DNA of 64,000 bases, taken from an uncultured Chitinophagaceae bacterium. Its GTDB lineage: Bacteria; Bacteroidota; Bacteroidia; Chitinophagales; Chitinophagaceae. Where the stretch lies: assembly GCA_934502905.1 (NCBI GenBank), contig CAKSVK010000001.1:13338-77337 (forward strand), written 5' to 3'. Shown piece after piece: positions 1 through 64,000 of the stretch. The notes beneath the pieces are model-generated. The model saw nothing but the letters and a program-made list of their open reading frames with translations, was not told the DNA's origin and ran no database searches. Within the stretch, counting starts at the first letter, position 1, and each line of letters begins with the position of its first letter. Both the position numbers and the translations under genes were made by a program.

Positions 1-273
1 ATTTTCGGATGGGAACATACCAACAGGGCCCTGGAGCAATTAGGCTGCCAGACGAAGCGCCGGATGACGCCGGATGGAAAACCCTTTGTTACCGATAACG
101 GTAACTATATCCTTGATTGTAATTTTAATATCATAAAAGATGCGCCGGCACTGGAGAAAGATATCAACAGCATTATTGGTGTGGTAGATAACGGACTGTT
201 CATCCATATGGCGGAAAGAGTGATCGTTGGTTGTATGGATGGTTCCGTTAAAGAAATTACAAGCAAAAGCTGA
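1..273 (+). CDS. rpiA: Ribose-5-phosphate isomerase A, C-terminal part (truncated by window start)
   Basis: The open frame runs in from the left edge and ends at a TGA at 271-273, so only about 90 C-terminal residues are visible. They include the stretch PFVTDNGNYILDC followed by an INSIIGVVDNGLF segment and a final MAERVIVG, which is the typical end of RpiA enzymes. RpiA interconverts ribose 5-phosphate and ribulose 5-phosphate in the non-oxidative pentose phosphate pathway in the cytosol. An internal ATG at 64 is not a start, because recognisable RpiA sequence (FGWEHTNRALEQLG) lies upstream of it in the same frame. The next gene starts 33 bp downstream on the same strand, so the two may be co-transcribed. 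Confidence 0.9.
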   Translation: MFGWEHTNRALEQLGCQTKRRMTPDGKPFVTDNGNYILDCNFNIIKDAPALEKDINSIIGVVDNGLFIHMAERVIVGCMDGSVKEITSKS

Positions 274-306
274 TCGGTCCTGTCGCATCACCATTCCTGA
301 TATATC

Positions 307-1431
307 ATGTCTGACAAATCCGCAATAGTAATAGGCGCGGGCATTGCAGGACTGGCAACCGCCAGGGCGCTGGCCGTAAGAAACTACCGGGTAACGGTAG
401 TGGAAAGGTCGTTGCAGGCAATGGGCGCTTCTGTCCGGAACTTCGGCATGATACTACCCGCAGCACAACCAGCGGGACAATTGTACGACCGGGCGAAAAG
501 ATCTGCCGCTATCTGGAAAGAGATCTGTAATGAGGCAGGCATCTGGTATGAACAAAAGGGATCGCTGCACCTGGCATATGCTCCGGATGAATGGCAGGTG
601 CTGCACGAAGTGAAGGAGGCATATACATGCAGGGGATACCGGTTACTGGATCCTGCAGCCACTACCAGGCTATCGGCTGCCATACTGCCCGATGGTTTAT
701 ACGGCAGCCTCTACAGCACAGATGAGCTGATCGTGGACCCAAGAAAAGCAATAGCCGCCATACCATTGTGGCTTGCAGAAAAATATAATGTTCAGTTTAT
801 CTGGGGGAAACATGTGAATGGTGTGCTTCACCCGTTTGTACATGTGGGTAATGAAAAGTTGCAGGCCGATGAAATTTATGTTTGTTCGGGTGCAGATTTC
901 GAAACACTCTATCCGGATATCTATAAAGCATTGCCTCTTACAAAATGCAAGCTGCAGATGATGCGGCTGGGTGTGCAGCCTGGCGGATGGCGGCTTGGAC
1001 CGGCGCTGTGCAGTCCCCTGTCATTGGTGCACTACAACAGTTATAAGGCCGCACCATCGTTTCCGGCATTAAAAGCCAGGATTGAAAAAGAATTTGCCGA
1101 ATACCTGCAATACGGCATCCACCTGCTGGTATCCCAGAATGAAGAAGGAGCATTAACGGTAGGTGATTCCCATGAATATGGATCCAGTCCTGATCCTTTT
1201 GACCGGGAGCTGATCAATGATCTTATCCTGCGTTATCTTGGAAGCTTTGCCCGCTTTGGTAATTCCCGGGTGATGGAAACATGGAATGGTGTGTACCCGA
1301 AGCTCACCAACGGGGAAACAGATATCGTGCTTTCGCCTGCCCCCGGTGTCACCATCATCAATGGATTCGGCGGTGCTGGCATGACACTGGCTTTTGGATT
1401 GGCTGAAGAAGTCATAGAAAGGAATCAATGA
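307..1431 (+). CDS. FAD-dependent oxidoreductase of the DAO family (TIGR03364-like)
   Basis: The 374-residue protein opens with a dinucleotide-binding fold, IVIGAGIAGLATARALA at residues 8-24, followed by an acidic residue in VTVVERS, which binds the FAD ribose. It ends with the FAD-contacting GVTIINGFGGAGMTLAFG segment usual in D-amino-acid-oxidase-like enzymes. N-terminal SVRNFGMI and the overall length fit the TIGR03364 group, whose members are often encoded beside a phosphonatase-like hydrolase and are linked to aminophosphonate breakdown. No such hydrolase is visible here; the neighbours are rpiA and a universal stress protein. The substrate is therefore open: a primary or secondary amine oxidised at the alpha carbon is the reasonable general expectation. 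The ATG at 307 gives the glycine-rich loop at its normal position. Confidence 0.8.
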   Translation: MSDKSAIVIGAGIAGLATARALAVRNYRVTVVERSLQAMGASVRNFGMILPAAQPAGQLYDRAKRSAAIWKEICNEAGIWYEQKGSLHLAYAPDEWQVLHEVKEAYTCRGYRLLDPAATTRLSAAILPDGLYGSLYSTDELIVDPRKAIAAIPLWLAEKYNVQFIWGKHVNGVLHPFVHVGNEKLQADEIYVCSGADFETLYPDIYKALPLTKCKLQMMRLGVQPGGWRLGPALCSPLSLVHYNSYKAAPSFPALKARIEKEFAEYLQYGIHLLVSQNEEGALTVGDSHEYGSSPDPFDRELINDLILRYLGSFARFGNSRVMETWNGVYPKLTNGETDIVLSPAPGVTIINGFGGAGMTLAFGLAEEVIERNQ

Positions 1432-1580
1432 TTGCCTTATCAAACCATGGTATAACCGCCCGACATTAATGCTCCTGCCTATCTTTATTCTGCCATCCTA
1501 TGCCCGCGAAGGGTCTGTGGCAAGTGTGGAATGTTTGATGAGCTTTAATACCGTTTCCGAACATTAATATCATACATCAA

Positions 1581-1611
1581 TTGCTAATTGGTGATAAACT
1601 TGCTATATTTA
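1581..1611 (+). promoter_or_regulatory. Candidate Bacteroidota promoter for the universal stress protein
   Basis: A TTG at 1581-1583 is followed after 20 nt by TATATTTA at 1604-1611, one base away from the TAnnTTTG -7 consensus. It lies 34 bp before the ATG at 1646, in a 214-bp intergenic stretch (1432-1645) that holds nothing else recognisable. Confidence 0.45.
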
Positions 1612-1645
1612 GAGTTAATTGCTAAACCATTAAAAATTCAATATC

Positions 1646-2467
1646 ATGGAAAAAATTCTTGCAGCCGTTGATTTTTCAGACGCCTCTGTAAATGCCGCGA
1701 GGTATGCCGTACAACTGGCAAATGACCTTCCTGGCGCATCCCTGACTTTATATTACACTTACAATAAGGTGACAGCGGGCAGTGATGGTTCCCCACTGGA
1801 TGTGGATGATGACGATCGTAAAGCCATCGCGGAATCGGCTATCCTTAACCTGAAGAATACACTGGCTGCAGATAGCAAAAAGAATATTGAGCATGTGGTG
1901 GAGCCGGGGAATGTGATCGCCAACCTGGAAAAATATGTCAAATACCATGGAGTAGACCTGATTGTAATGGGTATCACCGGAAGCTCCAGGCTGGAGCAAA
2001 TGATAGTGGGAAGCACCACCCTGGATGTGATCAGCCGGGACATCTGCCCGATACTGGTTATTCCGGGGAATGCAGCATACCGGAAAATTGCAAAAGCTGC
2101 ATTGGCTTCGGATCTTAAAAACGTAGAAAGCAATACACCGGTTGTACAAATGGAAAAGGTGCTGAATACCATTAATCCCAGGTTGTATATTGTAAATGTT
2201 ACGCGGGAGCACCATGCTGTTCCTGATGAATATAAGGCGGAGAAAGAAAAGCTGCAGGAGTTGCTCTGGAAATATAACCCGCAGAGTTCTTTCGTGCTGG
2301 AAGAGGATTTTGAAAAGGCAGTGGCTGATTTTGTACAGGAGTATGATATCGATCTCATTATAACCGTACCAAAAAAACATGGCTTCCTTAAGAGGTTATT
2401 CAATGCGAGTCATACACAAAAGCTTGCTTACAACAGCCAGGTGCCTATCCTGGCGGTTCACTCATGA
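1646..2467 (+). CDS. Universal stress protein with two tandem Usp domains
   Basis: This 273-residue protein has two UspA folds in a row. The first (about residues 1-145) starts MEKILAAVDFSD and ends with the ATP-binding signature G109-x2-G112-x9-G122-S, followed by CPILVIP. The second (about 150-273) ends in DLIITVPKKHGF and VPILAVHS but has lost the glycine signature, so probably only the first half binds ATP. Tandem Usp proteins of this size are common in Bacteroidota and are usually induced by stress or growth arrest; the exact role is unknown. It appears to be a single-gene unit with its own promoter. Downstream, AAACCC (2482-2487) and GGGTTT (2493-2498) can form a weak hairpin without a T-run. 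Confidence 0.88.
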   Translation: MEKILAAVDFSDASVNAARYAVQLANDLPGASLTLYYTYNKVTAGSDGSPLDVDDDDRKAIAESAILNLKNTLAADSKKNIEHVVEPGNVIANLEKYVKYHGVDLIVMGITGSSRLEQMIVGSTTLDVISRDICPILVIPGNAAYRKIAKAALASDLKNVESNTPVVQMEKVLNTINPRLYIVNVTREHHAVPDEYKAEKEKLQELLWKYNPQSSFVLEEDFEKAVADFVQEYDIDLIITVPKKHGFLKRLFNASHTQKLAYNSQVPILAVHS

Positions 2468-2628
2468 TAAAAAAATTATAAAAACCCAGATAGGGTTTCA
2501 GGGCTTGTGATCTTGCTTTTCAACGGGTATTTTTACAGTTTAAGTGTTTACTCCTATCGAAATACAGGTGATTATTCATTCACGCAAGTTTGTGTAAGAC
2601 TAATTAATACCCGACATTTGCATTGGTT

Positions 2629-2811
2629 ATGCCAAAACCTCTATCTGATTTTTTTATGCCAATACAGAAAAGCCATACCAGGTTATCCGAAGGTTTGCTT
2701 ACATTACTTGTAGTTGTAATTGCGATCATAGTTTTGCATGCTCTTCAGAGCTTCCAGAAGCAGGGCTACTCCCTGGGAGAAACAACTTCTACCGTTCCCA
2801 CGAACTATTGA
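2629..2811 (+). CDS. Possible small single-pass membrane protein
   Basis: A 60-codon frame from the ATG at 2629 encodes a polar N-terminus (MPKPLSDFFMPIQKS), one strongly hydrophobic helix at about residues 23-42 (LLTLLVVVIAIIVLHAL) and a short polar tail. A TTG two codons upstream is a less likely start. Nothing in it is recognisable as a known family. It lies between the stress protein and the convergent pyrD, whose stop is only 14 bp away. The clean membrane helix favours a real gene; the small size and lack of a clear promoter argue for caution. Confidence 0.35.
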   Translation: MPKPLSDFFMPIQKSHTRLSEGLLTLLVVVIAIIVLHALQSFQKQGYSLGETTSTVPTNY

Positions 2812-2825
2812 GCTTTTTCATTGGG

Positions 2826-3872
2826 CTAACCGATCTTCCGGCAGATACGCTTGATGATGCCGGGACCCTCATAAATAAAACCGGTCCATACCTGTATCAA
2901 TACTGCGCCCAGCTCCATTTTTTCCCGTGCATCCGTTCCGTTAAAGATGCCTCCGCTGGCGATTACCGGCACAGCACCTTTTGTTTTCTGTACAATTTGA
3001 TGTACAATTTCCGAGGAGGCTTTCTGAACGGGTTTACCGCTCAACCCGCCCGCACCGATAGCTTCAATCTCTGACTTGCTCGTTCTCAGGTTTTCCCGGC
3101 TGATGGTGGTATTGGTTGCAACAATACCATCCAGGTGGATGTCCAGTGCCAGCGCTATCACATCGTCTACCTGTTCCGGCGTCAGGTCCGGGGCTATCTT
3201 CAGGAAGATCGGTTTGGGGGTCGTCTTCTGTGCATTCTTTTCCTGCAGGTTGGTGAGGATCTGCTTCAGCGAATCCTTATCCTGTAAAGCCCTCAGTCCC
3301 GGGGTGTTGGGTGAGCTTACGTTTACCGTAAAATAATCTACGTAGTCGAACAGGGCTTCAAAGCAAATTTCATAATCCTTCCATGCTTCTTCGTTGGGTG
3401 TTACTTTGTTCTTCCCGATGTTGCCACCTATGATCAGCGAGGAATGTTTTCCCGCCGCATCCCGCCATTTCTGCAGGCGGCCGGCGATCTGTTCGGCGCC
3501 GTCGTTGTTGAAACCCATCCGGTTGATAAGCGCTTTATCTGCCGGCAGGCGGAACAGCCTCGGCTTGTCGTTGCCGCCCTGCGGCTTCGGCGTTACAGTT
3601 CCTATCTCAACAAATCCGAACCCCATGCAGTCCAGTTCCCGGAGATAGCGGGCATTTTTATCAAACCCGGCACCCAACCCAACCGGATTGTCGAATGTAA
3701 GCGATCCGTTTCGGGTAACAAGCACTACCTGATTTTTAGCAGGCTTCAGAGAGGCACATACTATTTTTTTTATAAAACCGATACTGCATAAGAACCGGAA
3801 GCAATTCATTGAAAAATAATGTACCGGTTCGGGGGGAAACCAAAACAGAATACTTCGTAAAAGCTTGTACAT
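2826..3872 (-). CDS. pyrD: Dihydroorotate dehydrogenase (quinone), class 2
   Basis: The enzyme oxidises dihydroorotate to orotate in pyrimidine synthesis and passes electrons through FMN to membrane quinone. The 348-residue length and the N-terminal helical extension (MYKLLRSILFWFPPEPVHYF) are those of membrane-associated class 2 enzymes. The FMN barrel shows NPVGLGAGFDKNA (about 62-74), GTVTPKPQGGNDKPRLFRL, NRMGFNNDG and NVSSPNTPGLR, in which a serine at 186-187 is the catalytic base; class 1 enzymes have cysteine there. The phosphate-binding end, IASGGIFNGTDA followed by GAVLIQVWTGFIYEGP, is intact. It is divergent from the thiolase gene, with 106 bp between the two starts. Confidence 0.96.
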   Translation of the reverse strand: MYKLLRSILFWFPPEPVHYFSMNCFRFLCSIGFIKKIVCASLKPAKNQVVLVTRNGSLTFDNPVGLGAGFDKNARYLRELDCMGFGFVEIGTVTPKPQGGNDKPRLFRLPADKALINRMGFNNDGAEQIAGRLQKWRDAAGKHSSLIIGGNIGKNKVTPNEEAWKDYEICFEALFDYVDYFTVNVSSPNTPGLRALQDKDSLKQILTNLQEKNAQKTTPKPIFLKIAPDLTPEQVDDVIALALDIHLDGIVATNTTISRENLRTSKSEIEAIGAGGLSGKPVQKASSEIVHQIVQKTKGAVPVIASGGIFNGTDAREKMELGAVLIQVWTGFIYEGPGIIKRICRKIG

Positions 3873-3911
3873 AATCGGCGCAAGTTAACAAATGATACAT
3901 AGCGGTGGCAG

Positions 3912-3943
3912 TTTGGTACAGACAACCGGAATAATTATCTTTG
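3912..3943 (+). promoter_or_regulatory. Bacteroidota-type promoter for the thiolase gene
   Basis: TTTG at 3912-3915 and TATCTTTG at 3936-3943 match both halves of the TTTG/TAnnTTTG consensus with a 20-nt spacer. The box ends 35 bp before the ATG at 3979. Confidence 0.7.
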
Positions 3944-3978
3944 ATATACAAAGTTGCATAAACAACTAAATTAAACGT

Positions 3979-5154
3979 ATGCAGGATGCTTATATAGTTG
4001 CCGGTTATCGCACGGCGGTTGCCAAATCCAAAAGAGGTGGGTTCCGCTTTACCCGCCCGGACAATTTAGCGGTGGAAGTAATACAGGGTGTTATGGCCGG
4101 TATGCCGCAGCTGGATCCCAAAAGGGTAGATGACGTGATCGTGGGAAATGCGGTACCGGAAGCGGAGCAGGGATTGCAGGTAGGCAGGATCATAGCTGCC
4201 AGGGCGTTGGGTTACCAGGCACCGGGTATCACCATCAACCGCTACTGTGCTTCCGGCCTGGAGGCGATTGCTATGGCAACTGCCAAGATCCGTAGCGGGC
4301 AGGCGGAATGTATCATTGCCGGTGGTACCGAAAGTATGAGCCTGGTGCCGACTGCCGGCTGGAAAACAGCCCCCTCCTATGAAATAGCAGTGGATAGTCC
4401 TGATTACTACCTGAGCATGGGACTGACGGCAGAAGCGGTGGCGCAGGAATATAAAGTGACCCGTGAAGAGCAGGATGCATTCTCGTTCCACTCGCACCAG
4501 AAGGCTATCAGGGCAATAGAAAACGGATATTTTAAAAGCGGTATCTTACCCATAACGGTTGAAGAAGTATTGATAGGGAAAAAAGGAAAGAGAGAAGTAA
4601 AAACTTATGTAGTAGATACAGATGAGGGGCCACGGGCTGACACTTCTATGGCAGCACTGGGCAAGCTGAAGCCGGTATTTGCCGTTGGAGGCTCCGTTAC
4701 AGCCGGCAACTCTTCCCAAACCAGCGATGGCGCCGCTTTTGTGATAGTGATGAGCGAAGCAATGGTGAAAGAGCTGAATGTGCAGCCTATCGGCAGGCTG
4801 GTGGCCTGCGCTTCTGCAGGTGTCGATCCCCGTTTGATGGGTATCGGGCCCGTGGAAGCCGTTCCCAAGGTGCTGAAGCAGGCAGGCAAACAATTGCCGG
4901 ATATTGACCTTATAGAGCTGAACGAAGCGTTTGCCTCCCAGGCATTAGCAGTCATCCGCACGCTGGATATGAATCCTGATATTGTGAACATCAATGGAGG
5001 CGCCATTGCGTTGGGGCATCCGCTGGGTTGCACAGGCTGTAAGCTTACCATCCAGTTGATACACGATATGAAAAGACTGAATAAAAAATACGGTATCGTT
5101 ACTGCCTGTGTAGGCGGCGGGCAGGGTATAGCCGGTATTATAGAGAATCTGTAA
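3979..5154 (+). CDS. Thiolase (acetyl-CoA C-acyltransferase)
   Basis: The 391-residue protein has the complete thiolase active site: nucleophilic Cys90 in INRYCASGLEAI, His347 in GGAIALGHPLGCTG and the proton-transferring Cys377 in TACVGGGQG. Thiolases either cleave 3-ketoacyl-CoA in beta-oxidation or condense two acyl-CoA units. The sequence alone does not separate a FadA-like degradative role from an acetyl-CoA acetyltransferase. The N-terminal RGGFRFTRPDNLAVEV is more typical of acyltransferases that work with a separate FadB-like partner, but no such partner is next to it. The protein should be a soluble cytosolic tetramer. It has its own near-consensus promoter. Confidence 0.92.
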   Translation: MQDAYIVAGYRTAVAKSKRGGFRFTRPDNLAVEVIQGVMAGMPQLDPKRVDDVIVGNAVPEAEQGLQVGRIIAARALGYQAPGITINRYCASGLEAIAMATAKIRSGQAECIIAGGTESMSLVPTAGWKTAPSYEIAVDSPDYYLSMGLTAEAVAQEYKVTREEQDAFSFHSHQKAIRAIENGYFKSGILPITVEEVLIGKKGKREVKTYVVDTDEGPRADTSMAALGKLKPVFAVGGSVTAGNSSQTSDGAAFVIVMSEAMVKELNVQPIGRLVACASAGVDPRLMGIGPVEAVPKVLKQAGKQLPDIDLIELNEAFASQALAVIRTLDMNPDIVNINGGAIALGHPLGCTGCKLTIQLIHDMKRLNKKYGIVTACVGGGQGIAGIIENL

Positions 5155-5289
5155 AGAAGGTTTTACCGGGGCAAGCCTTGTTGCAGCACATAATGTGACA
5201 CCAGCTTTCCATAGCGAACGGGATAAGTTGTACCAATGCAATCTCCGGGCTGTGTCCGGCATTATAAAAAAAATCCCCGTTTTGTAGTA

Positions 5290-6084
5290 TCATACCATTT
5301 CCGCTACAACTTTCATCACGCCGTTGTCATCATTGGAGCCGGTTATAAAATTTGCGGCGGCTTTTACTTCGGGGTGGGCGTTGGCCATAGCATAGCTGAA
5401 ATAGCCTTTCTTCATCATTTCCAGGTCATTCATGTAATCTCCGAATACCATTGTTTCGTCGTAGCCAATATTATACATCTGCTGTATCGCTTTCAAGGCT
5501 ATACCTTTATTTGCCGACTTATCTGCAATGTCCAGCCATAGGGTACCCGATACCGTTACCTGTATTTCATTTTCCATGTGTTTAAAATGCGTGTAGCTGT
5601 TTTGTTCGGAACCCCCGAAATCGCATAATGCGATCTTCAGTACCTCATCATCCTTCACCTTCAGCAGGTCTTCCACCCGTACACGTCTGTTATAATACAT
5701 GTTCACATGTTCCAAAAAGCCGGGTGCATCACTTTCTATATAAGCCTGCTTTTTTCCACAGAGAATAATATCAACGTCTTTTATGGTCCTGGCTATACTG
5801 ATCAGTTCGTGCGCTTTTTGAAGATTGAGCGGCTGCACCAGTATTTCTTTATGATCATGAGCCACATAACTTCCGTTCTCGGCAATGAATATGATATCTT
5901 CTTTTACAGGCGCCACTTCGCTCACCAGGTTATAATATTGCCTTCCGCTGGCGATCGCGAACAGGATATTCTTTTTTCTTAATTTGTCAAAAACCGTATA
6001 AAAATCCGGGGGAAGCTCTTTTCTGCTGTTCAATAAGGTTCCATCCATGTCTACTGCTATCAGCTTTACCCGCTGTATATCCAT
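5290..6084 (-). CDS. HAD-superfamily hydrolase, Cof type (sugar-phosphate or nucleotide phosphatase)
   Basis: The protein begins MDIQRVKLIAVDMDGTLLNS, where DMDGTLL is HAD motif I with the nucleophilic aspartate. Motif II follows in LFAIASGRQY, and motifs III and IV in NKGIALKAIQ and MVFGDYMNDLEMM. The roughly 80-residue cap between them marks the Cof/YwpJ subfamily, whose members dephosphorylate sugar phosphates, FMN or related compounds; the actual substrate is not predictable. I chose the ATG at 6084 because it gives the usual short lead into motif I. An in-frame ATG at 6093 is equally possible, while the frame further up to 6204 lacks family similarity. The gene is convergent with the thiolase gene. 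Confidence 0.85.
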   Translation of the reverse strand: MDIQRVKLIAVDMDGTLLNSRKELPPDFYTVFDKLRKKNILFAIASGRQYYNLVSEVAPVKEDIIFIAENGSYVAHDHKEILVQPLNLQKAHELISIARTIKDVDIILCGKKQAYIESDAPGFLEHVNMYYNRRVRVEDLLKVKDDEVLKIALCDFGGSEQNSYTHFKHMENEIQVTVSGTLWLDIADKSANKGIALKAIQQMYNIGYDETMVFGDYMNDLEMMKKGYFSYAMANAHPEVKAAANFITGSNDDNGVMKVVAEMV

Positions 6085-6504
6085 ATTGTACATTTGCTGC
6101 GAAATTAGCTTTTTACCGGTATATAGCTTCCCTGCCGGATATAAGAAGATTTGTTCCATCCCGTTCCATCCTGACAATATGATAAAAGGGAACCAATGAG
6201 GCAACAGCTTACCGGGATGCCCATGCCTTCTCAGATGTCAATAACAGCAAGGGTTCCCGGTTATTACTGCAAAATAAGTCCATTATAACCTGTACAGTGA
6301 GGGAAGCGATATTATGGGTACAAAAAGCCGCTTTAAAATATTGTTTTCCTCAAAGCCCGATGTATTTGATAATATATAGTATTATTACCCATACAATTGT
6401 CTCTTTTTGTGCTTAAACGATTGCGATTGTAGAATGTTTGGCAAGCTAATCCATGAAGCCGTTTATAAAAGTTTTATCTTTCAATAAATATTAATTTTTC
6501 CACT

Positions 6505-9186
6505 ATGCGTCGAAATTTTGCACTAACGCTTGCTGCTGCACTTTTTCTTTCGGTTGGAGTTATTTCCTGTAAGGATGAAAAGAAAGAACCGGAAAGTACG
6601 GTCACAGGAGATCCGAAGATTGACAAACTTAAAATGCCCGACGGGTTTAAGGCTGAACGGCTTTTCGGACCCTCTGAGAATGGAGATGGCTCATGGGTAT
6701 CCATGGCATTTGACGATAAAGGAAGGCTGCTGGCTTCCGATCAGTATGGCTATATCTACCGGCTTACCTTACCTGCAATAGGTGATACCACCGCGCAGGT
6801 AAAAACAGAAAGACTGGTTTTCCCTAATGATCCGCTTACTGCAAATGATACAAGTGGCAAAAAGGTCAGTATTGGCTTTGCACAGGGATTATTATATGCT
6901 TTCAACAGCCTTTATGTAATGGTTAACAGCCTGTATGCGGAAGAGTTGCAGCGTAAGAGCGGATTGTACCGGCTGGAAGATACTGACGGAGACGATCAGT
7001 TCGACAAAATAACACTGCTTAAAGCGCTGAAGGGTGAAGGAGAGCATGGTCCTCACAGCGTAGTGCTTTCTCCTGATAAGCAATCTATTTATGTAGTGGC
7101 GGGCAACCATACAGATGTTCCGCCTATGGATGCATACCGTCTTCCTTCCAACTGGAAAGAAGATAACCTGATGCCTTTGTTTACAGATCCGAATGGACAT
7201 GCGGTGGATCGTAAGGCACCCGGTGGCTGGATCGCCAAAGTAGATCCGGAAGGCAAACACTGGGAGCTCATAAGTGCGGGTTACCGTAACAGTTATGATA
7301 TAGATTTTAATGATGCCGGAGATCTGTTTATATACGATTCGGATATGGAGTGGAACTTTGGCCTGCCCTGGTATCGCCCTACCCGTGTACTTCACGCGAC
7401 CAGCGGAAGCGAATACGGCTGGCGTACCGGTACCGGCACATGGTCTCCCGTTTATCCGGATGCTTTGCCGGCATTTTTGAATATAGGACAGGGATCTCCT
7501 ACCAATTTTGTATGGGCGGGTAATGCAAAATTCCCGGAGAAATACCGTCACTCTTTATTGGCGTTCGACTGGAGCTTTGGTATCATCTATTCCATAACAG
7601 CTACGCCCGACGGTGCAACTTATACCTCTAAAGCGGAAGAGTTTATTTCCGGCACACCATTGCCGTTGACAGATGGTGTGATCGGGCCGGATGGCGCTTT
7701 GTATTTTCTTACCGGCGGACGTCGCCTGGATTCAGACCTTTATCGTGTATACTATACCGGTAACCTGGATGAGAAGAAAACTGAAACAGCTATAACAGAA
7801 GAATCCAGGATCCGCAGGCAACTGGAAGAGTATCATTCCGGTGGTCCGAAAGCAGGTGCTGTAGACTTTGCGTGGTCTTACCTGAAACATAATGACAGGT
7901 TTGTGAGGTATGCCGCCCGCATTGTGCTGGAGCATCAGCCTGTAAAAGAGTGGCAGGACAGGGTACTGGCGGAAAAAGATCCCGTGACGCTGATACATGG
8001 CGCTATAGCGCTGGCAAGACAGGGTGCATCTGGCGTGAAAGGGCAGTTGTTGCATGCCCTTGCCGGCATCAACTTCGGCTCACTTTCGGAAAGCCAGCAG
8101 ATAGATGTGGTTCGCGCCGTAGAGCTTACCATATCCAGGATGGGTGCGCCGGATGCGGCCGGCAAAGCTGAAATTGTTGCTTACCTGGATCCGCATTTCC
8201 CTGCAAAGAACAATGAGTTGTCAAGAGAGCTGATCAAAGTGCTTGCTTATCTGGAAGCGCCCGGCATTGTTGAAAAAACAGTTCCCCTACTGGCTTCGGC
8301 AAAAGATGATAATTCTTCCGGACAGAAAACCTTTATGGAATCTTCTGATCTGATCATGCGTAACCCGCAATATGGGATGGACATTGCCGGTATGTTGTCT
8401 AAAATGCCTCCCGGTCAGCAGACTTACCTGGCTATTGCCCTCTCTAATGTCAAGACCGGCTGGACTCCCGAGCTGAGAGAACAGTACTTCAAATGGTTTT
8501 ACAATGCGTTCAGCTTTAAAGGTGGACATAGCTTCAGGGGATATGTGAACAATGTAAGAAAGAAAGCGTTGGAGAACGTGCCGAAAGCAGAGTTCGCACA
8601 CTATAATACCATCTCGGGAGATTCCATAGCGTCCCTTTCGGGACACCAGGGACTGACCAATGCGCCGAAGCCGAAAGGCCCCGGTAAAAGATGGACAATG
8701 GAAAATGCAGCGCCGCTGCTGGATAGCCTGGAAGGACGCGATTATGAGAACGGCAGGGCTATGTTTGCGGCAACCATGTGTTTATCCTGTCATAATATGA
8801 AGGGTGAAGGCGGTACTTCCGGTCCTGACCTTTCCCAGCTGGGTACCCGTTTTTCTGCGAAGGATATACTGGAAGCGATCATTGATCCCAGTAAGACAAT
8901 ATCTGATCAATATGGCGCCACTACATTTTTCCTGAAAGAAGGCGGATCGGTGATTGGCCGTATGGTACGTGAAGACGATAATAACTACTTTATTTCACAA
9001 AACCCTTTTGCACCGGATATTTTGAGAGAGGTACCGAAGAAAAGCGTTGCCAGAACGATGGTGTCTGAAGTGTCACCTATGTTGCCCGGGCTGATCAATC
9101 CGTTGAATAACGAGGAGCTTAAAGACCTGCTGGCTTACCTGGTTGCCAACGGCAATAAGGATAACCCGATCTATAGCAAAAAATAA
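6505..9186 (+). CDS. PQQ-type sugar dehydrogenase-like beta-propeller lipoprotein with C-terminal cytochrome c domain
   Basis: The 893-residue protein starts with a lipoprotein signal ending GVISC (Cys22), so it should be anchored on the periplasmic or outer face. Residues about 40-430 form a beta-propeller resembling soluble glucose/sorbosone dehydrogenases (DGFKAERLFG, GEGEHGPHSVVLSPDKQSIYV, ISAGYRNSYDIDFN, EYGWRTGTG, ITATPDGATY). A helical middle (about 440-720) follows. The C-terminus carries one haem site, CLSCH (Cys759-His763), and the flanking GTSGPDLSQLGTRF and EAIIDPSKTISDQY expected of the TIGR02603 haem-binding domain. A likely reaction is oxidation of a sugar or alcohol with electrons passed to the haem. 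It stands alone and is followed by a strong terminator. Confidence 0.83.
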   Translation: MRRNFALTLAAALFLSVGVISCKDEKKEPESTVTGDPKIDKLKMPDGFKAERLFGPSENGDGSWVSMAFDDKGRLLASDQYGYIYRLTLPAIGDTTAQVKTERLVFPNDPLTANDTSGKKVSIGFAQGLLYAFNSLYVMVNSLYAEELQRKSGLYRLEDTDGDDQFDKITLLKALKGEGEHGPHSVVLSPDKQSIYVVAGNHTDVPPMDAYRLPSNWKEDNLMPLFTDPNGHAVDRKAPGGWIAKVDPEGKHWELISAGYRNSYDIDFNDAGDLFIYDSDMEWNFGLPWYRPTRVLHATSGSEYGWRTGTGTWSPVYPDALPAFLNIGQGSPTNFVWAGNAKFPEKYRHSLLAFDWSFGIIYSITATPDGATYTSKAEEFISGTPLPLTDGVIGPDGALYFLTGGRRLDSDLYRVYYTGNLDEKKTETAITEESRIRRQLEEYHSGGPKAGAVDFAWSYLKHNDRFVRYAARIVLEHQPVKEWQDRVLAEKDPVTLIHGAIALARQGASGVKGQLLHALAGINFGSLSESQQIDVVRAVELTISRMGAPDAAGKAEIVAYLDPHFPAKNNELSRELIKVLAYLEAPGIVEKTVPLLASAKDDNSSGQKTFMESSDLIMRNPQYGMDIAGMLSKMPPGQQTYLAIALSNVKTGWTPELREQYFKWFYNAFSFKGGHSFRGYVNNVRKKALENVPKAEFAHYNTISGDSIASLSGHQGLTNAPKPKGPGKRWTMENAAPLLDSLEGRDYENGRAMFAATMCLSCHNMKGEGGTSGPDLSQLGTRFSAKDILEAIIDPSKTISDQYGATTFFLKEGGSVIGRMVREDDNNYFISQNPFAPDILREVPKKSVARTMVSEVSPMLPGLINPLNNEELKDLLAYLVANGNKDNPIYSKK

Positions 9187-9225
9187 TAAACGGCATAATT
9201 GCCGACAGGAAAGAACCTGTTCATA

Positions 9226-9264
9226 AAAAAGATGGCGAATCATAAAGATTCGCCATCTTTTTTT
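9226..9264 (+). terminator. Intrinsic terminator after the dehydrogenase gene
   Basis: A perfect 11-bp stem, GATGGCGAATC (9231-9241) with GATTCGCCATC (9247-9257), encloses a 5-nt loop. Seven Ts follow at 9258-9264. A run of As before the stem lets it work partly on the other strand too. The remaining 200 bp up to acs (9265-9467) show nothing recognisable. Confidence 0.9.
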
Positions 9265-9467
9265 GAGCGGGGAATTCTGAAACATTGTTGTGCGGAGAAC
9301 TTTACCTGCTCTGTTTGTTTACCCAACTCTTTTTTGGCTGGGGCAGGAGAGAGGTTAAATAATCCGTTATATAAAGGATTCCGAACTTTTGCTGCCTGCT
9401 TATAATTTCTCAACAGGATACCTAAATTCGGAACCCTTCTTATCCGCGCTCATATTTCCAAAATTCT

Positions 9468-11399
9468 TTACAGCTTTCCGTTCTTGATTTCCTCCACTAT
9501 CCCCGGATCCAGCAGGGTACTGGTATCCCCCAGCTTATCCATCTCCCCTTCAGCAATTTTACGTAAGATACGGCGCATGATTTTGCCGCTCCTGGTTTTG
9601 GGCAACCCGTTCACAAACTGGATCCTGTCAGGTTTGGCTATCGGACCGATGATGCGGGAAACGGTTTGTGAAATATCTTTCCGTGTATGCTCTTCGTCGC
9701 CGTGCATGGAGCTCACGATCACGAATGCATATATGCCCTGTCCTTTTACTTCATGCGGATAACCTACCACGGCGCTTTCTACCACGCTGGCGTGCATGTT
9801 GATCGCATTTTCGACTTCTGCCGTACCGATGCGGTGCCCGCTTACATTCAGCACATCGTCTACACGGCCGGTGATGCGGAAGAAGCCCTCGTCATTTTTC
9901 AGCGCTCCGTCACCCGTAAAATACAGGTTTTCGTACGTGGCAAAATAATTGGTCCTGCACCGTTCATGGTCTCCATAGGTAGTTCTGAGAATACCCGGCC
10001 AGGGCGCTTTCATACAAAGATTTCCTTTGTACAGCCCTTCCTCATCTTTTTCCGTTACTTCTTTTCCGCGGTCATCTACCAGTATCGGCTGTACGCCCGG
10101 CAGGGGAAGGGTGGCCCAGGAAGGTTTGGAAGGTGTTACGCCTGCAAGATTGCTGATCAATATGCCACCTGTTTCTGTCTGCCACCAGGTATCTACAATC
10201 GGGCATCTTTTTTTACCGACGTTTTCATCATACCAATGCCAGGCTTCTTCGTTGATGGGTTCGCCGACGGTACCAAGTACTTTTAACGAAGAGAGGTCTT
10301 TGTTCTTTAACGGATCCAGTCCATAGCCCATCAGGCTGCGGATGGCTGTTGGCGCGGTATAGAGGATATCCACCTTGTATTTGTCTATAATATCCCAGAA
10401 CCTTCCCGCATCCGGCCAGGTAGGTATCCCTTCAAACATCAGGCTGGTGCCGCCTGCGCTCAGCGGGCCGTAAATAATATAGCTATGCCCGGTGATCCAT
10501 CCGATATCTGCCGTACAGAAATGTACCTGCCCGGGCTGGTATTGAAATGTGTTTACGAATGTATAGTTGGTCCATATCATGTATCCGGCGCTGGTATGCA
10601 CCACTCCTTTGGGCTTACCCGTGCTGCCGGAAGTATAGAGAATAAATAACGGATCTTCCGCATCCATTTCCTCGGCTATGCCAAAATCTTCTACGGGAAG
10701 CGTATCCGTTACCTTCAGCATTTCATCTTCCCACCATACATCCCTGCCTTTGATCATGCTTACCGGGGTGCGGGTGCGGGTATATACAATTACCTTTTTT
10801 ACCATTTTGTTCCCGATCAGGGCATCATCCACTACGCTTTTCAGCGGTATATCCTTTGCACCGCGGTAGGCGCCGTCACAGGTTACAATAAATTCAGCTT
10901 TGGAATCCTCAAGCCTGTCGGCAATGCTCTGCGCGGAGAAACCGCCGAACACTACATTATGAATGGCTCCGATTCGCGCGCAGGCTAATATCGCGTAAGC
11001 CAGCTCGGGGACCATGCCCATATAGATACAAACCCGATCTCCTTTTTTTACGCCATTATTCTTTAATACCTGTGCAAACTGGCATACTCTTTTATGCAGT
11101 CTTTCGTATGTCACGATCCTTACACGCTCTTCGGGATTATTAGGTTCCCAGATGATCGCGGGTTTTTCTGCAAGCGCAGGCAAATGCCTGTCCAGGCAGT
11201 TTTCGGTAATATTCAGCTTGCCGCCTGCAAACCACTCTATTCTGGGTTCCGCAAAATTCCAGTTCAACACCTTATCCCATTTTTTTCTCCATGTAAAATT
11301 TTCGGCAATTTCTCCCCAGAATGTTTCGGGATCATCCACACTTTTTTGATAAGCTGCTTTGTACGCTTCTAAACTTTTAATCTGGTAGGGGTAAGACAT
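9468..11399 (-). CDS. acs: Acetyl-CoA synthetase (AMP-forming)
   Basis: This 643-residue enzyme activates acetate to acetyl-CoA through an acetyl-adenylate. The adenylate-forming P-loop is YTSGSTGKPKGVVHT, and the acetate/ATP site shows WWQTETGG and YFTGDGALKNDEGFFRITGR. Near the C-terminus GLPKTRSGKIMRRILRKIA contains the lysine that catalyses adenylation and is acetylated to switch the enzyme off in other bacteria. The full AMP-dependent synthetase length is present. Translation probably starts at the ATG at 11399 (MSYPYQIKSLEAYKAAY); another ATG four codons upstream (11411) is possible. It is divergent from a transporter gene with about 210 bp between them, which suggests, but does not prove, linked use of acetate. 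Confidence 0.96.
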   Translation of the reverse strand: MSYPYQIKSLEAYKAAYQKSVDDPETFWGEIAENFTWRKKWDKVLNWNFAEPRIEWFAGGKLNITENCLDRHLPALAEKPAIIWEPNNPEERVRIVTYERLHKRVCQFAQVLKNNGVKKGDRVCIYMGMVPELAYAILACARIGAIHNVVFGGFSAQSIADRLEDSKAEFIVTCDGAYRGAKDIPLKSVVDDALIGNKMVKKVIVYTRTRTPVSMIKGRDVWWEDEMLKVTDTLPVEDFGIAEEMDAEDPLFILYTSGSTGKPKGVVHTSAGYMIWTNYTFVNTFQYQPGQVHFCTADIGWITGHSYIIYGPLSAGGTSLMFEGIPTWPDAGRFWDIIDKYKVDILYTAPTAIRSLMGYGLDPLKNKDLSSLKVLGTVGEPINEEAWHWYDENVGKKRCPIVDTWWQTETGGILISNLAGVTPSKPSWATLPLPGVQPILVDDRGKEVTEKDEEGLYKGNLCMKAPWPGILRTTYGDHERCRTNYFATYENLYFTGDGALKNDEGFFRITGRVDDVLNVSGHRIGTAEVENAINMHASVVESAVVGYPHEVKGQGIYAFVIVSSMHGDEEHTRKDISQTVSRIIGPIAKPDRIQFVNGLPKTRSGKIMRRILRKIAEGEMDKLGDTSTLLDPGIVEEIKNGKL

Positions 11400-11607
11400 A
11401 TAGCTTTGCAATTTTAGTTTCGTTCAAACAAAATATAAGTCCAGTCTATCTAACGGACCCTTAAAATTACCTTCTTTCGTTGAAACCTGAGCAGCATTTT
11501 GCTTTTTAGAGACATTCTCTGCGGTTTTGCTATTGATTTTCCTTTTGTACTACGGATGAGGTTTAGTATTTTGAGACCTATTTTTAAAAAACGTTTGTTT
11601 GCACAAC

Positions 11608-13137
11608 ATGTCAAATTCTAAACCTGCCAAAGGTATCTGGAAAGTCATCGGCGCCTCATCGCTTGGTACGCTCATTGAATGGTACGATTTCTACATTTTC
11701 GGTAGCCTTGCCACTGTAATTGCCAGCCAGTTTTTTCCCAAAACCAACCCTACGGCAGCCTTGCTTTCCACGCTGGCTACTTTTGCCGCGGGGTTTATTG
11801 TCCGTCCTTTCGGAGCCCTGGTATTCGGGCGGTTGGGTGATCTTGTCGGGCGGAAATACACTTTCCTGCTGACGCTGATTCTCATGGGGGGATCCACTTT
11901 TGCCATCGGGCTGGTGCCTTCTTACGAGTCTATCGGATTTGCCGCCCCTGTGATCGTGTTATTACTAAGACTGATACAGGGGCTTGCCCTGGGCGGTGAA
12001 TATGGAGGCGCTGCTACTTACGTGGCAGAACATGCGCCGCATAATAAAAGAGGATTCTTTACATCCTGGATACAAACGACGGCCACACTGGGACTGTTTG
12101 TGTCGTTGGGTGTCATCCTGCTGGTACGTCACGGGCTGGATAGCGATGTAAATAAGTCAATTGAAAAATTCAATGACTGGGGATGGCGTATCCCTTTCCT
12201 GGTTTCGATATTACTGGTTGGCGTATCCATCTATATACGGTTAAAGATGAATGAGTCGCCGCTGTTTGCCAAGCTGAAATCGGAAGGAAAGGTCTCCTCC
12301 AATCCGCTGAAGGAAAGCTTTACACATAAGGCCAACCTGAAAATGGTGCTGCTGGCGCTTTTTGGGGCAACTATGGGGCAGGGAGTAGTTTGGTATACGG
12401 GGCAGTTCTATGCGCAGAGCTTTATGGAAACGGTATGTAAAATAGATTTTGAACAGTCACGGACCATATTGATCTGGGCGATCTTATTCGGAACGCCGTT
12501 TTTTGTGGTGTTCGGATCATGGAGCGACCGGATCGGGCGAAAGTGGATCATGATGGCAGGTATGCTGGCAGCCATACTTTTTTACAGGCCGATCTATAAA
12601 CAATTTCTCACGGCAAGTGATGTGGGTACTTACCAGGCAAAAGAGCTGGTGCAGGAAAGTCCGCCGCAGGTAATTAAAGAAACCATAAACGGGACGGAAG
12701 TGACCACCACTGTTGTAATAAAAACATTTGCAGACGGAGCGGCCTATACAGAAAAAACAGTTTCGAAAAATACGGGTGATCAGCCGACAGTATTTCATGT
12801 AGATAAAAAGCTGGATTCCGGTACTTATTGGAAATTTGTATGGCTGGTATTTGCACAGGTGTTGTTTGTAACCATGGTGTATGGACCGATAGCCGCTTTC
12901 CTGGTAGAGATGTTTCCCACAAGGATCAGGTACACTTCCATGTCATTGCCATATCATATAGGGAACGGTGTCTTTGGCGGGTTGACGCCATTTGTCGCAT
13001 TATTATTAACTACCATAAATACAGATGACAAGCTGATCGGGCTCAGTTACCCCATTGTTGTATCTGCGGTTTGCCTTGTCATCGGTGTACTGTATGTAAG
13101 CAACAAAGTGAGCAAGGATGCAGATGATCATGCATAA
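11608..13137 (+). CDS. MFS transporter of the metabolite:H+ symporter (MHS) type with an enlarged periplasmic loop
   Basis: The N-terminal half has all the marks of the MHS group related to ProP, KgtP and ShiA: GTLIEWYDFYIFG, the first RxGR-type loop FGRLGDLVGRKYTF, and RLIQGLALGGEYGGAATYVAEHAP. The second-half loop GSWSDRIGRKWIMM is also present. The protein is 509 residues, about 70 more than usual. The extra length is a single polar, threonine- and valine-rich segment at about residues 331-407, between membrane helices 9 and 10, so it should face the periplasm. The ATG at 11608 is preferred over the TTG at 11599. The substrate is probably a small carboxylate, given the divergent acs, but this is inference. 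A small membrane protein gene follows after 35 bp. Confidence 0.87.
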   Translation: MSNSKPAKGIWKVIGASSLGTLIEWYDFYIFGSLATVIASQFFPKTNPTAALLSTLATFAAGFIVRPFGALVFGRLGDLVGRKYTFLLTLILMGGSTFAIGLVPSYESIGFAAPVIVLLLRLIQGLALGGEYGGAATYVAEHAPHNKRGFFTSWIQTTATLGLFVSLGVILLVRHGLDSDVNKSIEKFNDWGWRIPFLVSILLVGVSIYIRLKMNESPLFAKLKSEGKVSSNPLKESFTHKANLKMVLLALFGATMGQGVVWYTGQFYAQSFMETVCKIDFEQSRTILIWAILFGTPFFVVFGSWSDRIGRKWIMMAGMLAAILFYRPIYKQFLTASDVGTYQAKELVQESPPQVIKETINGTEVTTTVVIKTFADGAAYTEKTVSKNTGDQPTVFHVDKKLDSGTYWKFVWLVFAQVLFVTMVYGPIAAFLVEMFPTRIRYTSMSLPYHIGNGVFGGLTPFVALLLTTINTDDKLIGLSYPIVVSAVCLVIGVLYVSNKVSKDADDHA

Positions 13138-13172
13138 ATGAAAATAAATTATACTTCTGTAAAATAAAAGAT

Positions 13173-13400
13173 ATGATAAACCTGTTAAGAAAATGGCTGG
13201 GATGGGTATGGATGCTGCTGGGACCCCTGAGTATTTTTTACCTGGTGAAGATCGCTGCAGCAGAGATCGCAATGCACCCTGTAATAGATACAAAAATTCA
13301 GTGGGGCGTGTTCATTATAGTGGCCATACCCATAGCAATCGGACTGGTTATTTTCGGCTGGTATGCCTGGAAAGGGGAGTATGACAGGAAGACCGGGTAA
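13173..13400 (+). CDS. Small two-helix membrane protein downstream of the MHS transporter
   Basis: The 75-residue product has two hydrophobic helices, about residues 10-28 (WVWMLLGPLSIFYLVKIAA) and 44-65 (WGVFIIVAIPIAIGLVIFGWY), with a charged GEYDRKTG end. It begins 35 bp after the transporter stop and probably shares its transcript. Small proteins of this layout occur beside MFS transporters in other Bacteroidota, so a helper or stabilising subunit is plausible. I do not know an experimentally defined function. Codon use and the clean membrane topology support a real gene. Confidence 0.7.
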   Translation: MINLLRKWLGWVWMLLGPLSIFYLVKIAAAEIAMHPVIDTKIQWGVFIIVAIPIAIGLVIFGWYAWKGEYDRKTG

Positions 13401-13417
13401 AACCATTGTTTTGCAGA

Positions 13418-13483
13418 CGGGTGATGCCACCCGCTTGTAGAGACCCGTCGGGGGCGGTACCTGGTGTTTGGTGTCCCCACCAA
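13418..13483. repeat. Intergenic hairpin element, locus A
   Basis: Two hairpins lie between the small membrane protein gene and gldA. CGGGTG (13418-13423) pairs with CACCCG (13428-13433) around ATGC. TTGGTG (13468-13473) pairs with CACCAA (13478-13483) around TCCC, which is GGGA on the minus strand. Between them is GGGGGCGGTACC, like the G-rich flank of the other loci. The second hairpin fits the window-wide GTG-RRRA-CAC pattern; the first has the stem closure but not the purine loop. Confidence 0.6.
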
Positions 13484-13537
13484 CCATATTAATGTGCCCG
13501 CTGGCCGGGTTTATATATCAACACATTAAAAGTTAAG

Positions 13538-13545
13538 TATTTTTG
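13538..13545 (+). promoter_or_regulatory. -7 promoter box directly in front of gldA
   Basis: TATTTTTG fits TAnnTTTG exactly and ends only four bases before the ATG at 13550. No good TTTG is found at the usual distance upstream. If it is used, the mRNA would start at or next to the start codon and have almost no leader. Confidence 0.45.
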
Positions 13546-13549
13546 CGAC

Positions 13550-14476
13550 ATGTCGATTGAAGTAAAAAATCTTGTGAAGGTTTATGGAGCGCAAAAGGCA
13601 GTAAATGATATTTCCTTTTCGGTGAACAAAGGGGAGATCGTAGGTTTCCTGGGGCCGAATGGCGCCGGTAAATCTACGACGATGAAAATACTTACCGGCT
13701 ACCTGCAGGCAACACAGGGCGAAGCATTTGTGTGTGGACTCAATGTAAGAGACCATGCCATGCAGGCAAAGACCAGGATCGGCTATCTTCCCGAGTCGAA
13801 TCCGCTCTATTATGACATGTATGTGCGGGAATATCTTGGATTTGTAGCAGAAGTACACAAAGTACCCGGCAAGAAAGCAGCAGTAGACCGTACAATAGAA
13901 CTGGTGGGGCTTACTCCTGAGTCTAAAAAGAAGATAGGGCAGCTGTCTAAAGGTTATAAGCAAAGGGTAGGGCTTGCTGCCGCTTTGATACACGACCCCG
14001 AAGTGCTTATTCTCGATGAGCCTACTACCGGTCTTGATCCCAACCAGATAGCCGAAATAAGAGAAGTTATCCGCCGGCAGGGCAGGGATAAAACCGTCTT
14101 GTTTTCTTCGCATATCCTGCAGGAAGTGGAAGCGGTCTGCAACCGTGTCATCATTATTAACAAAGGTTCATTAGTAGCCAATGATACGGTCAGTAATCTT
14201 CAGGCAGGCAATAAAGAAATTCACCATGTTATGGTGCAGTTTGGTACGCCTGTATCACAGGAGCTTATCATTACAATTCCGGGCATAGATAAATTGAACA
14301 AGGTCTCGGAATTACAGTTTCAACTGACAACAAAAAGCCCGGAGCAACTGCGCCGGCAATTGATGGAGTTGGCATTGCAGCACCATCTCAATATCGTGTC
14401 CATGCACAGCGAATCGCAAAGTCTTGAATCTGTTTTCAAAACACTTACCGCCTCATCAGACGTTAACGAAATCTAA
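13550..14476 (+). CDS. gldA: Gliding-motility ABC transporter ATP-binding protein GldA
   Basis: The 308-residue ATPase has Walker A GPNGAGKST (about 36-44), a Q-loop region IGYLPESNPLYYDMYVREYL, the signature LSKGYKQRVGLAAALIHDP and Walker B VLILDEPTTGLDPNQ, then the switch histidine in VLFSSHILQEV. The PESNPLYYDMYVREYL stretch and the extra 70-residue C-terminal domain are typical of GldA, which works with GldF and GldG membrane proteins in Bacteroidota gliding or surface-protein export. No gldF or gldG is adjacent, which is common because gldA is often separate. A general ABC-2 export ATPase is the alternative. The gene stands alone. Confidence 0.85.
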   Translation: MSIEVKNLVKVYGAQKAVNDISFSVNKGEIVGFLGPNGAGKSTTMKILTGYLQATQGEAFVCGLNVRDHAMQAKTRIGYLPESNPLYYDMYVREYLGFVAEVHKVPGKKAAVDRTIELVGLTPESKKKIGQLSKGYKQRVGLAAALIHDPEVLILDEPTTGLDPNQIAEIREVIRRQGRDKTVLFSSHILQEVEAVCNRVIIINKGSLVANDTVSNLQAGNKEIHHVMVQFGTPVSQELIITIPGIDKLNKVSELQFQLTTKSPEQLRRQLMELALQHHLNIVSMHSESQSLESVFKTLTASSDVNEI

Positions 14477-14547
14477 AAAAAGTATTCCGATTAACGTTGA
14501 TTAACATTAAACAGCGGTTGTGATTTTTATTACACACTGAGTCGGGG

Positions 14548-14555
14548 TAAATTTG
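14548..14555 (+). promoter_or_regulatory. -7 promoter box before the beta-barrel protein gene
   Basis: TAAATTTG matches TAnnTTTG exactly and ends 45 bp before the ATG at 14601. A T-rich stretch lies 18-19 nt upstream at the -33 position, but a clean TTTG does not. Confidence 0.5.
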
Positions 14556-14600
14556 CGTTTACCTCAATATTCCTGACAAGGAATTCATAAACCCTCTTGC

Positions 14601-17126
14601 ATGAAATTGTATACAACTCTGTTAGGCATTTTATTTACCACATTTGTATGGGCACAGGAAGAAGAACCCGCTCCCCTGGTACCGGCTGTTCAGTTCAAAA
14701 GCAGCAAGCTGTTTGGAAAGGTAATGGATCCTAACACAGGTAAAGGCCTGGATGCCGCTTCCGTACAATTGTATACAATGAAGGATAGCCTTGTGGACGG
14801 AATGCTCACCAGGAGCAACGGAGACTTCAGCCTGTCGAACCTTGCAAGTGCCAGCTCGTATAAACTGATCATTACAGCGCTGGGTTTTGAAGATCATATA
14901 GATTTTGTTGAAACAGGTACAGCAGGCAGCACATTTGAAAAAGACCTGGGAGATATTTACCTGGAACCAAAAATAAAACAGCTCGAAGACGTGGTGATCG
15001 TCGGCAGTCGTCCGGCGCTGGAGATGGGTATTGACAGGCGTGTATTCAATGTTGCAAAAAGCCTGAACTCCACCGGAGGATCTGCTGTGGATATTATGCG
15101 GAATATCCCTTCTGTGTCGGTAGATGTAGATGGAAACATACAGCTCAGGAATGCTTCTCCCCTGATATTTGTAGACGGAAGACCAACCGTGCTGACCCTC
15201 GACCAGATACCTGCAGATAATATAGAAAAAATAGAGCTGATCACAAATCCTTCTGCAAAATACGACGCTGCTTCCGGCGCCGGTATCATCAATGTGGTTC
15301 TGAAAAAAGACAAACGGTACGGACTTAACGGCGTTGTAACAGCAAGTGTAGGTATGCCCAAACTTGCAGGGGGTAATGTAAACCTCAACCTTCGTGAAGG
15401 AAACGTAAACTTTTTTCTGAGTGGAGGATATAACCAGTCTGGCGGTATAGCCCGCGGAGAAGCGTACCGGGAGAACAAATCCAACGGGGTTGTGCAAAAT
15501 TACTTTAATCAGTATACTGATAATGACCGTATGCGTCGCTTCAATTTTATAAATTTTGGGATGGATTACCATATAGATAACCGCAACTCTATTTCTGTCA
15601 GCCAGACATTTGGCGGAGGAAGATTTTCGGGCACAGAATCACAGGAGCAGGTATACTATACCGGTACCAAAGAGCTGGATTACTACGGTTACAGGGATGG
15701 GGACAACACCAACAGGTTTAACAGGAGAAGCACCCGGTTGAACTTTAAGAGAACATATCCCAAGCAGGGAAAAGAGCTGACCGCTGACATTAATTATAAT
15801 TTTGGAAAAAGAACAGGTGTTTCCGAAGTGACCAACCGGTATATCAATCCGGATGGCTCCACCAACCGGTCTCCCAATACAGTTGAAAATGACGGGGGAA
15901 ATCATAATCATTCCGTGACTTTCCAGGCGGACTATGCCAATCCTATAGATGAAAACAGGAAGCTGGAGCTGGGAGTAAGAAGCTATCATAACTTTTACAG
16001 GAGCACTTTTAATGTGTTTAGCGTGGATAATTTTGGCAAAACACGGCTTCCCCTTAGTAACAATTACAAGTATGCTGAAATGGTCAATGCGATCTATGGA
16101 ACCTATTCGCAGAAAATAGGTGGATTTTCCTACCAGGTAGGATTAAGGGCAGAGCATTCAAAGTTTGACGGAACGCTGATTGACAGTGCTTATAAGTTCG
16201 GTTACCAATTCCCGTCAGGATTTAAGAATTTGATGAATGCGTTGTTCCCCAGCTTGTTCATTACACAGCAGATCAACGAAGATGACCAGATACAGGCTAA
16301 TTTTTCCCGCAGGATACGTCGCCCGGATTTCTGGCAAATGAGCCCCTTCATCGAGATCAGCGATCCATTCAATCTTCGCCAGGGGAATCCCGCCATACAA
16401 CCGGAGTTCATCAATTCATTTGAAGTGAATTATAACAAGTCTTATAACGGCGGAAATCTTTTGGGGACACTGTATTTCAGGAACAACCCGAGGGATATCA
16501 CCCAGTACAGCGATACGATCACTGCTGAAAAATACGAGGAGCTGCAGAATGCAGGTGTGGATCCCAATGCGATATTGAATACCTTTATTAATGCAGGTAC
16601 TACTAACCGTTATGGTGCGGAGCTGACCCTGCAGCAAAAATGGGGTAGTTTTGATATTACGCCTTCGGTTAACCTGCAGTACAGGACCGTTAATGCAAGT
16701 GTTGGAAGTGTAGATCTGAGCAATGAAGGCTTTAACTGGAGCGGCAAGCTGACAGCCAATTACCGCATCAAAGCGCCTGCGCAGAAAGTGATACACAACC
16801 TGAATTTCCAGGTGATCGGTGATTATGAGTCTGAAAGAGTGATACCGCAAGGAAAAATGCTTCCGCAATACGGAATTGATTTCGCTATCCGGAAAGATTT
16901 TCTTAAGAATAATCGTGCTACCGTTACCTTCTCTATTAACGATGTGCTGAATTCCAGGCGGTGGGGTACTATTTATGATACCGAAGATTTTTACCAGGAC
17001 TCTTACCGAAGGTGGAATGTCAGAAGCTTCCGGCTGACGGTGAGCTATAAGTTCGGAAATGCCGATTTCTCTATCCTGAACAGGAACAGGAACAATGGAG
17101 GCGGAGGTAATTTTGAAGAAGGATAA
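14601..17126 (+). CDS. Outer-membrane beta-barrel protein, TonB-receptor-like (CarboxypepD-regulatory domain, plug, barrel)
   Basis: The 841-residue protein begins with a signal peptide (MKLYTTLLGILFTTFVWAQ). A carboxypeptidase-regulatory-like beta-sandwich follows (about 37-120: KVMDPNTGKGLDAASVQLY, TRSNGDFSLSNL). The plug follows (about 130-230) with LEDVVIVGSRPALEMGIDRRVFNV, VDIMRNIPSVSVDVDGNIQLR and ELITNPSAKYDAASGAGIINV, and then a C-terminal barrel of the OMP_b-brl_3 type ending in aromatic-rich strands. This family resembles TonB-dependent receptors but is distinct from SusC; members are often of unknown substrate. It has its own promoter-like box and terminator, so it is probably monocistronic. 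The last residues (RNRNNGGGGNFEEG) form a low-complexity tail after the final strand. Confidence 0.87.
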   Translation: MKLYTTLLGILFTTFVWAQEEEPAPLVPAVQFKSSKLFGKVMDPNTGKGLDAASVQLYTMKDSLVDGMLTRSNGDFSLSNLASASSYKLIITALGFEDHIDFVETGTAGSTFEKDLGDIYLEPKIKQLEDVVIVGSRPALEMGIDRRVFNVAKSLNSTGGSAVDIMRNIPSVSVDVDGNIQLRNASPLIFVDGRPTVLTLDQIPADNIEKIELITNPSAKYDAASGAGIINVVLKKDKRYGLNGVVTASVGMPKLAGGNVNLNLREGNVNFFLSGGYNQSGGIARGEAYRENKSNGVVQNYFNQYTDNDRMRRFNFINFGMDYHIDNRNSISVSQTFGGGRFSGTESQEQVYYTGTKELDYYGYRDGDNTNRFNRRSTRLNFKRTYPKQGKELTADINYNFGKRTGVSEVTNRYINPDGSTNRSPNTVENDGGNHNHSVTFQADYANPIDENRKLELGVRSYHNFYRSTFNVFSVDNFGKTRLPLSNNYKYAEMVNAIYGTYSQKIGGFSYQVGLRAEHSKFDGTLIDSAYKFGYQFPSGFKNLMNALFPSLFITQQINEDDQIQANFSRRIRRPDFWQMSPFIEISDPFNLRQGNPAIQPEFINSFEVNYNKSYNGGNLLGTLYFRNNPRDITQYSDTITAEKYEELQNAGVDPNAILNTFINAGTTNRYGAELTLQQKWGSFDITPSVNLQYRTVNASVGSVDLSNEGFNWSGKLTANYRIKAPAQKVIHNLNFQVIGDYESERVIPQGKMLPQYGIDFAIRKDFLKNNRATVTFSINDVLNSRRWGTIYDTEDFYQDSYRRWNVRSFRLTVSYKFGNADFSILNRNRNNGGGGNFEEG

Positions 17127-17150
17127 ATATTTTTTATTACACAACAGGGG

Positions 17151-17180
17151 CGGCAGTTGAGAGATCGGCTGCCGTTTTTT
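17151..17180 (+). terminator. Intrinsic terminator after the beta-barrel protein gene
   Basis: CGGCAG (17151-17156) pairs with CTGCCG (17169-17174), and six Ts follow at 17175-17180. Confidence 0.75.
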
Positions 17181-17262
17181 GTATTACCAAAATATCCACA
17201 CCACTAACCAGGGGCAGGTCAAAGTCCCTGCGCTTTCCGGCAAATTGATGTAATTTGCGCCC

Positions 17263-18075
17263 ATGCAGCAGTATTTACAGCTTCTCCGGCATGTTATGGA
17301 CAACGGCGTGCAAAAGCACGATCGTACGGGTACAGGTACATTGAGCTGTTTTGGATACCAGATGCGTTTTGACCTTGGCAAAGGGTTTCCTCTGGTAACT
17401 ACCAAAAAGCTTCACCTGAAAAGCATTATATACGAGCTATTGTGGTTCTTAAAAGGCGATACCAATACCGGTTACCTGAAAGAGCATGGTGTAAGCATTT
17501 GGGATGAATGGGCGGATGAGAACGGCGACCTGGGGCCTGTTTATGGAAAACAATGGCGCAGTTGGCAGGGTGCCGACGGGCAAACCATCGACCAGATCAC
17601 AGAAGTGATTGACCAGATCAAAAAGAACCCTGACAGCCGGAGGCTGATCGTGAGCGCATGGAATGTAGCTGATCTGCCGGAAATGGCGCTGATGCCCTGC
17701 CACAATATGTTCCAGTTTTATGTAGCGGTGCCCAAAGGATCGGATAAGCCGGCGCTTTCCTGCCAGCTTTACCAGCGCTCCGCCGACGTGTTTCTCGGGG
17801 TACCTTTTAATATCGCTTCTTATGCATTGCTGACAATGATGATGGCGCAGGTTTGTGGCCTGGAAGCCGGGGAGTTTGTGCACAGCTTTGGAGATGTTCA
17901 CCTGTATAACAACCACTTGGAGCAGGCAACGCTGCAGCTTTCCAGGGCACCGTATGATGCGCCGGTCATGCGCCTTAACCCGGATGTGAAGCATATATTT
18001 GATTTTACATTTGAAGATTTCAAGCTGGAGCAATACCAGTGTCATCCCGCTATCAAGGCGCCGGTTGCTGTGTAA
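17263..18075 (+). CDS. thyA: Thymidylate synthase
   Basis: ThyA methylates dUMP to dTMP using methylene-tetrahydrofolate, producing dihydrofolate. The N-terminus ([18 protein letters not shown], then DRTGTGTLS) aligns from its first residue with well-known ThyA proteins, which fixes the start. Also visible are [19 protein letters not shown], the nucleophile Cys146 in [10 protein letters not shown], the folate/dUMP-contact [23 protein letters not shown] and the final [10 protein letters not shown]. The length, 270 residues, matches the family. A TAATTTG box ends only 5 bp before the ATG. folA follows after 80 bp, the usual pairing, because FolA recycles the dihydrofolate made here. Confidence 0.97.
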
Positions 18076-18155
18076 ATATGTAGCCGCCTTTTGCTGGAGA
18101 AGCCGGGCCGGCGTACCGGGTTGAATAATAGCCACATTTTAAACCATGATCTTTT

Positions 18156-18671
18156 ATGCTGATCTCTTTGATTGTTGCCGCAGACGAGAACAATGCTATT
18201 GGTAAAAACAATAAGTTGTTATGGAGCCTGCCGAACGATATGAAATTTTTTAAAAATACAACCTATGGTATGCCGGTGATCATGGGTCGTAAAACCTTTC
18301 TGTCGATGTCCGGCGAACCATTACCTGGCAGGTATAATATCGTTGTTTCCCGGCAACGTGAGCATGGTATCAATCATCCGGAAGTGGTGGTGGTTTCTTC
18401 TCCTGAAGAAGCGGTAGAAAAAGCCAGGGAAACAGATTGTAAGGAGGTGTTTATTGCCGGTGGTGGACAGATATACGATGCCTACCTGCCCGTTGCAGAT
18501 AAGATCTATATCACAAGGGTGCGGGCAAGGCTGGATGGGGATACTTTCTTCCCGGCTTTTTCGGAAGAACAGTGGCAGAAGGTATATGAGCTCAATTTTG
18601 ATGCCGATGCCCGCCATGCCTATGCTTATTCATTCCAAACCTGGATACGGAAGAACCAGGATGTGTTTTAG
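18156..18671 (+). CDS. folA: Dihydrofolate reductase
   Basis: FolA reduces dihydrofolate to tetrahydrofolate with NADPH. The 171-residue protein shows LIVAADENNAIGKNNKLLWS, the substrate-site LPNDMKFFKNTT with the conserved acidic residue, the NADPH-binding PVIMGRKTF, and a late glycine motif in VFIAGGGQIYDAYL. It starts 80 bp after thyA on the same strand, so the pair probably forms a dTMP/folate operon. Nothing is unusual about its length or active site. Confidence 0.96.
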   Translation: MLISLIVAADENNAIGKNNKLLWSLPNDMKFFKNTTYGMPVIMGRKTFLSMSGEPLPGRYNIVVSRQREHGINHPEVVVVSSPEEAVEKARETDCKEVFIAGGGQIYDAYLPVADKIYITRVRARLDGDTFFPAFSEEQWQKVYELNFDADARHAYAYSFQTWIRKNQDVF

Positions 18672-18711
18672 TGGAGAGTGGACAGTGAGAAGTGGACGGT
18701 TATAAGTAAAT

Positions 18712-18776
18712 AGTGGTTAGTAGTAAGTGAAGTGGATTAGCTGCACTTGTACCTGCTTACTACTTATTACTTGTCA
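18712..18776. repeat. Inverted repeat in the folA-methyltransferase gap
   Basis: AGTAGTAAG (18719-18727) is the exact complement of CTTACTACT (18756-18764). The pairing can be extended outward with one bulge through TAGTGG and its complement near 18775. The preceding 40 bp (18672-18711) repeat the motif AGTGGA in imperfect form. There is no T-run. A similar CTGCAAC/TTGCATCCTG text occurs at 18785-18820 and at 34541-34560. Confidence 0.45.
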
Positions 18777-18821
18777 CCTACCACTGCAACCTCCATCCTC
18801 TGTATCTTGCATCCTGAAACC

Positions 18822-19619
18822 ATGTACAGCAAGCCCCGATTGTTATTAAAATACCTGCGCTATTTTGTTACCGCTGCCAACGGAAAGGGACACGGCATAC
18901 ACTCGCCTTTTGTGTTCGATTTTATCACTAACATTCTAAACGACAGGAATCAATATTATGCTTACAGGGATATAGAGCGGTTGCGGGAGCGGTTATTGGA
19001 AAGCGATGAAACGGTGGATGTGCTGGATCTCGGCGCGGGATCTTCTGTAACTTCCTCCGGCAGCAGAAGGGTAAAAGATATAGCCCGTTATGTGCTGAAG
19101 CCGGGTAAATATGCCCGCCTGCTGTTCCGGATGGTGAATTATTACCAGCCCGCAACGGTTGTGGAGCTGGGAACCTCCCTCGGTATTACTACGGCTTATC
19201 TTGCCGCCGCCAACAAAAACCGGCAGGTGTATACACTGGAAGGAGCGCCTGCTATTGCAACTTTGGCAAAAAGGAATTTTGATTTGCTTCATCTCACCAA
19301 TGTTCACCAGGTAACCGGGAACTTCGATGACACGCTTCAACCGCTGCTGGAAAAAATAAGGAAGGCAGCTTTTGTGTTTGTAGACGGCAACCACCGCAAG
19401 GAGCCTACCGTTCGCTATTTCAACTATCTGTTACCATACATCGGTAACGATTCAATCCTTGTGTTTGACGATATCCACTGGAGCGCCGAAATGGAAGCCG
19501 CCTGGGAGGATATAAAGAAACATCCGGCAGTTACCTGCACGATTGACCTGTTCTTTATCGGTATCGTTTTATTCAGTACAGACTTTAAGGTAAAGCAGGA
19601 TTTTACGATCCGGTTTTAG
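18822..19619 (+). CDS. Class I SAM-dependent methyltransferase
   Basis: The 265-residue protein carries a Rossmann methyltransferase core: TVVELGTSLGITTAYLA (motif I, about residues 115-131), the acidic end of strand 2 in VYTLEGAP, and AFVFVDGNHRKEPTVRYF and DSILVFDDIHWS later. The DGNH and DDIHW stretches resemble O-methyltransferase-like enzymes that bind a metal, but the substrate is unknown. An N-terminal region, RYFVTAANGKGHGIHSPFVFDFI, is typical of this family in Bacteroidota. I place the start at the ATG at 18822; the frame upstream runs into the repeat-like text described separately and shows no family similarity. Confidence 0.82.
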   Translation: MYSKPRLLLKYLRYFVTAANGKGHGIHSPFVFDFITNILNDRNQYYAYRDIERLRERLLESDETVDVLDLGAGSSVTSSGSRRVKDIARYVLKPGKYARLLFRMVNYYQPATVVELGTSLGITTAYLAAANKNRQVYTLEGAPAIATLAKRNFDLLHLTNVHQVTGNFDDTLQPLLEKIRKAAFVFVDGNHRKEPTVRYFNYLLPYIGNDSILVFDDIHWSAEMEAAWEDIKKHPAVTCTIDLFFIGIVLFSTDFKVKQDFTIRF

Positions 19620-19721
19620 CATATTCGTATGTGGATGTTTGGACACACTATTTGATACGGAACTTCGCTCTTTCAGCCCACGCTCCGTTTTTTAGTTGAT
19701 GGGAGTTCCATATACCCGTTT

Positions 19722-20000
19722 TTATTTCCGATCACTATGCCCGAGGTCCTTACCAGGGTTTATAATGTCCCGGATAAGTTGTTTTAGCTCTTTGATTTCG
19801 GGGAACCTGCCATTGGCTTTCCTGTCAAAAACGATGTGTTCGTCAACATAAATGGTGTATTGCCCGCTTGTAGCGGCAGGCTCCAGTAGTACGCCTTTGA
19901 TATCATCGGAGAAGGTGCTGAGCATCTCCTGCGCCATATAAGCAGCCCGCAGCATCCAGCCGCATTTGGGACAGTAGGTTATGGTGATAACAGGCTTCAT
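19722..20000 (-). CDS. SelW/SelT/SelH-family (Rdx) thioredoxin-like protein
   Basis: The 92-residue protein starts MKPVITITYCPKCGWMLRAAYMAQEML, with the redox pair Cys10-Cys13. The rest keeps the family pattern, including the LLEPAATSGQYTIYVDEHIVFDRK strand region and FPEIKELKQLIRDII at the end. Rdx proteins are small cytosolic thioredoxin-fold proteins; the selenocysteine of animal SelW is a cysteine here. The cellular role in bacteria is not established. It appears to be a single gene, 115 bp beyond the end of the ABC-F gene on the same strand. Confidence 0.85.
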   Translation of the reverse strand: MKPVITITYCPKCGWMLRAAYMAQEMLSTFSDDIKGVLLEPAATSGQYTIYVDEHIVFDRKANGRFPEIKELKQLIRDIINPGKDLGHSDRK

Positions 20001-20115
20001 TTTGTTTGGTTTGAAATGTTGGCGATAGAGGCAACGGGAAGATTCGACCGGTTGATTTCCTACTGATTGATCAATTGCTGCATCATTGATGATATAGTGA
20101 GTGTGCCTACATTTC

Positions 20116-22095
20116 TCACATTTTCCTTACTTCCACGTGGGTCTTTTCTTCCAGCTCCATTAATTTCTCAAAAACCTTTTCGTATTCTTTATTTGTGGCG
20201 GACAGTTGCTGTTCTGCTTTTTTATAATTGTTTTCTACTTCCAGGAATTTACTTTTGTCTGAATATATTTCCGGTGCCGCCAGCCGTGTGGCCAATTCAT
20301 TCTTCTTCTGGGTAAGGCTGGTTATCTTTTCCTCCAGTTGCTGCAGTTGCTTTTGCTGGCGCTGGATCTCTTTTTTCAGCTCTTTATCTATCGGAATGCT
20401 GCTTTTGGGTTGCGGAGCTTCCTTTTTAGGTTCCGGCTTGGGTTCAGGGACAGGAGTTGCCTGCTGCTGTTTGGCAACAGTAGCGGCTTCGGCAGCTTTC
20501 CTGGCTTTCCATTCCATCCACTCCTCGTATCCGCCGGCAAAATCTTTTATTTCGTGGTTGTCTATTTCCCAGATGCGGTTGGCGGTTTTGGAAATAAAAT
20601 GCCTGTCGTGACTTACCAGGATGATGCTGCCCTGGTAGCGGTTGAGCGCTTCAATCAGCAGGTCAATGGAGAGCAGGTCCAGGTGGTTGGTCGGCTCATC
20701 GAGTATCAGGAAATTGGCTTTGCTGACTATGGTTTTTGCCAGCGCTACCCTTGCTTTTTCTCCCCCGCTCAATACCCTGATCTTTTTATCTACATCATCG
20801 CCGCTGAACAGGAAGCATCCCAACAGGGTTCTCAGCTCCTGCTCTGTTTTCTGGCTGCCGCTGTTTTTCATCTCTTCCAGCAATGTTTGCTGAATATCCA
20901 GGGCTTCCAGCTGATGCTGGGCGTAAAAGCTTTCGTCCACGTTGTGCCCCCATATCCGTTCGCCTTCAAAGGGTTCTGTTCCGGCTACGATACGCAGCAG
21001 CGTCGATTTTCCCTTGCCGTTGGCGCCGATCAGCGCTATTTTGTCTCCACGGTTTATTTCTGCTCCTGTATGCGCCACAATTTTTATATCGCCAAATTGC
21101 TTGGTTATATTTTTCAGGGTACAAATGATCTTGCCGGGAATTTTATCTACCTGGAAGTTGATTTTTATTTCGGGACGGTCTACGGACACATCTTCTATGC
21201 GTTCCAGCTTATCCAGCCGTTTGAGGGCGCTCTGTGCCTGGGCGGCTTTCGTGGCTTTGGCCCGGAAACGTTCTATAAAACGTTCCTGCTGGCGGATATA
21301 TTCCTGCTGGTTCTCAAATGCCCGTTGCTGCATTTCCAGCCGCATTTCCTTTTCTACTTCGTAGAAGTCGAAATTACCGTTATAGAAATGTAATTGCTGC
21401 TGGTACAGCTCCACGATCTTGGTCACCATGCGGTTCAGGAAATACTTGTCGTGGCTCACGATCACCACGGCACCTTTATAATGCATCAGGTATTTCTCCA
21501 GCCATTCAATGGAGGGAAGATCGAGGTGGTTGGTCGGCTCATCAAGCAAGAGCAGGTCAGGTTGCTGAAGGATCATTTTAGCCAGCAGCACCCGCATTCT
21601 CCAGCCCCCGCTGAATTCCTTATACGGTCGCTGCAGGTCGGCATTGGCAAAGCCGAGCCCCTGCAATACCTCTTCTGTCTGGTGATGGATATTGTAGCCG
21701 CCTAATGTATCCAGCTCATGCAGCTTATCGGCATACTCCTGTACGAGGGCTTCGTTCTCATGCTCTTTTTCCAGCCGGTTGCCCAGGGCTTCTATCTGCT
21801 TTTCCAGCAGCAGGATCTTTTCAAAAGCCCCCAGTGCCACCTGCAATATGGACTCGTTGGTATCAAAGCTCAACAGGTCCTGGTGCAGGTATCCTATGGT
21901 GGTATCCCTGCTTCGCTCTACCGATCCCGCGGACGGCAGGTATTCTCCTACCAGTACTTTCAGCAGGGTCGACTTTCCTGTACCGTTATACCCGATCAGT
22001 CCTATCCTTTCGTTGGGCTGTATATGCCAGGTAACATCTTTTACAATTGTTCTGGCTCCAAACTCAAACGTAACATCCTGAAATCCTGCTAACAT
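20116..22095 (-). CDS. ABC-F family ATPase (ribosome-associated type)
   Basis: Two nucleotide-binding domains lie in one 659-residue chain without membrane segments. The first has Walker A GYNGTGKST (about residue 35), signature FSGGWRMRVLLAKM and Walker B LLLLDEPTNHLDLPS. The second has GANGKGKST, LSGGEKARVALAKT and FLILDEPTNHLDLLS. A charged linker (QQEYIRQQERFIERFRAKA) separates them, and residues about 540-659 are a proline-broken, Lys/Glu-rich coiled coil, as in Uup/YheS-like proteins. ABC-F proteins act on ribosomes in translation or antibiotic resistance; which applies here is not visible. It starts 17 bp after the DUF2723 gene, so it is very likely the second gene of that operon. Confidence 0.92.
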   Translation of the reverse strand: MLAGFQDVTFEFGARTIVKDVTWHIQPNERIGLIGYNGTGKSTLLKVLVGEYLPSAGSVERSRDTTIGYLHQDLLSFDTNESILQVALGAFEKILLLEKQIEALGNRLEKEHENEALVQEYADKLHELDTLGGYNIHHQTEEVLQGLGFANADLQRPYKEFSGGWRMRVLLAKMILQQPDLLLLDEPTNHLDLPSIEWLEKYLMHYKGAVVIVSHDKYFLNRMVTKIVELYQQQLHFYNGNFDFYEVEKEMRLEMQQRAFENQQEYIRQQERFIERFRAKATKAAQAQSALKRLDKLERIEDVSVDRPEIKINFQVDKIPGKIICTLKNITKQFGDIKIVAHTGAEINRGDKIALIGANGKGKSTLLRIVAGTEPFEGERIWGHNVDESFYAQHQLEALDIQQTLLEEMKNSGSQKTEQELRTLLGCFLFSGDDVDKKIRVLSGGEKARVALAKTIVSKANFLILDEPTNHLDLLSIDLLIEALNRYQGSIILVSHDRHFISKTANRIWEIDNHEIKDFAGGYEEWMEWKARKAAEAATVAKQQQATPVPEPKPEPKKEAPQPKSSIPIDKELKKEIQRQQKQLQQLEEKITSLTQKKNELATRLAAPEIYSDKSKFLEVENNYKKAEQQLSATNKEYEKVFEKLMELEEKTHVEVRKM

Positions 22096-22112
22096 AACTC
22101 ATCCTTTCTTTT

Positions 22113-25100
22113 TTAATTCGCTGAATCCGGTTGGTTAGCTGAATCGGGACTCGTCGTGATGATAGTCGCCGGCGTTTCCGATCCGGCGCCTGCTTCAGGC
22201 TTATATTGCGCTTCCAGCATACCAAGGTAGCTCTGCACCCGGAAGGTTTGATCGATCTCGCTGTACAGTCCACGCTGCTTGTTACTCAATGCATCAATAT
22301 TTTGCTGTTGAATATGCTGCATCAATTCTGCTACAGACATATTTCCTAAAGCTGCGTAATAATTTAATTGTTGTGTAACGTCCTTTTTGATCGCATCCAG
22401 TATCTTATCCCCCATGTCGTTGTCTTCGGCTTTATAGGCAGCCTGCATCATCGATATGCTGGTGATGTTGTGCTGGTTGCTCCTGCTGACCATACCATAC
22501 GGCATGTTTCTGGGATCCATTCCCTTGTCACATTTCTCCAGCAGCTTGCGGGCCTCTTCCTTGCGCCCTGCATCTGCCAGACTTTCGGCTGCTGATGCAT
22601 AAGCCTGCCTGATGGTCAGCAGGTGCCTTCGGTTCTCTTCATCAAAGTAAACGCCCGGTGTCTGAGCATTCCCAAACCTGAAAGCATCCCCTATCATGTT
22701 ATTGAATGCAATATCATTGTTCACATTATCTCCCTGTGTCGGCTGAGAAGGAACCAGGCGATAGCTTAGTCCTTCAGCCCGCAGGTAAGCGCCAAAACCA
22801 AGCTGATTGAATGGTGAGGTGAAATAGATAGGACGTTTCCATTTGTTGGCGGCAATCACATTCAATACCGCCAGATCGTTTTTCATCAGCACGGTTTTAT
22901 TCTGCGGAAGATCAAAACGCATTTCGCTCAAAACGATATCCTTATCGGAAACGGTACCATTGGATCTTACAAGAGTGGTATCTACCTGCACGCTGAACTT
23001 CCGGGTGGGGAAGGTATTGTAGATATTATCCGGCCCATAGTTGACCATGTTGGCCGGGTCATCGCTTCCTATAATTTTGGTCAGCACTTCATCCAGGAAG
23101 ATATATTGATTCTGCGGAATGCCAGGTTTGGCTTCGAAGTAAACCACGTTCCTTTTGTCCCCTTCGGTTTTCTCCGGTCCCCATAACAGATCGATCGGGT
23201 CACTATCGTTCACTTTGTAATGCAATTGGTTGATATACCAGTCTATACCCAGCAGGCTGTAGTTCACCACTCTCACATCTCTACGGATACCTTCCACTTC
23301 CTGCGCATACCACAGCGGGTAAGTATCGTTGTCGCCGAAGCTGAATAATATGGCATTAGGGGCGCAGCTTTCCAGGTAGTCGCGTGCCAGGTCGGGCGCC
23401 AGCATTTTCTTACTTCTGTCATGGTCGTCCCAACCCTGGAAGCCCATGATAACGGGAACGGCCAAGGTGCATATTGTTGCAGCGGCCAGCCCCGATAATC
23501 CGGGGCTTAGTATTTTCTGGAACCATTCTTTTACCATCATCACACCCAATCCTATCCAGATAGCAAATGCATAATAGGATCCTGCATAGGCATAGTCACG
23601 TTCGCGTGGCTGCGGACCGGCGGCATTCAGGTAAAATACGATAGCGAACCCGGTAAAGAAGAACAACAGGAAACTCACCAGGAAGTCCTGTTGATCCCGT
23701 TTGTACTGGTACCACATGCCGATCAGCCCTAAAATGAGGGGCAGCGCAAAGAAGGTGTTATGTGCTTTGTTCTTCTTTATGCTGTCGGGTATTTTATTCT
23801 GGTCGCCGAGAAATATATTGTCAATGAAAGAAATTCCCGTCAGGGTATTTCCGTCCCTGACGCTTCCCAATCCCTGGAGATCATTTTGCTTCCCTACGAA
23901 GTTCCAGCCGAAGTAACGCAGGTACATCCATCCGATCTGGTATCCGAACGCCCAGCGTATGTTATCGAGGTAGGTCGGTTTTTCACCCTGGTCGAGGCCC
24001 AGCCAGCTACGGTAATAATCTGCCCTTCCCATTTCATTGCTGCCGTCCCATATACGGGGCAGGAACATCATATCTTCGGATTCATACTGGAATTCGAACT
24101 CTTTTCCGATTGTAATGTATTTGTCTTTTCCTTTTTGCCAACGATAGCCTTTGTCTATTATATCGGGCGTACCATTTGAATTCCTTTTGATCTCTGCGGC
24201 GAAAGTTTGCCCGTATATCAGCGGAAAATCACCATACTGCTCACGACCCAGATAACCCACAAGTGACATGGGATTATCCACGTTATACATATCTACGGCA
24301 GGATTAGCGGCAGACCTGATCATTGTGGTGAGGTAGCTGGAGTATCCTATCAGCATGAACGCAAAACACCATAATCCCATCCGCAGGTAATACAATATCT
24401 TTTGCTTATAGCTGTAAGCACCGTACACTGCCAGGATGGTTCCGGCAACAAACAGCAGGAATGTGAATACGGAAGAGATAAAGGGGAACGCGAAAAGGAA
24501 GATGAACGCTCCCAGCCAGATGGCAAATGCGGTAAAGTTATTAATGAGCTTATCTGCCTTGCGTATGCCTATTATGATCACCAGCGCCAGTAATATAAAA
24601 TAGGTAGTAAAGCCTGAGAAGAATGGTAACCCCAGTCCGTTCACAAACCAGCGGTCGAATATACCTGAACCTTTGATGGTGTACTGAATAACGAATTTCT
24701 GTGTAAAGCCTGTAATGATACAGCCGATGATAAATGCCCAGAAAATACCCCATTTCGTGGTTTTATAACGGCGGAAATAGTAAACCATTACAATGGCCGG
24801 TATGGTCAGCAGGTTAAGGAGGTGAATACCGATAGACAATCCGATCACGAAGAATATCAGCACGATCCACCTGTCTGCACCAGGCTCGTCTGCTGCATGC
24901 TCCCATTTTAATATCATCCAGAATACCAGCGCTGTCAGGAAAGAAGAAGCTGCATATACTTCACCTTCTACCGCGCTATACCAAATGGAGTCAGCGAAAG
25001 TGCAGGCAAGTCCGCCCACCACACCGGCTGCCATGATGGTAAAGATCTGCTCTCCTGTCAGCTCTTTACCGGCTTTCTGGTATATCTTCCTGGCAAAGTG

Positions 25101-25394
25101 GGTGATCGTCCAGAAAAGGAACAGCACCGTGAAACCGCTGCACAAAGCGCTCATCACGTTCACAGCCTTGGCGGCTGACATAGGATCATCTCCAAATAAT
25201 ATAATAAATATTCTACCCAGGATGACAAAAAGCGGGGCTCCCGGAGGATGCGGAACCTGGAGCTTGAAACAACTGCTCACGAACTCACCGCAGTCCCATA
25301 AACTGCCGCCATATTCGGCTGTAAGCAAATAAACGGCTGAGGCAAGCGCAAAAACAACCCACCCGGTAATGTTGTTGATCTTAATGAAGTTCAT
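22113..25394 (-). CDS. DUF2723 (TMEM260-like) multi-pass membrane protein
   Basis: The 1093-residue protein has ten or more membrane helices in the first half and near the middle, then a long soluble C-terminus with helical repeats. The first periplasmic loop contains YGGSLWDCGEFVSSCFKLQ, the acidic WDxGEF motif that marks DUF2723 and resembles the catalytic loop of GT-C glycosyltransferases. A second family hallmark is LFSFGDNDTYPLWYAQEVEGIRRDV. The human relative TMEM260 is a protein O-mannosyltransferase, so a glycosyltransferase role is plausible, but sugar and acceptor are unknown. The C-terminal end is rich in Thr, Ser, Pro and Ala. A close-to-perfect promoter lies 30 bp upstream, and the ABC-F gene follows after 17 bp. 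Confidence 0.88.
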   Translation of the reverse strand: MNFIKINNITGWVVFALASAVYLLTAEYGGSLWDCGEFVSSCFKLQVPHPPGAPLFVILGRIFIILFGDDPMSAAKAVNVMSALCSGFTVLFLFWTITHFARKIYQKAGKELTGEQIFTIMAAGVVGGLACTFADSIWYSAVEGEVYAASSFLTALVFWMILKWEHAADEPGADRWIVLIFFVIGLSIGIHLLNLLTIPAIVMVYYFRRYKTTKWGIFWAFIIGCIITGFTQKFVIQYTIKGSGIFDRWFVNGLGLPFFSGFTTYFILLALVIIIGIRKADKLINNFTAFAIWLGAFIFLFAFPFISSVFTFLLFVAGTILAVYGAYSYKQKILYYLRMGLWCFAFMLIGYSSYLTTMIRSAANPAVDMYNVDNPMSLVGYLGREQYGDFPLIYGQTFAAEIKRNSNGTPDIIDKGYRWQKGKDKYITIGKEFEFQYESEDMMFLPRIWDGSNEMGRADYYRSWLGLDQGEKPTYLDNIRWAFGYQIGWMYLRYFGWNFVGKQNDLQGLGSVRDGNTLTGISFIDNIFLGDQNKIPDSIKKNKAHNTFFALPLILGLIGMWYQYKRDQQDFLVSFLLFFFTGFAIVFYLNAAGPQPRERDYAYAGSYYAFAIWIGLGVMMVKEWFQKILSPGLSGLAAATICTLAVPVIMGFQGWDDHDRSKKMLAPDLARDYLESCAPNAILFSFGDNDTYPLWYAQEVEGIRRDVRVVNYSLLGIDWYINQLHYKVNDSDPIDLLWGPEKTEGDKRNVVYFEAKPGIPQNQYIFLDEVLTKIIGSDDPANMVNYGPDNIYNTFPTRKFSVQVDTTLVRSNGTVSDKDIVLSEMRFDLPQNKTVLMKNDLAVLNVIAANKWKRPIYFTSPFNQLGFGAYLRAEGLSYRLVPSQPTQGDNVNNDIAFNNMIGDAFRFGNAQTPGVYFDEENRRHLLTIRQAYASAAESLADAGRKEEARKLLEKCDKGMDPRNMPYGMVSRSNQHNITSISMMQAAYKAEDNDMGDKILDAIKKDVTQQLNYYAALGNMSVAELMQHIQQQNIDALSNKQRGLYSEIDQTFRVQSYLGMLEAQYKPEAGAGSETPATIITTSPDSANQPDSAN

Positions 25395-25423
25395 ATTATT
25401 CGGTAAAATATTTATAAGATTGG

Positions 25424-25454
25424 CAAACCTACAGGAAATTTGATAAGCTACAAA
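25424..25454 (-). promoter_or_regulatory. Near-perfect promoter of the DUF2723-ABC-F operon
   Basis: Read on the minus strand, TTTG (25454-25451) and TAGGTTTG (25431-25424) match both consensus boxes with a 19-nt spacer. The -7 box ends 29 bp before the ATG at 25394. Confidence 0.75.
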
Positions 25455-25614
25455 ACCGCGGGGGCTATTTCTGTACCCGCCTGCAATGGCAAAGAAAGGG
25501 GAGGAAAGAGGGATGGGGCGAATTTTGGTGATATTATATTAATATTAACAGGTGGAGGCATGATAGTTGGCTTTATGAGGGTGTCTACCTTAACTTAGTA
25601 AACCCAAAAATTGA

Positions 25615-26076
25615 ATGAGCATGAAAAAAAATCTATTTAAAACCCTGCTTGCTTTTGCCATGGTGATCGCATATGGAACTGTTTCGGCACAGGAGAACCC
25701 TGTTGACCCTGCATTGATCTCAAAGGATCAAAAGGAGATCGTGAAGTTGCAGGCAAAATTGCTGGAAGACAGGGAAAAGTTATCCGAATTATATAAAAGC
25801 AAGGAAAAGTACCTGTCCGAAAAAGATAAAAAGCAGGCAGATGCACAGTCCGCTGCGGATAAAAACGAGCAGATGGCAAAAAGGCTGAGCAACGATACGG
25901 AGAGTAAAAAGAGAGCAAGAAGCGCAAAGAAAGCCGCCAATAGCGCTTCATCAGAAGCCAAAGCAGCCAGGAAAGCCGCTTCCAGGGTAGATAAAAATGC
26001 GAAAGAGATTGAAAGGCTGGAAAAGCAGATTGAGAAAAATGAAAAAAAGCTGGAGAGGCTGCAGCAAAAAGTTTAG
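25615..26076 (+). CDS. Secreted Lys/Ala/Glu-rich coiled-coil protein of unknown function
   Basis: A 153-residue protein with a signal peptide (MKKNLFKTLLAFAMVIAYG, cleavage likely after VSAQ). The rest is almost entirely charged helix: QKEIVKLQAKLLEDREKLSELY, an Ala/Lys/Ser-rich middle (SAKKAANSASSEAKAARKAAS) and a Leu-heptad end, ERLEKQIEKNEKKLERLQQ. It should form a periplasmic coiled coil. No family is recognised. A TTG (25567-25569) and TAACTTAG (25591-25598) 21 nt apart form a possible weak promoter, and a strong hairpin follows the stop, so the gene is probably its own unit. A second ATG two codons in (25621) could also be the start. Confidence 0.75.
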   Translation: MSMKKNLFKTLLAFAMVIAYGTVSAQENPVDPALISKDQKEIVKLQAKLLEDREKLSELYKSKEKYLSEKDKKQADAQSAADKNEQMAKRLSNDTESKKRARSAKKAANSASSEAKAARKAASRVDKNAKEIERLEKQIEKNEKKLERLQQKV

Positions 26077-26107
26077 CCGGTTTAAGAAAATATATCCTCC
26101 AGGGTTC

Positions 26108-26146
26108 AACAGAGGCGGTACCTGATATTCAGGCACCGCCTCTGTT
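26108..26146 (+). terminator. Strong hairpin (probable terminator) after the coiled-coil gene
   Basis: AACAGAGGCGGT (26108-26119) is the exact complement of ACCGCCTCTGTT (26135-26146). The loop itself can pair through CCTG and CAGG. AT-rich sequence rather than a pure T-run follows. Confidence 0.7.
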
Positions 26147-26244
26147 AATTATTATATGTGGGGATAAGCGTACATTCCTCCCATTAGAATAATAATGATT
26201 CGTTATCAATTCTATTAAAATGTCATCAATGATAAGTGGTTTGC

Positions 26245-26420
26245 GGGGACACAAACGGCCCATGCCACGGTCAGTGTCCCCACTATAGGCATCAACTTAG
26301 GCAAGCAGTCCATCTTTCCGGCACGTGGAGACACGTACCAGGGCGGTCGCCCCGGCACGTGTCTCCACGTGCCATCGCAAGAAATTCTTCTTAAATTGAC
26401 GGTTAGTGTCCCCACTGACC
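26245..26420. repeat. Intergenic hairpin array, locus B
   Basis: Several members of the GTG-RRRA-CAC hairpin family lie in 176 bp. GGCACGTG (26320-26327) pairs with CACGTACC (26332-26339) around GAGA, with one mismatch. GGCACGTG (26354-26361) pairs perfectly with CACGTGCC (26366-26373) around TCTC. Together they form one 54-bp inverted repeat centred on GGGCGGTCGCCC. GGTTAGTG (26401-26408) pairs with CACTGACC (26413-26420) around TCCC, with one G-T pair. AGTG-TCCC-CACT occurs at 26273-26284. GGGGACAC (26245-26252) complements GTGTCCCC (26274-26281). The flanks up to 26646 (226 bp) show no gene. Confidence 0.75.
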
Positions 26421-26646
26421 TAAAAAATGATTTTGAACCTGTTCATTATGATCCCCTTGCTTCAAAAAACACCAGGAAGTTTAGAGGTAAAAGGAAGACC
26501 GCATTTTTATAAGCCAAATCAATATTTCGTCGTGCTGCGGCTTTTGATACTAACTATGCCATATTACTGTAAATATTCACGGTGCGCGATGCACCTCTCT
26601 GCAGATCGTTGATTCTTGGCATCTCACCCCGCATGTATCGGCAGCA

Positions 26647-28227
26647 TTATTTGACCCTGTTGCGCGTGGGGGCAAGCCCACTTCTGCGGCTGGACATATA
26701 TTTTTCCTGGATCACTTTGCTGAGTGATTTTTCGTATACCTTGCTTTCTACCCAGGAGATGATATCGAGGTAGGCAAATGCACGCGTTTCGAAGCGGTTT
26801 TTTTCCAGGTGTTTTATCTTGTCTAAAAATTTCTCCAGCTCGGGCTTTAGCTGCCGCGGGGAAAGGCTGAAGGAACGGCGGAGAAAACGGAACATTTCTT
26901 CTTCCACAACGGTCAGGTTTTTCAGCTTTGCCATGAACCGGTAAACAGATTTGATGAGCGACTCCATTAAATCGTAATTGCCCAGCTCGTAATGTGCCAG
27001 CAGGTTCATCAGCCGCGCATAACTTTGCAGGTCGTTGCGCAGGTCTAAGGGGCCGTTGATGATCTTCAGCAGGTAGTCGATCGACTTTTCATATTTCCCT
27101 GCACCAAAATACAGGGTGGCAAACTTATAATTGAATACCAGGATCCTGTGTTTGTCCACGTACAGCTCATATTCCTGCAGCTTTGCCTCTATCTCCGGTA
27201 CCAGTTTCAGCCCTTCCTGGAAGGTTCCTGTCATCAGGTGCCAGTTAATGCGGGCCACATTGATATATATCGAAGTATGTGTTTTGAAATTGTCGTGGTG
27301 CTGTGCTATGGGTGACTGGTAAAATTCTTCAAACTTTTTTAATGTTCCCTGGAACTTCCGGTAGTTCCGCAGGTCAAAATGCGCATTCAGCAGGTTGTGC
27401 ATGCCTTTCACATAGTGCCCCGTTTCTACCGCTACCATCGTGGGGTGCTCATCAAAAAGAGCCATCCATTTTTCGCTGTAGCGGTAATACATCAGGAAAT
27501 CCTGCCTGATAAAGGCGTACCAGCAGTAGCTCTGGCACAGATACAGGTTTTCGTAGAACCCGTTGATGGCAGCCGTGTCCCTGGGAATATTGCTTTTAAA
27601 AAAAGATTTGATGTCGGCTTCATCTGCTTCATTCCTGGCATGTCCGTACTGTACATACCAGCGGTATAATAAAAGGGCCAGGTTGGACAGGCGTGTAACC
27701 CGGTCGATGTGTGCGCTGATGTCCAGCGCTTCCACGGAAAGCTGTTCTGTTTTTTCCAGGCTGCTCCGGGTGATATGTAGGGTCTCTATTTTCTTTTCCA
27801 GGGAAATAACCTGTGCCAGGAAGTTGAATTTCTGATTTGCTTTCGCGAGGTCCTTTGCCTTCTCAAGGATTTTCAGGCTTTGATGCTTTAGTCCCTTGTT
27901 ATAAAGCAGCCTGGCATGATCCAGGTGTTCACTGAGCTGAAGATCTGTATTGTCGCCCGTTCGTAAAAGGCGCAGGCTCGATAACAATTGCTTGTAAAGA
28001 TGTGTCTTCAGGTTGGCCAGCTGCGGCTTGGTGACCCCCTTCAGTTTTTTCAGCAAATGTTTTTCATCGTATTCGGTCAATTTATCCAGCGCATCAAATA
28101 ACTGTATGATTTTCAGATCTTCCTTGCCGGAGCTTCTTTTTATATACAGTTTAAAATGCCTTTTTTCGGATTTTTCCAATGACCGGACCAACTGAAATAA
28201 TGCATCTGTAAAACTGTTGGCCGTCAT
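26647..28227 (-). CDS. Helical-repeat (TPR-like) protein of unknown function
   Basis: The 526-residue protein is soluble, without signal peptide or membrane helix, and made almost wholly of amphipathic helices. Pairs such as EHLDHARLLYNKGLKHQSLKILEKAKDLAK and FATLYFGAGKYEKSIDYLLKIIN have the spacing and small/aromatic pattern of TPR units, so it is probably a protein-protein interaction scaffold. The N-terminus, FTDALFQLVRSLEKSEKRHFKLYI, occurs in a group of conserved hypothetical Bacteroidota proteins. No enzymatic motif is seen. The last residues (SSRRSGLAPTRNRVK) are basic and unstructured. The neighbours, a hairpin array and a candidate small RNA, do not suggest a role. Confidence 0.75.
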   Translation of the reverse strand: MTANSFTDALFQLVRSLEKSEKRHFKLYIKRSSGKEDLKIIQLFDALDKLTEYDEKHLLKKLKGVTKPQLANLKTHLYKQLLSSLRLLRTGDNTDLQLSEHLDHARLLYNKGLKHQSLKILEKAKDLAKANQKFNFLAQVISLEKKIETLHITRSSLEKTEQLSVEALDISAHIDRVTRLSNLALLLYRWYVQYGHARNEADEADIKSFFKSNIPRDTAAINGFYENLYLCQSYCWYAFIRQDFLMYYRYSEKWMALFDEHPTMVAVETGHYVKGMHNLLNAHFDLRNYRKFQGTLKKFEEFYQSPIAQHHDNFKTHTSIYINVARINWHLMTGTFQEGLKLVPEIEAKLQEYELYVDKHRILVFNYKFATLYFGAGKYEKSIDYLLKIINGPLDLRNDLQSYARLMNLLAHYELGNYDLMESLIKSVYRFMAKLKNLTVVEEEMFRFLRRSFSLSPRQLKPELEKFLDKIKHLEKNRFETRAFAYLDIISWVESKVYEKSLSKVIQEKYMSSRRSGLAPTRNRVK

Positions 28228-28312
28228 AATATTTTTCTTCTAAAACTCAATTCCATAAAGGATTTTAAGAAATCGTTCCGGTTTTGACATGATAAAATTA
28301 CAAACAACTTGA

Positions 28313-28344
28313 TTTCTGCACAATAAAAAGCCGTATTACTTTTG
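28313..28344 (+). promoter_or_regulatory. Candidate promoter of a short transcript upstream of ddl
   Basis: TTTC (28313-28316) and TACTTTTG (28337-28344) are separated by 20 nt; the -7 box fits TAnnTTTG exactly. No open reading frame of note follows before the terminator at 28469-28499. Confidence 0.5.
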
Positions 28345-28349
28345 TGTCA

Positions 28350-28499
28350 GAAATGAGGCGCAGGCAATAGTGGGGCAAAAGACAAGTGTTGAGGCGCCAA
28401 AAATAAGCAGGAAACTGCTGGAAGCAAAAAGATTTTTCAAGATTTTTCATATGGCAAGCAATCGTTAGAGGTCATCTGTGTCTACAGAAGACCTTTTTT
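28350..28499 (+). ncRNA. Candidate small RNA or ddl leader RNA of about 150 nt
   Basis: The segment is bounded by a TAnnTTTG promoter box on the left and an intrinsic terminator on the right, with no convincing reading frame inside. It contains AGCAG-GAAA-CTGCT (28406-28419), a 5-bp stem capped by a GNRA tetraloop, and two copies of TGAGGCGC (from about 28353 and 28390). It matches no RNA family I can recognise; tmRNA, SRP RNA and common riboswitch cores are not evident. It could be a free small RNA or a terminated leader controlling ddl 200 bp downstream. The ends are inferred from the promoter and terminator. Confidence 0.4.
28469..28499 (+). terminator. Intrinsic terminator upstream of ddl
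   Basis: AGGTC and TCTGT (28469-28479) pair with ACAGA and GACCT (28484-28494) across one A-A mismatch, and at least five Ts follow. No gene on the plus strand ends before it. Confidence 0.75.
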
Positions 28500-28697
28500 A
28501 TTTTCTGCATATCACGGTTATTGTTGCAGGCAGGATTTTTATCGGAGGAGCTTCGTCTCCAGATTCTTCCAGGCCGATCATTTCCAAAAGGTTAAAATTT
28601 AATCGTTCCGGTAAATAATAGAATCCGCTTATTTCTGTTTATTCATCAAATAATATCAAAAATCGTTTCTTTGCAAACAAATCCCGGGAAATCAATT

Positions 28698-29690
28698 ATG
28701 AAACCAAACATTGCGTTTGTAACCGGCGGCTACTCCGGTGAAGCAGTAGTATCTTACCAGAGCGCACTTACGATAGAAAAAAATGTAGACAGGGACAGGT
28801 TTAATGTTTATACTATAGATATTACCAGGGATGGATGGTATTTCAAAAACGGGGAGGAACGTCTGCCTGTTGACAAGAATGAATTCACCATTGTAAAGGA
28901 TGGCAAACAAATACATTTTGACGCGGTGCTTATCGGGATACATGGCACCCCGGGCGAGGATGGAAAACTGCAGGGTTATTTTGATATGCTCGGTATTCCC
29001 TATACTTCCTGTAATGCGGCTGTATCGTCGCTGACCTTCAATAAAAGTTATACCGTATCTATTGCTGCGTTCAGGGGCATTCGTGTGGCCAAATCCGTAT
29101 TGCTGGTCAGGGATCAGCCGTTCAACGCGGATCAGGTGGCTGCAGACCTGAAGTTTCCTGTGTTCGTAAAGCCCAATAACGGTGGCTCCAGCATCGGTAT
29201 GTCGAGGGTGAACGATCGTTCGGAAGGGCTGGGATCTGCGATTGAAAAGGCATTCAGGGAAGATGACCAGGTGCTGATAGAGGAATTTATAGAAGGCCGG
29301 GAGTTTACAGTAGGCGTATTCAAAAATAAAGGGGAGATCGTGGCGCTTCCCATTACAGAGGTGATAACCAAGAAGGAGTTTTTTGATTATGAGGCGAAAT
29401 ACACCAAGGGGATGGCAGACGAGATCACACCTGCCCGGATATCCGATGAACTGACCGGTTTGATAAAAAGCAACGCGGTGAATGTATACAGGCTGTTCAA
29501 TTGCGGCGGGATCGTGCGGATGGACTTTATCTTCCACCAGGACCAGGGAGTGCCTTATTTGCTGGAAATAAATACCGTGCCCGGTCAAAGCGAAGCCAGC
29601 CTGGTACCCCAGCAGGTGAAAGCGATGGGCTGGACCTTAACAGATTTTTATTCGGCGCTTATAGACGAAGCCTTGGCCAAAAAGAAATAA
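28698..29690 (+). CDS. ddl: D-alanine--D-alanine ligase
   Basis: Ddl joins two D-alanines with ATP to make the dipeptide of peptidoglycan. The 330-residue protein has the N-terminal IAFVTGGYSGEAVVSYQSA, the dipeptide-site GIHGTPGEDGKLQGYFDMLGIPYTS, the ATP-grasp FPVFVKPNNGGSSIGMSRV and EEFIEGREFTVGVF, and the metal-binding end GGIVRMDFIF, YLLEINTVPGQSEASLVPQQ. The ATG at 28698 (MKPNIAFVTGG) gives the normal short N-terminus; an upstream in-frame TTG at 28671 is rejected. The PASTA-domain protein follows after 41 bp and a rhodanese after that, so ddl probably leads a three-gene operon. Confidence 0.96.
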   Translation: MKPNIAFVTGGYSGEAVVSYQSALTIEKNVDRDRFNVYTIDITRDGWYFKNGEERLPVDKNEFTIVKDGKQIHFDAVLIGIHGTPGEDGKLQGYFDMLGIPYTSCNAAVSSLTFNKSYTVSIAAFRGIRVAKSVLLVRDQPFNADQVAADLKFPVFVKPNNGGSSIGMSRVNDRSEGLGSAIEKAFREDDQVLIEEFIEGREFTVGVFKNKGEIVALPITEVITKKEFFDYEAKYTKGMADEITPARISDELTGLIKSNAVNVYRLFNCGGIVRMDFIFHQDQGVPYLLEINTVPGQSEASLVPQQVKAMGWTLTDFYSALIDEALAKKK

Positions 29691-29731
29691 ATTTATAATG
29701 CTGGAACTATTGCCAGCTTTAATCAGGATAA

Positions 29732-30553
29732 ATGTTAAAAGTACTTAGTAAAAAACCGTTGTGGATCCACGTATTGATAATGGTTGTTATTATCTTCCTG
29801 GTAATAGTCCTGTTCCTGCAATCCCTGCGGTTCTTTACACGTCATGGATCTTACCTGAAAGTGCCGGATGTTAGCAATAAGAGCGCGGCGGATGCAACGA
29901 ACCTGCTGGAAGGTATGGGCTTTGAGGTTATGATCCAGGATTCGGTCTTTTACGATACACTGCCTCCGCTTGCAGTGGTGAAGCAGTTCCCGGATCCTGA
30001 TGCTTCGGTTAAGGTTAACCGTATTGTTTACCTGACTGTCAACCGGTCCGTACCGCCGGAAATAGAGATGCCCAATCTTGTGGGGATGAGCATCAGGAGC
30101 GCAGAGCTGGAGCTGAAGACCAGGGGACTGAAGGTGGGTACTATCAGCTATAAGCCCGACTACGCCAAAAACGCTGTCCTGGAGCAACTTTCCGGCAATA
30201 CAAATATAAAGCCGGGTACTAAGATCACTATGGGAACGGTTATTTCGCTGGTGCTGGGCGAAGGTGTAGGAGCCGAGGAAATGCCTGTTCCGGATTTATT
30301 TGGCATGAATTTCGAAGAAGCAGTAACATTAATCGAGGGGTCCGGTTTTAGTGTAGGTTCTGTGGTGCCTGATATAACACCTATCGATACTGCCGCCGCA
30401 TTTGTTTACAGGCAGTATCCTGAACGTTTTAGCCCGGATGGAGTGATAAACCGTATCAGAAGGGGACAAATGATCGATTTGAGAATTACACCTGTTCGTC
30501 CTGAGAAAAATGCAGATGCTGCCAACCAGGATGGAAATTCCAACGAATATTAA
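29732..30553 (+). CDS. Membrane-anchored protein with three PASTA domains
   Basis: A short cytosolic end is followed by one membrane helix (about residues 11-33, IHVLIMVVIIFLVIVLFLQSL) and then three PASTA repeats in the periplasm, recognisable by VPDVSNKSAADATNLLEGMGF, MPNLVGMSIRSAELELKTRGL and VPDLFGMNFEEAVTLIEGSGF. PASTA domains bind unlinked peptidoglycan or muropeptides in Ser/Thr kinases and penicillin-binding proteins. Here there is neither kinase nor transpeptidase, so the 273-residue protein is a stand-alone sensor or scaffold. Its place directly after ddl supports a cell-wall role. The C-terminal tail (about 255-273) is polar and disordered. Confidence 0.88.
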   Translation: MLKVLSKKPLWIHVLIMVVIIFLVIVLFLQSLRFFTRHGSYLKVPDVSNKSAADATNLLEGMGFEVMIQDSVFYDTLPPLAVVKQFPDPDASVKVNRIVYLTVNRSVPPEIEMPNLVGMSIRSAELELKTRGLKVGTISYKPDYAKNAVLEQLSGNTNIKPGTKITMGTVISLVLGEGVGAEEMPVPDLFGMNFEEAVTLIEGSGFSVGSVVPDITPIDTAAAFVYRQYPERFSPDGVINRIRRGQMIDLRITPVRPEKNADAANQDGNSNEY

Positions 30554-30570
30554 TTAAACCGAAAGCAATA

Positions 30571-30873
30571 ATGCAATTGATTACAACAGATGAGCTCAGG
30601 AAAAGACTGGATGCAGGCGAAAAAATAAACCTTTTGGATGTGCGCGAGCCACATGAGCACCAGGAATTCAATATCGGCGGTATCCTGCTGCCACTGGGGG
30701 ATGTTCGTGCGCTTCAGCTTGATGAGATTGAACCCTTAAAAGACCAGGAGGTCATCGTGTACTGCCGGAGCGGCAACCGCAGCGGACAGGCGTGCCTGGT
30801 ACTGGAAGATGCAGGTTTTTCCAATGTAAAAAACCTTGCCGGCGGTATGCTGGAATGGCAGGCAAAAGCTTAA
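30571..30873 (+). CDS. Single-domain rhodanese-like protein
   Basis: The 100-residue protein shows LLDVREPHEHQEFNIGGILLPLGD and the active-site loop VYCRSGNRSGQA, with the sulfur-accepting cysteine at residue 65, and ends NLAGGMLEWQAKA. Single-domain rhodaneses shuttle persulfide sulfur or act in small redox tasks; the in vivo acceptor is unknown. It lacks a signal peptide and should be cytosolic. It begins 17 bp after the PASTA gene and is almost surely in the same transcript. Confidence 0.9.
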   Translation: MQLITTDELRKRLDAGEKINLLDVREPHEHQEFNIGGILLPLGDVRALQLDEIEPLKDQEVIVYCRSGNRSGQACLVLEDAGFSNVKNLAGGMLEWQAKA

Positions 30874-31233
30874 AAGGCTGTGGAAAATGGGGAGTAAGGG
30901 TATGGCATTAAAAATAAATGTATATAAAATTTGTAATTAATGCGTTAACTTTCTGCAGAAATAACCTTTGATAAATAGCGGTATAGTGAGGTATAAAGTC
31001 AAAGGAAAACTACAAAAAGTTGTTTTTTTTATTCATCTTTGCACCAATTACAAATTACTTCTTCTAAATCCCCAATTCCTATCCTCTAGAAAGTAGGGCT
31101 TGTGAGCAAGCTCGAAAGAAAGTCCCGGAAAGTATTCTGTTTGTGAGCATGAATCCTTTCCCTCAAATTTAAATCCTGTCCCTTGTTTATAGCCGGAATT
31201 GTGACTTAAATAATTTGTCAATAACACTAAATT
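30874..31233. other. 360-bp intergenic leader before the nucleotide-sugar dehydratase gene
   Basis: No gene is visible. The stretch holds CATCTTTG (31034-31041), one base off the -7 consensus, and a small hairpin, GCTTG-TGAG-CAAGC (31098-31111). The long AT-rich leader after that box, about 190 nt, is more than most genes here have and could carry post-transcriptional control. No known riboswitch was recognised. Confidence 0.3.
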
Positions 31234-33267
31234 ATGAAAATTTTTTACGGTGCTCCCCTGATTGTACCACGTTGGATCATCCTTATGATTGACACGGTTA
31301 TCGCTACTGCATCATTTGCCTTGTCGTATTTCATATTGAAGGAATTCAGTTTCCCTCATCTGGAAAGAGATCATTTCTTCGTTTATGCAGGACTGTTTGC
31401 CGTTGTTTCCGTGGGTGTTTTCTATGCCATGCGCATTTACTCAGGGTTGATCCGGTATTCCAACACGAAGGACATGTTCAGGATCTTTTCTGCTGTTCTT
31501 GTGGTAAGCCTGTTATATCCTGTTGTTGCCGAGCTGGTAGCCCGCAGGCTGTATAAAGCGCCTACACTGGACATGCCGACCTTGCTGGTCCTCAACTTTT
31601 TTATCTGTTCTTCTTCCCTGATCATGTTCCGTACGCTTATCAAGGAGATCTATATTTTCCTGAAAGGATATGCCATGCATGATGTAAAAAGGGTGTTGGT
31701 ATACGGTTCCGATAAGCAGGCCTTGCTGGTAAAGCAGGCCATTGAAGCTGCCGGCGACGGTAAGGTGATCGTTAGCGGTTTTGTGCAGTTGAGTGGAAAG
31801 AAAATAAACAGCACCATTGAGCAGAAAAAGGTTTATCATGTTCGTGAAATAGCCGAGTTGCACAAGAAGCTGAAAATTGACAAGCTGATATTACAGGCTG
31901 AACTGTCCGCGAAGCCTGAGTTTCGCAACCTGATCAATACCTGCTTTAACCTGGGCATCAAGATTCAGACCGTGCCTCCGTCCGAGCAATGGGTGAGCGG
32001 CAAGCTGAGCCTGGTTCAGATCCAGGACCTTAAGATCGAGGATCTGTTACCCCGTAAGCCTATCCAGATCAATAATACACTGGTATCCAGGGAAATTAAA
32101 GGTAAACGCGTGCTGGTAACCGGCGCAGCAGGTTCTATCGGCGCTGAGATCGTTCGCCAGGTAATGACCTATAATCCTGAAATGGTGGTATTGTGCGACC
32201 AGGCTGAATCGCCGTTGCATGAGATCCAGTTGGAAATGGAGGAAAAATATCCTTCTACCAAGGTTAAGGTGTTCATAGCAAGCATACGTAACCTGAGGAG
32301 AATGTTGATCCCGTTCAAGGAATACCGTCCGCATATCGTATTCCACGCTGCAGCCTATAAGCACGTGCCGATGATGGAAAAGCATCCTGAAGAGGCCATT
32401 CTTACCAATGTAATGGGTACCCGCAATATCGCTGACCTGGCAGTATGTTTTGGAGTGGATAAATTTGTAATGATCTCTACGGATAAGGCGGTGAACCCGA
32501 CCAATATCATGGGCGCTTCTAAAAGGCTGGCAGAGAAATATGTGCAATCACTTAATAACTCAACGGTAAGTCAGCCTGAATTTATGTCGAGGTTGATACA
32601 GGATGATGATGACGAAACTATTTCAATTGTCAACAATGCAAAGACCAAGTTCATCACTACCCGTTTCGGGAATGTGCTGGGCTCAAATGGTTCGGTAATC
32701 CCGAGGTTCCGCCAGCAGATACAGCAGGGAGGTCCTATTACCGTTACACATCCTGAGATCACACGTTATTTCATGACCATTCCCGAAGCGGTACAGCTGG
32801 TGCTGGAGGCTGCGATCATGGGCAACGGCGGCGAAATATATGTATTTGATATGGGTGAGCCCGTGAAGATCGCTGACCTCGCGGTGAATATGATCAAGCT
32901 GGCAGGACTGGTTCCCAATAAAGATATCAATATCGTTTATACAGGGCTTCGCCCGGGCGAGAAGTTATATGAGGAGCTCTTAAATGAAAAGGAAACCACT
33001 ATACCTACTTACCACGAGAAGATCAAAATTGCCAAAGTGGTGGCTGGTAAGTACAAGGAAGTGCTGAATGATATTGAAGACCTGACAAATTTGTGCAAAC
33101 AGGGCGATAATTACAAGCTGGTAGCGAAAATGAAGCAGATGGTTCCTGAATTCATTAGCAACAACTCTGAATATGCCAAGCTGGATGATAACAAGGACAG
33201 GAAGAAAGTTCTTTTCATCCCTGCTTTTTCAGACATAGAAGAAGCAACGAAATCTGTTACAAAGTAG
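31234..33267 (+). CDS. Membrane-bound nucleotide-sugar 4,6-dehydratase (WbpM/CapD/PglF family)
   Basis: Four N-terminal membrane helices (about residues 10-150) are followed by a nucleotide-binding region (VKRVLVYGSDKQALLVKQAI) and a C-terminal short-chain-dehydrogenase domain starting VLVTGAAGSIGAEIVRQ near residue 290. The active site shows FHAAAYKHVPMME and STDKAVNPTNIMGASKRLAE, where methionine stands in the usual tyrosine position, as in other members. FITTRFGNVLGSNGSVIP and GLRPGEKLYEELL complete the fold. The family makes 4-keto-6-deoxy UDP-sugars (usually from UDP-GlcNAc) for capsule, O-antigen or glycoprotein glycans. No other polysaccharide gene is adjacent. An Asp/Glu-rich insert (SRLIQDDDDETISIV) around residue 455 is present. 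Confidence 0.9.
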   Translation: MKIFYGAPLIVPRWIILMIDTVIATASFALSYFILKEFSFPHLERDHFFVYAGLFAVVSVGVFYAMRIYSGLIRYSNTKDMFRIFSAVLVVSLLYPVVAELVARRLYKAPTLDMPTLLVLNFFICSSSLIMFRTLIKEIYIFLKGYAMHDVKRVLVYGSDKQALLVKQAIEAAGDGKVIVSGFVQLSGKKINSTIEQKKVYHVREIAELHKKLKIDKLILQAELSAKPEFRNLINTCFNLGIKIQTVPPSEQWVSGKLSLVQIQDLKIEDLLPRKPIQINNTLVSREIKGKRVLVTGAAGSIGAEIVRQVMTYNPEMVVLCDQAESPLHEIQLEMEEKYPSTKVKVFIASIRNLRRMLIPFKEYRPHIVFHAAAYKHVPMMEKHPEEAILTNVMGTRNIADLAVCFGVDKFVMISTDKAVNPTNIMGASKRLAEKYVQSLNNSTVSQPEFMSRLIQDDDDETISIVNNAKTKFITTRFGNVLGSNGSVIPRFRQQIQQGGPITVTHPEITRYFMTIPEAVQLVLEAAIMGNGGEIYVFDMGEPVKIADLAVNMIKLAGLVPNKDINIVYTGLRPGEKLYEELLNEKETTIPTYHEKIKIAKVVAGKYKEVLNDIEDLTNLCKQGDNYKLVAKMKQMVPEFISNNSEYAKLDDNKDRKKVLFIPAFSDIEEATKSVTK

Positions 33268-33290
33268 CATTTAGAACAATAGAAAGTAAG

Positions 33291-33319
33291 AAGAGATTGC
33301 GCAGGCAATCTCTTTTTTT
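33291..33319 (+). terminator. Intrinsic terminator after the dehydratase gene
   Basis: AAGAGATTGC (33291-33300) pairs perfectly with GCAATCTCTT (33305-33314) around GCAG; the T-run extends to 33319. Confidence 0.9.
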
Positions 33320-33542
33320 GTGCTTAAAACAGAGCCTATCCGGAAAAAGAATTGGTTGGGGTTTTTTGAGGCTGCCAACATAAGCTTTGCGGAATTTTCG
33401 ACTCGTGATATGGGTAAATATTTCCCCGGTTTGTAAAGCTTTCACTTGCCGGTTGAATCATGATCCGTCCATTTATCAATATCTCCTTCAATATCTATGA
33501 TGATGAAGGATCGGGTTGTAACTTTAGTCAAATGCTTTATTA

Positions 33543-34511
33543 ATGAGAGCCGCTGTATATACACGATATGGTCCTCCTGAAGTAGTAAAAATAAAAGAGG
33601 TGGAAACTCCGGTGCCGCGTGATGGCGAAGTGCTGGTGAAAGTAGCGGCCACTACCGTGAACAGAACGGATAGTGGATTTAGAAGCGCAGAATATTTTGT
33701 GTCCAGGTTCTGGAGCGGCCTGCTCCGTCCAAAATACAAGATACTGGGCTGCGAGTTTTCAGGAGAAGTGCATGCCGTTGGAAACAATGTATCCGGAATT
33801 AAAGTTGGTGATCGTGTTTTTGGATATAACGATGAGAAATTTGGCGGGCATGCAGAATATCTTGTAGCACCTGTCTCAGGTGCAATCGCAACTATACCGG
33901 AAAGCTTCTCTTTTGAAGCAGCAGCAGCGCTGACGGAGGGGGCTCACTATGCGCTTGGTAACATCAGGGCGGCAAAGGTGAAGGAAGGAGATAATGTGCT
34001 GGTATATGGCGCCACAGGCGCTATAGGTAGTGCAGCGGTGCAGCTATTGAAATATTTCGGTGCGAAGGTAACAGCTGTAGGCAATACAAGGAATATGGGG
34101 TTGATACAGTCGCTTGGTGCAGATGAAGTGATAGACTATCAGAACGAGGATTTTACCCAGACTTCACAGAAATTCAGCTTTGTGTTTGACGCTGTTGGAA
34201 AGAGCTCTTTTGGACAATGTAAACCCCTGCTGACGCCTAAAGGAATCTATGTGTCAACAGAGCTGGGCAAAAACGGGGAAAATATCTTCCAGGCACTTTT
34301 TACTCCTTTGTTCGGCGGAAAAAAAGTTATTTTTCCTATACCCTCCATGAAGAAAGCAGATATTGAGCTCCTGCAAACAATGGCGGCAGAGGGAAAGTTT
34401 AAACCGGTAATCGACAGGGTGTACCCGCTGGAACAGATCGTGGAAGCTTATCGTTACGTAGAAACGGGAGAAAAGACCGGGAACGTAATTATCAGGATCG
34501 GGGAGGTATAG
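33543..34511 (+). CDS. Zinc-independent MDR-family NAD(P)H-dependent reductase (quinone oxidoreductase-like)
   Basis: The 322-residue protein has the medium-chain dehydrogenase layout: GroES-like N-terminus (VLVKVAATTVNRTDSGFR, GCEFSGEVHAVG, VGDRVFGY) and a Rossmann domain with VLVYGATGAIGSAAVQLLKYFGA. The cysteines that bind structural and catalytic zinc in alcohol dehydrogenases are missing, which places it with quinone oxidoreductases and enoyl reductases that use NADPH. The substrate is unknown. TAACTTTA at 33519-33526 is a possible -7 box. The gene is convergent with the RND outer-membrane gene and separated from it by 59 bp. Confidence 0.87.
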   Translation: MRAAVYTRYGPPEVVKIKEVETPVPRDGEVLVKVAATTVNRTDSGFRSAEYFVSRFWSGLLRPKYKILGCEFSGEVHAVGNNVSGIKVGDRVFGYNDEKFGGHAEYLVAPVSGAIATIPESFSFEAAAALTEGAHYALGNIRAAKVKEGDNVLVYGATGAIGSAAVQLLKYFGAKVTAVGNTRNMGLIQSLGADEVIDYQNEDFTQTSQKFSFVFDAVGKSSFGQCKPLLTPKGIYVSTELGKNGENIFQALFTPLFGGKKVIFPIPSMKKADIELLQTMAAEGKFKPVIDRVYPLEQIVEAYRYVETGEKTGNVIIRIGEV

Positions 34512-34514
34512 GAG

Positions 34515-34548
34515 TGCAGGTTACAGGTCACAAGCCCTGAAACCTGCA
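34515..34548. repeat. Inverted repeat between convergent genes
   Basis: TGCAGGTT (34515-34522) is the exact complement of AACCTGCA (34541-34548), with an 18-nt loop. It sits between two gene ends and may stop transcription from both sides, although there is no T-run. Its text (CTGAAACC, CTGCAAC, TTGCATCCTG) recurs at 18785-18820. Confidence 0.45.
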
Positions 34549-34570
34549 ACTTGCATCCTGCTTACCCCGG

Positions 34571-36019
34571 TTACCATCCGCCGCCAAGCGAACGGTATAT
34601 ATCCACGATGGATTGCAACAACAATCTTTGAGACATGGTTTTGTTCAACTCTGCATCTAATACACCTTTTTGTGCGGTAACCACTTCCAGGTAGCCGGCA
34701 TAACCTCCCAGAAACAGGTCGTTGGATGTTTGTACTGCTTCTGCAAGCGTCCGCACCTCTTCATCATTAAGTGCCACTACTTTCTTGTATTGCTCAATGG
34801 CCTTCAGGTTGGTAAACACTTCCTGGTACCCGTTTAAAACATATTTCTGGTAGGTGTTGAAAGCAATATTCTGTTCGGCATTCGCAACTGAAAAATCTGC
34901 CCTCAGTTGGTAGCGGTTGAAGATCGGTTGCGTGATATCTCCCAGGATACCATATGCCAGTGAGCCGTTTGCAAACATCAACGGCAGCTTAAATGCGTTG
35001 AATGCCAAATAAGGCGTTAGTGTAAGTGAAGGAAAAAATGCTTTCCTGGCAGCATCCACATTGGCTTTCGAGGCTTCCAGCTGCAGTTCTGCTTCCAGGA
35101 TGTCAGGTCTTTTTCGCAACAGGTCTGCGGGTATGCCCGTGGCTATTACTGCCGGTATAGGCTGTGCATTGATGGAAGCCCCGCGTGCAATAGAAGTGGG
35201 GAAGCGCCCCAGCATTGTATTCAGCTCGTTCTCCAACCTGATAATGTTCAATATTGTTTCCTGCTCCAGGCTACGGGTCTGCAGCAACTGTGCGGTGAAT
35301 TGCTGTACTGCCAGCGAGGTAGCCCTTCCGCCTTCTTTCATCACTTTTACTACTTCCAGGCTGTGTTCCTGTAGCTCGATATTCCTGCGGATGATCTCCA
35401 GCTTGCTGTCCATGGCCAGCAATTCAAAATAAAGCGTGGCAACCTGTGTTACCAGTTGGGTGATTGCCCATTGCCTTCCCTGTTCGGTCGCCAACAGTCT
35501 GGCTGCAGCCGCTTTTTTTCTTGATCTCAGTTTGCCCCAGATATCAATTTCCCAACTGCTTTTCAATCCCAGGAAGTATTCCTGCGTGGGATTGACCCCT
35601 ACTTTCTGATCCTCATTGATATTCTGTGACAGGTTGGTATCGAAGTTGCCTACTCCCGTCATGGTATACTTGCCGAACTTATCTGCTGAAGCTGAAACAA
35701 AGCCATCGAGTGAGGGTAAACCAAGTCCCCTGTTAAAAAGCAGGTTTGCCCGGGATATAGCAATGTATTCCAGCGTGTTCTGCAAATCCAGGTTGTTTTG
35801 GATAGCAGTGTCGATAAGGTTTTTCAGCACGGGGTCTTCAAACAGTGACTGCCAGCTTACTTTTTCGGTCCTGGCGCTGTCTTCAAAGCTTTCATATGCT
35901 GCCGGAACCGGTAGGGTATTCCGGCTGACCGGGCGCGGAACACTGCACGAGTATAGTAACACTAATGCACACACGAAGATGGAAAGTATTATGTATTTTG
36001 CCAACCTGTTTATAAACAT
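34571..36019 (-). CDS. RND efflux outer-membrane lipoprotein (NodT/OprM family)
   Basis: This TolC-like channel links the inner-membrane pump to the outside. Starting at the ATG at 36019 gives a lipoprotein signal ending VLLYSC (Cys25) and a 482-residue product. Two OEP repeats follow: the first around DLQNTLEYIAISRANLLFNRGLG and the second around RPDILEAELQLEASKANVDAARKAFFPSL, the RPD motif being a hallmark of the family. The C-terminal segment (GYAGYLEVVTAQKGVLDAEL) is also typical. A GTG at 36061 overlapping the pump stop codon could start translation earlier, but it would put 14 extra residues before the signal. It is the last gene of the efflux operon. Confidence 0.92.
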   Translation of the reverse strand: MFINRLAKYIILSIFVCALVLLYSCSVPRPVSRNTLPVPAAYESFEDSARTEKVSWQSLFEDPVLKNLIDTAIQNNLDLQNTLEYIAISRANLLFNRGLGLPSLDGFVSASADKFGKYTMTGVGNFDTNLSQNINEDQKVGVNPTQEYFLGLKSSWEIDIWGKLRSRKKAAAARLLATEQGRQWAITQLVTQVATLYFELLAMDSKLEIIRRNIELQEHSLEVVKVMKEGGRATSLAVQQFTAQLLQTRSLEQETILNIIRLENELNTMLGRFPTSIARGASINAQPIPAVIATGIPADLLRKRPDILEAELQLEASKANVDAARKAFFPSLTLTPYLAFNAFKLPLMFANGSLAYGILGDITQPIFNRYQLRADFSVANAEQNIAFNTYQKYVLNGYQEVFTNLKAIEQYKKVVALNDEEVRTLAEAVQTSNDLFLGGYAGYLEVVTAQKGVLDAELNKTMSQRLLLQSIVDIYRSLGGGW

Positions 36020-36060
36020 ATATAGTAAGATTGCGGTTTTAAATGTTTGCCTGTTTAACA

Positions 36061-39000
36061 CTAGATTTCGTCTTCCTTATTAATTTTTACTTTCATGCTG
36101 CGAACCTTCAGCTTCATTTTCCGCCTGAGTCCCATTTTTTCCTCGATGCCTGCAAAAATTACATAGAGACCGGGAATAATGATGACCCCGAAGATGGTCC
36201 CGATCAGCATACCGCCTGCCGCCGCCGTTCCGATGGATCTGTTACCCAATGCCCCCGCACCGGATGCAATACACAACGGGATAAGACCGGCGATGAAAGC
36301 AAAGGAGGTCATCAATATCGGGCGTAACCTCGATGCAGCGCCTTCTATGGCTGCAGTTAATACGGCTACTCCCATCTTTTTTCGCTGGATAGCAAATTCA
36401 ACGATCAGGATAGCATTTTTGCCCAGCAAGCCTATGAGCATGACCAACGATACCTGGGCATAGATATTATTTTCCAGTCCCGCCAGCTTCAGGGCCAGGA
36501 AGGAGCCGAAAATACCCGCCGGCAGCGACAGGATCACAGCCAGCGGCAACAGAAAACTTTCATATTGCCCTGCCAGGATCAGGTATACGAAGATCAGACA
36601 GATGGCAAAAATATAAACAGCCTGGTTGCCCGACAGTATCTGTTCGCGGGTCATCCCCGACCATTCATAGTCAAAGCCACGTGGCAGAACCTTATCTGCT
36701 GCTGCCTGCACTGCCTGGATAGCTTCGCCACTGCTCCTGCCCGGGGCAGCGTCACCGTTGATCAATGCAGAGGTGTACATATTATACCGGGTCATCTGCT
36801 CGGGACCAAAAACCCGCTCCATTCTGATAAATGTAGAGAAGGGTACCATTTCACCTTTGTGGTTCTTCAGGTACAGGTTCAGCACATCCTCGGGATTTTT
36901 CCTGTATTGGGGGGATGCCTGTACCATTACTTTATACATCTGCCCGAACCGGATAAAATTGGTAGCGTAGTAACTTCCCAGCAACGTTTGCAAGGTGCTC
37001 ATCGCGTTATCAATGGTAATACCTTTTTTGGCTGCCATATCCTGGTCCACCGTAATGAGGTATTGCGGAAAATTGGGGTTGAACCCTGTAAAAGCGCTAC
37101 CTACAACGCCGGACTTCATAACTTCCTCGATCACATCATCCGCAACCTGTTTGGTTTGCTGCAGGTTCTCACTTCCCGTCTTATCCAGCAGCCTGAACTC
37201 GAAGCCGCTGGAGTTACCAAATCCTGGTACCGTTGGGGGCGGCAGGAATTCGATGCTGGCATCCTTGATATGATTTGTTTTTTGCTCCAGCGCCCTGATC
37301 AGGTCATTTACTGACTCATCCCGTTCACTCCAGGGTTTCATATTGATCATGGCCATACCATAGGAAGCGCCTGAAACCTCTGTTACCAGACTATACCCTG
37401 CCAACGTGGATATATTGTCAACGGCATCAAAATCTCCCGCTATTTGCTCTATTTCGTCCAGTATTACCCCGGTACGCTCAACAGTAGAGCCGGGAGGCGT
37501 TGTCACATTCACGTAAATAATACCCTGGTCTTCTGTAGGAATAAACCCGGAAGGCAGGATGGTGCTTGCGCCCCAGGTAGCGACGAAGAATATGACCAGT
37601 ATGCCGAGTGTTACCATTCGCCTGCCTGCTATCCTGCCGATCAATCCCTGGTATTTATTTTGGGTAGCGTCATATGTTTTATTGAATCCTTTGAAGAAAC
37701 GGGCCATCCAGCCTTTCCTTTTGTTAGGGTCGGAGTGACGTAACATCAACGCGCATAGAGCTGGTGTAAGCGTTAAGGCATTGATACCCGATATGACGAT
37801 AGATATTGCCAGGGTAAGTGAAAATTGCCGGTAGAACACACCCACGGGCCCTGACAGGAATGCTACGGGCACGAATACCGCAGACATCACCAGTGTGATG
37901 GCAATGATCGCGCTGGTGATCTCCTTCATGGCGGCAATAGTGGCGTCCATGGGTCCCATATGATCCTCCGTCATTTTTACATGGACGGCCTCGACGACGA
38001 CAATGGCATTGTCGACGACGATACCAATTGCCAGCACCAGTGCAAAAAGGGTAAGCAGGTTAATGGAGAAGCCAAGGGCCTGCATGAAGGCCAGGGTACC
38101 GATCAATGCAACCGGAACCGCCAATGCCGGGATGATGGTAGACCGGACATCCTGCAGGAAGATAAATACCACGATGAACACCAGGATGAAGGCTTCCAGC
38201 AGGGTCTTCAATACTTCTTTGATAGATGCATCCAGGAACCTGGAAACATCATACGCAAAGTTGTAATCCATGCCGGGTATAAAGGATGATTCCTTTAGTT
38301 CCGCCATACGTTCTTTGATATTGGTGATCACCTCACGTGCGTTGGAGCCGGGGCGCTGCTTGATCATAATAGAAGCAGATGGCTTTCCGTCTGTTTTGGA
38401 ATCCATGCTGTAGCTCAGCGCACCGAACTCGATGTCGGCAATATCGCTCAGCCTGAGAATGGATCCGTCTGCATCTGCTCTTATCACTATATTTTTATAT
38501 TCTTCCGGTAAGGAAAACTTACCGGTATACCGCAGCACATATTCCAGCGTATTGGTTTCCTTGCCGGAGCTTTCCCCTGTTTTACCCGGTGCTGCTTCCA
38601 CGTTTTGGTTACGCAGCGCCGTAATTACCTCGTCTGCAGATACGTTATAGGCCAACATGCGGTGCGGGCGAAGCCAGATACGCATCGCGTAATCCTTTGC
38701 ACCCATGATGGCAGCGAAGCCGACCCCTTCAATTCTTTTTAATTCTTTCAGTACATTGATATCGGCAAAGTTGAAGATGAAGTCTTCGTTCATCGTGCTG
38801 TCTTCACTCACAATATTCAGATACAACAGCATGCTGTTTACTTCCTTTTCTGTTACCACCCCTGCCTTGATCACCTCTTCGGGCATTTCATCCAGTACGG
38901 TAGTCACGCGGTTTTGCACGTTCACTGCTGCCACATCGGGGTCTGTACCTACCTGGAAAGAAATGGTGATCAAGGTGATACCGTTGTTACTCGTAACGGT

Positions 39001-39237
39001 ATTCATATAGGTCATGCCGGGCACCCCGTTGATCGCTCTTTCGAGCGGGGTGGCTACCGCGTCCACGCAAACCTGTGCATTGGCGCCGGTATAGTTGGCT
39101 GTTACGGTAACCGACGGGGGCACGATATCGGGGAACTGGGTAATAGGTAATGTAAAGAGGGATAATAATCCCAATAACGTTATGATAAGCGATATAACCA
39201 GGGATAATATGGGTCTCCTGATAAAAGTTTCAACCAT
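36061..39237 (-). CDS. RND efflux permease, HAE1 (AcrB-like) family
   Basis: The 1058-residue protein has twelve membrane helices and two large periplasmic loops, beginning with the family-standard FIRRPILSLVISLIITLLGLLSL. VTVTANYTGANAQVCVDAVATPLE and FLPPPTVPGFGNSSGF are porter-domain landmarks. In helix 4 the sequence is LAIGIVVDNAIVVVEAVH: Asp409 corresponds to AcrB Asp407, but the next residue, the second proton-carrying aspartate in AcrB, is Asn410. The relay lysine of helix 10 is present in LIGLLGKNAILIVEFA. The family exports amphiphilic compounds by proton exchange. The basic C-terminus (RRKMKLKVRSMKVKINK) is longer than usual. The adaptor gene lies 69 bp upstream and the outer-membrane gene directly downstream. 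Confidence 0.95.
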   Translation of the reverse strand: MVETFIRRPILSLVISLIITLLGLLSLFTLPITQFPDIVPPSVTVTANYTGANAQVCVDAVATPLERAINGVPGMTYMNTVTSNNGITLITISFQVGTDPDVAAVNVQNRVTTVLDEMPEEVIKAGVVTEKEVNSMLLYLNIVSEDSTMNEDFIFNFADINVLKELKRIEGVGFAAIMGAKDYAMRIWLRPHRMLAYNVSADEVITALRNQNVEAAPGKTGESSGKETNTLEYVLRYTGKFSLPEEYKNIVIRADADGSILRLSDIADIEFGALSYSMDSKTDGKPSASIMIKQRPGSNAREVITNIKERMAELKESSFIPGMDYNFAYDVSRFLDASIKEVLKTLLEAFILVFIVVFIFLQDVRSTIIPALAVPVALIGTLAFMQALGFSINLLTLFALVLAIGIVVDNAIVVVEAVHVKMTEDHMGPMDATIAAMKEITSAIIAITLVMSAVFVPVAFLSGPVGVFYRQFSLTLAISIVISGINALTLTPALCALMLRHSDPNKRKGWMARFFKGFNKTYDATQNKYQGLIGRIAGRRMVTLGILVIFFVATWGASTILPSGFIPTEDQGIIYVNVTTPPGSTVERTGVILDEIEQIAGDFDAVDNISTLAGYSLVTEVSGASYGMAMINMKPWSERDESVNDLIRALEQKTNHIKDASIEFLPPPTVPGFGNSSGFEFRLLDKTGSENLQQTKQVADDVIEEVMKSGVVGSAFTGFNPNFPQYLITVDQDMAAKKGITIDNAMSTLQTLLGSYYATNFIRFGQMYKVMVQASPQYRKNPEDVLNLYLKNHKGEMVPFSTFIRMERVFGPEQMTRYNMYTSALINGDAAPGRSSGEAIQAVQAAADKVLPRGFDYEWSGMTREQILSGNQAVYIFAICLIFVYLILAGQYESFLLPLAVILSLPAGIFGSFLALKLAGLENNIYAQVSLVMLIGLLGKNAILIVEFAIQRKKMGVAVLTAAIEGAASRLRPILMTSFAFIAGLIPLCIASGAGALGNRSIGTAAAGGMLIGTIFGVIIIPGLYVIFAGIEEKMGLRRKMKLKVRSMKVKINKEDEI

Positions 39238-39306
39238 AATTTTTGGATTGTAATAAGATTGTGTTACACGTATGATGCGTGCTCTTTGCTTGGGAATTCA
39301 TGCGGG

Positions 39307-40404
39307 TTACAGGTGCCAGTCCGTAACAGGCTTGGGAAGGATCTTCACTCCTTCCTTGATATTTTGGACCCCTTCGTATACGATTTTGTCGCCAATCTCC
39401 AGACCTTCTTTTATCAGGTATGCATCCGATAAACGTGCCTGGGGGATGATACCTTTCATTTTTACAGTATTATCCGGCGTTACCAGGAATACATAGTTTT
39501 TGTCCTGTATTTCAAAAACACATTTTTGAGGAATGAGCAACACTTTATCCGCAGGCACTGTCAGCCGGATCTTACCGGAAGCGCCATGGCGCAGCAGCTT
39601 TTCACCATTGGGGAACTTTGCCCTGAAGGCAATGGATCCGGTAGCTTCGTCAAACTCTCCGTCTACGGTCTCAATTACCCCGGAATCCTTGTAAGGCTCC
39701 CCGTCAGCCAATACCAGGTTAACCTTATTATTTCTTGAATTTGCGGCTTCTTTCCTGTAACGGAGGTATTCACTTTCAGAAACAGTGAAATACGCATATA
39801 CATCGCGGGTGTCGGAGATGGTGGTGAGTAAAGAGCCGGCATCCACCAGGCTTCCTGCTTTCAGCGGAATGCGGTCTATCATGCCGTCAAACGGAGAGCG
39901 GATGAGGGTATAAGAAAGTCTTGTTTCAGCATTGCGCTGCTCCGATTGCGCTTCTTCTACTTTCGCTTTTGCCGCGGTAAGTTTTGCTTCGGTCATTTCC
40001 AGCTCGGAGGGCGCTACAATATTTTTGGATAACAGCACTTTTACCCTGGACATTTCTACTTCCGCTGTTTTTGCCTCTGCTATGGCATTGCTGACATTGG
40101 CTCTTGCCTTGGATACTTCAATTTCAAATTCATTGGGATCGATCTGGAACAGCAACTGCCCTTTTTTCACTTCCTGTCCTTCATCCACGAATATTTTACT
40201 CAGGAAGCCCTGAACCCTTGCCCGGATCTCTACATTTTTAATGGCCTCAATACTGGCAACATAATCCTGGTGCAGGACGGTATCTCTGGCGGTTACCTCA
40301 ATAACAGGCAACTCCTGGATATCTTCTTTTTCTGTGGTGCCTGCATTCGAGTTGCAACTCACAATTACCGCGATGATAAAAAATAAGAACAAATACTGTT
40401 TCAT
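39307..40404 (-). CDS. RND efflux periplasmic adaptor lipoprotein (MFP family)
   Basis: The adaptor bridges pump and outer-membrane channel. It begins with a lipoprotein signal ending AVIVSC (Cys17), then shows the two lipoyl half-motifs (NVEIRARVQGFLSKIFVDEGQEV and YTLIRSPFDGMIDRIPLKAG) around an alpha-hairpin (about 100-165). Beta-barrel and membrane-proximal domains follow (GSIAFRAKFPNGEKLLRHGASGKI, VFEIQDKNYVFLV). The length of 365 residues is normal. It is 69 bp before the permease on the same strand and 153 bp after a small secreted-protein gene that seems to lead the operon. Confidence 0.94.
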   Translation of the reverse strand: MKQYLFLFFIIAVIVSCNSNAGTTEKEDIQELPVIEVTARDTVLHQDYVASIEAIKNVEIRARVQGFLSKIFVDEGQEVKKGQLLFQIDPNEFEIEVSKARANVSNAIAEAKTAEVEMSRVKVLLSKNIVAPSELEMTEAKLTAAKAKVEEAQSEQRNAETRLSYTLIRSPFDGMIDRIPLKAGSLVDAGSLLTTISDTRDVYAYFTVSESEYLRYRKEAANSRNNKVNLVLADGEPYKDSGVIETVDGEFDEATGSIAFRAKFPNGEKLLRHGASGKIRLTVPADKVLLIPQKCVFEIQDKNYVFLVTPDNTVKMKGIIPQARLSDAYLIKEGLEIGDKIVYEGVQNIKEGVKILPKPVTDWHL

Positions 40405-40557
40405 TTGTGTATACTGTTTTTGGCTCTCTGGTTAAAAGATTGAAACCTGTTGTATAAATAAAAAATAGAATGCCCGCATTGTTTTTGCAAGCAACTGGAT
40501 CATAGCCAGACTTTAAATAAAAAAACTGATGATCAGGGAACAGATTGAGTCCGTCAA

Positions 40558-40989
40558 TCAGAAAGGGGTAAGGCGAAACACAAAATGATGATGGTGGAGC
40601 AGCAATTCGGCAGGCTTGTCAAAACGATAAGCTTTTGCTTCTGTTATTAAAGGTATCCTGGTTTGAAATTCCTGACCTGAAAGAGCAACCATGTCCAATT
40701 GAAAAGAGTTGATGCTCCTGAACTTGTAATTGAAATAATCGTAGCTGAAGTCCGGCTTTTCAGAGTCGGGAAGGCCATCTTCCAGTCCGGCAAAGTTTTC
40801 CAGGATCAGCTCCAGTACGGTAGACCTGTTCAGGTCATCTTCATCTGGCTGCTGATGTATAAATGATTGAAAATTATAATGCTCCTGTGCCTCGATCTGG
40901 CTGCCAGGCAAAAAAGTAAGAATATTCAAAAAGCTGAGAAGCAGGAGGTAAGCCACCTTCTTCTTTATTTTTTGGGCTATTTTGAACAT
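40558..40989 (-). CDS. Small secreted protein, probably first gene of the efflux operon
   Basis: The 143-residue protein has a signal peptide (KKVAYLLLLSFLNILTFLPG, cleavage near IEAQ) and a mature part of about 105 residues with many acidic and aromatic positions. The end, LLLHHHHFVFRLTPF, combines four histidines with an aromatic-terminated strand as seen at the ends of outer-membrane or secreted proteins. No family is recognised. An exact -7 box lies 53 bp upstream, and the adaptor gene follows 153 bp downstream on the same strand with no obvious terminator between. That makes a role linked to efflux, possibly metal-related because of the histidines, a reasonable guess only. Confidence 0.65.
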   Translation of the reverse strand: MFKIAQKIKKKVAYLLLLSFLNILTFLPGSQIEAQEHYNFQSFIHQQPDEDDLNRSTVLELILENFAGLEDGLPDSEKPDFSYDYFNYKFRSINSFQLDMVALSGQEFQTRIPLITEAKAYRFDKPAELLLHHHHFVFRLTPF

Positions 40990-41041
40990 CTGAATAAAGA
41001 TAGTTTATAAATAATAGTAATACCTTGCCGGTTTACCGATG

Positions 41042-41072
41042 CAAATATACAACATCTGGCGGGGATGTTTTT
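41042..41072 (-). promoter_or_regulatory. Promoter box for the small-secreted-protein/efflux operon
   Basis: CAAATATA at 41042-41049 reads TATATTTG on the minus strand, an exact TAnnTTTG. The nearest TTG on that strand (41075-41073) is 23 nt away, slightly far, so the -33 match is weak. Confidence 0.5.
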
Positions 41073-41177
41073 CAATTTAACCGGGATTTTGCAGTAGCGA
41101 TTTCACCTGCTACCGGGTAGGGGTGCTTTTGCGTTTGACATCCCGGTGCTAATACGGAGAGGGTAAGCTGCTGGGAA

Positions 41178-41331
41178 AGTTGTGTGGGATATGCAACTGG
41201 CCCCGTCGATGGAACATCGTACGCCTGCCTGAACGACGCAGTTTGGGAAGTCGCGTGGGGACACGCGACGGGGCGGTTAGGGAACACACAACCGGGCAAC
41301 CTATTTCCCCTGCACGTGTCCTCACGTGCAG
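41178..41331. repeat. Intergenic hairpin array, locus C
   Basis: GTCGCGTG (41250-41257) pairs perfectly with CACGCGAC (41262-41269) around GGGA and is followed by GGGGCGGTT. CTGCACGTG (41310-41318) pairs perfectly with CACGTGCAG (41323-41331) around TCCT, the inverse orientation. A degenerate copy at 41178-41198 pairs AGTTG with CAACT and continues through wobble pairs around GGA. The whole 41000-41384 stretch holds no other gene. Confidence 0.75.
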
Positions 41332-41384
41332 CTCGAAGGTGAGCCTCCTGATTGGAGACCTGGGATGACGATGGATGGCTCAGC

Positions 41385-44300
41385 TTATTGAAAACATTGG
41401 CGGCAGCAAACCTGTTTAACGTCATTTTGCAGGCGGCCTGCCGTGCCGGATTTTTGGGCCGATTCCGGCATTTCATAAAATACCAGCTTATCGTTACTCA
41501 CACCAACGACAAGCACGGGTTTTCCCTTGACATTAACGGCTACCACGCTTTTGACATCTCCCCTGATGCTGAGTCCTGATTGAAATTGTGGTATATAGTT
41601 AAAATGAGCGTTCCCATCGTTGACCAGTACACAACCATAGGTGGCATCGATGGCTCCGATCTTTAACCGGTTATCCGAACGATTACCCAGCAGCAGCAGA
41701 TCAGTTTTGTCATCGCCATTCAAATCGGTGGCAAGCACATGGGTGATGGCAGAAAACTGCGCCTGCGCCGGCAATACAATTTTTTCAAAACGTCCCTCCC
41801 GGTTCAGAAAAACCACGGACCGGCATTCGGTCGCCGTCAGAACAGTTGCCCTGGCAAGTTCCCCGGGCTTAAAAATGTCCTTCATGGTGGCATCTGCATA
41901 CTGTTTATAAGAGGTAAATCTTTTACGCATAGCGTAGATCTGCTCATTGAGCTCGTCCCGGCTCACAAAGGGGTAGCTGGTACCCTGTACATAAAAATTG
42001 AGAAAAGGATCGATGGAGCCATTGTTATCAAAATCCGCGTACCAGAGCGTGGCAGGCTCTTCTTCCGTCATATGCAAGGGACTGTTCTGCCCGATATTGC
42101 CTGCTATGATGTCCATGTTGCCATCGCCATCCACATCGGCAACCTGCAGGCTGAACCAGATACCGGTTTCCTGTTTTCCAAAATAGGCTGCTGTATGATC
42201 TGTAAATCCTTCCGGTTTATTCAGGTACAGCATCACCGGCATAAATTCCCCGCACATGACCAGGTCCTTTCTTCCATCGTTGTCCATATCCACCCAGCGG
42301 GCATCTGTTACCATACCGGCAAAAGAAAACCGTATTTCAGCTGAGGTGAACTTTCCAGTGCCATCATTCACCAGCAAATAACTTTCAGGGGCCTGGGGAT
42401 ATTTGCCGGGTATTACCCTTCCGCCTATGAACAGGTCGATGTCGCCATCGTTGTCAAAATCGCAGGGACGTACACAGGATGCAGCGGAACTGTTTAATAC
42501 CGGAAGCCCATCGGTCACTTTAAAATTCCCCCTGCCATCATTGATATGAAGTTCATCCTGCAGCGCCTTTGTACCCGGTTCATAATAAGCATAGCCACCT
42601 TTGGCAATATACAGATCATCATACCCGTCTCCATTGGCGTCAAAAAAAGCAGCAGCGGCCGTGGTGGAGAGATTTTCATCCCCCATACTGACTGCTGCAG
42701 TAAAGCTGCCGTCCTCTCTCTGCCGGTAGATCTTCCCCGGCTGGCCGGGGTCGCCGCTGACAAAAATATCTTCCCGTCCATCTTTGTTGATATCGCCTGC
42801 AGTTATTACCGGGCCGGTATGCGAATACATGAACTGCATCAGTAACTGGCGCTTAAAATCATTTTCTTCCGGCGTCTCATTAGTATGCCTGATAAGATCG
42901 GACATTTTTTTAAACAGTGTTTTATCTGTCAATGCATTTCTATGATAGGGCTGACCGTCGCCGGTATATTGTATGGTGAGGCGTTGGTTGACCGCAGTTT
43001 GGGGCAGCAGTTGAACAGTATTGTCCGGCCAAACGATCTTAATAGAATCAATGATGCTTTGAGCGCCCATGCCAAAATGCAGGACCGTTGTTACAGAAGA
43101 AAGGAAACCCCGGCCGGGATGCAGCTCCTGGTATTGATGGTTATCCCGGCTGTATACGAATATCTTGGCTCCTATGGCATGGATATTGGGTTTTTTGTAG
43201 GAGAGCTGCAAGGAAATATAGTTGCTGTTAGCCTGTTCCCTTGACATGTTTTTATAAACAAGGGGTGGTTTGTTTATCTGGCTGACGATCAGGTCCAGGT
43301 CTCCGTCGTTGTCCAGGTCCACATATACGGATCCGCTGGAAATGCCCGGCTGGTCCATTCCCCATTGTTTTGTCATATTGGAAAAACGAAGATCCCGGTT
43401 GTTTTTGAACATATAATTGTTCAGTGGTGTGGAGGGCATGGCGTTGATAAGGTCCATAAACCTGGAGGGCTCTCTTTCCATTGCCTTTTTTATTTTGTAG
43501 TCTCCCCAGTAACGCAGGAAATCCTTATCGGTAAAGTCGCGTACGAAGCCGTTGGAAACGAAAATATCTTTGTAACCATCATTGTCAAAATCGGCAAGCA
43601 AGGTACACCAGCTCCAGTCGGTATTGGATACCCCGGCAAACCGGCCGATCTCGCTGAAAGTGCCATCCCCGTTGTTTAACTGCAGCATATTGCGCATGTA
43701 CTGCCTGTTCAGGTCCTGACCTGTCATCACCTGAAATGATTCATAGTTTTCCTGTAACTGCAATAACTTCTGCCGCCGGTTATCTTCTGGAAGCATATCC
43801 AGAGACATGATATCCGGCAAGCCGTCGTTATTAATATCTGCGATATCCACCCCCATGGAAAACTGGGGCAGGTACCTGAAATACCGGCGGGAACTTTCTA
43901 TAAAAGTACCATCGTGGTTGTTGATATAGAGATAGTCCGGCTCATTGTAATCATTGGTTACATAGATATCGTCCCAGCCATCCTTGTTTATATCCGCTAT
44001 GGCAATGCCAAGTCCGAAAGTAAGCGAGTTCTGTATAATGCCCGCCTGTTTTGACACTTCTACAAAACGGTTATCCCTGTTTTCAAAGAGCTTGTTCCCC
44101 GCCAGCTCGTTCACGTCATTCCTGTAGTTTGCCAGCTCCTGGTTATCGATCTTTTGAACAGTGTGGTTCAGCAGGAACATATCCAGGTCGCCATCGTTAT
44201 CGTAGTCGAAAAAAACTGCCTGGGTACTATAGCTGCTGTTATCCAGCCCGAATGCGGCAGCTTCTTCCTCAAACTTCAGATTCCCCTTGTTGATGAATAA

Positions 44301-44747
44301 CTGGTTTTTCCGCTGATCATCTGGAAATCTCCCCGAGTAGCATATATAGATATCCAGCAACCCGTCGCCGTTCACATCCGCCATGGTCACACCATTCTTC
44401 CAACTGTCAGGTCTGCCTTTCATCCCGTTGCCGGCTGCCGCAGTAATGTCCTTAAACTTCATGTTGCCCAGGTTCAGGAACAACTTATTGGACTTCATGT
44501 TCGCTGTAAAAAAGAGATCCATCAGCCCATCGTTGTTGATATCTCCTACAGCTATGCCGCCACCGTTATATAAGTAGTCGTACACCAGCACATTCAGCTC
44601 TTCGGTTTCGCTGATATCATTGCTAAAACGAAGTCCTGTTTCTTTGGGTGCTAATAACCTGAAGAGCGGTGGCTCCGCCGGAACATTGCCGGAGAAGGCA
44701 ACGGTTATTGTCCATATGCAAAGCAGCTGCAGAAAAACTATTCTCAT
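41385..44747 (-). CDS. Large secreted VCBS/FG-GAP repeat protein with ASPIC/UnbV domain
   Basis: The 1120-residue protein begins with a signal peptide (MRIVFLQLLCIWTITVAFS). About fourteen calcium-type motifs of the form DxNxDGxxD follow, for example DINNDGLMD, DVNGDGLLD, DYDNDGDLD, DFDNDGYKD, DLDNDGDLD and DANGDGYDD, in two blocks. Between the blocks, at about residues 500-610, lies an ASPIC/UnbV module (IHAIGAKIFVY, HPGRGFLSSVTTVLHFGMG, DSIKIVWPDN). The fold should be one or two beta-propellers stabilised by calcium. Such proteins are frequent beside SusC/D loci and are thought to bind glycans or other surface partners. The start at 44747 is preferred because the upstream frame (MTVNHHNS) lies inside a direct repeat. 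Confidence 0.88.
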   Translation of the reverse strand: MRIVFLQLLCIWTITVAFSGNVPAEPPLFRLLAPKETGLRFSNDISETEELNVLVYDYLYNGGGIAVGDINNDGLMDLFFTANMKSNKLFLNLGNMKFKDITAAAGNGMKGRPDSWKNGVTMADVNGDGLLDIYICYSGRFPDDQRKNQLFINKGNLKFEEEAAAFGLDNSSYSTQAVFFDYDNDGDLDMFLLNHTVQKIDNQELANYRNDVNELAGNKLFENRDNRFVEVSKQAGIIQNSLTFGLGIAIADINKDGWDDIYVTNDYNEPDYLYINNHDGTFIESSRRYFRYLPQFSMGVDIADINNDGLPDIMSLDMLPEDNRRQKLLQLQENYESFQVMTGQDLNRQYMRNMLQLNNGDGTFSEIGRFAGVSNTDWSWCTLLADFDNDGYKDIFVSNGFVRDFTDKDFLRYWGDYKIKKAMEREPSRFMDLINAMPSTPLNNYMFKNNRDLRFSNMTKQWGMDQPGISSGSVYVDLDNDGDLDLIVSQINKPPLVYKNMSREQANSNYISLQLSYKKPNIHAIGAKIFVYSRDNHQYQELHPGRGFLSSVTTVLHFGMGAQSIIDSIKIVWPDNTVQLLPQTAVNQRLTIQYTGDGQPYHRNALTDKTLFKKMSDLIRHTNETPEENDFKRQLLMQFMYSHTGPVITAGDINKDGREDIFVSGDPGQPGKIYRQREDGSFTAAVSMGDENLSTTAAAAFFDANGDGYDDLYIAKGGYAYYEPGTKALQDELHINDGRGNFKVTDGLPVLNSSAASCVRPCDFDNDGDIDLFIGGRVIPGKYPQAPESYLLVNDGTGKFTSAEIRFSFAGMVTDARWVDMDNDGRKDLVMCGEFMPVMLYLNKPEGFTDHTAAYFGKQETGIWFSLQVADVDGDGNMDIIAGNIGQNSPLHMTEEEPATLWYADFDNNGSIDPFLNFYVQGTSYPFVSRDELNEQIYAMRKRFTSYKQYADATMKDIFKPGELARATVLTATECRSVVFLNREGRFEKIVLPAQAQFSAITHVLATDLNGDDKTDLLLLGNRSDNRLKIGAIDATYGCVLVNDGNAHFNYIPQFQSGLSIRGDVKSVVAVNVKGKPVLVVGVSNDKLVFYEMPESAQKSGTAGRLQNDVKQVCCRQCFQ

Positions 44748-44762
44748 AACAAAACTATTATG

Positions 44763-44927
44763 ATGATTTACGGTCATCGTTATGCTGGACGTATTTACCT
44801 CCGGTGGAAAAGTTCAAATCTTCACTTTGTGCAAGTTTCCGGCCGGTGGGACACCGGCCGGAAACTTGCACTACTGGCGGGTGTTCCCACCCGCCTGCGA
44901 AAAATGATTCCGGTCATTGTTATGCTG
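44763..44927. repeat. Direct repeats flanking hairpin locus D
   Basis: A 24-25-bp sequence beginning ATGATT and containing CGGTCAT and GTTATGCTG occurs at 44763-44787 and again at 44904-44927 with three or four differences. The two copies bracket the locus D hairpins, 116 bp apart, just upstream of the VCBS gene. Confidence 0.6.
44829..44895. repeat. Intergenic hairpin pair, locus D (includes a perfect 20-bp stem)
   Basis: Bases 44829-44848 are the exact complement of 44852-44871, a 20-bp stem ending in GGTG/CACC around a GGA loop. Four bases later GGCGGGTG (44876-44883) pairs perfectly with CACCCGCC (44888-44895) around TTCC, which is GGAA on the minus strand. Both stems use the GTG/CAC closure of the family but share no outer sequence with loci B, C or E. 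They lie in the leader side of the VCBS gene, between it and the DUF4038 gene. Confidence 0.8.
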
Positions 44928-45004
44928 TAGTACAATTTCCTGTTGACGATCTACATCTTTTCAAACGATTATATCCGGGATGTGGTTCAGATGATTACAG
45001 CACT

Positions 45005-46675
45005 TTATTTTTTCCTTACCCCCGCAATAAACACCCAGGGCTGCTTACTGTCGGGAGCAGTGAATGAGCCTGCTGTTCCTGTTGACCCTTCCGAATGAAA
45101 TTCCCCTTTCACAGGATCAAACCAATAGCAAGGCATATTTTCCGGAATGCCTTTTATTGAAATGTTTCCACCTTTGTCCAGGTAAGAAATATAAAATACG
45201 CCCTCCCTGGCAAGCAATGGCAACTTATTACCGGTCAGGTCCCATCTTCTTTCCATATCCTTGAAATCAAATCCGTCAAAAGCTCTTGAAATGCAGCCAA
45301 CATACCGGGAGCCTTCAAACTGCAGGGCATCTTTCCAGTTATAAGGTGCATTTGTCCATTCTTCCCAGCCGGGCTCATCCGGCGTTATCTTCCATTGCCA
45401 GACACTCACTGCACCGTATACGACACCCATGGTGCCGCCGTGCATCAGCTGGTTCCATGCATCTTCTCCCTGCCACCAGCCAATGCCTACCGTACCTTCA
45501 TTCATTCTTTCGTAAGTAGGCTCTCCGTTCATGACCGCTTTGACAGGCTTATTGTCGTACATTCTTTCCACTTTGTGATACAGGTGTTTCCCGTCATGTC
45601 CTGTTTGCGCCCATTGAAAATCGAGCCAGGCAGCGCCCTGGTGCATGCGGTTGTAATGATAACAATGGCTGCTGTCGTTTACGGCCCAGGTTGCCAGGAA
45701 ATCATCGCAGGGGTTGTAATGTAAGCCTGTCGGCTGTTCGTAAGCATCCCATTTTTCGAGTATTTCCCCGGCAGGCACCACACCGGGCGCATTGCCATGC
45801 CCGTCCAGGCTCAGTAGCCAAAGTGCCGGGCTGCTGCCATACCTTGCCATCAGGTATTTCGTATACCGGGCATATTCTTCTCCGGCTGCCGTCGGTCCCA
45901 GGGAGCCTTTTCCTTTCCAGCCGTAACCATGTGTCAGCGGTGCGAATACGGGCACTATCTCATGACGGTGGAGAATGCTCATGATAGAATCCAGCGTTTG
46001 AAAATAGGAGGGGTTCAGCTGGTTCAGGTGCCCCTGGGGTATATCATAAAATCCCCGGGCAAACCCTTCAACTGTATTCCTGGCTTCGGGACCTTCCGCC
46101 TGCTTATCCGGCTGTACACCTATCAGCAGGGCAGTATTGAATCCTTTTTTACGGCGGTCTGCTGCATATTCTTCTACCTGTTCCGTTGTGGCACGAAAAG
46201 GAATAGACCAGGGAGTGTCGCCTACCAGCAGCATAGGGGTACCGTCGGCATGTATGATATTTCTTTTTCCTTCAGACATGCGCAGCAATCCGTGTTGTTC
46301 CAGCTTATTGTTACCTGTATACGGGACAGACCGTAAGGCGCCGCTTTTTTCAAACCCTTCATCTTCTACAGATGAATATACCTGCCAATACCAGGTATGT
46401 CCCGCATCCGGTGGTGCGAACCGCAGCTTCCAGGTATTGCCGCCATCCCAGAAAACAGGTCTTACCAGGCTGTCGCCTTTGTCGTTTACGAACCAGGCCC
46501 AAACTTCCGTTTCTGTGTATGGATTGTTGTATTGTTTATTTGATTGAATGGTTATTTCATAGCTGGTCCATTGAGGAACAGGTACGGGTTCACTTGTATT
46601 GGCGCAGGCATGCAGGAATATGATACACGTTATGTATAATATCTTTTTCCATGCTGCAGTAAAATTTGTTATCAT
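45005..46675 (-). CDS. DUF4038 glycoside hydrolase lipoprotein (GH140-like, with DUF5060 and C-terminal domain)
   Basis: A lipoprotein signal ends IFLHAC (Cys24). An N-terminal DUF5060-like beta-domain (about 35-120: VWAWFVNDKGDSLVRPVFWDGG) is followed by a DUF4038 TIM barrel (about 140-470) starting HADGTPMLLVGDTPWSI. A C-terminal putative collagen-binding-like domain ends CYWFDPVKGEF and QPWVFIAGVRKK. Two barrel acids stand out as catalytic candidates: Asp291 in LLSLDGHGNAPG and Glu385 in VMNGEPTYE. Characterised DUF4038 enzymes of GH140 remove apiose from rhamnogalacturonan II, but the family is broad, so the substrate is open. It is one of four hydrolases in this locus. Confidence 0.85.
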   Translation of the reverse strand: MITNFTAAWKKILYITCIIFLHACANTSEPVPVPQWTSYEITIQSNKQYNNPYTETEVWAWFVNDKGDSLVRPVFWDGGNTWKLRFAPPDAGHTWYWQVYSSVEDEGFEKSGALRSVPYTGNNKLEQHGLLRMSEGKRNIIHADGTPMLLVGDTPWSIPFRATTEQVEEYAADRRKKGFNTALLIGVQPDKQAEGPEARNTVEGFARGFYDIPQGHLNQLNPSYFQTLDSIMSILHRHEIVPVFAPLTHGYGWKGKGSLGPTAAGEEYARYTKYLMARYGSSPALWLLSLDGHGNAPGVVPAGEILEKWDAYEQPTGLHYNPCDDFLATWAVNDSSHCYHYNRMHQGAAWLDFQWAQTGHDGKHLYHKVERMYDNKPVKAVMNGEPTYERMNEGTVGIGWWQGEDAWNQLMHGGTMGVVYGAVSVWQWKITPDEPGWEEWTNAPYNWKDALQFEGSRYVGCISRAFDGFDFKDMERRWDLTGNKLPLLAREGVFYISYLDKGGNISIKGIPENMPCYWFDPVKGEFHSEGSTGTAGSFTAPDSKQPWVFIAGVRKK

Positions 46676-46786
46676 TATTAATGTGTTTGACTATCTACAA
46701 ATGTTGAACCATGGTGTCACATACAACAGATTCCTTGTACCCCGGAATGACAAGCAGGGAATATGTGTTGAACATTCGCCTGTAAA

Positions 46787-47391
46787 GGTTGCGTGAAGAC
46801 ACGCAACCGGGCGACCCGGGGCCTCCGCAGTGCTCCTTATGCCAGGACTTGTGCGCAAGCAGGGGATACTGCCGGTGCTGAATCTTACAGCACAACATCC
46901 GGTTTTGATGTTTCTGACGCACTTCCTGTCATCCGGGGTCAGCATTCCGCTCTCTTATTTCCACCCTGAAACCCCGGCACGTGTCCCCACGTGCCATTTG
47001 AGGTCGGTGGAATCCTATTTGTTTCCCCTTAGTGTCGTCTCCTTATGCCCGGGCTTGTGCGCAGGCAGGGGGACGTTGCAGGTTCTACGTACTTATAACA
47101 AAACATCCGGTTTTGATGTGTCTGATGCACTTCCTGTCATATCCGGGGTCAGCATTCCGTTCTCTTATTTCCACCCTGAAACCCCGGCACGTGTCCTCAC
47201 GTGGCATTTGAGGTCGGTGGAATCTTATTTGTTTCCCCTTAGTGTCGTCTCCTCATGCCCGGGCTTGTGCGCAGGCAGGGGGACGTTGCAGGTTCTACGT
47301 ACTTATAACAAAACATCCAGTTTTGATGTGTCTGACACACTTCCTGTCATATTCAGGAGCAGCATCCCGTTCTCCCATTTCCACTGTGAAA
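46787..47391. repeat. Tandem 210-bp repeat with hairpins and broken GH31 gene tails, locus E
   Basis: About 2.6 units of a 206-210-bp sequence span roughly 46835-47391; for example GTCAGCATTCCG recurs at 46938 and 47148, and GTGCGCA at 46851, 47057 and 47267. Each unit has a copy of the last 89 bp of the GH31 gene. The right-most copy is the real gene end; the middle copy reads TGG AAA TAA, a premature stop; the left copy has a 2-bp deletion. Hairpins: GGTTGCGTG/CACGCAACC around AAGA (46787-46808), GGCACGTG/CACGTGCC around TCCC (46976-46995), and GCACGTG/CACGTG around TCCT (47186-47205). Confidence 0.85.
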
Positions 47392-49708
47392 ATGATTTGT
47401 CATTCAATATAACTTTTTTAGGCTTTGCTTTTACCGCCATTTCTACTTTGTATACCACTTTTTCAGGCATATTTTTATAAGTGCCTTTTACCGGATCTAT
47501 TGAAAAGCTGATCCTGTTGTTATTTTTCGAACAATGAAATTTTGTTTCAGCAACCTGCCCGTTTTCATATTCAAAAGAAATACCGTCATCCTGCAGCAAC
47601 GTGTAGCTGCTTTCTCCTTCGGGGTATACCTTTACGGTCAATGTATCGTTCGGGAATTCCTCTACATACTGTGATAATTTTTTAAATGGTATAATAGCTC
47701 CTGCTTTGATAAACAAGGCGCCACCACGGTTTTTCGGAACTTCTGCATGTACCGTTTGCCCACCCGCTACAGACTTACCGCTCCAGTAATTGATCCAGTT
47801 TCCCTTTGGCAAATAAATGGAGTCGTTGAATACTCCTACCAGCAGGTTATCTCCGAACATATATTGATAGACCATGTTCTGCACGGTAGTATCCTGCGGG
47901 TACTCCAATGGCATAGCCCGTAGGATAGGCTTGCCGCTGCGGCTTCCTTCTATGGCTGCGGAATAGATATAGGGATGCATCATGTTGCGGAGCCGGGCAT
48001 AAAATGTTACGGCTTCTTTTTCTGTGGGACTGAGATACCAGGGTTGGTGCAGGGCATACCAACTGTCTATTTGTACCCACGGCATAAAAAAGCCGAAATG
48101 CATACCCGTGAGCGCAAGCTTCAGGTTGGTTTCCGGGTCAAAGGTCCGGTTGGTCACTTCCATTACCTCGATAGCAGTGTTTACAAAACCGCTCATGCTC
48201 AGGTTCACCTGGTCATACAATGCATCCCTGCCTCCGCCATTGTCGCCGCTGGTGCTCGCCGCCCAGCGCTGGGTGCCTGCCCATGCGCCACAGTAGTGAT
48301 GAAAAACCCTCCGCCCGGTATGGTTCCGGAAGGTAGTGTAACTCTGCTTGGGCATCAATACCTGGTTCATATTGTGCATTTCCTTATCCGTAAGCCCGTT
48401 ATAATATTCGCGATGCGGGTGCTCATCCAGGGTACGTCCCGGATCCAGTTTAAAGCCGTCCACACCCTGGTCTACAAAGTTCATTAAATGCGGGAACCAA
48501 TGCTCTTTACCGGATAGCGGCCGGCCTTGCTTCGCGGCTAATTCATCTTCGGCTTCCACACTCAGATCATGATCTATACATAACCAGAGCGCCAGCTTAT
48601 ACCCGAGCTTATGCAGCCTGCCTATGAACAAAAAGGGCTGCTCGTATTTCTTTTTATTGGTTTTTTCTTCCCAGAAAACTTCACCCGGGTACATATTCTG
48701 GTTCCAGGTTTTGCTGGTGGAAGTATCGTAATACTTTGCCATCCATTGCGGCTCGATCCAGAAGAGATCGCAGGGTATCTTTTCATCCCGGAAGCGGACT
48801 GCGTTGTTCATCAGGTCAAACTGGTTTTCCATTTTGTTGCCGCCGAAAGCCATCCCGTATGCCCAGGTGGGTAGCAGGTAGGACCTGCCGGCCACATAGG
48901 TATATTTATTCAGAATGTCGTACATGTCGTTTCCAATAAATAAAAAGAGGTCAATTTTATCTTCCGTGTTGTATACCAAAAGATCATCCTTTGAAAATTT
49001 ACCCACGTCAAAATAATTAAGCCGCGTGGTATTGTTATAGATACCCCAGCCATCGATGCTCATCAGGAACGGTGTTGCCATATCGCTTTTCTGGTAGGTC
49101 GCCCAGTTCCGCAGGCTTTCTCCGCGATGCTGGATATTTTTCCTGCTGGCGGCGCCTGCACCATACAACCGTTCATGAGGTTGCAGACGGAAGCTGACAG
49201 TGCTTTTTGGATCGTCAGCCTGCACGTCCGCAGGTTTTTCATTTTTCTTATTCAGGTCTTTGGTGGTATCACCGATGATCGCCTCCCGGGTAGTAATGTC
49301 TCCGTGTTCCTCCCGGATGGCATCGGAGAACTGTTGCAACCGGTTTGCCGGAAGATCATTGATGCCCACCTGCTTCAATGTTTTGCCGTTATTGTCCTGT
49401 AGGGTAAAGCTGCCGGTTTTACTGTCTACCAGCAGCTTATAGTTTGCCGACCCGATTGTATAGCCGGCATCTGTTTTGCTGACGGTCGTCTGTTCGGGCG
49501 ACATAGTCGAATTGAGTATCTCATACCGTTCCATCAGGGAGCGGTTAAAATTACCTTCCCTGTTCAATTGTATCCTGAATGTACCTCCGGGGTAAACATC
49601 CACACGCATTTTCTGGCCCGCACCCAGCTCCAGTGCCTCCTGCGCGACTGAATGCCCCACAAACAGGGATATAGCTGCAGAAAGGATGTATTTTTTTATA
49701 TGCAACAT
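47303..49708 (-). CDS. Glycoside hydrolase family 31 enzyme (alpha-glucosidase/alpha-xylosidase type)
   Basis: The 801-residue protein starts at the ATG at 49708 with a signal peptide (MLHIKKYILSAAISLFVGHSVAQ). The frame continues upstream but shows no family similarity. An N-terminal galactose-mutarotase-like domain (DVYPGGTFRIQL) leads into the GH31 barrel (YLLPTWAYGMAFGG, CDLFWIEPQWMAKY). The likely nucleophile is Asp422 in GFKLDPGRTLDE and the acid/base Asp489 in SGDNGGGRDALYD. C-terminal beta-domains follow (LPKGNWINYWSG, FIKAGAIIPF). GH31 enzymes release alpha-linked glucose, xylose or galactose; KLDPGR is less usual than the common WxDMNE, so specificity is uncertain. Its last 28 codons are duplicated in the repeat tract downstream. 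Confidence 0.9.
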   Translation of the reverse strand: MLHIKKYILSAAISLFVGHSVAQEALELGAGQKMRVDVYPGGTFRIQLNREGNFNRSLMERYEILNSTMSPEQTTVSKTDAGYTIGSANYKLLVDSKTGSFTLQDNNGKTLKQVGINDLPANRLQQFSDAIREEHGDITTREAIIGDTTKDLNKKNEKPADVQADDPKSTVSFRLQPHERLYGAGAASRKNIQHRGESLRNWATYQKSDMATPFLMSIDGWGIYNNTTRLNYFDVGKFSKDDLLVYNTEDKIDLFLFIGNDMYDILNKYTYVAGRSYLLPTWAYGMAFGGNKMENQFDLMNNAVRFRDEKIPCDLFWIEPQWMAKYYDTSTSKTWNQNMYPGEVFWEEKTNKKKYEQPFLFIGRLHKLGYKLALWLCIDHDLSVEAEDELAAKQGRPLSGKEHWFPHLMNFVDQGVDGFKLDPGRTLDEHPHREYYNGLTDKEMHNMNQVLMPKQSYTTFRNHTGRRVFHHYCGAWAGTQRWAASTSGDNGGGRDALYDQVNLSMSGFVNTAIEVMEVTNRTFDPETNLKLALTGMHFGFFMPWVQIDSWYALHQPWYLSPTEKEAVTFYARLRNMMHPYIYSAAIEGSRSGKPILRAMPLEYPQDTTVQNMVYQYMFGDNLLVGVFNDSIYLPKGNWINYWSGKSVAGGQTVHAEVPKNRGGALFIKAGAIIPFKKLSQYVEEFPNDTLTVKVYPEGESSYTLLQDDGISFEYENGQVAETKFHCSKNNNRISFSIDPVKGTYKNMPEKVVYKVEMAVKAKPKKVILNDKSFSQWKWENGMLLLNMTGSVSDTSKLDVLL

Positions 49709-49743
49709 TTCAACTGATTTAAAAATTTTAGAAGTGAGGGAAA

Positions 49744-51240
49744 TTATTTTTTCTTCAGGTATAACACAGCATCCATGCTGGTGGGTGCTTCTATTACATT
49801 GAAGTAACCGCCTTTGATGGTTGCCGGCGCTTTCACCGTTCTGTTGATAGACGGAATGAACCATTCTATTTCCAACTCGCCTTCTACATCCGAAAGGTCG
49901 ATGGTGGCCGTGATGGTAAAATGCGGGTAGTATACAATATATTCCTTTCCGGGGTTTGCCAGGCAAAACCGGGTAGTGGTCATATCTGCACGGGGTTTCA
50001 TATTTTTGAGATCTACCCTTTTTGCCAGGTTATTGATATAGCCCATATTGTCCCTCAATGCGGCATAGTCCGGGAAGTCCCTGTCGAGCCGGATGATCTC
50101 GCCGGTGACGAAGGCCCAGTCCATTTCCTGCGTGGTCATTTTTCCCGGAATGGGTTTCCACGAATCCATGAAGATCGGGTTCAACCCGCGCATAAAGCTT
50201 TTCCATGCCCATACATAATGCCCACCGTAACCCCACAGATGGTCTGTATCAATGATGCAGACTTTATCGGATTTATTAAGCGGGGGATCGCTGGCATAAT
50301 TATCAACAACAGATGAACCGGGGACTGCCCATGCCTGTGGCTCCCATCCGGGGGAAACGTAATCCGCAGGACTGTCCCATAGCAGCTTGTTCAGCATAGG
50401 CGGCCCGATCCTGCTGCCGAGTCCCACCATGTGCTGCTTCGGCATTTTTTTCTCCACCTCTTTAATATAGTTAATGATGTGATAACACCATTCCGTAGTG
50501 CCGCCTTCATTGATGATCTCGTACAGCACATTATCCAGATCGTTTACCGTTTCAATCACTTTTTTCACGTAGGCTTCCTGCCTTGCCAGCGCTTCCTTGT
50601 TTTCCAGGCTGTGCAGGGTAGGCGCCCCGTCCCGGTCTATACCTTTGTCTTTTACATCCACCCCGTTCACATTATTCCTCGCATTGTAGGGGTGTGAGTT
50701 AAAGGTATCCGATCCTTTGATACTCATTTTGTTCAGGCTCCATCCCTGGAACAACATAACGGACACATAAATACCTCTTTTGCCGGCATCGATGACGCGC
50801 TCTCTTAATCTTTTAAAATAATCTTCGTTCCACTTATCCAGGTCGAATTTTGGCTTGCCGTCAAATGCTTTATCCTTACCCGTACGCATATACGCCATGG
50901 GCTCGATGGTAATAGGCATCGAGCTCCAGGAAGCGCCCAAAGGATGCTCCCATACCCACATACGCATAAAGTTATGATGTTTGCTTTCCATCATATCCAG
51001 GTATTCCTTCCAGTCTACCTTTGGCCTGTTCTCTTCGGAATAGATATCCTGGAAGTTCTCCCATATATGGGAACCTGTAAGGAAGATGGCTTTACCGCTG
51101 TTGTCGGTGAAGTAATTGGGGTTGGGAGGAAGATGCTTCAGCGGCCCATTTATAGCAGGAGAAAGCTGCACCGTATTTTGTACAAAAGCCGGAAGCGCGC
51201 TGAGGATCAGAATCGCCGTCAAAATATTTTTTCTCATCAT
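49744..51240 (-). CDS. Secreted clan-A-like glycoside hydrolase (DUF6298/cellulase-like fold)
   Basis: The 498-residue protein carries a signal peptide (MMRKNILTAILILSALPAFVQ). A TIM-barrel domain follows, starting YFTDNSGKAIFLTGSHIWENFQD and including HNFMRMWVWEHPLG and GIYVSVMLFQGWSL. Glu245 in YEIINEGGTTEW is placed like the acid/base of clan GH-A enzymes, while DTDHLWGYGGHYVW holds the region where a second carboxylate is expected. A small C-terminal beta-domain (about 425-498) ends the chain. Similar proteins sit in Bacteroidota polysaccharide loci; I cannot assign a numbered family or substrate. It is separated from the lectin gene by 20 bp and from GH31 by 35 bp. Confidence 0.8.
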   Translation of the reverse strand: MMRKNILTAILILSALPAFVQNTVQLSPAINGPLKHLPPNPNYFTDNSGKAIFLTGSHIWENFQDIYSEENRPKVDWKEYLDMMESKHHNFMRMWVWEHPLGASWSSMPITIEPMAYMRTGKDKAFDGKPKFDLDKWNEDYFKRLRERVIDAGKRGIYVSVMLFQGWSLNKMSIKGSDTFNSHPYNARNNVNGVDVKDKGIDRDGAPTLHSLENKEALARQEAYVKKVIETVNDLDNVLYEIINEGGTTEWCYHIINYIKEVEKKMPKQHMVGLGSRIGPPMLNKLLWDSPADYVSPGWEPQAWAVPGSSVVDNYASDPPLNKSDKVCIIDTDHLWGYGGHYVWAWKSFMRGLNPIFMDSWKPIPGKMTTQEMDWAFVTGEIIRLDRDFPDYAALRDNMGYINNLAKRVDLKNMKPRADMTTTRFCLANPGKEYIVYYPHFTITATIDLSDVEGELEIEWFIPSINRTVKAPATIKGGYFNVIEAPTSMDAVLYLKKK

Positions 51241-51260
51241 ATTGTCTGTTGCGGTTAATA

Positions 51261-52187
51261 TTATTTTTTGGTTATTGCTGTGATTTTCCAGAGCTGGTTG
51301 TCTCCGCCACCGTAATTGTCAACGCAATCATATGTCATAACATTTGCCCCGTCAAAAGGTACGCCGTCCCTTACATCCATGCAATATCCAGAAGCTGCAT
51401 TGCGGAATTTTACAAAGCCGTCTTTCGCATCATCCAGGTGCCAGCGGGAATTGGGGGTAGCCGCATCGGATGACTGGTGTACATTGTATTTCAAAGATAA
51501 GGTGCCGTCTGACTCCTGCAGGTACATGCCTGAGAAATCGTTGCGTACAGTGTAAGCGCCGTTGTCCTGTTGTTCTAAAGTCCATATCTGCTCGCTACGA
51601 TCAACAAAAGGCCATTGACCGATATTGGCGCCGGATTCGTGTAAAAGAGGGGTTACAGCGAGGTATTTTCCGTTTAAAAGAGTTGTAAAAACAATAACAT
51701 CACCTGATGCCTGCATTTTCCATTTTTGATTAGGGTTAGGTTCTTTTGGCCAGGTAGTAATGACGGGAAAATCGGAAGTGTCGGATTCGGAAACATCAAT
51801 GCAGTATTTGCTGAAAACAGATTCAAGGTACACAGATCCGTCTTCGTTTTTTGCGATGATGAATTTCTGCCTGATGTTGCTGCTGTCTGCATCTGTAATA
51901 TAGGGAAGCACCTGGTCCTGCACCTCAAATAGCTCAATCGCCTGGCCGGAAGGCAATGAAATGATCTGTGCGGTAGAATCCGGAAAATATTTGAGATTCC
52001 ATCTGAAAGCTGTATTTGTGGTATCGCTAACGGTTTGCAAAGGCCGGTTGTAGCTTAATGTCAGGCTTTTCTGGCTATGCTTTGCCTCTATCTTATATTT
52101 TTTTGCAGGGTCAATTTTCGATGCATCCTTGCAGGATGCCGTTACGAGGTACATCATCAATAAAAAAGGAACTACAGATATTTTCAT
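51261..52187 (-). CDS. Ricin-type beta-trefoil lectin lipoprotein
   Basis: The 308-residue protein begins with a lipoprotein signal ending YLVTASC (Cys19). The C-terminal half contains the QxW repeats of a beta-trefoil: NQKWKMQ, EQIWTLEQ, NSRWHLD and NQLWKIT, with SGYCMDVRD- and GKYLAVTPL-type turns between them. The N-terminal part (about 30-110) is a less clear beta-domain. Such RICIN proteins bind galactose- or xylose-type sugars at the cell surface. It follows the clan-A lipoprotein hydrolase by 105 bp and is probably an accessory binding protein of this locus, not an enzyme. Confidence 0.82.
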   Translation of the reverse strand: MKISVVPFLLMMYLVTASCKDASKIDPAKKYKIEAKHSQKSLTLSYNRPLQTVSDTTNTAFRWNLKYFPDSTAQIISLPSGQAIELFEVQDQVLPYITDADSSNIRQKFIIAKNEDGSVYLESVFSKYCIDVSESDTSDFPVITTWPKEPNPNQKWKMQASGDVIVFTTLLNGKYLAVTPLLHESGANIGQWPFVDRSEQIWTLEQQDNGAYTVRNDFSGMYLQESDGTLSLKYNVHQSSDAATPNSRWHLDDAKDGFVKFRNAASGYCMDVRDGVPFDGANVMTYDCVDNYGGGDNQLWKITAITKK

Positions 52188-52292
52188 CCTGAAATAATTT
52201 GAATTAACAGTTGGGTTAAAGGAGGGGAGGTATTGTTGCCTCCCCTGATGTTAGCATATTGGATTCAACGATAAATTGCGATGAAATGCTGC

Positions 52293-53546
52293 TTAGTATA
52301 TGAACTCAACTACTTCGCCATTTTTCAATCCGCGGATCCAGCAACGGCCATCCTGCAGCACGGCAGCTTCACGCACTGCAAGCCCGGTAAGATCATTATA
52401 CACGGTTGTGAGCGCTTCAGATACGGCATTGCCATTGGAAGGCTGCCCCAGGTTATTGCCGTCGCCGGAATACCAGGCGATCATCTTCACGCCCATACCT
52501 GCGGCGATCACGCTGTGACGCAGTACCTGGATGGCCTGGGCCTGGCGCGATTCGTCGTTCCAGTTGGTTCCGTCAAGTGCTCCGTGCTCGGTATCATACA
52601 TAGGCATGTTTTCCTTGCCGGCAGCTTTAAGGGTTGCCTTCATAGCGGTGAGGGCTTCCCAGTACTCGATGGGATCTGCAGTCGGACGGGTATAGTAATG
52701 AAAGCCGTAACCATCCAGGTGATCGATCAGGCGGGTACCCTTTGTATCTTCCGCTGTCAGCACCGACAAGGAGTAGGGGTGCGCGGTTTCTTTCTTCCAG
52801 TCCCATACCACCATGGAAGGACCGATCAGCTTGGGGGCGCCGTCTGCACGCGGAACGGCCAGGCGCTGCATGCGATGCCATTCGGCATGTTCCTGTTTGG
52901 TGCCTACCCAGTAGTTCTTTTCCTCCGGAATGGGGTTCTCCGGATCCGGCTCATTGTTCGTATCAATATAGGTAAGTTTTGATCCGTAGCGCTCTACGAG
53001 GTCAGCTACGTATTTTCGCAGCTTATCAAATGATGCGGCATCTTTGGGCGCATATTGGTGGCCCGGCCAGCCGGGATAAGCGCCCGGGCGTTCGGGATGG
53101 CTCGACAGCATTTTGGGCGTTCCGTTGATGGTCATCATCAGCGTACGTCCGGCATTAGCTTCGGTATCTATTACTTCGTCTACCAATGTCCAGTCGCGTG
53201 CTTCCGTATCTTCAGACTGCATATAGCCCACATCCACAGCGCACCAGGAGGTTGCATCCGCGTAGTTCCAGAGACGTCTTGACCCGTAGGGGAATGGTGG
53301 TGTGGGGCTGGGCTCTCCTCCATATTCTATTTCCCATTGAGCAATGTTGGGCCAGCGATGCAGGTGCATTCCTACAAAATCGGCCGGCACCATTGCCGGG
53401 GATTGGTCAGCCTTAAGCACCCACTGCCGGACAGTGCCCGGGGGCGTACCGGCTTTGTAGCCGTCGTCGGGCTTTGGTTCATGAGGCCTTTTACAGGCAA
53501 CCAGCGAAAAGCCGGCCAAAGCAATTACTGCTAGAGTTTTGTTCAT
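52293..53546 (-). CDS. Clan-A glycoside hydrolase lipoprotein (GH39-like)
   Basis: The 417-residue lipoprotein signal ends LAGFSLVAC (Cys18). The TIM barrel begins FVGMHLHRWP. It contains Glu199 in IDTNNEPDPE, the NEP acid/base motif of clan GH-A, and Glu320 in MYDTEHGALDG, the expected nucleophile on strand 7. The arrangement, with WNYADATSW near the start of the barrel, resembles GH39 and related xylosidase/alpha-L-iduronidase-like enzymes, but GH5-type or unclassified clan-A membership cannot be excluded. It should act at the cell surface or in the periplasm on products of the SusC/D system. Confidence 0.78.
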   Translation of the reverse strand: MNKTLAVIALAGFSLVACKRPHEPKPDDGYKAGTPPGTVRQWVLKADQSPAMVPADFVGMHLHRWPNIAQWEIEYGGEPSPTPPFPYGSRRLWNYADATSWCAVDVGYMQSEDTEARDWTLVDEVIDTEANAGRTLMMTINGTPKMLSSHPERPGAYPGWPGHQYAPKDAASFDKLRKYVADLVERYGSKLTYIDTNNEPDPENPIPEEKNYWVGTKQEHAEWHRMQRLAVPRADGAPKLIGPSMVVWDWKKETAHPYSLSVLTAEDTKGTRLIDHLDGYGFHYYTRPTADPIEYWEALTAMKATLKAAGKENMPMYDTEHGALDGTNWNDESRQAQAIQVLRHSVIAAGMGVKMIAWYSGDGNNLGQPSNGNAVSEALTTVYNDLTGLAVREAAVLQDGRCWIRGLKNGEVVEFIY

Positions 53547-53714
53547 GGCTTGAAAATTTAGTGTTTAAAAATGTCATTTGTTATCTTCCTCTGGTGTCAG
53601 GATTGCAAGCGGGTGATTCATCCTTACGGAACAATGCATTTCAGTGTAAACAGTGTGGAATAGCCGGTTTACCAGCCGGCTATCCACCATTGTTTGCCTG
53701 TCATTGCAGGTAGC

Positions 53715-54422
53715 CTATTTATCTGTCATCACCTCAAACATCGGAGCGTAGTTGTAGAACCCTCCTGCATTGGAAGTGCGTGCACATCCCCTTACATAAA
53801 AATTGGTACTGGGCTTTAAATCTGATAATGTAAATATGTAGTCTTTAGCCAATACCTCTTCTTCCGGCAAATCTTCTCCTATATTTTCAAAAGCTTTCCC
53901 ATTGTCGGTTCCATTACTATAAAAGCTAAAGTAGTCTACAGTACTTGTGGTGCCTACCACAGCTCCTACCCGGTTTATCGGGGGACCATCCTGGGCATTT
54001 CGTTTTATATTTACCTTCAGGGTAATGGACGTGCTCGACTTAGATACGACTTCACAGGTAACATCCAGGTAAGGGTGCACTTTAATATCCTGTGTGGTAG
54101 CTCCATTTATCGTTGTTTGAATGGTGTCCGCATATACAAACGGACCTACAGCTACTATTTTATAATCACCATTAAAAATAAAGCTGTTACTGTAGCTGCC
54201 ATCCGGGTGAACCGATGAGTTGACCGGCTGAGCGTTTGAATAGGATGTTTGAAACAACTGGATTTTTGCCCCGTTTAAAGTTTGTTGCGGCACCAAAGCA
54301 CCGGTAACCGCATCTATAATGTTCCCGCTCAGTGACGCATCGGGCGCCTTGTAATTATCTTTTTTACAGGAAAAAAGCAAGCAGGTAATCAGTATAGCGC
54401 AAGTACTTAATATACGATTCAT
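53715..54422 (-). CDS. DUF3823 surface lipoprotein (SusE/F-position)
   Basis: The 235-residue lipoprotein (signal ending LLFSC, Cys19) has an N-terminal beta-domain with SLSGNIIDAVTGALVPQQ and GDYKIVAVGPFVYADT, and a second, fibronectin-like half ending FYVRGCARTSNAGGFYNYAP. This is the DUF3823 pattern. Members usually follow susD and are taken to be surface glycan-binding proteins in the place of SusE/F. It is 18 bp after susD in the same operon. Confidence 0.87.
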   Translation of the reverse strand: MNRILSTCAILITCLLFSCKKDNYKAPDASLSGNIIDAVTGALVPQQTLNGAKIQLFQTSYSNAQPVNSSVHPDGSYSNSFIFNGDYKIVAVGPFVYADTIQTTINGATTQDIKVHPYLDVTCEVVSKSSTSITLKVNIKRNAQDGPPINRVGAVVGTTSTVDYFSFYSNGTDNGKAFENIGEDLPEEEVLAKDYIFTLSDLKPSTNFYVRGCARTSNAGGFYNYAPMFEVMTDK

Positions 54423-54440
54423 TTTCTCGAACTTTTGATT

Positions 54441-56243
54441 TTAATACAATGGGTTTTGAACATACACCGGATTTCCCTGGGGAACTGGCTCATAATACAG
54501 TTGTTCCGGGAAAGTGCGGGCTGCTTTTGGTGCATTTGCCACTTCGAATGTATAGCTCATATCCGCGGGGTTTACGCCGTTCTGCCACATGATCCAGGGA
54601 TACAAGGCATGAAACTGGGTATTGCTCAGGACGGTGGATGCGGTCCTCCATCTGCGTAGGTCCCAATACCTGTGATTTTCAAACGCGAGTTCCACGCGAC
54701 GTTCATGTCTTATTGCATTAAGGTTTATGGAGCCACGGGCGGCTATACCTGCGCGTTCCCTGATCTGGTTGATGGCATCACGGGCATCGTCTGGTTTATT
54801 GAGTTCAAAAGCCGCTTCAGCATAGTTCAGTAATACCTCACCATACCGGAATATCATCCACGGAGTGGTGGACCGCCCCTGGTTCACCCTGTTCACCGGA
54901 TCCATGAATTTTTTCACATAGAAGCCGGTTTTAGTTGGGTCGTTGGTTGTTAATGGACCGTCTTTACCTACTCTTTTGAAAGGTGAATCCGTTTCAGGAT
55001 ACCCATCACTTAAATTTTCCGCTGTGTATTTCACACCTGCATTGATCACGCCTCTTCTTACTTCCAAAATACCACCCTGCCAGTCATCGAACGGAGTGAG
55101 AATGGAGCCGAACATACGCGGATCTTTGTCTTTAAAGATATCCCGGGGATTGCTGTATACGATCGGGTTACCGCCTGCATCATTTACTTTTAGCTTGCCG
55201 GGGCTGCCATCGATATATTCAAAGGCCTCCACCAACTCCAGCGTTGGGTTGGTAGCGCAGCCATAATCCACTTTAAAGCTTTGGGGGGCATTGTAAAAAT
55301 CGAAGCTATGTGTTTTATCTGGTGATGCATACACTTTGGTGAAAATAGCTTCCGGGTTATCCGGCGTTAAAAACAGCTTTTGAAAGTTGGCTGCTTTATC
55401 TGCATCTCCGTTATACAATGAATGTACACCTGAGTTCATGATTTCCTTTGCTGCATCATAAGCCGCCTGCCAATACCCTTCAGCCATATTGTCGGGAATG
55501 CCTACCAAACCATCCAGTTGAACCGGTGCATATTTTGCGCTGGATGCAGCGTACAACATGGCCCGGCTCTTCAGCGCCAGCGCTGCGTGTTTAGTTAGTC
55601 TGTATTTTTTAGAACCATCGTTTGGTCCGTTGTAAGCTTCAGGCAGATCCTGGGCGGCCAGGTCCAGCTCGGAAGCTATGAAATCATATATCTCATGCTC
55701 TTTATTGCGCTGTACTGCCAAATCCTCGATCTTTTCCGAAACGTCCTGTGCTTCTTTTATCAACGGCACACCGCCATATCTTTTCACCATCGAAAAATAA
55801 TGGAATGCACGAATGAACCTGCCTTCGGCCAGATAGCGTTTTTTCAATTCTTCGCTTACCGTAGCATTTTCCATCTTACTGATGAAGTCATTAACACGTC
55901 TTATTGCCTTATACTGCCAGGTAGTATAAGGCGAGTTAATATCATTATTACTGTACCAGTTACCCATCACCGGGTTATTAATGGAACCCCAGGGGTAAGA
56001 GCGGACTGCCTCGTCTGTAGTGGTGGCAGGGAAACCGGCTTCCGTTGCCACGGTAAAGTCCAGGTCTTCTGTTTGCAGGTCGTTGTACAGCGTAACGGTA
56101 AGCGCTATCAATCCGTCCTCGCTACCATAAGCATCCAGTTCTGATACAAGATTCCTGGGTCGTTTTTCCAGAACATCTTTATTACAGGAAGAAGATCCCA
56201 GCAGGAATGCTAGAAAACATATTATATAATATTTATTTTTCAT
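54441..56243 (-). CDS. SusD/RagB family surface glycan-binding lipoprotein
   Basis: SusD proteins sit as a lid over the SusC channel and bind incoming glycans. From the ATG at 56243 the 600-residue product has a lipoprotein signal ending LLGSSSC (Cys20), followed by the N-terminal SusD domain (LVSELDAYGSEDGLIALTVTLYND) and the TPR-like core (RFIRAFHYFSMVKRYGGVPLI). The SusD C-terminal domain follows (WMIFRYGEVLLNYAEAAFELN, AINQIRERAG, HERRVELAFENHRYWDLRRW). The upstream frame to 56300 is discarded because it would bury the signal peptide. susC lies 26 bp upstream and DUF3823 directly downstream. Confidence 0.95.
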   Translation of the reverse strand: MKNKYYIICFLAFLLGSSSCNKDVLEKRPRNLVSELDAYGSEDGLIALTVTLYNDLQTEDLDFTVATEAGFPATTTDEAVRSYPWGSINNPVMGNWYSNNDINSPYTTWQYKAIRRVNDFISKMENATVSEELKKRYLAEGRFIRAFHYFSMVKRYGGVPLIKEAQDVSEKIEDLAVQRNKEHEIYDFIASELDLAAQDLPEAYNGPNDGSKKYRLTKHAALALKSRAMLYAASSAKYAPVQLDGLVGIPDNMAEGYWQAAYDAAKEIMNSGVHSLYNGDADKAANFQKLFLTPDNPEAIFTKVYASPDKTHSFDFYNAPQSFKVDYGCATNPTLELVEAFEYIDGSPGKLKVNDAGGNPIVYSNPRDIFKDKDPRMFGSILTPFDDWQGGILEVRRGVINAGVKYTAENLSDGYPETDSPFKRVGKDGPLTTNDPTKTGFYVKKFMDPVNRVNQGRSTTPWMIFRYGEVLLNYAEAAFELNKPDDARDAINQIRERAGIAARGSINLNAIRHERRVELAFENHRYWDLRRWRTASTVLSNTQFHALYPWIMWQNGVNPADMSYTFEVANAPKAARTFPEQLYYEPVPQGNPVYVQNPLY

Positions 56244-56269
56244 TTCAATATTTTTTCTTTTGTGTACAT

Positions 56270-59200
56270 TTAGAACCCGATGTTCGCTCCAATCGTCCAA
56301 ACCTTTTGCTGGGGGTAATAGGTGCCCCGGCTCCTGCCGCCCTCTGCTTCAGGATCGATGAATTTGATTTTATCGAAAGTGAAAATATTCTGTCCTGAAA
56401 TATAGATACGCACATTTCTGAGGGTGGCCTTGTTTACCAGGTGACGTGGGAGGGTGTAACCCAGGTCGAAGTTTTTCACCCTGAGATAGGTGGCATCCTG
56501 CAGCCAGAAGCTGGAAACTTGTTGATTGTTTGAGGCCCCTGAAACTATTGTAGAAGGATATTTACCGGGTATCCATTCGCTGTTTGGGTCAAACAAGTCT
56601 GCCCGATGCCAGCGGTCGCCGAACATGGCCAGCGAATTGGCATTATTAAACAAGGGGTTTTGCAGCTCAGCATTGTAATAGGCATTAAAGTTGGTGGCGC
56701 CCTGCAACAATAGAGAGAAATCGAATCCTTTGTAAGAGGCACCCAGGTTTAAGCCGAAAAAAGTTTCCGGGATATCGCCACGGCCGATGACCGTTACATC
56801 ATTGCCATCAATGATACCGTCATTATTAAGATCCTGGTAACGGATGTCTCCCGGCAACAGGGTTTTATTGCTGTTGTTATCCTGCACCGGCGCCTTGTTG
56901 ATCTCGTCCTGCGACTGGAATTGCCCTGTGGCTACATATCCCCACCATAAATTACTCCAGCGGTCAGTACCATTGCTGCGCCAGTTGTCCAGATCGTTAT
57001 TGGATGGTCTTCTTTCCAGATACGCATTTTTTGTTCTTGACCAGGTAAGATTTGGAGATACGCTGTAATGTAGCTCCCCTATTTTTCCCTGGTGTCGTAA
57101 TACCAGCTCAAATCCCCTCGTATTATCTCCGTTCAGGTTTTCCTGCGGGAGCTCGGCGCCGAAGGTATTGGGGAGGCTTCCATAACGCATGGCAAGTAAT
57201 CCTGTACGTTCGCGGTAAAATACGTCCAGGTTCATACCTATCAGTCCCTTGAGCAGGGTGACATCTACACCAATATTGGTGGTAGTAGAGTTATACCAGG
57301 TGAGTCTGGGGTTTGCTAACCCCCTGTCTATGAGGCCTGGGATAAAATTATTACCGAAAATATAGCTTCCATACGGGTAGTCATATCCTGTTAAATACTG
57401 GAAGGGCCAAATGTAATTGGCTACCCAGTAATCATCTCCGCCATCATCGCCCACTTTACCCCAGGACGCACGCAGTTTCAGGTCGTCCAGTGCAGATACA
57501 TCTTTGAGAAAGTTCTCGTCGCTGATGCGCCATCCCGCAGAAACATTGGAGAAAAAGCCGAAACGACGATCGGAACGAAATTTATAAGAGCCGTCGTACC
57601 TGAACCCAAATTCCAACAGGTATTTGCCTAAATAGTCGTAGTTGACCCTGCCGATATGCCCCATCCTGGCTCTGTCAAAAGAAGTTCCGTTGTTATCTTG
57701 ATTCTCCTTTGGGGCGCCTACCAACTCATCCAGGTTCTGTAGCAGGAACTCCCTGTAAGCTCTAAGATCGGTACCGGTTGCTGACTGCCTTTCAAAAATA
57801 TAGGAGGCAGCTACCTTGTGATCGCCGAACTGCCTAGCATAGTTAACAGAGCCTTGCAGCACTTGCTTGTCAACCTGTGTGTTTATTATGCGTAAGCGGG
57901 TGGGGTCGTTACCAACGTAATCAACAATATATTCGTCCAGAGCAGGGTCATATTCGTATAAGTTATACCTCTTTGTGTATTCCTTTATGTTTTTATTATC
58001 GCTTTCATAGGAGTACTGCACTTTCAGGTTCAGCCCCTGTACAAAAGGCAGGTCGTATTGCAGGGTCATTATGCCTGAAAAGTTCCTGTTTACATCCGTT
58101 TCGTACCCCGAATAATTTTTGTCTGACAACAAAACAGGGTGCATGTGCTTATTGTTGTTGGGTTTAAAATAGTCCGGGTTGTCATTGGCATATATAGGAT
58201 AGGTAGGGTATGACCGCAGGATGCCGGACATCAGCACTTCTTTGGGGGATCCGGGGCGCTCCCTGTCCTCAAAGCGGGCGCCCAGGTTCAATGTGGCTGT
58301 AATACCTTTTGCAATTTGTGCATCAATATTACTTCTGATATTGTAACGTTTGTAGCTGGTGCTTCCGCTTTTCCACATACCCTGCTGGTTGGTATATCCC
58401 ACATTGAAGAAGTAACGCACCTTTTCAGTACCGCCTCTTACATTCACATTATGATATTGCTGGGGGGAGTGTTTTCTTATTGTTGCATCAAACCAATCGG
58501 TGCTGGGTAATGTTCCGTTCCTGTATTGCTCCAGGGTTTCTTTTGAAAAAGGGAAAACTAAATCCGTTGTTGGATTGTTGTTTTTAACCCAGGTATTTAC
58601 AGCCCCTTCGTTGGACAGCTCTGCAAACAGGGCTGCATCGGCCAGCTCCGGATATTTCGTAATGGACTGGGTACCGAAATAGGTATTGTAGTCAATCTGT
58701 GGAGGACCTGTTTTACCTTTTTTGGTGGTCACCAGTATAACGCCATTTGCCGCCCTGAAACCATATACGGCTGCAGAGGCATCTTTTAACACAGAGAAAC
58801 TCTCAATTTCGTTGGGGTCCAGCTGGGAAAAGTCGGATGGTACGCCATCAACGATCAGCAAAGCGGCTCCAAATCCCCTGATATCAATATTACTTCCGTC
58901 ATAGCCAGGCTCACCGCCCGGCTGAACGGCACGCAAGCCGGGAAGCCTTCCCACCAAAGCGTTTGTTAATGTAGTAACAGGAGATCTTACCAGCTCATCA
59001 CCCTTTACAGTGGCTACAGAGCCGGTCACGTTTCTTCTTGCCTGTGTTCCATATCCTACTACTACTACCTCGTCCAGGGCTTGCTGTTTCGGAACCAACG
59101 TTACCATGCCATTTTGTATGCTGACAGCAGCTATTTCTTCTGTCTGAAAGCCTACGGCCGAAATGACTAATACAGATGATTTATCTTTTACGGCTATCGA

Positions 59201-59482
59201 AAAATCACCTTCCTGATCGGTTGTTACACCATTGCTGGTGCCTTTTTCAATCACAGATGCACCGGGTATCGGAGTGCCATCCTGTGTTATGATCTTTCCA
59301 CTTATATTCTCAACTGTTGGAGCATTGAGAATTTTATTTGTCTCTTTATTTGAAGGAAAGCCGAAGGCATGCCCAGGAAGGGAGGGGATAAGCACTAAAA
59401 AAAATAGAAAATTCAAAGGGAATAATAGCTTCACAACTATGTTTCCCAAAGGTAAGCAGCTAGTGAAATTGCTTTTTCTCAT
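56270..59482 (-). CDS. SusC/RagA family TonB-linked outer-membrane transporter
   Basis: The 1070-residue protein has a long signal peptide (about 1-42), then a CarboxypepD-like domain (about 60-140: GKIITQDGTPIPGASVIEKG, TTDQEGDFSIAV). The TonB-contact DEVVVVGYGTQ follows, then a plug (NVTGSVATVKGDELVRSPVT, RLPGLRAVQPGGEPGYDGSNIDIRG in pieces) and a 22-strand barrel to the C-terminus. There is no STN domain, so no direct anti-sigma-linked control is implied. It opens the polysaccharide locus and should import oligosaccharides with its SusD partner. No TAnnTTTG box was found upstream; an inverted repeat 58 bp before the start may be regulatory. Confidence 0.95.
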   Translation of the reverse strand: MRKSNFTSCLPLGNIVVKLLFPLNFLFFLVLIPSLPGHAFGFPSNKETNKILNAPTVENISGKIITQDGTPIPGASVIEKGTSNGVTTDQEGDFSIAVKDKSSVLVISAVGFQTEEIAAVSIQNGMVTLVPKQQALDEVVVVGYGTQARRNVTGSVATVKGDELVRSPVTTLTNALVGRLPGLRAVQPGGEPGYDGSNIDIRGFGAALLIVDGVPSDFSQLDPNEIESFSVLKDASAAVYGFRAANGVILVTTKKGKTGPPQIDYNTYFGTQSITKYPELADAALFAELSNEGAVNTWVKNNNPTTDLVFPFSKETLEQYRNGTLPSTDWFDATIRKHSPQQYHNVNVRGGTEKVRYFFNVGYTNQQGMWKSGSTSYKRYNIRSNIDAQIAKGITATLNLGARFEDRERPGSPKEVLMSGILRSYPTYPIYANDNPDYFKPNNNKHMHPVLLSDKNYSGYETDVNRNFSGIMTLQYDLPFVQGLNLKVQYSYESDNKNIKEYTKRYNLYEYDPALDEYIVDYVGNDPTRLRIINTQVDKQVLQGSVNYARQFGDHKVAASYIFERQSATGTDLRAYREFLLQNLDELVGAPKENQDNNGTSFDRARMGHIGRVNYDYLGKYLLEFGFRYDGSYKFRSDRRFGFFSNVSAGWRISDENFLKDVSALDDLKLRASWGKVGDDGGDDYWVANYIWPFQYLTGYDYPYGSYIFGNNFIPGLIDRGLANPRLTWYNSTTTNIGVDVTLLKGLIGMNLDVFYRERTGLLAMRYGSLPNTFGAELPQENLNGDNTRGFELVLRHQGKIGELHYSVSPNLTWSRTKNAYLERRPSNNDLDNWRSNGTDRWSNLWWGYVATGQFQSQDEINKAPVQDNNSNKTLLPGDIRYQDLNNDGIIDGNDVTVIGRGDIPETFFGLNLGASYKGFDFSLLLQGATNFNAYYNAELQNPLFNNANSLAMFGDRWHRADLFDPNSEWIPGKYPSTIVSGASNNQQVSSFWLQDATYLRVKNFDLGYTLPRHLVNKATLRNVRIYISGQNIFTFDKIKFIDPEAEGGRSRGTYYPQQKVWTIGANIGF

Positions 59483-59539
59483 ATCATACTTTTGTTTTGA
59501 TTTTTATGGATTTGCATCTAAAAAAAGTGTCGATTCGGG

Positions 59540-59569
59540 TTTAGAAAATTGATGCAGCAGTTTTCTAAA
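59540..59569. promoter_or_regulatory. Inverted repeat in the susC leader (candidate operator or RNA hairpin)
   Basis: TTTAGAAAA (59540-59548) is the exact complement of TTTTCTAAA (59561-59569) around 12 nt. It lies 58 bp upstream of the susC ATG on the minus strand. Confidence 0.4.
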
Positions 59570-60264
59570 TTTTTTAAATAGGTTGTTTACTTCATTGGCA
59601 GAAATTGTTTTATAGGTTATCTGATGCTTTTTATGGTTTTGTTTTAAATACTATAGATAAACTTTGGTATGGATTGCTGATGACTGGCTATTATCGCCAA
59701 TCCTATTGCGATAAACTGCATATTTATGATCAGGGTTGCCGGAAAAGCCGATATGTGCCTGGCTTATTGTCTCTTTGCCAGTGGTGCTTTCTTTCTGTTT
59801 TTTTATGTATCAATACTATCGTCATAGGTCAAGTCATTAATTAAAGCTGTAAAAGATTGGCTATACTATAAGGTTTAAGAATAATACGATAATACTACTA
59901 TGTTCCACTCCAATCCACTAGCGTTGTATCAATCAAAGTAACTACTATAAGTTGGTGAAAAAAATGGCGATCTTGCTCAAATTGTGGAGTATTTTATCCT
60001 AAAATAATAATATAATAGGTTAAATGGATAAAATACGCCATATTAAACAAGGAACCTGGCGCTCCCTTATTTTTTACTTTTGATTATTTTCTTCATTGTT
60101 GAAATATTAATGAAAAAGTAATTCCTGTATGATAGTCGCAGCAAACCCGGTTATACGGGTCTGCTACGGATATCATATGAGGTTAAGTGAGAAATTTTGG
60201 CTGAATGGTATTTCCTGTCTCGTATTGTTATCAAATGATGGTGGAAGACCTGCCCAGCGTTCCG
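59570..60264. other. AT-rich intergenic region between the two susCD units
   Basis: About 700 bp without a convincing gene. TGGAGTATTTTATCC (59985-59999) complements GGATAAAATACGCCA (60026-60040) with one mismatch across an AT-rich 26-nt loop. AGCA and ACCCG (60140-60149) complement CGGGT and TGCT (60156-60165) with one mismatch and could end transcripts from the right-hand susD gene. A weak 79-codon frame from a TTG at 59605 is not believed. Confidence 0.4.
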
Positions 60265-61890
60265 TTATTCAGCACCGCCTGCCCACCACAATTTGGTCGT
60301 CCATGCATTGGGTTGAGTAGCGCCGGCTCCATAATTCGGGTTACCGGTTACCTCGGAGGTTGGGTAATTCAACCTTGCAGGAATAGTGCCGTTCGTGATA
60401 TTGCCCGGGTAATTGGTGGGGGTCAGCGCCGGAAGGCCTGATCTCCTGTAGTTGCTCCATGCTTCCCACCAGTTCAGGAACTGGTTGACCCATAACTGTT
60501 CTCCGATCATTTCCAGGGCCGGCTTGGTTACACCGTAAGGATAAGTGGAGAGGTAGGTTGCTACCTGCGCGTCTGTCACTACAAAGGACGGGTCATATTT
60601 TACCAGCATCTGCATGGAGGCTTTCACCCCCTTTTCGTAGTGGGATTTGGCAGCGGCCGGGGAGAGACCGCCGATACTTCTCTCAGCGGCTTCCGCCAGT
60701 AAAAACTCTACCTCTCCGTAGTTCATCAGGGGATAGGGCTCATTACGGTCCAGTAACTTCGGGTTGATCTTGGAATAATAGATATGGGGGTTAAAAGGCG
60801 CATTTGCGGGCACACCTTCTATGATCTTCAACATTGTTTCGTCCTTGCCGTTGGGCATGCCTTTCTGGGCTACAGGATCGGTATTGGTGGGGTTCCAGCT
60901 ACCTTCAGCATCCCAGGTGCCTATGCCACCGGAGAGGATCATCAGCCTCGGATCATCATCTGCTGCAGCGTTCGGATTAGTTCCTTTCAGGAAGTCTATC
61001 AGTGTTTTGCTCAGGATGGTAGATTGTCCGCCGTCCCCGGGCATAAAAGACCTGGAAGTACCATTCTGGTTGATGCCGCGGATAGGGTCTATTGCCATGG
61101 GAACAAACACATTATCGTCATTGCTGGTAAATACACCGCCTGCTACTGCTTTTGATACATAAGTGCTGGCTGTAGCGGGATCCACATTGGAGATGCGCAT
61201 TGCCAGGCGCAGCATAAGCGAATATCCCCAGCGTTTCCATTTATTAATATCTCCGTTGTAATAGATATCTCCTTCTGCAAACCCATCCGGCGCGGCTGCG
61301 GTAAAAGCAGCAGTGGCTTCATCCAGCTCCTTCAGCAGGTCCAGGTATATGTCTTTCTGCTTATCATATTTCGGAAAAAATATATTCTCTCCGTGGTTCT
61401 TTAATGCATCGAAATAGGGAATGCTGCCGTAATAATCGGTAAGGCGATGGAAAGTGAAAGCCTTCATGATCCGCGTAGCCTGCTTCAGGTTATTATAATC
61501 CTCTCCTTTAGCAAAACCCGAATCTACCTGGTATAATATTTCGCCAAAGTTTTTAAGCGGGCTGGTATAAAAATACTGGAAGGGAACAAAAGAGCTTTCA
61601 AAATTTTCTGTGTATTTATCCCCGGGCGCAATACCATCGCTCAGGAAGGCCAGGTGCTGGATGGCATAGGCACACATGCCGATGTTGGTCCGCCAGTTCA
61701 GGGTACGGTTCTGATCTTCTCCCTGCCCCCCGGCAACATATAGCTGCGCCGAGGTAAACATAAAATTCAGGTTGGTGGTTGCCTGCGACTGGGGATTGAT
61801 ATTCAGGTCCTGCAGCGCTTTGGTATTACACCCGCCAATCGCGAAGACCGCTGCCGACAGTATAATGTATCGATATAGTATCTGTTTCAT
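60265..61890 (-). CDS. SusD-like outer-membrane lipoprotein (SusD-like_2 type)
   Basis: The 541-residue lipoprotein (signal ending AIGGC, Cys21) opens LQDLNINPQSQATTNLNFMFTSAQLYVAGG, the standard start of the second SusD-like group. It keeps ATRIMKAFTFHRLTDYYGSIPYFDAL and YPLMNYGEVEFLLAEAAER, and ends WEAWSNYRRSGLPALTPTNYPGN. It is a different subfamily from the SusD at 54.4-56.2 kb, so the two pairs are not recent duplicates. Its gene begins 19 bp after the stop of the adjacent SusC gene. The nutrient it binds is unknown; members of this group also handle peptides and other non-glycan loads. Confidence 0.93.
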   Translation of the reverse strand: MKQILYRYIILSAAVFAIGGCNTKALQDLNINPQSQATTNLNFMFTSAQLYVAGGQGEDQNRTLNWRTNIGMCAYAIQHLAFLSDGIAPGDKYTENFESSFVPFQYFYTSPLKNFGEILYQVDSGFAKGEDYNNLKQATRIMKAFTFHRLTDYYGSIPYFDALKNHGENIFFPKYDKQKDIYLDLLKELDEATAAFTAAAPDGFAEGDIYYNGDINKWKRWGYSLMLRLAMRISNVDPATASTYVSKAVAGGVFTSNDDNVFVPMAIDPIRGINQNGTSRSFMPGDGGQSTILSKTLIDFLKGTNPNAAADDDPRLMILSGGIGTWDAEGSWNPTNTDPVAQKGMPNGKDETMLKIIEGVPANAPFNPHIYYSKINPKLLDRNEPYPLMNYGEVEFLLAEAAERSIGGLSPAAAKSHYEKGVKASMQMLVKYDPSFVVTDAQVATYLSTYPYGVTKPALEMIGEQLWVNQFLNWWEAWSNYRRSGLPALTPTNYPGNITNGTIPARLNYPTSEVTGNPNYGAGATQPNAWTTKLWWAGGAE

Positions 61891-61909
61891 GATAATGCGA
61901 ATTAGGTTA

Positions 61910-64000
61910 TTAGAAGGTTATTCTCAGGTTAAATCCGTACGTACGTGTTGCAGGGAACCCAAAATGGTCTAATCCCTGTCCGTTAGAGCTGGTATAACTT
62001 GACTCAGGATCTATATTGTCTGACTTCTTGTATAATATTGCCAGGTTCCTGGCAACCAGGGAGACCATGAGTCCTCTTATGGGTGTTTTACCCAGCAGGC
62101 TTGCCGGAAGATTGTAGCCCAGGGTTATTTGCCTCAGCTTTATAAAAGAAGCATCGTAGGTAAACCTGTCAGCGCTCCTGTCTCCCAGCTTTCTCCAGTA
62201 ATTAGATGCATACCATTTGGTAAGTGTCCTGGTTTCTTCTTTGAAGTTACCCGAACCCGGGGCATCCTCAAACAATCCTGAAACAACGAGTGGCGCTTCG
62301 CCTTCTCTTCCGAGCAGGGTTTGTTTATGAAAACCGCCCTGGGTGATCTGTACGTTTGTACCTGAAAAAATATTGCCGCCCGATTTGAAATCTACGAGGA
62401 AGCTGAGGTTAATGCCTTTCCAGGTGAGGGAGTTGGTAAGCCCTCCTGTGAAATCGGGTACTCCTTTGCCTATTATATGGAACTCTTCCGTAGCGATGGG
62501 TGATCCGTCGCTCTCAAACATCAGCAAACCGGTAGTCGGATCTGTTTTCTGTTTGAACCCGGTGATCATGCCATACGGATATCCCACGATATGCTCAATA
62601 GCAGCAGTATAAGTCCTGGGATCTTCCACGCCTAACCGTTTCTGACCTTCTATCAGGTTGACCACCTTACTGTTGTTTTTGGCAAAGTTCAGCGACATAT
62701 CCCAGGTCAGGTTCCTGCTTTTGTAGGGCGTAACGGATAAGAGGAATTCAATACCCCTGTTGCGGATCTCACCCAGGTTGACGGAGGTACTGGAATAGCC
62801 GGATGCTTCCGAGATCCTTGCATACAAAATATCGTTGGTGGTTTTTTGTGCATAGTAGGTAAAATCCAGTCCAACCCGGTTGTTAAAAAAACGCAGGTCT
62901 GCACCAAATTCGGTTTCGGTGGATGTATAGGGAACCAGGTTGATATTGGGCAGGTTATCCGGAGAGTTCAGGCGTCCCATCGGCACTATTTGCCCATTGG
63001 CATTTACATGCGTTTGGTCAGACAGGTAGCTTACGATCGTAGAATAAGCGCCAACAGAGCCTACATTACCTACCTGTGCCCAGGATGCCCTTACTTTACC
63101 AAAGCTGAGCCATTGTGGCAAATCCCCGAAGGCTTCGCTGAATACAAAGCTACCTCCCACGGAAGGATAAAAAATAGAATTGGTTTCAGGGTTTAATACC
63201 GAAAACCAGTCCTGCCGGGCTGTAGCAGTCAAGAACAGGTAATCGTTATACGATAGCTCAGCAGAGCCGAACAGGGAGTTGATGCCTGATCTTGCGAAAT
63301 CATAACCATATGTCTTTCCCCTTGCGTTGGAGATATTATCCAGGAAAGGTGTGTTGAATCCAGTACCTCTCAGGTTCAGGTTCTCCCACATGCTCCGCAT
63401 CTGGTTGCCACCGGCAAAAGCGTTTACACCGAACTTTCCCCACTTTTTATTGAACCCTATCATGCCTTCAATATTCAGCTCGCTTACCTGGGTGGCATAT
63501 TCAGATAACTCTCCACCCATCCTGTAAGCCGTGCCTTCCGGTGTTGAAAACCTTCCTCTTTTTATAGAAAAATCATAACCGATCCTGGCCTGTGCATACA
63601 GGTAGTCGGTGAAGTCGTACCTGGCCAGACCCGATGCTATGACCTTGTTCCTTACATCCGAATTAGTGAACTGGTAGGCTACCCAGTAAGGATTATTGAT
63701 GTATATATCCGGTGAGAACGGGTATTCCTGTCCCGGCTTTTTCCCGTCGGATACTGTAATACCCATTTCTTCCTGTAATGCCAGCGAAGGTACAGCACCC
63801 GGCTTGTTGGGGTCGCCGATCATGCTTCTTATATCAATATTATTGGGAATAAACCAGGTGGTATAGATTCCGTTACCGGGTGCATCGGAAAGACCGGGGC
63901 GGTTTTTCACTTTTTCGTTGGTGTACATTACTTTAGCATCCACCCTTAACCGTTTTCCGAATTTGCCGTTGGCGGAAAGGGTAGCGTTTACCCTGTCATA
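61910..64000 (-). CDS. SusC/RagA family TonB-linked transporter, C-terminal part (truncated by window end)
   Basis: About 696 residues of barrel are visible; the frame is open through the last base, so plug and signal peptide lie outside. Typical barrel landmarks are NATLSANGKFGKRLRVDAKVM, EFGADLRFFNNRVGLDFTYY, IRNRGIEFLLSVTPY and SFIKLRQITLGYNLPASLLG, ending TRTYGFNLRITF with the aromatic last residue required for outer-membrane insertion. An internal GTG at 63943 is not the start. It pairs with the SusD-like gene 19 bp downstream. Confidence 0.93.
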   Translation of the reverse strand, partial: YDRVNATLSANGKFGKRLRVDAKVMYTNEKVKNRPGLSDAPGNGIYTTWFIPNNIDIRSMIGDPNKPGAVPSLALQEEMGITVSDGKKPGQEYPFSPDIYINNPYWVAYQFTNSDVRNKVIASGLARYDFTDYLYAQARIGYDFSIKRGRFSTPEGTAYRMGGELSEYATQVSELNIEGMIGFNKKWGKFGVNAFAGGNQMRSMWENLNLRGTGFNTPFLDNISNARGKTYGYDFARSGINSLFGSAELSYNDYLFLTATARQDWFSVLNPETNSIFYPSVGGSFVFSEAFGDLPQWLSFGKVRASWAQVGNVGSVGAYSTIVSYLSDQTHVNANGQIVPMGRLNSPDNLPNINLVPYTSTETEFGADLRFFNNRVGLDFTYYAQKTTNDILYARISEASGYSSTSVNLGEIRNRGIEFLLSVTPYKSRNLTWDMSLNFAKNNSKVVNLIEGQKRLGVEDPRTYTAAIEHIVGYPYGMITGFKQKTDPTTGLLMFESDGSPIATEEFHIIGKGVPDFTGGLTNSLTWKGINLSFLVDFKSGGNIFSGTNVQITQGGFHKQTLLGREGEAPLVVSGLFEDAPGSGNFKEETRTLTKWYASNYWRKLGDRSADRFTYDASFIKLRQITLGYNLPASLLGKTPIRGLMVSLVARNLAILYKKSDNIDPESSYTSSNGQGLDHFGFPATRTYGFNLRITF

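Follow-up and report, generated by a model that had tools for sequence, protein, structure and literature searches.

Hairpins with a constant GTG/CAC tip in a Chitinophagaceae genome as probable REP sequences of a RAYT lineage

The window, i.e. the 64-kb stretch of DNA analysed here, contains 12 distinct hairpins of the form stem-GTG-purine loop-CAC-stem, all of them at five intergenic places. We conclude, with a probability of roughly 0.87, that these hairpins are REPs belonging to a RAYT lineage that has the group 5 / subclass 2.6 motifs, in some cases arranged as REPIN/BIME-like inverted pairs, and that a RAYT reading the hairpin tip would mobilise them. They are REPs in the broad sense, being short, intergenic, repeated palindromes in the window and flanking RAYT genes in relatives. 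The canonical mark, GTAG or GTGG at the 5' foot, was not seen by eye in the aligned hairpins with tails or in the listed flanks.

Hairpins of the window

The features are as follows ("model" refers to the covariance model described below).

13465..13486, minus strand: putative REP hairpin, loop GGGA, stem GGTTG (1 mismatch); model match 13459-13486, E 0.0024
26268..26289, minus strand: weak REP-like hairpin, loop GGGA, short stem AGTG/CACT; model 26262-26288, E 0.3; GTGRRRNCAC decamer
26319..26340, plus strand: putative REP hairpin, loop GAGA, stem GGCAC (1 mismatch), arm 1 of inverted pair; model 26319-26346, E 0.018
26340..26353, no strand: GGGC..GCCC spacer between the two arms of the inverted pair, from the fold of 26319-26374
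26354..26373, minus strand: putative REP hairpin, loop GAGA, perfect stem GGCACGTG, arm 2 of inverted pair; model 26347-26374, E 4.1e-5
26401..26420, minus strand: weak REP-like hairpin, loop GGGA, stem GGTCAGTG (1 mismatch); model E 0.42; GTGRRRNCAC decamer
41250..41269, plus strand: putative REP hairpin, loop GGGA, perfect stem GTCGCGTG; model 41249-41276, E 0.029
41310..41331, minus strand: putative REP hairpin, loop AGGA, perfect stem CTGCACGTG; model 41304-41331, E 1.4e-5
44829..44871, no strand: 20-bp perfect palindrome, GGA loop, GTG/CAC closure; model on both strands, E 0.024 and 0.42
44876..44895, minus strand: putative REP hairpin, loop GGAA, perfect stem GGCGGGTG; model E 0.039
46787..46808, plus strand: putative REP hairpin, loop AAGA, perfect stem GGTTGCGTG; model 46787-46814, E 6.6e-5
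46976..46995, minus strand: putative REP hairpin, loop GGGA, perfect stem GGCACGTG, in a 210-bp tandem repeat; model 46969-46996, E 0.0046
47186..47205, minus strand: weak copy of the 46976..46995 hairpin in the next tandem unit, loop AGGA; model 47190-47201, E 0.95; GTGRRRNCAC decamer

When GTG-[AG]3-4-CAC was required to be extended by four or more contiguous pairs, or by five out of six, 8 hairpins were counted in the window. In 300 dinucleotide shuffles this strict count averaged 0.03 and never exceeded 1, and the 63 remaining closing triplets yielded 3 hairpins between them. The initial annotation had proposed such a comparison for the complete genome, naming genome-wide counts no higher than in shuffled sequence as grounds for giving the family up; within the window the count is far higher. 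The decamer GTGRRRNCAC occurs 11 times against 2.75 expected, a number reached in none of 100 shuffles, and all 11 copies are at the five places. Among the ten perfect hairpins of the window with stems of at least 8 bp and loops of 3-5, seven have the GTG/CAC closure and a purine loop.

The covariance model, another check that had been proposed, was built from RAYT-flanking hairpins of relatives only and contained no window sequence. Its 13 best window matches correspond to the 12 distinct hairpins, all within the five places, and the next match had an E-value of 1.7; three of the 12 are weak when taken singly (E 0.3, 0.42 and 0.95). The claim of at least eleven hairpins at five intergenic loci holds, although those at 46.98 and 47.19 kb are not independent, because they are copies inside the 210-bp tandem repeat. 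All five places are situated between long open frames, in agreement with the claim that no hairpin lies in a believable gene; of the short frames that overlap hairpins (13185-13487, 41072-41476 and 46830-47480), the first two gave no match in Pfam.

In an alignment of 11 sequences 92% of 88 cells were paired compared with 73% after shuffling, although the former value is inflated because 7 of the 11 were chosen by a criterion requiring pairing; the constancy of GTG/CAC is likewise partly by construction, because the hairpins were selected for it. Five of the eight stem pairs were altered on both sides (15 cells versus 4.7), which bears out the annotated compensation of stem changes. The tip is constant, as is a GGC tail in most cases; the stem is free provided that it is paired. 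In place of the GTAG foot, the strand with the purine loop usually has GGC on its 3' side, and certain lineages have GATAR instead. Three loops (GGGA, GAGA and GGAA) are GNRA by definition, as had been stated, whereas AAGA, AGGA and GGA are not, and RAYT-linked copies elsewhere add AAAA, TATA and ACAA. As a single strand, the inverted pair at 26319-26374 folds into one long hairpin (fold z -7.63 and -9.05 for the two strands), unlike 41249-41331 and 44829-44896, each of which folds as two separate hairpins.

RAYT genes flanked by the hairpins in relatives

The link to RAYTs came from inspecting the frames between hairpins at three loci of relatives: two (L199 and L210) had a RAYT gene positioned between GTG/CAC hairpins and the third (L189) had none. 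The two proteins matched NCBIfam REP_Tyr_transpos at 8.9e-19 and 1.4e-19 (scores 67.8 and 70.4, below the cut-off of 80) and had no Pfam match. Subclass 2.6 / group 5 is defined by the motifs NH[LIV]H, WQ, YIH[QN]NP and SS in a protein of ~180 residues. The L199 protein has all four; among 43 homologues NH[LIV]H was present in 38, WQ in 32, SS in 40 and the Y motif, with a slightly widened pattern, in 19.

Hairpins were found on both sides of the gene at 22 of 32 close RAYT loci (20 of 30 without the two founding loci), on one side at three and on neither side at seven, so that the RAYT/Y1 gene between such hairpins, which the initial annotation had suggested looking for, was found in relatives. 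Flanking hairpins were absent from all 14 distant homologues, 44 other Y1 loci and 4000 random places. Nor did any GTG/CAC hairpin lie within 350 bp of PF01797 matches in six genomes (G001-G006, 30 loci) and 11 hairpin-rich genomes (30 loci); compared with the L199/L210-type RAYT, 44 of these 60 loci showed no similarity, 14 were distant and 2 were close homologues. Across a single RAYT gene the two stems agreed at 5.27 of 6 positions versus 3.91 when permuted, and loops were identical in 59% of cases versus 9%, neither value being reached in 10000 permutations. The tails pointed outward on both sides at 16 of 22 RAYT loci.

At the level of whole genomes, where the model was applied to no more than 38 candidates per genome and E-values are rough, matches were present in 44 of the 51 genomes that have a close RAYT and in 57 of the 144 that lack one. 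Three genomes without a close RAYT had many matches among these candidates (at least 30 in G112, 33 in G182 and 17 in G015). A fixed 12-mer matched in 28 of 195 genomes, and since its reversed control also occurred once or twice in many genomes, only those with several matches are informative; another pattern was in most of six genomes no commoner than its control. The seven close loci without hairpins include the sole intact RAYT found in the nearest relative (L269 in G001), whose genome has a single weak model match. In the window itself a tblastn search with one RAYT query found no RAYT (best E 1.9); the genome to which the window belongs would nevertheless have, or have had, such a gene.

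These results suggest the following mechanism. Where DNA becomes single-stranded, e.g. on the lagging-strand template, each repeat would fold, and a RAYT, i.e. a small Y1 (HuH) transposase, would read both the tip, GTG-purine loop-CAC, and the tail beside the stem (usually GGC, which is GCC on the other strand), needing a paired stem and reading little of its sequence. Binding would be followed by cutting and transposition of the repeat. Tip and tail would thus stay constant, while the stem would drift by paired changes or be replaced as RAYT lineages diverge. Such recognition of the constant tip by a RAYT that moves the hairpins is probable and would account for a constant loop alongside a varying stem. 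The initial annotation had offered three readings: the structure itself is selected, the loop end is recognised, or copying rewrites the stems. Its interpretation is borne out in part: the RAYT association it had suggested was found in relatives, and tip recognition would be the best reading. It had also held that a constant loop with a variable stem is the reverse of what copying would leave. This need not be so, as each RAYT locus has its own stem on both sides, L199, L256, L258 and L262 for example having different stems, and much of the stem variety can therefore be variety between lineages.

Insertion sites and alternative readings

Presence and absence could be compared at two places. 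The hairpin block at 26.2-26.4 kb is missing from the orthologous place in the nearest relative, and neither G015 nor G112 has a hairpin dimer that is present in G182. This dimer is bounded on either side by a 28-bp direct repeat, the one clean case. When 22 inverted dimers from relatives and the window set were scanned, two had direct repeats with a score of 25, whereas none of 440 random pairs scored above 11; one of the two (L173) was not kept as a target duplication, because another dispersed repeat is present on both sides. Five further dimers scored 8-10, a level of 8 or more being reached by 22 of the 440 random pairs, and are suggestive only; for one of the five (L199) the direct repeat is part of the hairpin. 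Comparison with empty sites for three more dimers gave no clean junction (other DNA, a gap larger than the dimer, or one flank only). Separately, in one relative an insertion sequence shows the hairpin tip as its insertion target.

To our knowledge the IS200/IS605 single-strand pathway makes no target duplication, and a flanking direct repeat is not usual for it. A long duplication (28 bp, in one case) would therefore imply a different insertion route, and a REP system read from the tip, with GTG-loop-CAC and the GGC tail specified and the stem free, whose dimers insert in this way is a possible, if rather unlikely, reading. We think it improbable that the hairpins travel with some other mobile element, e.g. 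a short inverted-repeat element with a DDE transposase, and are near RAYTs for other reasons. The 28-bp repeat would fit such an element, as would a ~190-bp unit of G005 in which, as read by eye, matching inverted ends enclose the hairpin pair at six of the eight loci listed. By eye, however, no such ends are present at the window pairs or at the listed dimers of other genomes, and 22 of 32 close RAYT loci have hairpins on both sides that match each other.

A function as RNA, with tetraloops stabilising mRNA ends or bound by protein and selection keeping loop and pairing, seems equally improbable. At each of the five places one or more of the neighbouring long frames does have its 3' end towards the hairpins, some loops are GNRA and pairing is preserved through double-sided changes. 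Nevertheless, such a role finds no support, because the window has no Rfam match at gathering scores and RAYT-linked copies have the non-GNRA loops AAAA, TATA and ACAA, as AAGA and AGGA also are; hairpins on both sides of RAYT genes would be left unexplained. REPs may still have a secondary role in mRNA. A reading as intergenic terminators or chance palindromes, which the differing stems and the three weak hairpins might suggest, can be dismissed for the set as a whole given the excess over shuffled sequence and the recovery of the hairpins by an independently built model. A scan of 26000-26700, covering the 26-kb block only, gave two terminator-like sites, neither at a hairpin.

Comparison with known repeat systems

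As RAYT-linked REPs, the hairpins would offer naturally occurring variation in stem, loop and tail with which the reading of DNA hairpins by a transposase could be tested. They resemble IS200/IS605 ends, in which single-strand hairpins are read by a Y1 transposase (PMC6006769 in the part available), as they would be here; they differ in having spread without a gene and in the one copy with a 28-bp flanking direct repeat. CGTC-tagged repeats, according to the excerpts available (PMC3733652), share stems of 8-9 bp, loops of 4-5 nt and dimers and are reported also in Bacteroidetes, but they are reported not to flank RAYTs, whereas here RAYTs are linked and no CGTC tag was noted. Canonical GTAG-tagged REPs, BIMEs and REPINs, as far as the sections available describe them (PMC3733652, PMC3116915, PMC2817692), are likewise short intergenic palindromes with inverted pairs and repeats flanking RAYT; in contrast, the present hairpins have no GTAG/GTGG foot, and it is the tip that is constant while the stem varies between RAYT loci. 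For group 3 RAYTs, parts of one study (PMC8266576) report that loop bases are critical and that stems must pair.

The REPs of TnpAREP/RAYT subclass 2.6 (Bertels group 5) in Bacteroidetes are described, in the sections available, as 'atypical' structures with weaker secondary structure (PMC6006769). The same sections describe repeats that flank a RAYT with NH[LIV]H, WQ and SS, lack a GT[AG]G tag and have copies elsewhere in the genome, as is the case here in the same phylum. They make no mention of a constant GTG-loop-CAC tip, of a GGC tail or of a stem that is free in sequence (PMC6006769), and the hairpins described here would give these 'atypical' Bacteroidetes repeats a concrete motif and a RAYT partner.

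Hairpins in the window and in related genomes

Dispersed hairpins of the form stem-GTG-purine loop-CAC-stem had been described in the initial annotation at five intergenic loci (13.4, 26.3, 41.2, 44.85 and 46.8-47.2 kb). A search of the window for the decamer GTGRRRNCAC gives 11 occurrences where 2.75 are expected, and all hairpin sites are confined to these five places, between long open frames. A listing of perfect hairpins (stem of at least 8 bp, loop of 3-5) gave 10, of which 7 have the tip GTG-purines-CAC. When the proposed comparison with shuffled sequence was run on the window with a stem criterion, 8 GTG/CAC hairpins were counted and shuffles averaged 0.03; the remaining 63 closing triplets gave 3 hairpins in total under the same criterion. 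The observation is confirmed. Paired and repeated hairpins in the window are as follows.

26319-26374: inverted pair in the order hairpin, AGGGCGGTCGCCCC, inverted hairpin; when single-stranded, the whole pair forms one long hairpin (z -9.05, - strand), and its tails (GGC, or GCC on the other strand) point inward
41.25 and 44.85 kb: pairs, each folding as two separate hairpins
46833-47391: tandem repeat with a 210-bp unit, 2.7 copies, two of them with a REP (mobile palindromic repeat) hairpin; the hairpins at 46.98 and 47.19 kb are these copies

In relatives, 22 inverted dimers of the form GCC-hairpin-spacer-hairpin-GGC were extracted with outward tails as a selection criterion, and the decamer-to-decamer distance was 21-37 bp in 20 of them. 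A survey that started from a GTG/CAC 12-mer search found stem sequences varying by genome and subfamily (GGTTC, GGCGC, GGTGC, CCATTC, GGGCT), with GTG, CAC and a purine loop recurring. At six loci of genome G005 (L090, L092, L094, L096, L098 and L102), units of ~190 bp enclose hairpin pairs and have, by eye, inverted ends like AATGACTATCCGCAATTTGGTTTA; in two genomes, GTAGAGACG-type hairpins adjoin GTG/CAC hairpins at a shared position (L037 9765-9913, L038 9770-9921).

One dimer, in genome G182 (L180 ~1960-2090), is absent at the same place in G015 and G112 (empty sites L274 and L277). The filled site is flanked by a 28-bp direct repeat with one mismatch, which is single-copy in both empty sites; this is the sole clean direct-repeat case among the 22 dimers, and a clean empty/filled junction sought for three further dimers in relatives was not found. 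The nearest relative, G001, is a Chitinophagaceae MAG. It is collinear with window 19.7-41.1 kb in six aligned blocks, and the 1058-residue protein at 36061-39237 has 93% identity (best segment) with one of its proteins (L027). At the orthologous place G001 lacks the hairpin block of 26.2-26.4 kb and has different intergenic DNA, which means either a gain of the block in one of the two or a loss in the other. A separate repeat of ~150 bp (26465-26614) has seven more places in G001 at 74-79% identity, full or partial in length, and a shorter eighth match.

A transposase associated with the hairpins

The initial annotation had suggested looking for a RAYT (REP-associated Y1/HuH transposase) gene flanked by the same hairpin, and such genes were found in relatives: frames of 184 residues in locus L199 and 222 in L210, the latter probably with its true start further inside, have hairpins on both sides. 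The L199 protein contains NHIH, FWQ, YIHNNP and SSA. Both proteins match NCBIfam REP_Tyr_transpos (8.9e-19 and 1.4e-19 respectively) below that model's cut-off, neither matched in a Pfam search, and the solved TnpAREP structure 4er8 matches the RAYT weakly (E 0.023). Among 43 RAYT homologues NH[LIV]H was found in 38, WQ in 32, SS in 40 and the Y motif, as the pattern was searched, in 19.

A RAYT protein search of 195 family genomes (E up to 1e-20) gave 76 matches in 51 genomes, and 30 loci were examined; two more from PF01797 hits in hairpin-rich genomes brought the close set to 32, including the founding loci L241 and L248. Within 350 bp, hairpins lay on both sides at 22 of the 32, on one side at 3 and on neither at 7. 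No GTG/CAC hairpin was found at 14 distant RAYT homologues, 44 other Y1 loci or 4000 random places. In a looser scan, run without a control, short-loop hairpins of other kinds lay on both sides of 10/14 distant homologues, several with GGA-like loops and a different closing triplet. GTG/CAC closure is therefore a property of a RAYT sub-lineage. Loci where a distant or other RAYT of this kind has flanking short-loop hairpins closed by different triplets are L128, L130, L131, L220, L221, L231 and L238.

Covarying stems and a constant tip

A covariance model was built from 38 RAYT-flank hairpins with four-base purine loops, none from the window. Both-sided changes occurred in 5 of 9 stem pairs (65 cells against 18 shuffled). 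Because the aligned hairpins had been chosen for GTG/CAC and pairing, the selection itself accounts for part of both features. The model gave 13 matches in the window at E below 1, at 12 places, every one already annotated. At E up to 0.01 it matched 101 of 195 genomes, 44/51 with a RAYT versus 57/144 without (Fisher p 4e-9, indicative only, as the genomes are related and the drafts incomplete). G112, G182 and G015 have 30, 33 and 17 hairpins among the best 38 candidates per genome and no close RAYT, i.e. orphan REPs or a different mover.

At the 22 two-sided RAYT loci, left and right stems agreed at 5.27 of 6 bases (3.91 permuted) and loops were identical in 59% (9% permuted), with 0 of 10000 permutations reaching either value; tails pointed outward on both sides at 16 of them. 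The stem sequence thus follows the RAYT locus. In group 3 RAYTs, the parts of PMC8266576 consulted report that single loop bases are critical and that stem mismatch impairs cutting, stem sequence changes being less important. Tip reading and a need for a paired stem may also apply to the hairpin-linked lineage; a transposase with these properties would leave the constant tip and variable stem originally noted.

Relation to known REP systems

The hairpin tip is also the target of a second element, a 1541-bp insertion sequence in G001 with a DDE transposase (PF01609). Three copies found via the hairpin motif sit in the tip and have flanking 10-bp repeats (one exact, the others with 1 and 2 mismatches), and a fourth, picked up by searching with the element, shows an exact 10-bp repeat within a similar GTG...CAC hairpin. 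The element-based search scored the best two candidates per genome and is no census, giving at least 4 full copies (L298, L299, L300 and L301), with 10-bp direct repeats at 4/4. REP-targeting insertion sequences are already known, according to the portion of PMC1525189 consulted.

The GTG-loop-CAC motif was not found described in the titles, abstracts and passages searched, a literature that mostly excluded subscription journals and supplements. PMC6006769 assigns the motifs of these RAYTs to subclass 2.6, mostly from Bacteroidetes, whose genes lie between 'atypical secondary structures' that lack GT[AG]G and have further copies elsewhere in the genome. The hairpins belong to a known kind of element, the REPs of a RAYT lineage, in a variant with the tip as the constant part.
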